From: a virus | DNA: 34,765 nucleotides | Strand: one strand, 5' to 3' | IMG/VR virus record: IMGVR_UViG_3300028738_000734 | Location: 1-34,765 of that record | In this document: positions 1-34,765 of the stretch, piece by piece | Layout of the letters: the number at the start of each line of letters is the position of its first letter | Position numbering within the stretch: position 1 is the first letter of the stretch | Program-made: the position numbers and the translations under genes | The notes under the pieces: model-generated | Database searches by the model: none | The model's input: only the letters and a program-made list of their open reading frames with translations | What the model was told of the DNA's origin: nothing

Positions 1-52
1 TTTATTTTGAACATTTGACTTTTAATTCGTTGTTTGTTTTTCCAGCTTTTAG

Positions 53-427
53 GCCCAATTTGAATATGAATTAGCCTTTCGGATTTCAAAAGGAAAGGTT
101 ATTTCAGTTGAAAAATGTGACAACACAAAAACAAAACCTTTAAAAGATGAAAGGCAATTACAACAACTGATTCAAAATACGATTAATTGGGAAAATTTGC
201 CAAAGTATGATTCAATAAAAAGAAGGGTTTATGTTCAGGTTATGTCTGCTGACAGTCTTGGGAGGATTGATAGTGTCAGCATTCTAAAAGGCGTCAATGA
301 TTTATATGACAAGGAGGCAATCCGAATTGTAAAAACAATCCCGGAATGGCCCGTTTTTTATAGACATGGGAAAATATTCAATGGACGGATATACCCAATT
401 ATATTTGACAGAAGTAATAAAAAATGA
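53..427 (+). CDS. TonB C-terminal domain protein, 5' end missing or frameshifted
   Basis: The C-terminal part has the usual TonB energy-transducer pattern: a VYVQVMSADSLGRIDSV strand pair, then a DKEAIRIVKTIPEWPV helix and loop, then a final strand ending PIIFD. This domain normally contacts the TonB box of outer-membrane receptors from the periplasmic side. The frame is open from base 53 and its amino-acid pattern stays protein-like, but there is an in-frame stop at 50-52 and no ATG or GTG; the only alternative start is TTG at 197. Frame 3 is open from base 3 to about base 70, so a one-base shift near base 55-60 could have separated an N-terminal part. No membrane anchor is visible in what remains. 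The domain call is fairly secure; whether the gene is functional is doubtful. Confidence 0.55.
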   Translation, partial: AQFEYELAFRISKGKVISVEKCDNTKTKPLKDERQLQQLIQNTINWENLPKYDSIKRRVYVQVMSADSLGRIDSVSILKGVNDLYDKEAIRIVKTIPEWPVFYRHGKIFNGRIYPIIFDRSNKK

Positions 428-580
428 GAAAGAACGACCTGCTAACAAATTGCAAATTGCATTGCGGGTGCAGTGGTGTGCGTTATCTCTGCTCCTTTCT
501 TGACCGTCTTCGTCCTGCGGACGCTGACGCTCTTCGAAATCCGCAACGACAACTTGCAAGTGACCGTTCCGAACCCCATC

Positions 581-611
581 CCCCTGATCCTCCCGATCGG
601 GGTTTCTTTTT
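581..611 (+). terminator. Rho-independent terminator-like hairpin
   Basis: CCCC(T)GATC pairs with GATCGGGG around a CTCCC loop and is followed by TTTCTTTTTT. It lies about 150 bases downstream of the TonB-domain gene. The GC-rich stretch at 430-580 between them holds no gene I can support. Confidence 0.5.
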
Positions 612-648
612 TCTACAAACTACTTAGAAGGTTATCTCTCCTATAATT

Positions 649-869
649 TACCGCGAAGTTATTGATCGCATCCCGGAAAAGTCAAGGCTTTGGGTTTTCC
701 TGAGCTGAACTACAGAAACAACGCCGAAGGCGCTAGTTCAGTTTTTCGCGGCCTCAAAACTGACATTCGGCCGTTGACAAGAATCCGGTCTGCTCAATGT
801 GCTGGTTGGCTCAAAATTAACAGGCGAGCCAGAAGCCAAAATAAGTCCTCCGGGCAGGGGCAAAATCAC
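649..869 (+). repeat. Leader L1, copy A (upstream of J-domain gene)
   Basis: This is one of three copies of a repeated leader; the others lie before the genes at 1928 and 13355. Shared blocks are a first hairpin (GGAAAA at 675-680 with TTTTCC at 695-700), CTGACATTCG, TTGACAAGAATCCG, and a second hairpin (GGCTC at 808-812 with GAGCC at 826-830). An A-rich stretch containing GGGCAGGGGCAAAAT then runs up to the ATG. The second hairpin ends 39 bases before the start codon. Copy A differs from B and C between the first hairpin and CTGACATTCG. Conservation right up to the start codon suggests a 5' untranslated region as well as, or rather than, a promoter alone. Confidence 0.75.
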
Positions 870-1355
870 ATGAAATTTTTCGAGGGTATTAAAACGTTGG
901 ATGAATTACGCAAGGAGTATCGACGCCTTGCATTCATTTATCATCCGGACAAAGGTGGTGACACCGTTCTGATGCAAATCTTAAATGATCAGTATGAAAG
1001 GCTTTCAAAAAAACTGATCAATAGCGATGAAACATTTTCGCAAGGACGAAAAGAGTATGAACAGCAGGTTTCAGAAGAAATGCGACAACGATTGGACCGG
1101 ATCATGTTTCTGAAGGATATTGTTATCGAACTGATAGGCTCCTGGATATGGATTACCGGTAACACCTTCCCAGTCCGTGAAACATTGAAAAGTGAAGGAT
1201 ATAAATTCTCACATCCGAAGGCTGCCTGGTACTGGCACAAAGGCGAATACTTCAAAAAGTCCGGTAAACTTATGTCAATGGACGATATGCGCGATGCCTG
1301 GGGTTCCGAAAAAGTTGAATCCAGATATGCCAATCAGAATAATCTCATTCACTAA
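870..1355 (+). CDS. J-domain (DnaJ-like) protein
   Basis: This 161-residue protein opens with a short J domain: helix II ELRKEYRRLAFIYHPDK carries the diagnostic HPD at residues 25-27, followed by GGDTVLMQILNDQYERL as helix III. J domains stimulate the ATPase of Hsp70 partners. The middle is a charged helix, and the C-terminal half (about residues 85-161) contains GYKFSHPKAAWYWHKGEY, a compact aromatic segment found with J domains on other mobile elements as far as I recall. There is no G/F linker, zinc finger or CTD, so it is not a housekeeping DnaJ. The ATG at 870 is chosen because the J domain starts there and because leader L1 ends exactly there; an upstream in-frame ATG at 690 lies inside the leader. 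It may recruit host DnaK for element replication or assembly (inference). Confidence 0.8.
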   Translation: MKFFEGIKTLDELRKEYRRLAFIYHPDKGGDTVLMQILNDQYERLSKKLINSDETFSQGRKEYEQQVSEEMRQRLDRIMFLKDIVIELIGSWIWITGNTFPVRETLKSEGYKFSHPKAAWYWHKGEYFKKSGKLMSMDDMRDAWGSEKVESRYANQNNLIH

Positions 1356-1366
1356 AACAAAACACA

Positions 1367-1582
1367 ATGACTTACAAAAACGATCCACGAATGATTACTG
1401 CAAAATTTTCTTCCTCCTGTTCAAAATGTGGCTGCCCAATTAAAAAAGGAACAAGTATTTATTATTGGCCGTCAGACCGAAAAGCGTATTGTGAAAAATG
1501 TGGTGAAGGTCCATACAGGCAATTTAGATCAGAAGCAGCCGACGAAGATATGATGAATGGAACGGGTCCATGTGCTTACTGA
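1367..1582 (+). CDS. Small zinc-ribbon protein
   Basis: This 71-residue protein has two cysteine knuckles, C18-x2-C21 and C42-x2-C45, separated by about 20 residues, which matches a zinc-ribbon fold that could bind DNA, RNA or protein. The segment between them, GTSIYYWPSDRKAYC, is typical of small zinc ribbons in which an aromatic strand separates the knuckles. The tail after residue 50 is acidic (EAADEDMMNG). The gene starts 11 bases after the J-domain stop and is followed directly by a terminator, so the two genes form a two-gene transcript under leader L1. I do not recognise a specific family. Confidence 0.7.
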   Translation: MTYKNDPRMITAKFSSSCSKCGCPIKKGTSIYYWPSDRKAYCEKCGEGPYRQFRSEAADEDMMNGTGPCAY

Positions 1583-1590
1583 ATATTCAA

Positions 1591-1613
1591 GGGGCTTTTT
1601 CGCCCCTTTTTTT
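1591..1613 (+). terminator. Rho-independent terminator of J-domain/zinc-ribbon operon
   Basis: GGGGC pairs with GCCCC around a TTTTTC loop and is followed by seven T residues. It starts 8 bases after the zinc-ribbon stop codon. Confidence 0.85.
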
Positions 1614-1664
1614 GGTCGCTTATAAACAATCAGGCTTTCCGGAGTGGACAGAGAATTCTTGTTA

Positions 1665-1927
1665 CACTCAAATTATCGGGTGAAGGTATTTACGCCATCC
1701 GGAAAAGTAAAGGGAGCTTTTCCCCTTCCGGATGGGAAATGAAAAGCTTGCTTTGCACTCGGTCACCTTTTAACTTCCAGCTTCTGACTCCAGACTTATG
1801 ACTTTGTTAAAACCTGACATTCGCCCATTGACTAGAATCCGCCTGGCTCAATGATGATTACCCGTAATTTAATTTTAACCGGCGAGCCAGAAGCCAAAAT
1901 AAGATCCAAGGGCATGGACAAAATATC
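1665..1927 (+). repeat. Leader L1, copy B (upstream of helical-protein gene)
   Basis: This is the second L1 copy, matching copy C (13107-13354) over almost its whole length. The first hairpin is GGAAAAG (1701-1707) with CTTTTCC (1717-1723), nested inside CATCCGGAA/TTCCGGATG. Next come GAAATGAAAAGCTTGCTT, CTCGGTCACCTTTTAACTT and CTGACATTCGCCC. The second hairpin is GGCTC (1845-1849) with GAGCC (1884-1888), with a longer loop than in A and C. The 3' block GCGAGCCAGAAGCC is identical to copy A, and the hairpin again ends 39 bases before the ATG. Confidence 0.75.
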
Positions 1928-2386
1928 ATGGGTAAATCTAATGTTGCAGAAAAAACAGCACCAGTTGCTGAAGTAGTTGAAGTTGTAGAAGTTGCTTCAG
2001 TTTTGACCATTGTGAAAGACGAAGTCGAAGCACCACGGAAGCTGACTCTCGATGAAAGGATTCAACGGGTGGAAGATTTGTCATTGCTGATCGACCGTTG
2101 GAAAACATTGAACGATTCACGGCGCAAGTTGCAAACCTTCCAGATCGGAGCTGATTCACTCAGTTCTGTGATCAGTTTGCGGGATTCAAATGGAAATGAG
2201 TTCAAAACTTCCAACTCAGCAGTGATCACCTCCGTAATCGATGAAATGAAACGGACTCTGGATGTGAAAATAAGAGACGTTGAAGAACTGATTTATGGAA
2301 AGGGAATGATTATGCAAAGTGGCATTGTAAGACATGCTTGCAATCAGATTGTTATTCCTTTTACTTTACAGTACCACTTTGCATAA
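1928..2386 (+). CDS. Helical protein of unknown function, 3' end displaced by RIT-type insertion
   Basis: The current frame codes for 152 residues: a low-complexity Val/Glu-rich N-terminus (about residues 8-37), then a helical body with LTLDERIQRVEDLSLLID, a FQIGADSLSSVISLRDSNGNEF strand region and a final helix ending KIRDVEELI. It resembles a conserved hypothetical common on Bacteroidota mobile elements; I cannot name a function. Codons from 2293 onward lie inside the RIT-type element and look unrelated. Removing the element and one copy of the ACTGAT duplication restores ...VEELI-N-L-stop, with the stop at 5825-5827 and a strong terminator six bases later. The ancestral protein was therefore probably about 124 residues. 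The present one carries some 30 foreign C-terminal residues and has lost its terminator. Confidence 0.75.
   Translation: MGKSNVAEKTAPVAEVVEVVEVASVLTIVKDEVEAPRKLTLDERIQRVEDLSLLIDRWKTLNDSRRKLQTFQIGADSLSSVISLRDSNGNEFKTSNSAVITSVIDEMKRTLDVKIRDVEELIYGKGMIMQSGIVRHACNQIVIPFTLQYHFA
2287..2292. repeat. Left copy of 6-bp target duplication (ACTGAT)
   Basis: ACTGAT immediately precedes the left inverted repeat of the RIT-type element; the matching copy is at 5812-5817. Confidence 0.75.
2310..2386. repeat. Left subterminal inverted repeat of RIT-type element
   Basis: TTATGCAAAGTGG (2310-2322) and CCACTTTGCATAA (2374-2386) form a perfect 13-bp inverted repeat. The core TTATGCAAAG differs by one base from the terminal repeat TTATGGAAAG, so these are probable recombinase-binding sites. 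Confidence 0.65.
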
Positions 2387-2388
2387 AT

Positions 2389-3420
2389 TCATGATTGTTT
2401 TTCTAGACTTTTCAGCCAATCCAATAGATTGTTGTTCTTTTCCCAGGATTTTGTTTTGGTGCCAGCCGGATTAATGTCAACATAGGCTTTTTCAAAAGCT
2501 TCCCGTTTCTGTTTGGAATCAGCACGAGCATACACATCTGTAGTCTGAACTGAAACATGGCCTAAAAGATCTCGGATGTAAACCAGATTTACACCGGCCT
2601 GCAGAAGATGCATGGCCTTAGAATGACGCAAGGAGTGACAACTAATCTTCTCAGGTATAATTGCCGGATTGATTTTCCTTGCAAGGTCTGCATAAGTCTT
2701 TAAGATGTAAGTCACACCTGCCCGGGTAAGTTTTTCTTTTCTGCTATTTGAGAACAATGGATATTGATTGGCTTGGGTCTCCAACAAATGATTTTTCTGC
2801 ATATATTCTTTCAGGAACACGGTCTGCTCTTGCTGCAATGGCACAATTCTGGCCTTACGTCCCTTGCCAAATAGTTTTATTATGCTTGGGTTGTCAAGTC
2901 TGACAGAGGAAGGAGTAAGATCTATTATTTCCTGTACCCTTGCTCCGCTATCATACATTAGTGCAAGCATAGTGAGATTACGGTAACCACCTCTGGTACT
3001 TAGATCCGGCTGTTCAAGAAGTAGCTTTATGCCATCAGTTGTCAGGTAGTTGATACTCTTTTTTTCGTGTTTCTTAACTTTTATGGTCAGTATCTTTTGC
3101 CACTCATACATCCTTTCGGGATTTTCGTATTGCAAGAAGCTGAAGAACGAATGCAAAGCGGCAAGGCGATAATTCCGTGTGGCATTACTGCAATGCCTGT
3201 TCTCCTGAATCCAGTCAAGAAAGTTGATGACAATCTCCCTGGTAATACATTCAAGAGTCAGCTTTTGTACTTCAGTGTTTTTCTGTTCTTTCATGAAAGT
3301 TATAAACTGAACGAAAGTATCCTTGTAAGCCAAAATGGTATTTTGACTGCAGTTGCGCTCACCCGCAAGATACTTGGTAAGGAAAGTGCTTAGATATTTT
3401 GCAAAATCAGTCGTTTCCAT
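2389..3420 (-). CDS. Tyrosine recombinase, third gene of RIT-type trio
   Basis: This 343-residue tyrosine recombinase is the last gene of the trio. It has an N-terminal SAM-like core-binding domain (about residues 5-110) and a C-terminal catalytic domain with R161 (SGARVQE), the HSLRH box (H262, R265), H288 (LLGHVS) and the nucleophile Y297 (DVYARA), all in the expected order. Length is normal for XerC/D-like enzymes. The ATG at 3420 is preferred over 3465 because it overlaps the previous gene's 3' end by only 14 bases, fitting translational coupling. In RIT elements the three enzymes are thought to act together in moving the element. The gene ends just inside the left subterminal repeats. 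Confidence 0.88.
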   Translation of the reverse strand: METTDFAKYLSTFLTKYLAGERNCSQNTILAYKDTFVQFITFMKEQKNTEVQKLTLECITREIVINFLDWIQENRHCSNATRNYRLAALHSFFSFLQYENPERMYEWQKILTIKVKKHEKKSINYLTTDGIKLLLEQPDLSTRGGYRNLTMLALMYDSGARVQEIIDLTPSSVRLDNPSIIKLFGKGRKARIVPLQQEQTVFLKEYMQKNHLLETQANQYPLFSNSRKEKLTRAGVTYILKTYADLARKINPAIIPEKISCHSLRHSKAMHLLQAGVNLVYIRDLLGHVSVQTTDVYARADSKQKREAFEKAYVDINPAGTKTKSWEKNNNLLDWLKSLEKQS

Positions 3421-4414
3421 TGTACAAAAGATTATTGTATTTTGGGAAAACATAGGCGCATACACCCTTTTCGTCTTTAAGCAGATCAGGATACATCTCC
3501 GCAGTTAGCCTGACGTAATGATCGGTCGAACCTATTGATTTATGACCAAGAAATGTCGAAATCAAAGGCAGTGAGTAGTAAATATCGAGTCCGGATTTAG
3601 CCATCTGAGCTAGAGCGTGAACCGCGAACGTATGCCGCAAATCATGAACACGAGGACCCTGATGATCTCCAATAAACGGGATTCCTGATATGGCAAGTGC
3701 CTTCCTGAACCAGGTATATACACTGCCTTGACAACAGTTTGTTCCGTTGGGAGACACAAAGAAGTAGCCGTTGATATCCTTAATGCGTGGTATGGGCATC
3801 CGATCCCGATAATGCAGATACTGTTTCAGCACTTCTTCTAAGCCGCCAGACATGGGAGCAATACGTTCCTCCCCATTCTTGCTTTTTCTGATAATTAAGC
3901 ATTGCTGTTTAAAGTCCACATCCTTATTCTTCAAAGCCAAGGCTTCGCTGATCCTAAGACCGGTTGCATACAGCAGACGGATAATGGCTGGAACAATAAA
4001 AAGTATGGTGGACATCTTCTTGTCCTGCAATCGCATATTATCGCATGTATGGAAGATGTCTGCGATTTCCCGGTTAGAGTAGATATGGGGTTTAAATCTG
4101 TTTCTGGGAGGATTAACAGGGCTTCTCGGGATATAACAGTCATAACCAACCTTGCACATATACTTACAGAATTGTGAAAGGATAATGTATTTTGTGCAAA
4201 TTGTTGACAATGCATCGTTTATCCTTGTAGCACGCCACTGTTCAACTTGTTGTCTGGTTATTCCAATGGTTGTTATGTTGTTGGTAATGAAAAATTTGTC
4301 AAACTCAAGAAAGACCCATTCAGTACGCAAGGACACATAACCGAGCCCTTTCTTCATGACAATAAACTGCTTGAAATGAGGGGCATAGATGCTGCCGTAA
4401 TTGAACTCATTCAT
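3407..4414 (-). CDS. Tyrosine recombinase, second gene of RIT-type trio
   Basis: This 335-residue tyrosine recombinase has an N-terminal core-binding domain up to about residue 105 and a catalytic domain with R154 (ATGLRISEALAL), HDLRH (H257, R260), H291 (FLGHKS) and Y300 (TDHYVRL). The insert between the HxxR box and the second His (AQMAKSGLDIYYSLPLIS) is longer than in XerC, a feature seen in the middle recombinase of other trios and in Tn554-like TnpB-type enzymes. The start at 4414 is chosen because GGAGG sits at the right distance upstream and because it overlaps the first gene's stop by 8 bases; ATGs at 4438 and 4456 are less likely. Co-transcription with both neighbours is clear. Confidence 0.88.
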   Translation of the reverse strand: MNEFNYGSIYAPHFKQFIVMKKGLGYVSLRTEWVFLEFDKFFITNNITTIGITRQQVEQWRATRINDALSTICTKYIILSQFCKYMCKVGYDCYIPRSPVNPPRNRFKPHIYSNREIADIFHTCDNMRLQDKKMSTILFIVPAIIRLLYATGLRISEALALKNKDVDFKQQCLIIRKSKNGEERIAPMSGGLEEVLKQYLHYRDRMPIPRIKDINGYFFVSPNGTNCCQGSVYTWFRKALAISGIPFIGDHQGPRVHDLRHTFAVHALAQMAKSGLDIYYSLPLISTFLGHKSIGSTDHYVRLTAEMYPDLLKDEKGVCAYVFPKYNNLLYNGND

Positions 4415-5639
4415 AGAAGGTACCTCCTTCCTGCTCATAAAATGATGGTTCCACAAGCGGAACGTTCAATGCACATTGCCGCAACGATTCCACATCTATT
4501 CTAAGATAAGGCATCGTGTTTGTGATACTTTGGTGCCCCAAAGCCTCGGAGATAACAGGTAATGATACCTGGTTTTCCAAAAATCGACTGGCCAGACTGT
4601 GGCGCATGGCATGCGGTCCGTGCCTTCTCTCGGTGGTATCAACCCCGGATGAACGCACTATAAGACCAAGAGCACAGGAAATGGAACCATTTGTCATGGC
4701 ATTGAATGGAGCACTGGAATAAAGGAAAATATATGGTGACGCTGATTTTTTGCGGCCATATTTGAGATAATCGATAATTGCTTCCCCTACATCTGCAAGC
4801 AATGGAAGGTCAATCACTTTGCCAGTTTTAAATTGGGATAGTTTAATTGTGCTATTTTCCCAGTCGATGTTGCGGAAAGTCAGGTGAGCAATATCTGATG
4901 CTCTTAGCCCCAGCCGTGAGGCCAACAGAGTCATGGCATAGTTTCTTTTACCGGTAGCATAGTCTCTGTTTATGGATGACTCTATTTGGAATACCTCCTT
5001 TGCGGTATAAACCGAAGGTAATTTTGCTCTGATGGCCAACTTGTAAGGTTGGATAACTGTGGTTAAATCAAGCTTTATGATGCGTTCCTCAAATAGAAAT
5101 CTAAAAAATAATCTGATGGCAGATACAACGCCTATCTGATTTTTCTGAGTAGAAACAAAAGACGAAACATGGACTTCTCTAATTTCTTCAATATTAGATA
5201 TTTGATTATTTTTCAGATAGAAAAGAAATCTGGAAAGAAATAGTCGGTGAGCTGAAATTGTTATTTTACTGCGACGTAAGCACTCCAAATGCAAAAGGTA
5301 TCTATTCATTAAACAACCTATCTCTCCAGATAATTCTCGAGTAATTGGCTTGCGGTAGGCTCTGCGGATTGTTCCTTTTTCTTGGAACTCATTCAATACT
5401 TTTATACTTCTGATAATCTCCCGTTCAATAGGTGAAATGCTATCGCCTATATTATAGCGAATATAATCTTCTCCAACCGAAGGACCATAATACAAAAATG
5501 ATTTTTGAAACATAAATGGAATCAGCTTATTTTTCCACAGAAACCTGTAACGTTCAATTCGATTGGGAGAATAGCATTCTTGCTCAAAAAAATGAACGCA
5601 ACCATCCATCAGTTCTTGTACTGTTTGTAATTGTTTCAT
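4407..5639 (-). CDS. Tyrosine recombinase, first gene of RIT-type trio
   Basis: This is the largest enzyme of the trio (410 residues). After an N-terminal extension of about 95 residues come the core-binding domain and the catalytic domain, with R246 (RLGLRASDIAHL), HAMRH (H343, R346), H369 (ALGHQS) and the nucleophile Y378 (MPYLRI). The ATG at 5639 is used; a longer frame to 5717 would run back through TTATGCAAAG sites that look like element-end DNA, so it is less likely. The gene is first in the operon, and its promoter should lie between 5640 and 5790 among the right-end repeats. Binding of the recombinases there could make the operon self-regulating (inference). Confidence 0.88.
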   Translation of the reverse strand: MKQLQTVQELMDGCVHFFEQECYSPNRIERYRFLWKNKLIPFMFQKSFLYYGPSVGEDYIRYNIGDSISPIEREIIRSIKVLNEFQEKGTIRRAYRKPITRELSGEIGCLMNRYLLHLECLRRSKITISAHRLFLSRFLFYLKNNQISNIEEIREVHVSSFVSTQKNQIGVVSAIRLFFRFLFEERIIKLDLTTVIQPYKLAIRAKLPSVYTAKEVFQIESSINRDYATGKRNYAMTLLASRLGLRASDIAHLTFRNIDWENSTIKLSQFKTGKVIDLPLLADVGEAIIDYLKYGRKKSASPYIFLYSSAPFNAMTNGSISCALGLIVRSSGVDTTERRHGPHAMRHSLASRFLENQVSLPVISEALGHQSITNTMPYLRIDVESLRQCALNVPLVEPSFYEQEGGTFYE

Positions 5640-5691
5640 ATTGTTGCTTTTTATGTTGGCACCATTGCCGGAATAAAAAAAAGCAAAATAT

Positions 5692-5768
5692 TTATGCAAA
5701 GTGTTTATGCAAAGCAAACAAGTGTTTAGTGGTTATATAAGAAGGTTTCTGCTGGTTTCTTTGCATAA
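5692..5768. repeat. Right subterminal TTATGCAAAG sites of RIT-type element
   Basis: There are two direct copies (5692-5701, extended to TTATGCAAAGTG at 5703, and 5705-5714) and one inverted copy, CTTTGCATAA (5759-5768). They mirror the left-end sites and overlap the probable promoter region of the recombinase operon. Confidence 0.6.
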
Positions 5769-5789
5769 TCTTTTACTCCGCATAAATTT

Positions 5790-5813
5790 GTTTATGGAAA
5801 GCTTTCCATAAAC
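5790..5813. repeat. 24-bp perfect palindrome at right end of RIT-type element
   Basis: GTTTATGGAAAG is followed at once by its exact reverse complement. The right half supplies the terminal inverted repeat, and the outermost two bases belong to the flanking ACTGAT. The left end has only a single half-site, so the two ends are not symmetric. Confidence 0.65.
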
Positions 5814-5817
5814 TGAT
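5812..5817. repeat. Right copy of 6-bp target duplication (ACTGAT)
   Basis: ACTGAT directly follows the right inverted repeat and matches 2287-2292. Confidence 0.75.
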
Positions 5818-5827
5818 AAATCTTTAA
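5818..5827 (+). other. Displaced 3' end of the helical-protein gene
   Basis: Joined to base 2292, AAATCTTTAA completes the codons Ile-Asn-Leu-stop in the frame of the gene at 1928. The strong terminator 6 bases downstream supports this as the original gene end. Confidence 0.65.
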
Positions 5828-5832
5828 CCAAA

Positions 5833-5857
5833 GGGGGTGCTAACGCACCCCTTTTTT
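5833..5857 (+). terminator. Rho-independent terminator, original terminator of the helical-protein gene
   Basis: GGGGTGC pairs with GCACCCC around a TAAC loop, followed by six T residues. It is now separated from its gene by the RIT-type element. Confidence 0.85.
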
Positions 5858-5933
5858 GTTCGCTAACTCAGACCCCTGAATTCTGTTGCTCCCCTAAAAG
5901 CCTTTCGGCATTTGGTTTCTGCTGGGATAGCCA

Positions 5934-6167
5934 TCAACCTGGCAGTCTGTTTCCTGCTTTTTGGTTTTTTGTTTTGGGTATCATCCTAGGAATGGTTGCT
6001 GCTTTAATCTGAATAACGTTTGGTTGCCGATCATCTTCTTTCGTTAGCACAGCCTCAATCCGGAATTGTCCATAACCCGAACCACGCATCACAGAACACT
6101 TCACCGGTAACAATACTACCCCAATCTCCCGGTTTACCTGATTAACCTTTTGTCCGGAGCAAATTTT
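5934..6167 (-). pseudogene. Possible gene remnant, 77 codons without start
   Basis: This minus-strand frame is open between an upstream TAG (6168-6170) and a TGA (5934-5936). The translation has a protein-like alternation of hydrophobic and polar residues (EIGVVLLPVKCSVMRGSGYG, then QFRIEAVLTKEDD) and a basic tail (PKTKNQKAGNR). No ATG precedes the protein-like part; an internal ATG would give only about 50 residues. It may be a gene fragment that has lost its 5' end, or a chance frame. It is otherwise the only coding signal between 5860 and 6240. Confidence 0.3.
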
Positions 6168-6242
6168 CTACGGTGGTCAGAATATTGAACCGTTAGTCAA
6201 AATTATATACAAAGATTTATTCTTAGATGGAAGGAAACCCGT

Positions 6243-6302
6243 CAAGGGATTTTCCCGGCATATCCTCCCCCGAGTGCTCGGGGTCCGGTATTCCAGTTCC
6301 TC
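6243..6302 (+). repeat. Leader L2, copy a (upstream of SSB-tip gene)
   Basis: This shares CAAGG(G)ATTTTCCCGGCATAT, CTCC, GTCCG and TATTCCAGTTCCTC, in the same order and spacing, with 10617-10674. In this copy the central variable part forms a hairpin, CCCCGAG/CTCGGGG around TG (6268-6283). It lies 66 bases before the start of the SSB-tip gene. Confidence 0.7.
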
Positions 6303-6368
6303 CCTTGCCACCCTTCATCAGAATAGTTAATCATGTATAAATTTTTTTATAACTTAAAATTCAACATT

Positions 6369-6680
6369 ATGACAACTTTTGAAAAACATTACATCGGAAA
6401 AGGAACACAGGTAGAAAACCTTGACATCGTGAGAATTGTATTACCGCTAGAAGGCCTTGAAGCTGCAGTGTTCGAAAAGAACGGAATAAAGTACCTCTCA
6501 TTTGAGGTGGCTAAACTGAAACAAGAAGACAAATTCGGTCGCACTCACACGTGTTATTATCAGACTAAAGTTTCATCAACCTTCCCAACTCAGGATGAAG
6601 AACCCGAAAAACAAAAGAAAGCCGGCAAAAAGAAGTCTAAAAAACAGACCGCTGGAACGGATGATGACCTTCCCTTCTAG
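6369..6680 (+). CDS. Small protein with SSB-like C-terminal tip (DDDLPF)
   Basis: This 103-residue protein has a beta-rich N-terminal half (residues 1-70, e.g. LDIVRIVLPLEGLEAAVF and GIKYLSFEVAKL), a lysine-rich linker (KKAGKKKSKKQ, about 84-93) and an acidic end, TDDDLPF. The last six residues are the hallmark of single-stranded-DNA-binding proteins, whose DDDIPF tip docks RecQ, RecO, PriA, Exo I and other repair proteins. The body could be a small OB-like fold, but I cannot show that. The ATG at 6369 is preferred over 6333 because the domain starts there. Leader L2 and a terminator make it a self-contained unit. A role in element replication or in recruiting host repair enzymes is inferred from the tip alone. 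Confidence 0.7.
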   Translation: MTTFEKHYIGKGTQVENLDIVRIVLPLEGLEAAVFEKNGIKYLSFEVAKLKQEDKFGRTHTCYYQTKVSSTFPTQDEEPEKQKKAGKKKSKKQTAGTDDDLPF

Positions 6681-6695
6681 CAGAAAACAAAGAGA

Positions 6696-6714
6696 AGCCG
6701 AAAGGCTTTTTTTT
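6696..6714 (+). terminator. Rho-independent terminator of SSB-tip gene
   Basis: AGCC pairs with GGCT around a GAAA tetraloop, followed by a run of T, 15 bases after the stop codon. Confidence 0.75.
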
Positions 6715-6831
6715 GTCGCATTTTACCCCGACGCTAATAACTCAACAAAATTAGTGGTATGATGGCTTATCTCGTTGAAAATCTTCTTAAATGAATTTTG
6801 GTAACATATTCATAGTTTGAGAAATGTACCA

Positions 6832-6839
6832 TATATTTG
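6832..6839 (+). promoter_or_regulatory. Candidate -7 promoter element (TATATTTG)
   Basis: This is a perfect match to the Bacteroidota -7 element TAnnTTTG, 28 bases before a small frame at 6868. No TTTG box is at the usual distance upstream, so support is partial. Confidence 0.35.
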
Positions 6840-6867
6840 GTGATATTTTCTAGTTGAACTAATTTGC

Positions 6868-7008
6868 ATGTCGAATATGGAAAATCTGAATGCTTTGTTT
6901 ATTAATGAGAAAATACCGCAAAAGGAAAGATTAATAAAATTGAATCAGATTGCAATTCAGCAAATGGTTGTTTTGAATGATGCAGGAAAGCGGAGTCTTT
7001 TGAAATAA
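6868..7008 (+). CDS. Small protein of unknown function (46 residues)
   Basis: An ATG at 6868 opens a 46-residue frame predicted to be helical (EKIPQKERLIKLNQIAIQQM) with a basic end (KRSLLK). It follows a TAnnTTTG match by 28 bases and ends 84 bases before the gldFG start. I do not recognise it; it could be a small regulator, a decayed gene or chance. No Shine-Dalgarno is visible, which is usual here. Confidence 0.35.
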   Translation: MSNMENLNALFINEKIPQKERLIKLNQIAIQQMVVLNDAGKRSLLK

Positions 7009-7092
7009 TCCAAGTGAGATCATATTAAGTGAATCCATTCGATATTTTCTATATACACCAATTATAAAATTAATGCATAGACTAATTTGTAT

Positions 7093-9495
7093 ATGAACAG
7101 TCTCTTAAAAAAAGAAATTGCCAGTTTTTTTGGATCGCTCACAGGTTATGTGGTGGTGTTTGTTTTTCTGTTGGCAACCAGTTTATTCCTGTGGGTTTTT
7201 CCGGGCGAATACAATATTCCCGAAAGTGGATATGCTTCACTCGACGGCTTGTTTTCGATTGCTCCCTGGGTTTATCTTTTCCTGATCCCGGCAATCACAA
7301 TGCGTCTTTTTGCTGAAGAAAAACGGCTCGGAACCATGGAAGTTTTGCTCACACGACCTATTTCTGTTTTTCAGATTGTTTTGGCAAAGTTTTTTGCCGG
7401 ACTTTTGCTGGTTTCTATTTCGCTGCTTCCAACACTTATTTATTTCTATTCGGTATTTATTTTGGGCAATCCAATTGGTTGTATCGATACGGGCGGTACA
7501 TGGGGCGCTTATCTGGGACTGTTTTTTCTGGCTGCCATTTATGTAGCCATCGGCTTGCTGGCTTCGGCACTCACCGACAATCAGATATTCGCCTTTATCC
7601 TCGCCTTGTTCCTTTCGTTTTTGGCATACCTTGGGTTTGATCTGGTTGGCGCCATGCAATTGCCTTCAGCCATTCAGCAAACTATCATTAGTTTTGGGAT
7701 TAACGAACACTATAATTCCATCAGCAGGGGAGTCGTTGATTCGCGCGATCTGACTTATTTCCTCATTTCTATTTTCTTTTTCCTTTTCCTGACGAGCCGG
7801 ATTATACATTTCCATAAAGTCAATCTCCGGAAAGAAATCAAATCGGGAGCGTTGGTTTTGGTCGGTGTTTTGTTTCTGAGTATTCTTTCAGGACAACTAT
7901 TTTTTCGTTTGGATTTGACTGCCGAAAAGCGATACTCCATTACCGATGTTTCCAAAAAGCTCGTCAAGAATCTTGAAACGCCTGTAAATATTACCCTTTA
8001 TCTGGATGGCGAATTGCCGGCAGGTTTTCGGAAATTGCAAAAATCGATTCAGGAAAAAATAGCCGATTATAATGCGTTCTCGTCGCAATTAATCAATCTG
8101 ATTGTGATTGACCCTTACGAGATTTCGGATGTCAAACGCCGCGATCAGCTTTTTGCGGAGCTTGCCGAAAAAGGACTTCAGCCAACTGATATTCATCTAA
8201 CCACCGATCAGGGAACAATAACCCGGCGCATTGTACCGGGAGCAATTATCGAGTATGACAATAAGCAGTTGGGCGTTAATTTGCTGAAAAACAATCAGAA
8301 TATACATTGGGAAATCAATCTGAATAATTCCATCGAAAGTCTGGAGTATGAGTTTTCATCTGCTTTTTCGGAACTGATGAATACGGAAAAACAATCGGTT
8401 GCTTTTTTGACCGGGCAAGGAGAGCTGAACGAAAATGAGGTTCGCGACATTACATCCAGCTTGTCCGAAAAATATAATGTTTTTAACGTGACTGCAGCAG
8501 AACTTGCCTCGAACGGGGCGCGGATAAAAACACTGATTGTTGCCAATCCATCTCAAAAATTTACTGAAAGCGACAAATTCCAGATCGATCAGTATGCCAT
8601 GAATGGCGGACGAATCCTGTGGCTGATTGACCCGGTTTCGGTGAGCCTGGATAGTTTGACTACATTTTACATGACGTTGGCTTTTCCGCGTAACCTGAAT
8701 CTGGATGATCAGTTGTTTCGCTATGGCGTTCGCCTGAATTCGAACCTGGTTCAGGATATTGATTGTGTATTGATTCCTTTAACTACCGGTTCTTCGTCCA
8801 AATTTACTCCTGCACCCTGGTATTATTCGCCACTGCTCATTCCTTCCGAAAATCATGTGATCAGTAAAAGTTTGGACCGAATAAAAGGCGAATTTGTCAG
8901 CTCGATTGACACCGTTGGTAAAGGTGACCAGTTGCGCAAAACGGTTATTCTGGCGACATCACCTTATTCGCTGGTTTCCGAAACTCCGGTTGAAGTTAGT
9001 TTGGCCAGCGCAAACAACCCGGTTGACCGAAAGCTTTTCAGGCAACCATCGCAAACTATTGGTGTTTTGTTGGAAGGTACTTTTACTTCGGTATATAAAA
9101 ACCGGCTGGTCGATTCGTTTGGCGTAAAATCTTCAGGAGTGAAAACCGAAAGCCAGCCGAACAAAATGATTGTTTTTGCCGATGGAAACCTGATTGCCAA
9201 CCAGTATCGGATCTCAGGAGGAGTACCTGAATACATGCCCCTTGGTTACGACCGATATATGAAGCAGACTTTCGGTAATAAGTCGTTGTTGCTCAATGCT
9301 GTGAATTATTTATGCGATGATGAGGGTTTGATGGAATTGCGAGCACGGGTGTTTAAAATCAGGTTGCTCGACAAAGTCAGGCTCAAGGAAGGAAAACTGA
9401 TGTGGCAATTGCTGAACGTGTTGTTTCCGATTTTGCTTATTTCGGCATTTGGAGCTGTGTATGTGTATGTTCGCCGTCGTAAATATAGATGCTGA
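7093..9495 (+). CDS. gldFG: Fused GldF-GldG gliding-type ABC transporter membrane protein
   Basis: The 800-residue protein combines two components that are separate in Flavobacterium. Residues 1-245 are a GldF-like ABC-2 permease with about six membrane segments and the motif FAEEKRLGTMEVLLTRPIS. From about 250 a GldG-like part starts with a membrane anchor, then RLDLTAEKRYSITDVSKK, a long periplasmic domain (VAFLTGQGELNE; RILWLIDPVSVSLDSL) and a last membrane segment near the C-terminus followed by basic YVRRRKYR. With the GldA ATPase these form an ABC transporter linked to gliding motility in Flavobacteriia; related GldG-type proteins occur in non-gliding Bacteroidota. No GldA gene is in the window. 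An in-frame TTG at 7087 is less likely than this ATG. Composition and size look chromosomal, unlike the small genes around it. Confidence 0.85.
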   Translation: MNSLLKKEIASFFGSLTGYVVVFVFLLATSLFLWVFPGEYNIPESGYASLDGLFSIAPWVYLFLIPAITMRLFAEEKRLGTMEVLLTRPISVFQIVLAKFFAGLLLVSISLLPTLIYFYSVFILGNPIGCIDTGGTWGAYLGLFFLAAIYVAIGLLASALTDNQIFAFILALFLSFLAYLGFDLVGAMQLPSAIQQTIISFGINEHYNSISRGVVDSRDLTYFLISIFFFLFLTSRIIHFHKVNLRKEIKSGALVLVGVLFLSILSGQLFFRLDLTAEKRYSITDVSKKLVKNLETPVNITLYLDGELPAGFRKLQKSIQEKIADYNAFSSQLINLIVIDPYEISDVKRRDQLFAELAEKGLQPTDIHLTTDQGTITRRIVPGAIIEYDNKQLGVNLLKNNQNIHWEINLNNSIESLEYEFSSAFSELMNTEKQSVAFLTGQGELNENEVRDITSSLSEKYNVFNVTAAELASNGARIKTLIVANPSQKFTESDKFQIDQYAMNGGRILWLIDPVSVSLDSLTTFYMTLAFPRNLNLDDQLFRYGVRLNSNLVQDIDCVLIPLTTGSSSKFTPAPWYYSPLLIPSENHVISKSLDRIKGEFVSSIDTVGKGDQLRKTVILATSPYSLVSETPVEVSLASANNPVDRKLFRQPSQTIGVLLEGTFTSVYKNRLVDSFGVKSSGVKTESQPNKMIVFADGNLIANQYRISGGVPEYMPLGYDRYMKQTFGNKSLLLNAVNYLCDDEGLMELRARVFKIRLLDKVRLKEGKLMWQLLNVLFPILLISAFGAVYVYVRRRKYRC

Positions 9496-9714
9496 TTACT
9501 TTTGGATAAAATATTTACCGATCGATAGGTTAAAAATGGCAAAGTTTGTATATTCGTGAGCTTACCTCTGATTGTTCAGTAACGTGATAATTAGTCATCC
9601 CTTAAAAATGAGCGAAGGCGTTGATTATTAACACAATTTTGTTGATTTCGCACTGGATTGTTATGGTATTATTTGCAGGATTTTTCGCAATTTAGTAAAA
9701 AACCTTGTGGAAAT

Positions 9715-10254
9715 ATGATCGGCAAAAACAAGCAATCTGGACAAATGAATTTTTTGTTTCAAACCTTGAAAGAACAACTTAATCCCAGGCATCCACTTTA
9801 TCAGTTGACTGGTAAAATTGACTGGAAGTCAGTAGAAGTTGATTTTCAGGATTATTACATTGATTTTGGTCGTCCGGCCAAACCGGTTCGGTTTATGGTT
9901 TCACTCTTGATTTTAAAGCAGTTGCACAACCTGAGCGATGAGTCGGTAGTTGACCGGTGGGTAGAAAACCCGTGCTTCCAGTATTTTAGCGGAGAAACCC
10001 ATTTTCAATGGTCGATGCCCTGTGATCCGAGTGATCTGGTTCATTTTCGCCACCGAGTTGGCAAAGAAGGCATTGAAAAGATTTTCCGTTTATCGGTCGG
10101 GCTGCAAGGGAAGGATGCACTGCAGAAATGTGTTTCGATAGACACCACTGTTCAGGAAAAGAATATCACGTTTCCAACCGATATGAAACTGGCCGTTCGC
10201 ATTATTACCAAGTGCCGGAAGCTGGCAGAAAAACAGGGCATTCCATTGAGGTAA
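9715..10254 (+). pseudogene. IS5-type transposase, 3'-truncated
   Basis: The 179 residues match the N-terminal part of IS5/IS1182-type DDE transposases: NPRHPLYQLTGKIDW, the DFGRPAKPVRFMVSLLILKQ region, then CDPSDLVHFRHRVG and the first catalytic aspartate in VSIDTTVQEKNITFPTD (D143). The frame stops after KQGIPLR, well short of the usual length above 400 residues, so the second Asp, the Glu and the right end of the IS are missing. No clear terminal inverted repeat could be defined upstream (9500-9714) or downstream. It is a dead IS remnant that marks a past rearrangement at the edge of the gldFG block. Confidence 0.8.
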
Positions 10255-10616
10255 AGGTGCCTAGTTGACACGAAATTAGTCTATTGAATTCTGCCCGGCT
10301 GTCTACCTCCTCGGCTAAATCCAACCCTTAATATTTTGTAATAATTACTGACAAAATATACCCAAAAGTCGAAAGCCTTTTTTTATGATACAACCATTGC
10401 CATAGCCTATCGAAGGCAACTCCTATTGAGAGCGATTGACCACTTCCACTTCATCCAACTGCACCGCTCATAACCCATTGCTAATTCTCAATTGCTTTCC
10501 ATCTGTAGTCTCCAAGCCCCTTTGCTGGCTAATTGTGTAAACTTCCACCACTTGTTTTGTAGCAAAATCTTACGCTAAGAAACAGTCATAATTCGGAACT
10601 GTGGGTTTTACCTAAA
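10255..10616. other. Noncoding stretch between IS remnant and leader L2 copy b
   Basis: All frames here are closed or very short. It contains a T-rich stretch after GTCGAAAGCC (about 10368-10385) that looks like a decayed terminator. I see no gene or clear repeat. Confidence 0.5.
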
Positions 10617-10674
10617 CAAGGATTTTCCCGGCATATACTCCTTCTCTACTATCAGTCCGTTATTCCAGTTCCTC
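10617..10674 (+). repeat. Leader L2, copy b (upstream of 56-residue gene)
   Basis: This is the second copy of L2. It shares CAAGGATTTTCCCGGCATAT, ACTCC, GTCCG and TATTCCAGTTCCTC with 6243-6302, but its centre differs and lacks the GC hairpin. It lies 58 bases before the ATG at 10733. Confidence 0.7.
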
Positions 10675-10732
10675 TTTGTTTACCCCGGATTTTGACCGTA
10701 GAGACTGCGCAAATTTTTAACAAAACTATCGT

Positions 10733-10903
10733 ATGAAAACTTACTCGTTAAAATCAGCCGCAAAGAATCAGGACACTAACACCGTATGGGACGCTTTCGT
10801 AGATTATCTGGAAACAGTTTATTTCGAGGGCGCAGTAGAAAATCTCGATCAGGAATTGGTCAACTTCGAATATGAAGCTTACAAAAGTTGTTACGGGAAT
10901 TAA
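10733..10903 (+). CDS. Small acidic protein of unknown function (56 residues)
   Basis: This frame runs from an ATG at 10733 and has a basic, polar N-terminus (KTYSLKSAAKNQ) and an acidic helical body (WDAFVDYLETVYFEGAVENLD, then QELVNFEYEAYKSCYGN). The protein-like composition, an upstream leader shared with the SSB-tip gene and a terminator 24 bases after the stop together make it a credible gene despite its size. Small acidic aromatic-rich proteins on mobile elements include DNA mimics and anti-defence proteins, but nothing here shows such a role. Confidence 0.6.
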   Translation: MKTYSLKSAAKNQDTNTVWDAFVDYLETVYFEGAVENLDQELVNFEYEAYKSCYGN

Positions 10904-10927
10904 CCGTAACAACTTAAAAAAGAGAAA

Positions 10928-10946
10928 GAGGCGAAAAGCCTCATTT
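10928..10946 (+). terminator. Rho-independent terminator of 56-residue gene
   Basis: GAGGC pairs with GCCTC around a GAAAA loop and is followed by ATTTT. Confidence 0.7.
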
Positions 10947-11013
10947 TGTATATCCAAACGGCACCAATCTATAATTCATGTTGAATTCTGGTGGTAATTA
11001 TAAAAATTGGCAG

Positions 11014-11021
11014 TATATTTG
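11014..11021 (+). promoter_or_regulatory. Candidate -7 promoter element of toxin-antitoxin locus (TATATTTG)
   Basis: This is a perfect TAnnTTTG match 35 bases before the antitoxin ATG. The -33 region is not convincing. Phd/YefM antitoxins usually repress their own promoter, so an operator is expected to overlap here. Confidence 0.45.
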
Positions 11022-11056
11022 TGAACCGTTTTGGTACACAATTTAAATTAAACATC

Positions 11057-11308
11057 ATGTTAGTAATTAGTAGCAGGGAGTTCCGCGAAAAACAAAAAAT
11101 GTATCTTGATCTTGTTGATCAGAACGAACAAGTGATTGTACAACGTGGAAAAAGCAAAGCATATACTTTGACACCCATTTCTAATGCCGACCGTTTCTTT
11201 GCCGATCCCGAAGTGAAAGCCAGAATCATGCATTCACTGGAACAAGCGAAACAGGGAAATCTGACCACTTTGCCGAAAGAGGATATTAGCAGTTTCCTTG
11301 GAGTATGA
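11057..11308 (+). CDS. Phd/YefM-family antitoxin
   Basis: The 83-residue product starts MLVISSREFREKQKMYLDLV, the N-terminal DNA-binding fold typical of Phd/YefM antitoxins, followed by EQVIVQRGKSKAYTLTPIS. The C-terminal half (RFFADPEVKARIMHSLEQAK) is the toxin-embracing helix region. The start at 11057 is chosen because the family begins there; an upstream in-frame start at 10991 would run through the promoter. The stop overlaps the toxin start (ATGA), the usual arrangement. Such antitoxins neutralise a RelE/YoeB ribosome-dependent mRNA interferase and autorepress. Here the toxin is truncated, so this is probably an orphan antitoxin, still able to silence related toxins. Confidence 0.85.
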   Translation: MLVISSREFREKQKMYLDLVDQNEQVIVQRGKSKAYTLTPISNADRFFADPEVKARIMHSLEQAKQGNLTTLPKEDISSFLGV

Positions 11309-11481
11309 GTTACACGCTAAAACTCACTGCAGATGCTTTGGAAGATATTGAATATCTAAAAAAAGCCGGAGATAAATCCACTTTAAAGAAGCTTGAAGTT
11401 CTGTTGGAAGAACTGACAGAACATCCGCGAACAGGTACTGGTCAACCTGAAGAACTGAAATACAATCTTTCGGAATGCTAG
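11305..11481 (+). pseudogene. YoeB/Txe-family toxin, C-terminally truncated
   Basis: The 58-residue product matches the first two thirds of YoeB-like toxins: YTLKLTADALEDIEYLKKAG, then KKLEVLLEELTEHPRTGTG and the conserved EELKYNLS. Full-length members are about 85-90 residues and continue with a WSRRI...HRLVY segment and a C-terminal His-Tyr that complete the RNase active site. Here the frame ends ...LSEC-stop, and the catalytic end is absent in all three following frames. The break lies directly upstream of the Hip-type locus, so that module's arrival may have removed the end (inference). A functional toxin is unlikely. Confidence 0.75.
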
Positions 11482-11538
11482 TCTGAGCCACGACTCGCAG
11501 GTGAGGTGGAAAAAATATAAAAATTATTATTTTTAACG

Positions 11539-12552
11539 ATGCTAAAACGACAATATCTTTCGGTTTGTAAAATTGAAAAGAATTCGGGGGCAAGAATTCG
11601 TCATCCGGGCAAAATCTTAATGGTCAAAAAACATCAGTATTGTATTGTCGATGGTTATACCATTACCGGCGATGCCCCGAAAGAATTTATTCGTGTTTAC
11701 GAATATGGTGCAGCTCGAAAGTCAACTCCAAAAAAATGGCCGCTGTTTATTGCAAAAACAGGACATAAATGGTATCCAACCGAATCTATCACTGAATACC
11801 TGTTAAACATCCTTGGTGTTGAATTTGGTTTAGAAATGGCCGAATCTAAGATTGCATGGATCGGTGGACAGCTAAGGTTTTTAAGTCGATACTTTTTAAC
11901 CTCGCAAAAACAGGAGTTAATACACGGAGCAGATATTTTTGCCGGGTTTGTTAATGACCGTGAATTTGTTGAAGAGGTTGAAGAACAGCAGTTAGCGCGT
12001 GATTTATTTACTTTGCAGTTCACAAAAGAAGCGCTCGAATTTACGTTCCCCTATCATTGGGAAGTAATTCTTAACCAATTTGTTAGAATGCTTCTTTTTG
12101 ATGCTTTGGTTGGCAACAACGATCGCCATTTCTATAACTGGGGCGTTGTTCGTCATATCGAATCAAAACATGAACCGTATTTTTCTCCTGTTTATGATAC
12201 TGCAAGAGGTTTATTTTGGAATGAATCTGAAAAAAAAGTATTAGCTTTATGGAAAGATAAAAACCGGTTGCAAATATATCTGTCAAATTATTGTAAAAAT
12301 TCACGTCCAAAGATTGGCTGGGAGGGTGCAACGAATATAAATCACTTTAAGTTAGTGTCAAAAATCTATAAATATGAATTTGGAATTTCCAAATCCGAAA
12401 TAAATAATCTATTTTCGCGCTCCCGTTTTGAGAAGATGATTGATAGTATTGAGTTTAATCTTTCAGACATTTTGGGCATTGAAAGAACAAAACTCATTTT
12501 GGAGTGTTTAAATTTTAGGTATAACGAAATATCTAAGTTGATAGGAGGTTAG
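11539..12552 (+). CDS. HipA-type serine/threonine kinase (toxin-like)
   Basis: This 337-residue protein matches the catalytic domain of HipA-family kinases. It has LFIAKTG with probable ATP-anchoring K73, E86 in the following helix, the catalytic loop FDALVGNNDRHFYNWG (D195, N200) and the metal-binding D220 in SPVYDTARG. The classical N-terminal HipA subdomain is absent; residues 1-60 are a different beta-rich extension, and the missing subdomain seems to be supplied by the next gene. HipA kinases phosphorylate glutamyl-tRNA synthetase; HipT of the three-gene HipBST system phosphorylates tryptophanyl-tRNA synthetase. The target here is unknown. No HTH (HipB-like) gene lies next to it. AT-rich codon use resembles its partner. 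Confidence 0.8.
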   Translation: MLKRQYLSVCKIEKNSGARIRHPGKILMVKKHQYCIVDGYTITGDAPKEFIRVYEYGAARKSTPKKWPLFIAKTGHKWYPTESITEYLLNILGVEFGLEMAESKIAWIGGQLRFLSRYFLTSQKQELIHGADIFAGFVNDREFVEEVEEQQLARDLFTLQFTKEALEFTFPYHWEVILNQFVRMLLFDALVGNNDRHFYNWGVVRHIESKHEPYFSPVYDTARGLFWNESEKKVLALWKDKNRLQIYLSNYCKNSRPKIGWEGATNINHFKLVSKIYKYEFGISKSEINNLFSRSRFEKMIDSIEFNLSDILGIERTKLILECLNFRYNEISKLIGG

Positions 12553-12556
12553 GGAA

Positions 12557-12952
12557 ATGTTAAAGAAAATAGCAAAAGCATTGTGGCACACCGAAGGTAT
12601 GGAAAACCGGGTGACTCCTGATGACATGCAAGTACAGTTTGTTTTATCATACAGCAAATTAGTAATAGGTAACTTGTTTGTGAATCAGGGGAAATGGACT
12701 TTTGAATATTCTGAAGATTTTAAAAAACAAGGAGAAATTTTACCACTTTCAAATTTCCCCAATAAAGAATTAGTATATTCATCGGAAGAATTATGGCCGT
12801 TTTTTGCCAGTAGGATTCCAAGTGTTGCTCAGTTAGAACGAAAAGCGAAAATCACTTTAAGTGAATTGTCAGATCGTAATGAGGTCAATCTATTGAGGAA
12901 ATATGGACATCGTACCATAACGAACCCATATATATTGCAAGCCGCGGTTTAA
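12557..12952 (+). CDS. HipA N-terminal-domain-like (HipS-like) protein
   Basis: This 131-residue protein carries the marks of the HipA N-terminal subdomain: IGNLFVNQGKWTFEYSEDF (about 37-55), LPLSNFP (62-68) and LWPFFASRIPS (79-89). A basic C-terminal extension (ERKAKITLSELSDRNEVN, RKYGHRTIT) follows that HipA does not have. In HipBST systems the separate subdomain (HipS) is the antitoxin. The start is 4 bases after the kinase stop, and AGGAGG at 12544-12549 lies at Shine-Dalgarno distance, unusual for this phylum and suggesting strong coupled translation. Gene order kinase then N-domain is the reverse of hipB-hipS-hipT. An antitoxin role is inferred. Confidence 0.75.
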   Translation: MLKKIAKALWHTEGMENRVTPDDMQVQFVLSYSKLVIGNLFVNQGKWTFEYSEDFKKQGEILPLSNFPNKELVYSSEELWPFFASRIPSVAQLERKAKITLSELSDRNEVNLLRKYGHRTITNPYILQAAV

Positions 12953-12981
12953 TTAAATCAATCAATAATAAAAAGATATTT

Positions 12982-13013
12982 AAAGGAGAGTCGTTAAGTC
13001 TCTCCTTTTTTAT
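12982..13013 (+). terminator. Rho-independent terminator of the Hip-type operon
   Basis: AAAGGAGAG pairs perfectly with CTCTCCTTT around a 9-base loop and runs into a T-rich tail. It lies 29 bases after the HipS-like stop. Confidence 0.85.
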
Positions 13014-13106
13014 TTATCAAAATCAAGCAACTCTTCTTTAATTCTTCCTTTAGAACAAATATCGATGAGTTGCCCAAACCGATAATCCTGGAAGGTACTA
13101 CTCTCA

Positions 13107-13354
13107 CTCAATTTTGCCCCGAATTTATTTATGCATCCCGGAAAAGTCCAGGGAGCTTTTCTCCTTCCGATATGGAAATGAAAAGCTTGCTTCGCGCTCG
13201 GTCACTTTTAACTTCTGACTTCGGTCTTCCATCTCCTGTCTTCGTTAAACCTGACATTCGCCCTTGACAAGAATCCGGCCTGCTCAATTTGTAATTGGCT
13301 CAAAATTAATTGGAGAGCCAGCCTACAAAAATCCACAGGGCAGTGGTACAAACA
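13107..13354 (+). repeat. Leader L1, copy C (upstream of radC-like gene)
   Basis: This third L1 copy is collinear with copy B from CACTCAA through GGAAAAG...CTTTTC (13140-13146, 13156-13161), GAAATGAAAAGCTTGCTT, CTCGGTCAC, CTGACATTCGCCC and TTGACAAGAATCCG. The second hairpin is GGCTC (13297-13301) with GAGCC (13315-13319), ending 35 bases before the ATG. It resembles copy A most in the hairpin loop (AAAATTAA). Confidence 0.75.
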
Positions 13355-13828
13355 ATGCAAACAAATTTATTTACTCCGCGTGATCAGTTTAATTCAACCT
13401 TGTGTGAAATCGAAATCAGTTACAAACCAAAGTACAAAGCATCCGAATTGCCAAAGGTGGTAACATCAGCCGATGCATATGGTTGCTTAAAGGATGTTTT
13501 CCCCAGCCTGGATTATCGGGAATATTTCTACATCCTTTGTCTGAACCGCAATAACAAAGTACTGGGTTACTGCCAGATTTCAGCCGGAGGATTATGTGGC
13601 ACGATTGCAGACGTTAGAATGATTATGCAGACTGCACTTAAAAGCTCCTCGACCTCAATAATTCTTGCGCACAACCACCCATCAGGAAACCTGACACCCA
13701 GTGAAGCCGACAAAGATTTGACGAAAAAGATCAAGGAAGGTGGTAAAGTTCTTGACATTGCAGTATTAGATCATCTGATCTTGACTTCAGAATCTTACTT
13801 CTCCCTTGCCGATGAAGGATTGATGTAA
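13355..13828 (+). CDS. radC: RadC-like JAB-domain protein
   Basis: The 157-residue protein has the JAB/MPN metalloprotease-like fold of RadC: EYFYILCLNRNNKVLG, a GGLCGTIADVRMIMQTAL segment, then the metal-binding motif AHNHPSGNLTPSEAD (HNHPSG at 106-111, Asp at 119) and VLDHLILT. The helix-hairpin-helix half of chromosomal RadC is absent, as is usual for RadC copies on integrative elements, prophages and islands. The biochemical role of this family is still not settled. The ATG at 13355 is preferred over 13310 because leader L1 ends there. The gene has its own leader and terminator. It is the last accessory-type gene before the phage structural module. Confidence 0.85.
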   Translation: MQTNLFTPRDQFNSTLCEIEISYKPKYKASELPKVVTSADAYGCLKDVFPSLDYREYFYILCLNRNNKVLGYCQISAGGLCGTIADVRMIMQTALKSSSTSIILAHNHPSGNLTPSEADKDLTKKIKEGGKVLDIAVLDHLILTSESYFSLADEGLM

Positions 13829-13834
13829 GATAGA

Positions 13835-13873
13835 AAACCAGTTGTCCGAATGGATCGGGCAACTGGTTTTTTT
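13835..13873 (+). terminator. Rho-independent terminator of radC-like gene
   Basis: AAACCAGTTG pairs with CAACTGGTTT, extended inside by TCCGA/TCGGG, with a following run of T. Its T-tract touches the phage promoter motif at 13873. Confidence 0.85.
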
Positions 13874-13908
13874 GTCCTTTCGCCTCTAATCCCCATCACA
13901 TAGATTTG
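13873..13908 (+). promoter_or_regulatory. Putative phage promoter P1
   Basis: TGTCC (13873-13877, within TGTCCTTTCGCC) is followed, counting 26 bases from its TCC, by TAGATTTG (13901-13908), a perfect TAnnTTTG -7 element. The same layout recurs at four other unit starts. The first gene starts 14 bases after the -7 box. GATTTGTTT/AAACAAATC forms a hairpin over the likely start of transcription. Confidence 0.7.
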
Positions 13909-13922
13909 TTTAAAACAAATCC

Positions 13923-14213
13923 ATGACACCAATGAAAATCGAATACATCCGGCGAAACCTGGTACTTAAACAGTACGAGGCGAAGGAAACACCGGAAGGA
14001 AAACAAACCGTCTTTTCCATCAAGTTTGTCAAAAAGGACGGTGAACTTATTTTTGTACCCATGGCAGTAGCAGCAGGATTGAAAATGAACATGAAGGAAA
14101 ACCGTATGCGAGGCATCCTTCCTGTGGATTCAACCGGAACAGCAAGCGGCCATGTCACCCCGGTACATATTGATGGTATTATCATGTGGAATGGTTCTAA
14201 AGTCAGAATGTAA
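13923..14213 (+). CDS. Small phage protein of unknown function (96 residues)
   Basis: This is the first gene of the structural module, directly behind P1. The 96-residue product is rich in beta structure (IEYIRRNLVLKQYEAKE; QTVFSIKFVKKDGELIFV) and ends HVTPVHIDGIIMWNGSKVRM. I do not recognise a family. Its stop codon overlaps the portal-like gene's start in TAATG, so the two are translationally coupled and it probably belongs to the head-assembly group. An ATG three codons downstream is an alternative start. Confidence 0.7.
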   Translation: MTPMKIEYIRRNLVLKQYEAKETPEGKQTVFSIKFVKKDGELIFVPMAVAAGLKMNMKENRMRGILPVDSTGTASGHVTPVHIDGIIMWNGSKVRM

Positions 14214-15577
14214 TGGCAGATATCCTATTCAATAAACAGGGCGTTCCCTTGCTTGCTTCCGGAAGAAGTTACCTGGGCGCTACAACCGGTGTTCCGGCTG
14301 ACAGACCAAAATCAACCGCTTCGCCAAAACCTGCTAAATCCGATCTGGATAAAACTACTGTCGGCAACTACGAAATTGCCAGTTGGGGACCAAACAACGA
14401 TTGGCCAAAGAAAGCGGATGACATCATCAGTAAGGTTGGAACGCTCAATACGGGCTTACGTTTTACCCGGAATTTCACCCTGGGTCAGGGCATTTTCCCC
14501 TGCACCATTACCGGCTACGATAACTCCGGAAATGAAATCATGACTGCTCCCAAAGATCAATCATTGGCCATCTTTGCCAATAGCCGGATGGTGCGCCGTT
14601 TCATGGAAAAGGCAATCCGCGATTACCTGAAACTGGGTATCGGCTTTGTCCAGTTCCTGTTCAATGAAGATGGAAGCCAGATTGTTGGGGTAAACACCAT
14701 CAATTCAAAATACTGTAGACTGACCGTTGCCAATAAAGATGGGATCATTGAAAAATGTATTGTTTCCGGAAGGTGGCCCGATAATCCCGGAGAAGGCGAA
14801 TACACCGTTTATGATGTTCTGGATGAATATGATCCTTTCGCCGACCTTCAGCGCCGTCGTTGGGCCAATCAAACCAAAGGGAAATCGCTTGTCATGTGCA
14901 TCCGTGATTCATGGAGCAACAACGAGTATTACTCTTCTCCACTTTGGTACGCTTCCTATCTGGCCGGATGGATCGATATTGCAGGCATGGTACCGGCATT
15001 TCTAAAAAAAGCCTATACCAATCAGATTACCTGGAAATGGCACATCCAGATTCCGTATGCTTTTTGGGATCGTCAGTTCCCTGCCAATCAGTTTGCAACC
15101 ATTGATCTCCGGAAAGCAGCCATCGAACAATACATGGACGATGTGGAAAATAACCTCTGCGGAGTAGATAATGCCGATAAGCCAATCTTTACGTTTTTCG
15201 AGATTAATCCGATGAACGGCAAGGCAGAAGAAAAGTGGGTGATCGAACCATTGAACAACAAGCTCAACAACGAACAGAACCTGGTGACTTCCGCTGCAGC
15301 GAATTCTGAGATCATGTTTGCCATCATGGTAAATCCCAATGTCATGGGTGCCGGGATGCCCGGAGGTGCTTATGCCGGAAATTCAGGAGGAAGTAACATC
15401 CGTGAAGCCTATCTGATCAACGTGGCAAATGCCTGGCTCGACCGCCAGACCATCCTTGATCCGATTGAAGTCTATCATCGCTACAATGGTGGCGACGAAA
15501 ATATTGAATGGCGTTTCAGAAACACCGTTCTAACTACCCTTGATACTGGTGCCGGAACAACAAAAACCCTATCGTAA
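14213..15577 (+). CDS. Portal-like phage protein
   Basis: The 454-residue product has the size and layout of a portal protein: a disordered Pro/Lys-rich start, then NYEIASWGPNNDWPKKADDI, LNTGLRFTRNFTLGQGIF, a central alpha/beta core and a late helical and loop part (NSEIMFAIMVNPNVMGAG; SNIREAYLINVANAWLDRQ). The pattern of repeated calls to 'natively bound' short helices ending in EWRFRNTVLTTLDTG is what I associate with portals of Bacteroidota siphoviruses and myoviruses. Portals form the dodecameric DNA channel at one capsid vertex. Overlaps of one base at both ends show tight coupling. No terminase gene lies upstream, which is unusual. Confidence 0.55.
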   Translation: MADILFNKQGVPLLASGRSYLGATTGVPADRPKSTASPKPAKSDLDKTTVGNYEIASWGPNNDWPKKADDIISKVGTLNTGLRFTRNFTLGQGIFPCTITGYDNSGNEIMTAPKDQSLAIFANSRMVRRFMEKAIRDYLKLGIGFVQFLFNEDGSQIVGVNTINSKYCRLTVANKDGIIEKCIVSGRWPDNPGEGEYTVYDVLDEYDPFADLQRRRWANQTKGKSLVMCIRDSWSNNEYYSSPLWYASYLAGWIDIAGMVPAFLKKAYTNQITWKWHIQIPYAFWDRQFPANQFATIDLRKAAIEQYMDDVENNLCGVDNADKPIFTFFEINPMNGKAEEKWVIEPLNNKLNNEQNLVTSAAANSEIMFAIMVNPNVMGAGMPGGAYAGNSGGSNIREAYLINVANAWLDRQTILDPIEVYHRYNGGDENIEWRFRNTVLTTLDTGAGTTKTLS

Positions 15578-16560
15578 TGCTCTTTAAAACCATCGACGAA
15601 ATCAAACAATTTCTGGCAGTTGGAGCCGGAACCGATTTCATGAGGTTAAAACCTCATATTCTAAACGCAGAAGCCGCATACATCCGGCCACTGCTTGGTC
15701 CGGACCTGTTCGCTTGTCTGGCTGCGTATTACGCCAGTCCGGATTCAGTAAACGATGAAGCGAAACGCAACCTTTGCGCTGAACTGCTTGCATTGGTGCA
15801 ACGCGGGGAAATCCACCTGACGTATTGGTCCGGGTTTCAGGTACTGAACGCCACCATTTCCGACGGAGGATTTAAACGTACCGAAAACGAAAAGGTAAAA
15901 AGCCTGTTCAAATATCAGGAGGATGAACTCAAGCAGTACTTCAAAACAACAGGGTTCAATGCACTGGATGAAGTGCTCGAATTTCTTGAACTTCATAAAG
16001 CAGACTTTTCCCCTGAAATGGGCTCAGCAGATTGGTTAATCCATAAAGGTTTGTTTATCCGTGATACCAAAACCTTTAACTCCATTGTTTTCATCAACGG
16101 CAGTCGCCTGACTTTCCTTCGTCTCAAACCCATGCTTCAACTAGTCGAAGACCTTTACATCCGGCCAATTCTGGGCGAATTAACTTATCAGGAAATCAAG
16201 TCCGGATTAATTGCAGAAACCATTCCGGAGAAAGTGCAAAAGATTTTAACATACATCCAGAAGCCGCTCGCATACCTTGCAGCTTCCATGCTGATGGAGG
16301 AAACGGCAGCCGATCTGACCGAAAGCGGTTTATATTTCGAATCCAGGGAAGCCACCAATAACCTGATCGCAAACCGGCTACCAGCCAATAGCGAACGAAT
16401 CAATCTGTTGGTCAAAAAATACAAAGCCCTGGGCGATAACTTTCTGGAAAACCTTAAATCCTACCTGCTACTCAATCAAGCTGATTGGCCGAATGTTTTA
16501 GCACCGGTTGGCTCTGTACTTCGCCGGAATAATACCGACAAAAAATCATTCTGGGCATGA
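15577..16560 (+). CDS. Phage connector-like protein with internally duplicated domain
   Basis: The 327-residue protein consists of two similar halves. The first has TDFMRLKPHILNAEAAYIRP followed by LLG; the second has LTFLRLKPMLQLVEDLYIRP followed by ILG. Each continues into helices with similar spacing. This resembles the DUF6712-type proteins of Bacteroidota prophages, found next to portal genes and likely serving as head-tail adaptors; the name is from memory and not checked. The start overlaps the portal stop in TAATG, and the stop overlaps the next start (ATGA). Confidence 0.6.
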   Translation: MLFKTIDEIKQFLAVGAGTDFMRLKPHILNAEAAYIRPLLGPDLFACLAAYYASPDSVNDEAKRNLCAELLALVQRGEIHLTYWSGFQVLNATISDGGFKRTENEKVKSLFKYQEDELKQYFKTTGFNALDEVLEFLELHKADFSPEMGSADWLIHKGLFIRDTKTFNSIVFINGSRLTFLRLKPMLQLVEDLYIRPILGELTYQEIKSGLIAETIPEKVQKILTYIQKPLAYLAASMLMEETAADLTESGLYFESREATNNLIANRLPANSERINLLVKKYKALGDNFLENLKSYLLLNQADWPNVLAPVGSVLRRNNTDKKSFWA

Positions 16561-17369
16561 TCACAATTGAAGTAAAATACAGAAATGTTCGTTGGCTGCC
16601 ATTCTCCGGAAAGCTGGAAAGTAAGGTGCCTCAGAATTGGGGAGAACTGAATCAAAATCAATTGATCGCTGTGGCTTGCCTTTTCAATTCAGGCAGCACT
16701 GATATGGCTTTCCTGCAATCCATGTCGGGGCTGAAGAAGAAAATCCTGTATAAATTATCGGATTTCGAAAGGCACAAACTCATGGAAATAGTTGAATTTG
16801 TTGGAGAAATAAAACCTTATCCTGAATTTATAATCAAGAAATTACCGGTTCGGTCCCTGAGCGCGAAGCAGTTGAAGGGAACAATCCTCTGTGCTCCACA
16901 ACCAAAGCTTAAAGGAGTCACCTTTGGTCAGTTTATCTTTGCCGATACTTACTTTGCCAATTACCAGGAGTCGAAGAAAGAAACTGATCTGAATAAATTC
17001 ATCGCTTCTCTATATTTAGGGAGGAATGAAAAATTTGAAGAACGCTTAATTCAGGAACAATTTGAATCTATTGGAAAATTGGATCTGAACATCCGTCAGG
17101 CAATTGTCCTGAACTTCCAATTGATACACGAATGGCTCGCTTTGGCCTATCCGTTGATCTTTCAGAAGCGGGAAGAACTTTTAAATCAAACGGCCCGTCA
17201 TCCCGAACTTGTTTCGGGATCTCACCATGACCCCAATCAATGGATCAAAGTCTTTCAAAACTTTGTTGGTGATGATATCCTACACGACGATGTTTGGGCC
17301 AGCAAACCGGTTAATACCATCTTTGCCTACATGACCCGGAAATACAAGGAAAATGCAAGAAAAAAATAG
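16557..17369 (+). CDS. Phage protein, possible tail assembly chaperone
   Basis: The 270-residue product begins with a short beta segment (ITIEVKYRNVRWLPFSG) followed by WGELNQNQLIAVACLF and a mostly helical body. It ends DDILHDDVWASKPVNTIFAY plus a basic tail. A helical protein of this size two to three genes before the tape measure fits tail assembly chaperones in position, but there is no frameshift site or second frame to support it. Around residues 213-223 the protein carries an ARHPELVSGSH insertion encoded by a palindromic repeat, in a variable linker. Function is not assigned with confidence. Confidence 0.5.
   Translation: MITIEVKYRNVRWLPFSGKLESKVPQNWGELNQNQLIAVACLFNSGSTDMAFLQSMSGLKKKILYKLSDFERHKLMEIVEFVGEIKPYPEFIIKKLPVRSLSAKQLKGTILCAPQPKLKGVTFGQFIFADTYFANYQESKKETDLNKFIASLYLGRNEKFEERLIQEQFESIGKLDLNIRQAIVLNFQLIHEWLALAYPLIFQKREELLNQTARHPELVSGSHHDPNQWIKVFQNFVGDDILHDDVWASKPVNTIFAYMTRKYKENARKK
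17194..17227. repeat. Palindromic repeat inserted in a coding region
   Basis: ATCCCGAA (17200-17207) pairs with TTCGGGAT (17213-17220) around CTTGT. In the reading frame it codes for RHPELVSGSH, a peptide characteristic of dispersed palindromic repeats that sit inside genes of many bacteria. Confidence 0.65.
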
Positions 17370-17416
17370 TAAGGTCATGACATGTCCTGACCAAGACCCA
17401 TAACTCGCAACACTCT

Positions 17417-17929
17417 ATGTCAGCAAAATTTTCTCAACTGGTTTCCTATTTCGAAAACCTGGCACGGTTGCACAAGGATATCGGTCATACCGACAGCGAA
17501 AAACATTTCTTCCGGATGGAAGTCGATGAAGTGTTGGGTGGCATCAACCGGACAGATGTCAAATATCCTTTCCTTATTTTGGAAGGCTACAGCTATGATT
17601 TTGCCGATAGCAAGAGCGACAACTTGCTCAAAAATCGCCGTGGCGCCTTTATCCTGATGGACCATGTGTCGGATACATCCGACTATGAAACCATTCAGCA
17701 TATTTGGGAAAACATGGAAGAAATTGGCGATGAACTGTTGGTTAAGATGAAAGCCGACAAACGCAATCCGTTGGCACCAGCAGTCCGTGATTTTGACTTT
17801 TCGAGTGTCGAAGCCATGCTGATTGCCAACGAACTCGATGGCAATTATGGCATTCGTTACACCTACACCCTGACTTCACCGCGCACCAACGAGGTAAATC
17901 CTGAAAAGTGGAATACACTAAATGTTTAA
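17417..17929 (+). CDS. Phage head-tail or tail protein, 170 residues
   Basis: This mixed alpha/beta protein contains LVSYFENLARLHKDIGHT, YPFLILEGYSYDFADSKSD, a central RRGAFILMDHVSD strand and a C-terminal YGIRYTYTLTSPRTNEVNP. The size and position between connector and tape measure fit a head-completion, tail-terminator or minor tail protein. It follows a 47-base gap, the only gap within this transcription unit, and ends 3 bases before the next gene. I cannot choose a specific role. Confidence 0.6.
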   Translation: MSAKFSQLVSYFENLARLHKDIGHTDSEKHFFRMEVDEVLGGINRTDVKYPFLILEGYSYDFADSKSDNLLKNRRGAFILMDHVSDTSDYETIQHIWENMEEIGDELLVKMKADKRNPLAPAVRDFDFSSVEAMLIANELDGNYGIRYTYTLTSPRTNEVNPEKWNTLNV

Positions 17930-17932
17930 AAA

Positions 17933-18481
17933 ATGGGATACGATCCAAATCATGAAAACGACGGAATCAACCGCCTGAGCGGAAAACGGTCTGGCCGCGA
18001 CAGTATATACTCCTCTGGAATATTATCAGCTCAACCTGATTCACAACTGATCTGGCAACAAAACGACCTGGTTCTGAGATGGACACCCAAAGTCCGCACA
18101 GCTTTGCGAAGCAGTGCTCGCTGGTTTTCTGATGGGAAATTTGAATCAATGGTTATAAGGGATGGTGGAAAACAAGTCGAAAAAAAACTGGCAGCCAGTA
18201 TCAGCAGCAAAGTGGGTAAAGAATTTGGTCTGGCAAACTACGTTGGATTCTCCTTTGAACGACATGGTGTTTTCGTACATAAAGGAGTTGGCCGTGGCTA
18301 TCAGTCCAATGGAAAAGGTTTTGTCATCCGGACAGCGAAAAATCCTCCAAAAAATCATGAACGAATTGCTGTCGAATGGTTCAACCCTGTTTTGGAGAAG
18401 TATCTTCCCGAACTAGCAGATCAGATTGCCGAAATCAACGCCGATGCAGCGGTGAATGCTACTAGAATGAAGATTTTATAG
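17933..18481 (+). CDS. Phage tail-region protein, 182 residues
   Basis: After a polar N-terminus (DPNHENDGINRLSGKRSGRD) comes a domain with LVLRWTPKVRTALRSSARWF, then GLANYVGFSFERHGVFVHKG, VGRGYQSNGKGFVIR and a C-terminal helix (EKYLPELADQIAEINADAAV). The VGFSFERHGVFVHKG segment recalls minor tail or HK97 gp10-like neck proteins, but this is only a resemblance. It is the last gene before the AT-rich insertion; in a compact phage the tape measure gene would follow directly. Confidence 0.6.
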   Translation: MGYDPNHENDGINRLSGKRSGRDSIYSSGILSAQPDSQLIWQQNDLVLRWTPKVRTALRSSARWFSDGKFESMVIRDGGKQVEKKLAASISSKVGKEFGLANYVGFSFERHGVFVHKGVGRGYQSNGKGFVIRTAKNPPKNHERIAVEWFNPVLEKYLPELADQIAEINADAAVNATRMKIL

Positions 18482-18816
18482 GTGGCTTTTTTAGAATGAA
18501 TTGTTCCATTATTTTTTCTTTCAAAATTTTTAGCTAAATCATAATAATTCAACTTGTATATTTTCTTTATCATAGGAATAACTTACCTTTAAAAAAATAT
18601 AAATATATATTGCCAAATGGTAAGAATAGTCATAAGAAATAGCGTGCTACCCTTACTTTTAGTAAGGGTATGTATAAGTTGTATACAAGCTTAGAAAAAG
18701 ACCTTAATGTCAAAATAGAATGATTCACAGATGAAAATCCAAGACTTATTGATTACAATTTTTAAAGAAAAAAATCATCATGATTTTTGATTAATAAATC
18801 ACTAAAAATTGAAATC
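18482..18816. other. AT-rich intergenic stretch with hairpin and palindrome
   Basis: No gene is visible. A perfect 9-bp hairpin, TACCCTTAC/GTAAGGGTA around TTTTA, lies at 18648-18670, followed by the palindrome TTGTATACAA at 18679-18688. There is no strong T-tract after the hairpin, so a regulatory site or recombination site is at least as likely as a terminator. The sharp shift to AT-rich sequence begins here. Confidence 0.5.
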
Positions 18817-19890
18817 ATGAAAAGTAGAAATTTGTTTTTTTTAATTAATGGGCCGATTTGGATAGCAATTGTATTGTATACTTTTTCAATTGGCTTTTAT
18901 CGGTATTATAATAGAAACCTTGACCCCTTGACCCCTTTGGCTATTAAGTTCGGCATAACAAATTCTTTCGTAATTATTAGTTGGCTATTAGCAAATTTTT
19001 ACCTCTTTTATTCATATCTAGTACCTCAATATTTTTTTAATAATAGGAAGCCACATTTTTGGATTTTGACAATATTCCATGTTCTTATTTTGGGCCCAAC
19101 ATTAATTTCCTTTATACAATACATAGCCGGATTATTTTTAGGTATTGCAGTGATATTTCCTTTCAATTTCGAAATGATTAATCTTAGAGAATTTCTCTTA
19201 CATTGGCTTTATTGGCTAGTTCTTACTTTTATATGTGGGTTTTTAGGATTTATATTCAAACTTGCCTTTATTTCATTTAAAAATGAACAATTAAAAAAAG
19301 AATTACAAATCAGAAATCATTTGAATGAAATCAGGGTGATGAAAGCAAAACTAAATCCACATTTTCTTTTCAACACGATAAACAATATCGATACCTTAAT
19401 ACAATCAAGACCAACAATTGCTTCAGCAGCATTATCTAAATTGTCTGATATACTCAGATATATGGTTTATGAAACGGAAAATGAACTAATTTCGATTTAT
19501 ACCGAAATTGAAAATCTTGAGAAATATATTGACTTAGAAAAATTGAGGCTAATAAACCCAGGTTCTGTTTCATTTGCAAGTACAATAAAACGTGATTTTG
19601 CTGTACCTCCATTAATTTTTTTTCCATTTGTTGAGAATAGTTTTAAGCATAGTAATTTAAATGCTGCAAATCAAAAGCTGCAAATATCTATAAGGGAAGA
19701 TAATAACTCACTTATTTTTGAATGCCTTAATACTATTAATGAAAAAACGCAGGACTCGAATTTCAAAGGAGTAGGTATGGAACTAGCAAAGAAGAGATTA
19801 GATTTACTTTATCCAAATCGCCACAAACTATCAATAAAAAAAGAAAATAATGAATTTCATGTATCGCTTAAAATCGATTTAAATTTATGA
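18817..19890 (+). CDS. LytS-type sensor histidine kinase
   Basis: The 357-residue protein has four predicted membrane segments (about 6-26, 47-66, 80-112 and 125-153), a short coiled linker (FKNEQLKKELQIRNHLNEIR) and a LytS/AlgZ-type kinase domain. Phospho-acceptor H182 lies in LNPHFLFNTINNID, the ATP-binding N-box in FVENSFKHS (272-280) and the G-box in KGVGMELAKKRL. There is no obvious extracellular sensor domain, so the membrane segments themselves probably sense the signal. The start is the ATG at 18817; the TTG at 18787 is less likely. It overlaps the response regulator gene by 4 bases. Base composition is clearly more AT-rich than the phage genes on both sides, indicating separate origin. 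Confidence 0.9.
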   Translation: MKSRNLFFLINGPIWIAIVLYTFSIGFYRYYNRNLDPLTPLAIKFGITNSFVIISWLLANFYLFYSYLVPQYFFNNRKPHFWILTIFHVLILGPTLISFIQYIAGLFLGIAVIFPFNFEMINLREFLLHWLYWLVLTFICGFLGFIFKLAFISFKNEQLKKELQIRNHLNEIRVMKAKLNPHFLFNTINNIDTLIQSRPTIASAALSKLSDILRYMVYETENELISIYTEIENLEKYIDLEKLRLINPGSVSFASTIKRDFAVPPLIFFPFVENSFKHSNLNAANQKLQISIREDNNSLIFECLNTINEKTQDSNFKGVGMELAKKRLDLLYPNRHKLSIKKENNEFHVSLKIDLNL

Positions 19891-20570
19891 TTAACTGCAT
19901 TATAATAGATGATGAGCCGTTGGCAATAGAAAAATTGGAGAATTACATTTCAAAATTGCCTGAACTGACTCTATTAAAAACATTTAACTCTGGGATTTCA
20001 GCAATTAGTTTTTTTAAAACGAATTCTGTTGACCTTCTTTTCTTAGATATTGAAATGAAAGAATTGACAGGTATTCAGTTACTTGAATCTGTCAGTATAA
20101 ATTCTAAAGTTGTTATCACATCAGCATATAAAGAATATGCAATCAAAGGATTTGAATTAAAAGTAAGTGATTATTTATTAAAGCCCATAACTTTTGAAAG
20201 ATTCGTAAAAGCATACGATAAAGTTGTTGAAGAATTAAATCAAATAAATGGAACCCCTAATCACAAAAGAATTTTCGTTAAAACAGAATATCGGCTTGAA
20301 GGTATTGAAACATCTAATATACTTTATATTGAGGGAATGGGTGATTACCGTAGAATTGTAACAACCCAGAATAAAATTATGACCTTACAGTCGTTCGCTG
20401 AGTTGGCTAACCTATTGCCCATGAAATTATTTTGTCGTGTGCATAAATCATTCATTGTAGCGGTTGATAAAGTCGAAAAAATTGAAAGAAATAGGATAAC
20501 CATTAAAGAAAAATTGATTCCAATAAGTGAATTATATAGTAATATTTTTTTTGATAAAATTAATAAATGA
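19887..20570 (+). CDS. LytTR-type response regulator
   Basis: This 227-residue protein has a receiver domain (acidic pair DDE at 8-10, phospho-acceptor D54 in LLFLDIEM, S79, K99 in YLLKP) and a LytTR DNA-binding domain from about residue 125 (RIFVKTEYRLEGIETSNILY; FCRVHKSFIVAVDKVEKIER). It is the cognate partner of the preceding kinase, as the ATGA overlap shows. Such pairs commonly control a neighbouring gene; here the nearest is the TlpA-like lipoprotein, but an attC-like structured region lies between, so control of it is not assured. LytTR operators (paired short repeats) could not be identified with confidence. Confidence 0.9.
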   Translation: MINCIIIDDEPLAIEKLENYISKLPELTLLKTFNSGISAISFFKTNSVDLLFLDIEMKELTGIQLLESVSINSKVVITSAYKEYAIKGFELKVSDYLLKPITFERFVKAYDKVVEELNQINGTPNHKRIFVKTEYRLEGIETSNILYIEGMGDYRRIVTTQNKIMTLQSFAELANLLPMKLFCRVHKSFIVAVDKVEKIERNRITIKEKLIPISELYSNIFFDKINK

Positions 20571-20591
20571 ATAAAAGCCAGTGTACAACAA

Positions 20592-20714
20592 AGTGTAGCG
20601 GGCAATAAGGGTTCCGTGGTATTCGAGCATTCTGCCACGCTTAAATTTTGGCGTAGCTTGACAGTGACAAAGCCCGCAAACCCATACTGCCGCTACACTC
20701 AAACGTTATGCGCA
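20592..20714 (+). repeat. Structured cassette-boundary repeat (attC-like), left side of TlpA gene
   Basis: AGTGTAGCGG (20592-20601) pairs perfectly with CCGCTACACT (20690-20699) across about 90 bases that hold further inverted repeats (CGTGG/CCACG; GCGGGC/GCCCGC). GTTATGCGCA (20705-20714) follows, and its exact inverse lies just after the gene at 21963. The layout recalls integron attC sites, although GTTATGC deviates from the GTTRRRY consensus. Confidence 0.5.
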
Positions 20715-20749
20715 AAAATGACATAGACACACAGCATAAAATTAACAGA

Positions 20750-21958
20750 ATGACTAAAAGACTAATTTTTGTATTTTTTGCACTAATAATGCTCAGTGCT
20801 TGTTCAAAGCCCAAAGACAATAAAGCTTATCTGAGAACTGTTTTAAATAATCTGGTGAAAGTGGAGTCGGCAACTTATCTTTCAACAAGAGAAGGATGGG
20901 CTCCTGGAGATACGGCTGCTTCAACTCATATGGATCATTACCGTAAAGAGTATAATAATCCACTTGACACTACAATTGGTGCAAGTTTTGTCAGCCTGTT
21001 ACAGTCAGATACTACTCAAATGGCTTTTTGCTATGACGGGAAAATTAATGCAGTAGTTTTCGAAGAGGAAAAATTCACTGGAATTGACAGTTTTAAAGTT
21101 CGGAAACTACCATACAGACCCATTGCTCCACCATTTTTTAACTATACTAAAAGCATCATCAAATATGCGTTGGAAACCAGAGACAGCATTTCAATAAAGT
21201 TGGAGGAGCTTGAAAAATCGTTTCATTTTAGTCTTACCATTTTTGAAGACAAACAAGTGGAGTTCCTTGGTAAAGCTTTCTATATGGAAGACAATGACAA
21301 TCCTCTAATTTATGGAGATCCAACGTCAAAATACGAAATCTGGATAGATAAAAAAACAGATATGCCATTTAAAGTCCGCAGGGAAATGTCTCACGATACT
21401 ACTATTGAAACAGTAAGAAATGTTGAACTTAATAAAACAAACATCAAGGATTTCAAGGCCGTTAATTATTTTCCTAAGAATTACCCGTTAATCAACCCGG
21501 GAGAACGTAACCCAAACCAAAAAGAAAGTAATCTTTTAGGCAAAAAAGCGCCCGTTTGGACATTAACTGACACGAACGATAAAAAACTGTCGTTAATTGA
21601 TTTGCAAAGCAAAGTAGTGATGATTCAATTTACCAGTGTAAGCTGCGGACCGTGCCGTGTCTCTATCCCATTTTTAAACGGGCTGACCTCGACCTACAAA
21701 AAGAAAGATTTTGATTTTGTTGCTATTGAATGTACCGCCAACAGCATGAATGCGGAGAAATTTTATCTGACAAAATGTGGAATTAATTATAAATTCCTGA
21801 AGTCGACTAAATCTGTCTTGGAGGAATATAAAATAAAATCATTTCCCGTATTTTTCATTTTAGACAAAGATTTAATTATCAGAAAAGTAATAAATGGATA
21901 TGGTAAAGGGACAACGGACACAGAAATTAAAGACAATATAGATAAAATGATAAACTAA
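20750..21958 (+). CDS. TlpA-like thioredoxin-fold lipoprotein
   Basis: The 402-residue product starts with a lipoprotein signal peptide (RLIFVFFALIMLSAC, lipobox Cys18), so it is probably attached to the outer or inner membrane facing the periplasm. Residues about 25-240 form a domain common in Bacteroidota redox lipoproteins (strands such as KYEIWIDKKTDMPFKVRRE). From about 262 there is a TlpA/ResA-like thioredoxin domain with catalytic CGPC at 299-302 (SVSCGPCRVSIPFL) and a cis-proline site in IKSFPVFFILDKD. It likely reduces or oxidises disulfides outside the cytoplasm. The start at 20750 is preferred over 20708 because the signal peptide begins there; 20708 lies within the cassette boundary. 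The gene is unrelated to phage morphogenesis and is flanked by inverted repeats. Confidence 0.85.
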   Translation: MTKRLIFVFFALIMLSACSKPKDNKAYLRTVLNNLVKVESATYLSTREGWAPGDTAASTHMDHYRKEYNNPLDTTIGASFVSLLQSDTTQMAFCYDGKINAVVFEEEKFTGIDSFKVRKLPYRPIAPPFFNYTKSIIKYALETRDSISIKLEELEKSFHFSLTIFEDKQVEFLGKAFYMEDNDNPLIYGDPTSKYEIWIDKKTDMPFKVRREMSHDTTIETVRNVELNKTNIKDFKAVNYFPKNYPLINPGERNPNQKESNLLGKKAPVWTLTDTNDKKLSLIDLQSKVVMIQFTSVSCGPCRVSIPFLNGLTSTYKKKDFDFVAIECTANSMNAEKFYLTKCGINYKFLKSTKSVLEEYKIKSFPVFFILDKDLIIRKVINGYGKGTTDTEIKDNIDKMIN

Positions 21959-21962
21959 TTTC

Positions 21963-22080
21963 TGCGCATAACAGCAATCTACACGCCAAATCGGGGGTTT
22001 CGCTGCTTCGTTGGCAGAAAATTGAAATTTTGAAATGCAATTCTTCGTTGGAAGTTCATCGGGAAATCTCCCGCCTTGTT
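21963..22080 (+). repeat. Structured cassette-boundary repeat, right side of TlpA gene
   Basis: TGCGCATAAC (21963-21972) is the inverse of the left boundary motif. It is followed by hairpins GCCAA/TTGGC and CGGGA/TCCCG. No gene lies between 21959 and 22176; the rest is the run-up to promoter P2. Confidence 0.45.
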
Positions 22081-22116
22081 TGTACTTAAAATAGTGGTAA
22101 CAACCTGCTTTATCAT

Positions 22117-22152
22117 TGTCCTTTCACCACGCATTTCCATACTTTAGCTTTG
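22117..22152 (+). promoter_or_regulatory. Putative phage promoter P2
   Basis: TGTCC (22117-22121, within TGTCCTTTCACC) and TAGCTTTG (22145-22152) have the same spacing as P1. The tape measure ATG is 24 bases downstream. TGATTCAT/ATGAATCA forms a hairpin that covers the start-codon region. Confidence 0.7.
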
Positions 22153-22176
22153 ATTCATATCTTCAAAAAATGAATC

Positions 22177-25100
22177 ATGGCATCATCTTACACCCGACGC
22201 ATCAACCTTTATATCAATGGCAAGGAAGTCACTAACGACATTGCCAGCATCCGTGCAGAGATGAACCGGCTGGTCAATGCCCAGTCACGCATGGAAATCG
22301 GTTCCCGGGAATACATCGCCCAGATGCAAAAAATCAAATCGCTAAAGGCAATTCTGGATCAGCACCGGCAGGATATTTCCAACGTCGAAAAAGGCTGGAC
22401 CATGCAAAAGCTGGGTGATACGTTCAACCGCTACCAGGCACTAGCGATGGGGGTCATTGCCACGGTTACCGGCTTGGTATTGGCTTTCCGGCAGATCGTG
22501 GGTACGTTCAACGATTTTGAGGAGCGTCTGGATAACCTTTCCGCCTTGACCGGTTTGGCCGGTGATGATCTGCAGTGGTTGGGAGAAAAAGCAAAAGACC
22601 TTTCTACATCAACTCTGGCAAGTGGGATCCGGGTAACCCAAAGCGCTCAGGAAATTGTGGATGCTTTCACCAAAACCGGATCGGCCCGCCCTGAACTTCT
22701 CAAGAATAAAGAGGCATTGGTGGCCGTGACAGAGGAAGCCATCATACTTTCCAATGCTGCAAAAATCAAACTTCAACCGGCCATCGAAGGGTTGACCATG
22801 GTCATGAACCAGTACAATGTTTCGGCCAGCGAAGCCCGCCGGATCATTAATGTCCTGGGTGCAGGATCAAAAGCTGGTGCCGGAGAAATACCTTACCTGA
22901 CCGTTGGCTTTGAAAAAGCCGGTACCACCGCCAAACTTGCCGGATTATCCATCGAAACCCTTACCGCTACGCTCGAAACCCTTGCACCCCGCTTCTCACA
23001 ACCTGAAATTGCCGGTCGCGGACTTCGTGGAATGTTACTCCGTCTTCAGGTTGGAGCTGATGATACCAACCCTGCCATCGTTGGTATGGGTACTGCACTG
23101 GAAAACCTGGGCAAAAAAATGCTTTCACCAAAAGAAATGCTCGAAACCTTTGGCCTGGAAAATATTGCCGTAGCCCAAACCCTGATCACCAACGTTCAGG
23201 AATTGAAGAACTACGAAAAAGCAGTAACCGGTACCAACGTAGCCATCCAGCAGGCAGCGATCAATACCGATAACAACAACTCCAAACTGGCTCAGGCCAG
23301 AAACCGACTCAATGTAATGAGCATCGAACTGGGTGAAAAACTGGCTCCTGCATTGCAAATAAGCACAAGTGGTTTGTCTTATTTCGTGAAAGGCATGAGC
23401 GTTATGATTGACTTTTTCAGTCAGAATAAGACCGTAATTCTAACCCTGATTTATTCGCTTACAGCTTATACCATGGCAACCAAACTGGCCGCGATGTGGG
23501 AAGCCCGACTCAATAAGGAAAAACTGATCAACATTGTGATCGGCAAATTACAGGTATTGGCTTATAATGCGCAGTTTGCTGCTATTGCCCTTTATAATGC
23601 AGGGGTGGCACTTCTCTCCGGAAACCTTGCCGTTGCCACCATCCAGTTCCGTGCCTTCTCAGCTGCCATGGCAGCCAATCCAATCGGATTGATTGTTGGT
23701 CTGATCGTTGCCGCCGGTACCGCCTTGTATTACTATTCAGGACAAATGACAGCAGCACAAAAAGCACAGAAGGTACTGAATGATGTGAATCTGGAGGCTC
23801 TGAAAAATATCGTGGAAGAAAAGATCAGATTAGGCTCATTGCTTGACATTGCCCGAAATGAAAAATTATCCAAAGAAGATCGCCTGAATGCCTTGAATCA
23901 GTTGATTGCCATTTCCCCCAAATATCTTGGAAGTCTAACCCTTGAAACAATCAATACAGAAGGCGCCACCAGTGCCGTGAAAGAATATATTGATACCCTT
24001 CTTCAAAAAGCCAAAGTTCAGGCAGCTGGTGAAAAACTGATCGAAATCGAAAAAGAGTTATTGGATCTGACTGCCGGCAATGGCGCTGACGTTTCATTCT
24101 GGCAAGGAGCAGGAAACGCCATTCTTTCCTTTGGAATTGCGGCTGTTTTGGCTGGCCGCAATGCTGTTACTGCCGTTTCCAACATGACAGAGAAACAAAA
24201 CGAACTCAACGCGCAGAAAGAGAAACTTTTAAAAATTACCCAAAAGCAGCTGATTGAGGATGCTAAAAATCCGGGGGCCGTTGATGGAACCGATGTGACC
24301 CGCGATCTGGTCCGGGAACAGGAACTTTTACTTGAACAGGCCAATAAGATGCCCCGAAACACTGAAGCAGAAATTACCGCCCGAAATAAGAATATCGAGT
24401 CCATCCAGAAGGAAATTGACCGGCTCAATCAGCTTGGAACGGCCAAAGAAGGAAGTTCTGACGGTGCGGGTGGAGCAAATAGTGATGCAGTCAAAAAGCG
24501 CATTGCTGCTGCTGAAGCTGCACACAATGCGGAAATGGCCGCCATCAAAAAACGTAATCTCGAAGGATTAAGTTCCGATGATCAGTATAAGGGAGAACTG
24601 CTTACTGAGGAAATCAAATTCCTTGATGATAAGATGAAGATCTACAAAAAGGGAAGTAAAGAGTATGAACAGGCTTATGCTGAATCCTTAGGTAAACAAG
24701 TGGAAGCCGAAAAAACGGTCAAAGATCTGTTGGAAAAGGCTCAAAAAGAGTTGGCTAATGCAAAAATTGATAACCTTCAGGAAGGAATCGATAAACAAAA
24801 AGCGATTGAGGAAAACCGCTGGGCAGACGAGTTGGCCGGATTAAAGAAACAATTACTGGATAAAAAAGACCTTTCTGATCAGGAACTTGCCCTGAATGAC
24901 ACGATCAATAAAACCATCGAAGAGAAAGAGGCTGCCCATCAAAAGGCGATGAAGGATCTTTCTTCTGCAGCGGAAATGCAGAAATTGATGGATGCAGCAC
25001 TTATTGGTGAGGCCAAATCTGCAACAGACCAGGAATATTTTGCAGCGCAGCAAGACCTGGCAAGGGCAAACTATGAGCAGGAGCTGATCGATGCGCAAGG

Positions 25101-25875
25101 TAACGCAGCCAAAATAGCAACCGCTGAGCGTAGTCTATCCGATAAACTCATTCAGATCAAACTCGATGAACTTTCAAAACGGCAGGAAATAGGTGATGCT
25201 GTGTTCTCTGCTGCTAATTCGGTGTTTGGAGGTCTGGCTGAACTAGCTGGAAAAGAAACGGCACTGGGAAAAGCCTTGTTTCTTTTTCAGCAAGCCGCCG
25301 CCATTGGTCAGGTGGTCTTTAATACCGCCATTGCCAATGCCAAAGCGGTAGCCCAATTCCCATTAACTCTGGGTATGCCATGGGTAGCCATCAATACGGC
25401 TAGTGCTGTTGGAAGCATTGCTTCCATTGTAGCTCAGTCAATCGCCAATTTCTCACAGCCTAAAGGTTTTCTTAAGGGTGGATATACCGGACCTGGAAAG
25501 AAGGATGAACCTGCGGGGGTCGTCCATAAAGGGGAATATGTCATCCCTGCCGCTATGCTACGCAATCCGCAAATCGCGATGATGGTGGCCGGTTTGGAAC
25601 AAATGCGAAATGGACGTTACAGTATTTCTCAGGAAGCCTACAAAACAACCACAAGAAAAAACTTCTCAACTGGCAATAACGCTGCATCTAAACAATACAA
25701 GGAAACGGCAAAATTCCAATTACAATCAAATTCAGGTTCCATTTCTGATGCAACAGCACAAAAATTCACCAACGCAGTTGACAGACTATTGAATTGGGAT
25801 CCTTCAATCAGTATCGAGCTGCTTGAACGAAAACAAAACCTTTACAACAAAATTACAAAGGGTGGATTAAAGTGA
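22177..25875 (+). CDS. Phage tail tape measure protein
   Basis: At 1232 residues this is the longest gene, as expected. It starts with a coiled region (about 1-75), then the PhageMin_Tail-type core (TKTGSARPELLKNKEALVAV; GEIPYLTVGFEKAGTTAKLA; ALENLGKKMLSPKEMLETFG), hydrophobic segments around 470-520 (AANPIGLIVGLIVAAGTALY), long charged coiled coils (about 690-990) and the typical C-terminal GKKDEPAGVVHKGEYVIPAAM. Tape measures set tail length and occupy the tail lumen; by the usual 0.15 nm per residue rule the tail would be roughly 185 nm, within siphovirus or myovirus range. Promoter P2 directly precedes it, separating it from the AT-rich insertion upstream. Confidence 0.93.
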   Translation: MASSYTRRINLYINGKEVTNDIASIRAEMNRLVNAQSRMEIGSREYIAQMQKIKSLKAILDQHRQDISNVEKGWTMQKLGDTFNRYQALAMGVIATVTGLVLAFRQIVGTFNDFEERLDNLSALTGLAGDDLQWLGEKAKDLSTSTLASGIRVTQSAQEIVDAFTKTGSARPELLKNKEALVAVTEEAIILSNAAKIKLQPAIEGLTMVMNQYNVSASEARRIINVLGAGSKAGAGEIPYLTVGFEKAGTTAKLAGLSIETLTATLETLAPRFSQPEIAGRGLRGMLLRLQVGADDTNPAIVGMGTALENLGKKMLSPKEMLETFGLENIAVAQTLITNVQELKNYEKAVTGTNVAIQQAAINTDNNNSKLAQARNRLNVMSIELGEKLAPALQISTSGLSYFVKGMSVMIDFFSQNKTVILTLIYSLTAYTMATKLAAMWEARLNKEKLINIVIGKLQVLAYNAQFAAIALYNAGVALLSGNLAVATIQFRAFSAAMAANPIGLIVGLIVAAGTALYYYSGQMTAAQKAQKVLNDVNLEALKNIVEEKIRLGSLLDIARNEKLSKEDRLNALNQLIAISPKYLGSLTLETINTEGATSAVKEYIDTLLQKAKVQAAGEKLIEIEKELLDLTAGNGADVSFWQGAGNAILSFGIAAVLAGRNAVTAVSNMTEKQNELNAQKEKLLKITQKQLIEDAKNPGAVDGTDVTRDLVREQELLLEQANKMPRNTEAEITARNKNIESIQKEIDRLNQLGTAKEGSSDGAGGANSDAVKKRIAAAEAAHNAEMAAIKKRNLEGLSSDDQYKGELLTEEIKFLDDKMKIYKKGSKEYEQAYAESLGKQVEAEKTVKDLLEKAQKELANAKIDNLQEGIDKQKAIEENRWADELAGLKKQLLDKKDLSDQELALNDTINKTIEEKEAAHQKAMKDLSSAAEMQKLMDAALIGEAKSATDQEYFAAQQDLARANYEQELIDAQGNAAKIATAERSLSDKLIQIKLDELSKRQEIGDAVFSAANSVFGGLAELAGKETALGKALFLFQQAAAIGQVVFNTAIANAKAVAQFPLTLGMPWVAINTASAVGSIASIVAQSIANFSQPKGFLKGGYTGPGKKDEPAGVVHKGEYVIPAAMLRNPQIAMMVAGLEQMRNGRYSISQEAYKTTTRKNFSTGNNAASKQYKETAKFQLQSNSGSISDATAQKFTNAVDRLLNWDPSISIELLERKQNLYNKITKGGLK

Positions 25876-25882
25876 CATTTTT

Positions 25883-25918
25883 TGTCCTTTAGTCGCCCCT
25901 ACATAAACCATATGTTTG
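25883..25918 (+). promoter_or_regulatory. Putative phage promoter P3
   Basis: TGTCC (25883-25887, within TTTTTTGTCCTTT) and TATGTTTG (25911-25918) have the same spacing. The -7 box sits inside an AACCA/TGGTT hairpin. The next ATG is 26 bases downstream. Confidence 0.7.
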
Positions 25919-25944
25919 GTTCATAATTTAAATATCAAACTCAA

Positions 25945-27108
25945 ATGAGTGTTACCCATACTATCACAGGCTCAAATTTTTTAACAGGTAACCCGATTCA
26001 AATAACAATTACAGCTTCAGATACTCGTACAAGCCATAAGCTGGCGCTGAAAGTGACTTGCAAATCAATGGGAAATATTGAATTGCAAGGTTCACCGTAT
26101 ATCGAAGAAATTGCACCTAATAACCTGGTATCTGTTTTCGAAATTTCAGGTCTGCTTGATTTTCCAGCCGAATACAAATTCAGTTATCCCCCTGTTGGAG
26201 CAGTAACAGAAAACGATGTAACTCATAAAATATCATTCGACATTGGTGAAGTTTGGACAGATGATCAAGGCGAACGTCAGGAAGAATGGACAACACCGGC
26301 AGAAAATACATTCAAAGTAATTAAAGGCAGATTACGGGCTCATGAATTGGCTTTGCTTAATGATCAAAACAAAACTTTCGATTCAGAATTCGTTCAAGGT
26401 GGAAAGTTTCTTACACATCAACCCAATATGCAGCGGGTGTCACCTTCGCATATTCCGATGTTATGGTATCATGGCCGATGGTTTGGTTCCCATTCCATAT
26501 CAATCCACCTGAAAATTGCTTTCATAGACGGAGAACCGGTAACACTTAATCAGGATCATACTATTTGGGATATTACAGCCCTTGTTGGTTTTGTGTTTTC
26601 ACCGCGCCATTGGGACTATTATGTTGGAATGGATTCCAATATTGCCAGTTATGAATTTTGGGTATCGGATTCCGGTGGCGATATTTCGGAGCATCGTACT
26701 TACATAGTCGATCATAAAAACTATGAACAGTCATTTACATTTTTCTATACCAATCCACTCTCAGGTATCGATATGTTATGGCTAACGGGTGAATATACAC
26801 AGGGATTAAAATCTGAGTCTGAAACAGCATTTCGGCCAGTACCAATCGGCTCGGGCAGTAAAGTGGCAAGCATAAAAACAGTTTCAGTAATTGGCCAACG
26901 CTCATGGGAGATAAATACAGGCTTTAAAACTCGTCAGGAACTTTTGGCGATGCGTGATTTTATAGAGTCACGTGAACGCTGGATGGTCGATCCTGACAAT
27001 ACTGATTGCCTTCTTCCTGTAATGATCGAAAGTGGTGAATTTTCACTTTACGACAGTATGGAAGATCTACAAAATCTTGAACTACAAATATTGGAAGCAC
27101 ACCGATGA
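25945..27108 (+). CDS. Phage tail/baseplate protein, 387 residues
   Basis: This beta-rich protein follows the tape measure and starts the P3 unit. The first 110 residues look like an immunoglobulin-like or tail-tip beta domain (THTITGSNFLTGNPIQITIT). Later parts contain WYHGRWFGSHSISIHLKIAF, a TIWDITALVGFVF segment and SIKTVSVIGQRSWEINTGFK. The C-terminal stretch (LAMRDFIESRERWMVDPDN) resembles the end of distal tail proteins that describe a defined cell or residue position, but I cannot name the family. The position suggests distal tail (Dit) or baseplate. It overlaps the next gene by 4 bases. Confidence 0.6.
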   Translation: MSVTHTITGSNFLTGNPIQITITASDTRTSHKLALKVTCKSMGNIELQGSPYIEEIAPNNLVSVFEISGLLDFPAEYKFSYPPVGAVTENDVTHKISFDIGEVWTDDQGERQEEWTTPAENTFKVIKGRLRAHELALLNDQNKTFDSEFVQGGKFLTHQPNMQRVSPSHIPMLWYHGRWFGSHSISIHLKIAFIDGEPVTLNQDHTIWDITALVGFVFSPRHWDYYVGMDSNIASYEFWVSDSGGDISEHRTYIVDHKNYEQSFTFFYTNPLSGIDMLWLTGEYTQGLKSESETAFRPVPIGSGSKVASIKTVSVIGQRSWEINTGFKTRQELLAMRDFIESRERWMVDPDNTDCLLPVMIESGEFSLYDSMEDLQNLELQILEAHR

Positions 27109-28349
27109 AGGCAAGGCGCGAATTAAAAAAGATGTGGAGCGATCCACGAATGAAAGAAACTATTGATAGCCTTTGGAGAGAATATTACGGCCTTTATAAT
27201 GAAAAATATAAAGCAATACCCGAGTTTGATGAATTCGGTGACCCGGTTGATGAGTGGCTACACAATAAAATTTCAAAAGAGATTGAATATGGTCAAGCCA
27301 TCGGTCAGGATCATTTGATCGAGGGAAATCGAAGTATTGCCATTGGTCAGGGAGCGGTAACCAAATCGTTTCTGGAAACTGTTTTAGGTGCTTATGCAAC
27401 TATTCCGGAAGATCAAGACCCGTTAAAATGGATTCTTACAGACCGCTTGCTTACGTTGGGCAACGGAAAAGATAAGGAGCATCGTTCGATTGTATTTGAA
27501 ATCTTTAAATCGGGATTAACCAAGTTTTTAAATGCGGTTAAATTCGGAGAGTTTTGGCATGGTGAGAAAGATCCAGAAGGTGGAGAAATTCAGTTTGCAC
27601 AAAATAGGTTTCAGGGGTATTTTGATGAAGCCTGGCATGAATTCGCGTTTAAAGAAGTAAATACTATTACACAAATTGGTCATGGTTTTGTTGTTGGAAC
27701 TACGATTAAATTATCGGGTTCAGTTTGGGTAAAATCCAGAGCTGATACAGCCTCCAATGCCGGAACTGTTGGCATAGTCTCAGAGGTTATTGATGCTGAT
27801 CATTTCCGATACATTACCGCAGGGTTATTTCCCGGCGAATTTATTGACGGTGCCAATTACTTCCTATCAACAACAACTGCAGGATCAATATTTATTCAGA
27901 CAGACCCCGAAGTGTGGAACATTGGTAACGTCCGTGAGTTTATTGGAACAGGAACACCTGCCGGACTTGAAATTGAGATTGATCTTGGTGATGAGATCAC
28001 AGAAATGGAGTTTGACACACCAATAAATGAAGATTGGATCACTGCTGAATATCGTGATGTTGTTGCTGGCACAGCTGATAGTCACCCTCTGAACCTAAAG
28101 GCATATGCTGGATATACCATAGATTCACTTTCATTGCAGGTTGATAATGGAACATTGGTGGTAACTATTAAGATCAACGGGTTTGCAATAACTGGGCTTT
28201 CAGGAGTAACTGCAACTACATCTATAATAACAACCTTAGCAACAGCATTAAATTTAGTCTCTAAAAATGATTTGGTCACCGTTGAATGGTCAACTTCTTA
28301 TACCGGGACACCAAAGAAAATTTTTGTTGAATTGAATATGACAAGATAA
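27105..28349 (+). CDS. Phage tail fibre/spike-like protein, 414 residues
   Basis: The N-terminal 65 residues are a charged helical region. Residues about 66-105 carry a YadA-head-like pattern of short repeats (IGQDHLIEGNRSIAIGQGAV), typical of trimeric left-handed beta-rolls. A beta-rich part with WHGEKDPEGGEIQFAQNRF follows, then GHGFVVGTTIKLSGSVWVKS and a C-terminal immunoglobulin-like domain (DSLSLQVDNGTLVVTIKING; SGVTATTSIITTLATALNLV). This suggests a trimeric fibre or spike that touches the host surface. Stop and next start overlap in TAATG. Confidence 0.6.
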   Translation: MKARRELKKMWSDPRMKETIDSLWREYYGLYNEKYKAIPEFDEFGDPVDEWLHNKISKEIEYGQAIGQDHLIEGNRSIAIGQGAVTKSFLETVLGAYATIPEDQDPLKWILTDRLLTLGNGKDKEHRSIVFEIFKSGLTKFLNAVKFGEFWHGEKDPEGGEIQFAQNRFQGYFDEAWHEFAFKEVNTITQIGHGFVVGTTIKLSGSVWVKSRADTASNAGTVGIVSEVIDADHFRYITAGLFPGEFIDGANYFLSTTTAGSIFIQTDPEVWNIGNVREFIGTGTPAGLEIEIDLGDEITEMEFDTPINEDWITAEYRDVVAGTADSHPLNLKAYAGYTIDSLSLQVDNGTLVVTIKINGFAITGLSGVTATTSIITTLATALNLVSKNDLVTVEWSTSYTGTPKKIFVELNMTR

Positions 28350-29236
28350 TGGGACATAGAATTTTATACATACCGGCAATTTTGGCTGAATCAAAATATC
28401 AGACAGCAGGAATATTTGGTGGATTTATATATCGTTCTACAGATGCTGGCGCTACATGGAATCAAACAGGAATTAGTGGAAACTGGCTTGGTATAGCTGT
28501 TTGTTCATCAGGAAAATACCAAACTGCTGTTAACAATGGTGGTCGTATTTACAGGTCTGACGATTATGGCATTACATGGAGTCTTGTTAGTATTACAGGT
28601 GCATGGTATGATGTTTCAATGTCAGCATCGGGTCAATATCAAACAGCTGTGACTAATGGTGGTTTAGTGTATGTTTCATCAGATTATGGAGCAAATTGGA
28701 ATAGATCATCTTTTTCAGGATCGATTGCACATATATCTGTTTCATCTTCTGGACAGTATCAAGTTTGTGTTAGTTTGGTTAATGAGGGCAAGGTGTATGT
28801 TTCTTCAGATTATGGTGTAACATGGTCGTTGAAATATAATGGTGGAGTTAACGTAAATGGGTGTGCTGTTTCTGGCGATGGAAAGTATATGTTGGCAGTT
28901 TGGTCTTATGGAAAGAGAATTTACAGATCAACTGATTACGGCCAAACATGGAATGCTGTTGGTGGTACTGGTTATTGGAGAAGTGCGTCCATTTCAGAAG
29001 ATGGAAAACACCAGGTAGTTGGGGATATAAATGGTGTTTCAGTTATTTCTCATGATTATGGTGTGACTTGGACAAACTGCGGAGCATCTTGTGTTGCAGT
29101 TTCAATGTCTTCATCAGGAAAATTTATAACGAAGGTCAAGGATCATTCGTCAATCTATATTTCTTCTGATTATGGTGCAACATGGAAAACTGTTGGTTTT
29201 GGAGCTTATTGGTTCGATGTTAGTATATCTGATTGA
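28349..29236 (+). CDS. Seven-Asp-box beta-propeller tail protein
   Basis: The 295-residue protein is made almost wholly of seven repeats of about 40 residues, each ending in an Asp-box (SxDxGxTW type): STDAGATW at 30-37, SDDYGITW at 70, SSDYGANW at 110, SSDYGVTW at 152, STDYGQTW at 194, SHDYGVTW at 234 and SSDYGATW at 272. The paired SSGKYQTAV-type strands between them complete a probable seven-bladed propeller of the BNR/sialidase-like superfamily. No catalytic sialidase arginine triad is apparent, so binding rather than cleavage is more likely. Its place in the fibre block points to receptor binding. Internal repeats make it prone to blade-number change. Confidence 0.75.
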   Translation: MGHRILYIPAILAESKYQTAGIFGGFIYRSTDAGATWNQTGISGNWLGIAVCSSGKYQTAVNNGGRIYRSDDYGITWSLVSITGAWYDVSMSASGQYQTAVTNGGLVYVSSDYGANWNRSSFSGSIAHISVSSSGQYQVCVSLVNEGKVYVSSDYGVTWSLKYNGGVNVNGCAVSGDGKYMLAVWSYGKRIYRSTDYGQTWNAVGGTGYWRSASISEDGKHQVVGDINGVSVISHDYGVTWTNCGASCVAVSMSSSGKFITKVKDHSSIYISSDYGATWKTVGFGAYWFDVSISD

Positions 29237-29253
29237 TTTAAAATATTCATGAA

Positions 29254-29457
29254 ATGAGTAGAGCATCAAACAAAAAGATAATCGTAGTTTCAAATTCTAC
29301 AGCAGGAAAACTTGTTGAAACTACACCAAGAAATGATAAGGATTGCTTTGTTTGGGACCAAACAAAAAACTGCTATGTTCATGAACCTCGCGCTTTAGTC
29401 AACCATGATCATGAGATAGGAAACCAGGTTTTGCTTTTTGAAAATCAATTAATTTAA
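29254..29457 (+). CDS. Small phage tail-region protein, 67 residues
   Basis: This 67-residue beta-rich protein (KIIVVSNSTAGKLVETTP; DCFVWDQTKNCYVHEPRAL) lies between the propeller and the fibre genes, with 17- and 12-base gaps. It has two cysteines (DCFVWDQTKNC). It may be a fibre adaptor or chaperone; I do not recognise it. Confidence 0.55.
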   Translation: MSRASNKKIIVVSNSTAGKLVETTPRNDKDCFVWDQTKNCYVHEPRALVNHDHEIGNQVLLFENQLI

Positions 29458-29469
29458 AAATAGACAATT

Positions 29470-30117
29470 ATGAGTTTAGCAACACGTATTTCGGACTTAA
29501 CAACGAGGTTGGCAACCGAATTTAAAAGCGTTAAAAGTATTATTTCTGGAAACAATTCAGGAAGTCTTTCAGGACTAACAACGTCAGTAAAAACCTCAAT
29601 TCTTGCTGCAATCAATGAACTTCAAAGTTCTATTGCATCAAAACAGGCAAGTCTTGGATTTACGCCTGAAAATGCAGCAAACAAAGGCGCGGCAAATGGA
29701 TATGCAGGTTTAGATGCAACTGGCAAAGTTCCTGCTGCACAATTACCGTCGTACGTTGATGATGTTCTCGAATACACTAATCTTGCTGGATTCCCGGGAA
29801 CCGGAGAAACAGGCAAGATCTATGTTGCCCTTGACTCAAACTTGCAATACCGTTGGAGTGGTTCAGCTTATGTGACGATGAACTCAGCTTTGGCATTGGG
29901 TGAAACGTCAGCAACAGCATATCGTGGAGATAGGGGCAAAACGGCCTACGATCATAGCCAATTAACAACCGGAAACCCACACGGCGTAACCTTCGCACAA
30001 TTAGGTTCAAAGCCAACAACTATTGCTGGTTTTGGTATTACAGATGCCTACACCAAAACAGAACTTGGCGACCCGGAAACCAACTTTGTAACAACGTTTG
30101 ATAGCGCATTAGTATGA
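29470..30117 (+). CDS. Phage tail fibre protein, 215 residues
   Basis: The N-terminal segment (SLATRISDLTTRLATEFKSV) is a short amphipathic helix that recurs in the next gene, so it is probably the attachment anchor. Then come typical fibre motifs: a SLGFTPENAANKGAANGYAG shaft linker, LDATGKVPAAQLPSYVDDVL, FPGTGETGKIYVALDSNLQY and the GNPHGVTFAQLGSKPTTIAG segment common in phage fibres. No enzymatic domain is visible. The protein is short for a complete fibre, so it may be one segment of a multi-protein fibre. It overlaps the following gene by 4 bases. Confidence 0.75.
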   Translation: MSLATRISDLTTRLATEFKSVKSIISGNNSGSLSGLTTSVKTSILAAINELQSSIASKQASLGFTPENAANKGAANGYAGLDATGKVPAAQLPSYVDDVLEYTNLAGFPGTGETGKIYVALDSNLQYRWSGSAYVTMNSALALGETSATAYRGDRGKTAYDHSQLTTGNPHGVTFAQLGSKPTTIAGFGITDAYTKTELGDPETNFVTTFDSALV

Positions 30118-31163
30118 GTCTTGCAAGTCGGATATCAGCATTAGCCACCAGAATTGGGCAGGAAATTAAGTTAAAACAGGCTTTACTTATATCTGGAACA
30201 AATATCAAGACCGTGAACGGGAGTTCATTACTGGGTTCTGGCGATTTAGCTGTTTCAGGTGGTCAAAGTGTTAATCTGAATGGGATTATCAATTTGATCT
30301 ACAATGATGAAACTGATTCTGCTGAACACACAACAAGTACATCAGAAAGTACAGCCCGAAAAACCTACACTTTAGCTGCAAATACATACTCCAAAATAAT
30401 CATTGAATTCATTGTTCGGGCAAGGGTTGAACAATCTGCTAATACTAAAGCAGATTTTACCTGGAGAATTAAGTCAGCCGGAACTACTGTCAGAACATTT
30501 GTTCAGCGTATTATAGCAAGTTCAACCGGGGCCATGTCTGGTGATCGATTGACTGAAACATTCTCTTATATTATGAATGGTGGTCAAGTTGCCAATACTG
30601 ATATAACCATTACTGTTCAGAATTCTTTAAATAATGCTTTAACAGGTGGATTGGTTCATGCTATGCGTATTTATGGAGTTATGGATTCGACAACAATAGG
30701 CAAGGGAGATACTGGCGCGCAAGGGAAAGGAATTTCATCAACAAGCTACAATTCAAGCACAGGTGTTCTAACGATTACTTATTCGGATTCGTCAACCTAC
30801 CAAACAGGTGATCTTCGTGGAACTTTGCTTGATAACACATTTACCTATGCCAAAATATACTCTGATTTAAAGAGCAAGGCAACGGTTACAGCCAACATTG
30901 ATCTTTCGGCTAATGGGCAAGGCGAAATAACGCTTTCCGGAAATACCGCATTTGCTTTCACTGGGTATCAGTTGAATAAATCGTACTTGCTTAATATCGT
31001 AACGAATGGATATACCCCAAGTTGGGCGAATACAGCCAAACATAGAGCAGTTGAAGGCAATGCACCTTTTGGAAATTCAGGAACTTATATCGTGCTACTT
31101 ACTTGTACAAATGCCACTTCAGGTAGTGAGAAGTTATTAACCATGATAATGAAGGAGATTTAA
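30114..31163 (+). CDS. Phage tail fibre protein with collagen-like linker, 349 residues
   Basis: The N-terminus (SLASRISALATRIGQEIKL) is a diverged copy of the previous gene's anchor. It is followed by a TNIKTVNGSSLLGSGDLAVS fibre motif, a beta-sandwich-like region (about 70-185), a short GKGDTGAQGKG collagen-like link near residue 198-208 and a C-terminal beta domain (DLSANGQGEITLSGNTAFAF) that resembles tip domains of other Bacteroidota phage fibres. Two adjacent fibre genes sharing an anchor but with different distal parts suggest a compound or alternative receptor-binding apparatus. Confidence 0.75.
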   Translation: MSLASRISALATRIGQEIKLKQALLISGTNIKTVNGSSLLGSGDLAVSGGQSVNLNGIINLIYNDETDSAEHTTSTSESTARKTYTLAANTYSKIIIEFIVRARVEQSANTKADFTWRIKSAGTTVRTFVQRIIASSTGAMSGDRLTETFSYIMNGGQVANTDITITVQNSLNNALTGGLVHAMRIYGVMDSTTIGKGDTGAQGKGISSTSYNSSTGVLTITYSDSSTYQTGDLRGTLLDNTFTYAKIYSDLKSKATVTANIDLSANGQGEITLSGNTAFAFTGYQLNKSYLLNIVTNGYTPSWANTAKHRAVEGNAPFGNSGTYIVLLTCTNATSGSEKLLTMIMKEI

Positions 31164-31165
31164 CC

Positions 31166-31879
31166 GTGATACTGATGCCAGGAATAGGAGTTGTTGCAAT
31201 GTCTAAGTTCAACTTAATTATGCCAACAGTTGACATTTTAATATATCCAACAACGATGTTCAATACATTCCATCCAGTAGTTAATTCTTATGGGGGGAAT
31301 ATGCCTGGCGTTGTTGAGATAGGATTTTGTTACAAAACAGATGCTATCAATAATAATTTAGCTACGATCAATAACAATGTTGTTGCACTTGGTTATGGCA
31401 ATGGAACATTTGAAACAGATATTTTATTAGATAGTGGATGTGTTGATTTCCAAATATTTAATGGAGCATTTATGTTTAGGGCATATGCGCGTTATGGAAA
31501 TACTGTTGTGTATGGGAATCAACCTGCTCCATTTCAAGAATATGCGCCTTATGAGGGCATGATGGCTCCAACAATATCATGTGATATGAATTTGTTTGAA
31601 AATAATGTTGTTGTTTCAGCGTCATTTCATATGAATACTTATTGGGGAGAAGGTAGTAACCAGACTGACGACCACAAATGGTATCTGTATATATCTGATA
31701 GTTTAGGTAAGCAAGAAACACATGAATGCACATATTATGACACCGTTTATCCAATCGAATTTGTACCATCTGTTAGACCAACATGGGTTTCAGCATTCGT
31801 CGAATACTATGTAAATGGTCAAAGATACTATGGTGTTGGTTCTTGGTATGAGTATGTGAAACAAATTTATAGGCCTTAA
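31166..31879 (+). CDS. Phage tail-region protein, 237 residues
   Basis: This beta-rich, aromatic-rich protein (YGNGTFETDILLDSGCVDFQ; WYLYISDSLGKQETHECTYY; FVEYYVNGQRYYGVGSWYEY) is of unknown family; it could be a fibre tip or fibre-associated protein. GTG at 31166 is chosen because GAAGGAG lies 8 bases upstream; the next ATG at 31175 would place the site too far away. It starts 2 bases after the fibre stop and is 1 base from the next gene, so it belongs to the same transcript. Codon use is more AT-rich than in the connector genes, like the other fibre genes. Confidence 0.6.
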   Translation: MILMPGIGVVAMSKFNLIMPTVDILIYPTTMFNTFHPVVNSYGGNMPGVVEIGFCYKTDAINNNLATINNNVVALGYGNGTFETDILLDSGCVDFQIFNGAFMFRAYARYGNTVVYGNQPAPFQEYAPYEGMMAPTISCDMNLFENNVVVSASFHMNTYWGEGSNQTDDHKWYLYISDSLGKQETHECTYYDTVYPIEFVPSVRPTWVSAFVEYYVNGQRYYGVGSWYEYVKQIYRP

Positions 31880-31880
31880 T

Positions 31881-32375
31881 ATGAAACATTTAATCAAAGA
31901 CAATCAGATTATACAGTCAGGAATACCAAGCTATTTTACCCGCGAAAATGGTGAAGGTTTTTGGGGTGGTTATGAAAACCGTACTGATATTCATTATGAA
32001 GATGGATGGCGTGATGAAGTGATACCTGAATTTGATCCGATGGTTCAGTATTTAGGCGCTGCATTTTATGATGCCGAAAACGATGTTGTTACTTATCCTG
32101 TTTTGCAAAAGGTAATTAATGTAGAAGCTGAAAAGGCACGACTTTTAGGTGATTTGGCTAATGCCAGAAGGGAGATTGCCACTTTGGTAATGGAGGCACA
32201 GTTATCGAATGATTCTGTTCCTGAAGGCTTACAAAACCTGATGAATATGTCGCGCCAAATTAATGTTCGGGTAAAGGAAGATATTGCTTCGCTCACGGAA
32301 GTAGAGGTGATGAAGTTCAGGATCAGGACCCCGGAATATTTTCAGTTAATTGGAGCGATTAAAGCGTTTTTGTGA
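31881..32375 (+). CDS. Fibre-associated phage protein, possible assembly chaperone
   Basis: The 164-residue protein has an N-terminal beta part (KHLIKDNQIIQSGIPSYFTR; EGFWGGYENRTDIHYEDGWR) and a C-terminal coiled-coil half (VINVEAEKARLLGDLANARR through LQNLMNMSRQINVRVKEDIA). This two-part layout and position after fibre genes are like Tfa-type and other fibre assembly proteins, in which a cap domain binds the fibre tip, but sequence identity to those families is not evident. It is the last gene of the P3 unit. Confidence 0.55.
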   Translation: MKHLIKDNQIIQSGIPSYFTRENGEGFWGGYENRTDIHYEDGWRDEVIPEFDPMVQYLGAAFYDAENDVVTYPVLQKVINVEAEKARLLGDLANARREIATLVMEAQLSNDSVPEGLQNLMNMSRQINVRVKEDIASLTEVEVMKFRIRTPEYFQLIGAIKAFL

Positions 32376-32385
32376 TCGTTAAATT

Positions 32386-32421
32386 TGTCCTGTGGCATGT
32401 GTATTTTCATTCGGATATTTG
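32386..32421 (+). promoter_or_regulatory. Putative phage promoter P4
   Basis: TGTCC (32386-32390) and GATATTTG (32414-32421) keep the 26-base spacing; the -7 box has one mismatch (G for T). The ATG is 20 bases downstream. It is the weakest of the five sites. Confidence 0.55.
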
Positions 32422-32441
32422 AATTGACTTAAAAAAACACG

Positions 32442-34415
32442 ATGCTTGCTTTAACCTTAAATGGCCAATTGATACCCATACCACAGGACTTCAGCATGAG
32501 ATTAACGTGGAAATCTCCTATATGTGATTTTGAGAAAATTCCTTCAAGCTATGGTCTTGGAATTTCTTTACCCATTAACGAATATACACGATCAATTTTT
32601 GGTAATCCAGAGCGATTCACAAAATATCGCTCTGGCAACGATCAAAAATTTCCCGGATTCGAAGCGCGTTTTGGTGGGGTATTGTTAATGTCTGGAACAT
32701 TAGCAATCAACAATTCAACCAAAGAAAATTATGAAGCTACCCTTATAGATCAGGTCGGAGTATTGTCCGAAAAAGAACAGGAGCGAAACATTTTAGAAAT
32801 TCCAAAATTTTCAGAAAATATTCCCTGGATAAATTCAGCAAACTACAATTCTGATGATCATCATTATTGCTGTTTTCCAATTAAAAACATTGGCTTTTTT
32901 AAAGATAAAGGAATCGTAGTAGAACGAACAGAAGATATCGCTGATCCATTAAATCCATCAAAAACAACAGCACAAAAATATGATGTTGAAATTTTATCTG
33001 TTTGTTTTTTTTCGACTACTGGTTATAAAGTCAATGCATTATCAGCCAATGGTCAAATTAGAATGGAAGGATCATCGGTAGATTTATCAATCGTGACTCA
33101 AAAAAACAACACCTATGACGATGGAAAAGTAACAGTGGTTTCACCTTTTTTCTTCTTAAATCGTATTATTATTGATACGTTAAAAGACACAGGATATCAT
33201 ATCAATAAAACATCCAACTTTCTTGACACCGATGAAAACATCAAAAATGCTTGTATATATAACAATTATGATATAACAAAAACAACATTTTCAAAAAAGA
33301 AAGAGAATTACACGTATAAGGATAACTACAAGCAAAGCTTAAATTACGCACCAGCTTCGAGAAATGGTGACGTTTATAAGGATATTGATTCTGAAGATCT
33401 ATACAGAGAAGGAAGCATTGTTGTTGGAATGGACATTTGGAAATACAACAGAAGCTATGAAAGTGAAATAAAACCAGTAAACCATCTGCCTAAAATCTCA
33501 ACCGGCGAATTAATTCTTTCAACTCAAAATCTGTTCAATGTTTGTCTTCATTTCCTGCCTAATAAAACAATAAACATCTATTCAAGAGAAGACATTTTAA
33601 AAGGAAATGCAATCGATCTGGACAAATTCTTCGTTGGTTCCTGGTCAATCGGTGAAAAGAAAAATGTCACATTAAAATTCATTTGGGAACATGATGATAA
33701 AGATCTTGTATTTGCAGAACGGTTCACCGATTTATCTGATCGCATTTCAGATTTGAAACAACCACTTGACGGCTGGGGTGATTTGCTTTTTATTCAATCA
33801 CCAAAAGAAGGCGAAATTCATTTTTTAAAACAAGAAAAGATCTTTGTGGAATTTAAATGGATATCCATTGATAAAGTTGACAAAGATACATACAGCACCA
33901 ACCCTTCAGATGTTCTTGGATGGGAAGAAATTAGTATCGGTTTCCAAAATGGATGGTTCAAATATGGACGAGAAGAAATTGAAGAAATCAAAACAACCTG
34001 GAGTACCTGTGCCGGAAAATACATGGATATTATCGTTGGAAACCGTGGAGCAACAGTTGATCAAGCTGGAAATATGGATGCATGGAAAGCTTCCAAACAA
34101 GCCTTTTCACCACGACTTTTACTTTATAGGGGACAAAATTCAGGAGCGAATGAAAACAGCGAATTTGCCCTTGATTGGGAAAAAGAAGATAAAGGAATAC
34201 TTGCAAAATATTGGAAATTATGGAATCCATTTTGGTCAAACAGACTTCCAATAACAGGAGAATTTGACCTTCCGATCAATATTCTTCGTCACCTGGTTTA
34301 CAACATCTGCAATAAATTTCGCACCCGGGAAGGCGAATTCTTAATCGAAGAAATGAGCTGTGAGGTGTTTATTGACCGCATTGGAACTACCCAGATCAAA
34401 GGTTTCAAGGTTTAG
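32442..34415 (+). CDS. Large phage tail protein, 657 residues
   Basis: The sole gene of the P4 unit encodes a 657-residue soluble protein. The N-terminal part (LALTLNGQLIPIPQDFSMRL; ISLPINEYTRSIFGNPERFT; FEARFGGVLLMSGTLAINN) looks like the start of tail-hub or tail-tip proteins that use a similar beta fold. The middle includes VVSPFFFLNRIIIDTLKDTG and HLPKISTGELILSTQNLFNV, patterns seen in baseplate hub proteins of Bacteroidota phages. It ends with RHLVYNICNKFRTREGEFLI and IDRIGTTQIKGFKV. A role as baseplate hub or tail-associated protein is likely but not proven. No lysozyme or peptidase active-site motif was seen. Confidence 0.6.
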   Translation: MLALTLNGQLIPIPQDFSMRLTWKSPICDFEKIPSSYGLGISLPINEYTRSIFGNPERFTKYRSGNDQKFPGFEARFGGVLLMSGTLAINNSTKENYEATLIDQVGVLSEKEQERNILEIPKFSENIPWINSANYNSDDHHYCCFPIKNIGFFKDKGIVVERTEDIADPLNPSKTTAQKYDVEILSVCFFSTTGYKVNALSANGQIRMEGSSVDLSIVTQKNNTYDDGKVTVVSPFFFLNRIIIDTLKDTGYHINKTSNFLDTDENIKNACIYNNYDITKTTFSKKKENYTYKDNYKQSLNYAPASRNGDVYKDIDSEDLYREGSIVVGMDIWKYNRSYESEIKPVNHLPKISTGELILSTQNLFNVCLHFLPNKTINIYSREDILKGNAIDLDKFFVGSWSIGEKKNVTLKFIWEHDDKDLVFAERFTDLSDRISDLKQPLDGWGDLLFIQSPKEGEIHFLKQEKIFVEFKWISIDKVDKDTYSTNPSDVLGWEEISIGFQNGWFKYGREEIEEIKTTWSTCAGKYMDIIVGNRGATVDQAGNMDAWKASKQAFSPRLLLYRGQNSGANENSEFALDWEKEDKGILAKYWKLWNPFWSNRLPITGEFDLPINILRHLVYNICNKFRTREGEFLIEEMSCEVFIDRIGTTQIKGFKV

Positions 34416-34464
34416 TATGGTCAAGGCTCCGCTGATCATACACCAGGCAGTACCATTCAGAACC

Positions 34465-34500
34465 TGTCCTTTTCCACAGTAGCCAAATCCGTTAGGTTTG
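34465..34500 (+). promoter_or_regulatory. Putative phage promoter P5
   Basis: TGTCC (34465-34469, within CCTGTCCTTTTCC) and TAGGTTTG (34493-34500) have the conserved spacing. GGTTT pairs with AAACC downstream. The next ATG is 16 bases after the -7 box. Confidence 0.65.
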
Positions 34501-34516
34501 AAATCAAAAACCGAAA

Positions 34517-34765
34517 ATGGAATCTGAAATCTACAAACTCTTACTTGCTGTTTCCGGCACACTGATTGTCTTCCTGCTTGGTATTATTGGCTTCTTCCTG
34601 CAAAAACATATCAGGGTTATTGAACTGCTGGTAACAGCCGTCAATAGCCTGAATGTGACAGTCAAACTGCTGAAGAATGATCAGGATAATGCTGCCACAA
34701 ACTGTCTGGCAACGCACAAAACAATCTCCACCAGGCTAAATGCCCACTCTGCAAAATTGCAGGAA
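34517..34765 (+). CDS. Membrane-anchored phage protein, 3' end outside window
   Basis: The visible 83 residues start with a short cytoplasmic stretch and one membrane segment (LLLAVSGTLIVFLLGIIGFF), then QKHIRVIELLVTAVNSLNVT and a helical, probably coiled-coil region. Such single-span plus coiled-coil proteins close to the end of structural modules often act in lysis (i-spanin or holin accessory), but equivalent proteins of unknown role also occur in Bacteroidota phages. P5 directly precedes it. The frame runs past the window edge. Confidence 0.65.
   Translation, partial: MESEIYKLLLAVSGTLIVFLLGIIGFFLQKHIRVIELLVTAVNSLNVTVKLLKNDQDNAATNCLATHKTISTRLNAHSAKLQE

Follow-up and report, generated by a model that had tools for sequence, protein, structure and literature searches.

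A TGTCC box at fixed distance from TAnnTTTG marks inferred late promoters of temperate Bacteroidota phages, with C7 as candidate activator

The analyzed window, a stretch of 34,765 nt from a virus record (IMGVR_UViG_3300028738_000734), carries five TGTCC boxes, all on the + strand, each followed at one invariant distance by a -7-type 8-mer just before a gene group. The motif is common to related and distant Bacteroidota phages, where it stands with a single spacing ahead of virion and lysis units. We read these sites firmly as phage-specific late promoters, a reading supported by recurrence and placement; in the absence of mapped transcripts, both transcription from the sites and dependence on an activator are inferences. 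The whole explanation, namely activator-dependent late promoters of temperate Bacteroidota phages with a protein family, C7, as the probable activator, appears to us to be probably correct.

The motif in the window

The 8-mer begins 28 nt after the start of TGTCC at 5/5 sites, which equals TGTCC-N23-TAnnTTTG. The sequence-only reading had described this distance as 26 bases from the TCC, and both the constant spacing and all five coordinates were confirmed (Table 1). Its statement that the 8-mers end 14-26 bases before the first ATG also held, as the distances in site order are 14, 24, 26, 20, and 16 nt. The exact pattern occurs four times on the + strand, but not on the - strand or in a reversed control. 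The remaining site (32386) differs in its -7 box, so that 4/5 sites meet the TAnnTTTG criterion of the Bacteroidota housekeeping promoter. In a first-order Markov simulation (N23, one strand), 0.012 sites were expected by chance, and in 600 simulations no fixed spacing of 10-40 gave a count above 2, in line with the earlier judgment that identical spacings are improbable by chance. When two mismatches were permitted, the pattern was not above chance in the window; its meaning is therefore restricted to near-exact sites.

The window is a degraded prophage, interrupted by insertions and without C7, and this prophage may be inactive. Homologs of the 96-aa protein that opens unit 1 were found in 13/38 other phages. 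The gene after promoter 5 (ATG 34517) is truncated by the contig end.

Table 1. Putative promoters and late units of the window
Feature	Position	Strand	Basis
Terminator-like hairpin, 15-bp stem, T-run entering promoter 1 TGTCC box	13835..13873	+	z = -8
Promoter 1, TGTCCTTT box (-40 to -33)	13873..13880	+	pattern search
Promoter 1, -7 box TAGATTTG	13901..13908	+	pattern search
Unit 1 first gene, 96-aa protein; portal gene next	13923..14213	+	ORF, homologs
Portal protein	14213..15577	+	weak PHROG portal match; relatives annotated portal
Promoter 2, TGTCCTTT box	22117..22124	+	pattern search
Promoter 2, -7 box TAGCTTTG	22145..22152	+	pattern search
Tape measure protein, unit 2	22177..25875	+	PF10145 and PHROG tape measure matches
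Promoter 3, TGTCCTTT box	25883..25890	+	pattern search
Promoter 3, -7 box TATGTTTG	25911..25918	+	pattern search
Unit 3, distal tail / fibre gene group	25945..32375	+	ORFs, homologs, BNR repeats
Promoter 4, box TGTCCTGT	32386..32393	+	sequence
Promoter 4, degenerate -7 box GATATTTG	32414..32421	+	cultured relatives tolerate such boxes
Unit 4, 657-aa late protein, conserved among relatives	32442..34415	+	ORF, homologs
Promoter 5, TGTCCTTT box	34465..34472	+	pattern search
Promoter 5, -7 box TAGGTTTG	34493..34500	+	pattern search

Recurrence, placement, and promoter geometry

A motif search over this genome and its relatives, which the sequence-only reading had proposed, returned 23 as the dominant spacing. 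Among 63 loci picked by portal homology alone, not by motif, N23 was found 42 times in the forward and once in the reverse orientation, N24 was found 7 and 0 times, and the remaining spacings yielded almost none. A set of 39 phages, 24 of which were selected because of the motif, contained 93 N23 sites. At 186 -7 boxes before ATGs, GTCCT was observed at offset 27 in 77 cases, against 0.07 expected, and the spacer between TGTCC and the -7 box carried nearly zero information. In the 21 phages with both boundaries visible, 51/52 sites lay within the late block (C7 to integrase; p = 1e-5), which meets the expectation that activator-dependent phage late promoters are confined to late units; phage early regions lacked the motif, unlike the starts of virion and lysis units. 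Neither the motif nor a clear C7 was present in Hankyphage p00 or in the first 50 kb of crAss001, which served as negative controls. Motif, spacing, strand, placement, conservation, and phage specificity are direct observations. Six of the 93 sites lie inside predicted ORFs and count against the promoter explanation.

Cultured phages carry the same arrangement. Ingeline_1 has five TGTCCTTT boxes ahead of late units, with the -7 box matching at 5/6 or 6/6 positions at N23, and one of these sites separates the C7 homolog gp41 from the head protease. Six boxes precede gene starts in Leef_1 and five in Mea-Yong924-1, the -7 boxes of both phages being frequently poor; the C7 homolog of Mea-Yong924-1 adjoins the primase gene, distant from the head genes. 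In laban6, TGTCACAA stands 28 nt upstream of -7-like boxes before the holin, protease, portal group, and tape measure and before one further unit; just upstream lies a diverged C7 homolog, gp42.

Promoters of Flavobacterium johnsoniae are numbered T-12 A-11 T-8 T-7 T-6 G-5, with the start 4-5 nt past the -7 box (PMC6847099). At 10/72 sites the ATG stands exactly 4 nt past the -7 box (leaderless), in agreement with that distance. Taken with the published numbering, these sites put the start 5 nt after the -7 box and locate TGTCCTTT at -40 to -33; the start itself is inferred and unmapped. The phage sites resemble the Bacteroidota housekeeping (sigma-ABfr) promoter in their -7 box and start distance, whereas the usual TTTG of that promoter is replaced by TGTCCTTT. 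TTTG at -33 (about 19-21 nt before the -7 box) was present at only 3/72 TGTCC sites, compared with 21/112 other -7 sites, and the housekeeping criterion is therefore not met. As expected of an activator-dependent late promoter, a box at constant distance takes the place of the -35 region or overlaps it. The partner box had been described as lying further upstream than TTTG; it does extend about 4 bp beyond the -33 slot, but it also overlaps that slot. All four perfect -7 boxes of the window have a G at -10 or -9, almost never seen there in mapped promoters of F. johnsoniae, and the corresponding excess across relatives is modest (18/72 vs 14/112, p 0.045). Inverted repeats of TGTCC, considered separately, were not enriched over permuted 5-mers.

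C7 and other possible readers of the box

C7 proteins are 150-240 aa in length, occur in one copy per phage, and are encoded just before the head operon. They were found in 28/39 phages with one HMM pass and in 34/39 after iteration. The genome scan used alignment A1, as A2 was too diverse. A search with A2 recovered C7 in only 5/24 further phages, and an iterated profile was required. Since iteration inflates the E-values of distant members by self-inclusion, synteny is the better support. Common ancestry partly explains the presence of C7; portal, terminase, and tape measure genes are likewise common to these phages. No TGTCC promoter was seen upstream of C7 in any phage examined. C7 had no match in Pfam, PHROG, or PDB (the latter searched by sequence and by fold) and did not meet the match criterion for PF08765 (Mor/C). 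Inspected for a helix-turn-helix, the AlphaFold model of C7 (pLDDT 81) shows a long loop between two helices (117-127 and 137-146), and only a Leef_1 phage protein matched well. In the absence of a solved-structure match, the sole hint of a DNA-binding fold is the conserved C-terminal stretch I..F....... E/D ..W..D/E S/T I.K...R.

C7 is most likely the activator of the TGTCC promoters, an inference made without binding data. The TGTCC[TC]A[CT] box accompanies an IRK[IM]W version of the C7 C-terminal helix (base -34), and this apparent co-variation, confounded by clade, is only suggestive. Whether C7 is a new activator family that binds a single asymmetric TGTCC box (-40 to -33) in place of the -33 sigma contact, exerting a form of late control that several phage lineages of the phylum have in common and that changes together with the box (TGTCACAA in laban6; TGTCC[TC]A[CT] with IRK[IM]W), is evenly balanced.

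The same promoters could instead be activated by a phage LuxR/GerE-type regulator. LuxR-type proteins are typical activators overlapping -35, many of these phages carry one, and such a regulator is annotated in laban6 and Leef_1. However, LuxR was found in only 15/39 phages after iteration, compared with 34/39 for C7, which adjoins the late block, and its gene opens the early region, next to the repressor, resembling a cro/cII-type gene. We rejected LuxR as a universal regulator on the basis of its distribution, and consider it unlikely to be the activator here. That a host factor, or an alternative sigma of the host exploited by the phages, reads TGTCC is quite improbable: the -7 box does belong to the host, but outside the prophages of twelve host genomes the spaced motif occurred only at the reversed-control or chance level, and the box differs between phage lineages (TTT, [TC]A[CT], or the laban6 form) without obvious dependence on the host.

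An altered sigma had been offered as an alternative to an activator, and TGTCCTTT is indeed located where sigma region 4 would bind. Nevertheless, no sigma-70 region 2 was found in 20 phages, and region 4 profiles matched only LuxR-type proteins, so that the requirement for both regions in a phage sigma was not met; the -7 box is also unchanged from that of the host sigma. A phage-encoded sigma with a new -35 specificity is thus very improbable.

Hairpins and proposed late control

The sequence-only reading had noted hairpins around or after the -7 box at most sites. This is partly borne out in the window, where z = -2.0, -3.3, -1.9, and -2.9 at sites 1, 2, 3, and 5, and z = +1.4 at site 4. 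In relatives, z < -2 was found at 21/72 TGTCC sites and 14/112 other -7 sites (Fisher p 0.007). Terminator-like hairpins overlap 33/72 sites, and many are consistent with intrinsic terminators fused to promoters; we infer such a fusion, and terminator function itself, for about half of the promoters. The notion that the box is merely a terminator, packaging, or replication signal beside ordinary promoters draws on this overlap, but is hardly tenable given that 39/72 sites lack such a hairpin, that the -7 box follows at a constant 23 (24) nt regardless of the intervening sequence, and that the sites lie a few nt before ATGs.

Under the preferred reading, with C7 as the activator, RNA polymerase carrying the host housekeeping sigma would read the -7 box TAnnTTTG, while TGTCC(T/C)(T/A)(T/C) at -40 to -33 would replace the -33 contact and be bound by the phage activator, which would recruit polymerase. 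C7 would appear towards the end of early expression, from a TGTCC-free promoter that immediately precedes the late block, and, once present, would fire all TGTCC promoters (head, portal, tape measure, fibre, and lysis units). Fused intrinsic terminators would block read-through out of the preceding unit, and we propose that the late block is consequently a chain of separately started units. The putative carriers are the window's phage, many uncultivated prophages, and cultured Duneviridae/Helgolandviridae of the Ingeline and Leef types. Carrier strains include Bacteroides stercorirosoris DSM 26884 and the Ingeline lysogen of Cellulophaga (sp. HaHaR_3_176).

In T4 middle promoters, a MotA box at about -30 acts with AsiA through sigma appropriation, and the host -10 is kept. 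The phage sites are alike in that a putative activator box at fixed spacing replaces the -35 element beside a host -10, but they differ in box, position, host, and timing (they are late), and no MotA-like protein was identified. Mu C and P2 Ogr are small activators made before the late genes that turn on dispersed late units; C7 would likewise be a small activator of several dispersed late units in a temperate phage, although its proposed site is non-palindromic, it lacks a Pfam match, and the Mor/C family was absent in 20 phages. RinA/ArpU-type late regulators of Gram-positive phages are encoded just before the packaging genes. The C7 gene is similarly immediately upstream of the late block, but C7 matches no Pfam family, and hosts and boxes differ. 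We found no description of late promoters or activators of Bacteroidota phages in the open-access literature; most subscription papers were not covered.

TGTCC-N23-TAnnTTTG serves as a signature for the beginnings of late units in uncultivated prophages, indicating their strand and start site and flagging leaderless messages. It also points to one candidate gene, a testable lead on late gene control in Bacteroidota phages, and a phage-specific inducible promoter with its activator would be useful for expression in Bacteroides and Flavobacterium.

Separately, some C7 genes carry a TTGTCC...GGACAA repeat at their 3' end, a possible, unproven operator.

A two-box motif in the window and its relatives

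Five sites at which TGTCC precedes the host -7 box TAnnTTTG at an invariant distance had been claimed in the sequence-only reading. All five were found (13873, 22117, 25883, 32386 and 34465), with 28 nt from the start of TGTCC to that of the 8-mer at 5/5 sites (TGTCC-N23-TAnnTTTG); as claimed, four 8-mers are perfect and one, GATATTTG at 32386, deviates. The exact pattern occurs four times on the + strand of the window, with none on the - strand and none for the reversed control (the pattern written backwards). The spacings were indeed unlikely by chance: four exact matches were seen against 0.012 expected from first-order Markov simulation of the window.

The proposed search of relatives used 63 IMG/VR loci (882 kb) retrieved by a motif-blind portal-protein search, and a 23-nt spacing was favored: 42 forward and 1 reverse at 23 nt, 7 and 0 at 24 nt, and 0–1 forward at each other spacing. 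The sequence between the boxes is unrelated from phage to phage; judged by sequence comparison, it therefore looks as if the two boxes and their distance are under selection. Among the matches listed in a collection-wide scan for TGTCCTTT-N20-TAnnTTTG, one class was intergenic, mostly 4–30 nt before an ATG, on contigs that also encode this group's structural proteins; a second was chance-like, within coding sequence on other contigs. Twenty-four further phages were picked by motif, so no enrichment was inferred from their counts, the portal-selected set being usable for this purpose; taken as whole contigs, they carry up to five sites each, all on a single strand in 22/24.

The gene order in this phage group is C7 (a family of 150–240 aa proteins), protease, capsid, terminase, portal, tape measure, distal tail and integrase. 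In the 21 phages with both C7 and integrase, 51/52 sites lie between these two genes and one in the early region (195 kb in total). Across 12 whole host genomes, motif frequency equaled that of the reversed control except in prophage clusters; contig C50 of Bacteroides stercorirosoris holds a prophage cluster of three sites. The motif was not found in Hankyphage or the first 50 kb of crAss001.

In cultured Cellulophaga phage Ingeline_1, TGTCCTTTT boxes stand before four gene groups (portal, neck/tape measure, gp29, gp47) and also between gp41 and gp42, the head protease; six boxes precede gene starts in Polaribacter phage Leef_1, and all five in Mea-Yong924-1 lie inside an ACGCTGTCCTT word; their -7 boxes are frequently imperfect, like that at 32386. 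In Flavobacterium phage laban6, TGTCCTTT is absent upstream of late genes, and ATGTCACAA stands upstream of the holin, protease, portal group, tape measure and one further unit, 28 nt from a -7-like box; these putative late sites represent the same architecture with a diverged box. Mea-Yong924-1 (L350) carries a Microcystis phage annotation, which may name the wrong host: portal, terminase and late boxes are like those seen in Bacteroidota phages. Overall, a class of late promoters in Bacteroidota phages is well supported, with transcription inferred in the absence of start mapping; no description of it was found in the accessible literature.

Promoter anatomy and overlapping hairpins

We aligned 72 distinct sites preceding ATGs. 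They come from 39 phages: the 24 picked by motif, plus 15 made up of portal-search phages and the window. Positions were numbered from mapped F. johnsoniae promoters, in which 4–5 nt separate the -7 box from the start (PMC6847099), and from ten leaderless sites, whose ATG follows the -7 box by exactly 4 nt. The consensus is T-rich at -46 to -43, with TGTCC at -40 to -36, T, T/A, T at -35 to -33, a spacer of nearly no information, TAnnTTTG at -12 to -5 and A-rich sequence from the start onward. On this numbering, the partner box reaches upstream of the -33 slot, as had been proposed, but also overlaps it (-40 to -33). The -7 box is common to these sites and the Bacteroidota housekeeping promoter, whereas the normally spaced TTTG of the latter is rare (3/72, versus 21/112 other -7 sites). 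All four perfect window -7 boxes carry a G at either -10 or -9, a base almost missing there from mapped host promoters (F. johnsoniae, PMC6847099); across relatives G is modestly enriched (p 0.045).

Overlap with a terminator-like hairpin and its T-run is seen at 33/72 TGTCC sites but at 22/112 other -7 sites (p 0.0002); shuffled sequences give about one. Most commonly (20 sites, including window 13873), the T-run lies upstream of or abuts TGTCC; at six sites the hairpin contains TGTCC; at six others the 5' arm holds the -7 box and the T-run precedes the ATG. RNA begun at the promoter cannot form this last hairpin, which is open to read-through RNA only. We infer that the hairpins act as insulators.

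C7 as candidate activator

C7 is a small, single-copy gene, directly upstream of the head protease in nearly all phages. It was detected in 20/39 phages by BLAST, 28/39 after one profile pass and 34/39 after iteration, the remainder giving fragmentary or weak matches; profile searches also recovered homologs in Leef_1, Ingeline_1, laban6 and Mea-Yong924-1. Shared descent of the phages confounds this universality. In Mea-Yong924-1, C7 adjoins the primase at a distance from the head genes, a location that speaks against its being a structural protein. No TGTCC promoter precedes any C7 gene found, and many have a plain TAnnTTTG upstream. C7 has no relative in Pfam, PHROG or PDB; a BFVD search with its AlphaFold model (pLDDT 81) hit a protein of Leef_1 (E 1.7e-6). 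The IRK[IM]W form of its C-terminal helix pairs with A at -34 and commoner forms with T, a correlation confounded by clade.

A LuxR-type protein could be the activator instead, but is present in just 15/39 phages. A phage sigma factor or a Mor-type activator would be other candidates, but neither sigma region 2 nor the Mor family was found in the phages searched. We consider it plausible, and rather the better bet, that C7 activates the late promoters, its binding and activation being inferred.

Several related phages (L229, L231, L248) carry a TTGTCC-N7/8-GGACAA inverted repeat at the 3' end of C7, possibly an autoregulatory operator; the repeat showed no genome-wide enrichment.

State of the prophage in the window

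C7, head genes and a phage integrase are all absent from the window record, and its left part holds phage genes in the relatives' order with inserted elements; the five promoters may therefore be relics. The collinear genes (table) indicate that the prophage extends further left than originally found. It is interrupted by two insertions (about 4 kb and about 6 kb), which carry recombinases and a second cargo set (ABC transporter-associated protein, transposase fragment, Phd-like antitoxin, HipA-like protein).

Features of the degraded prophage in the window
Feature	Position	Strand	Remarks
Phage genes collinear with related phages G015 and G002	690-2386, 6333-6680, 13310-13828		
Three consecutive tyrosine recombinase genes	2389-5717	-	"Recombinase in trio" layout; splits phage genes adjacent in relatives
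Diverged direct repeats	1682-1811 and 13121-13249; 817-872 and 1875-1930		71-82% identical; next to phage genes; function not assigned
Histidine kinase, LytTR response regulator and thioredoxin-like lipoprotein genes	18787-21958		Between tail gene and tape measure promoter; relatives carry different cargo there
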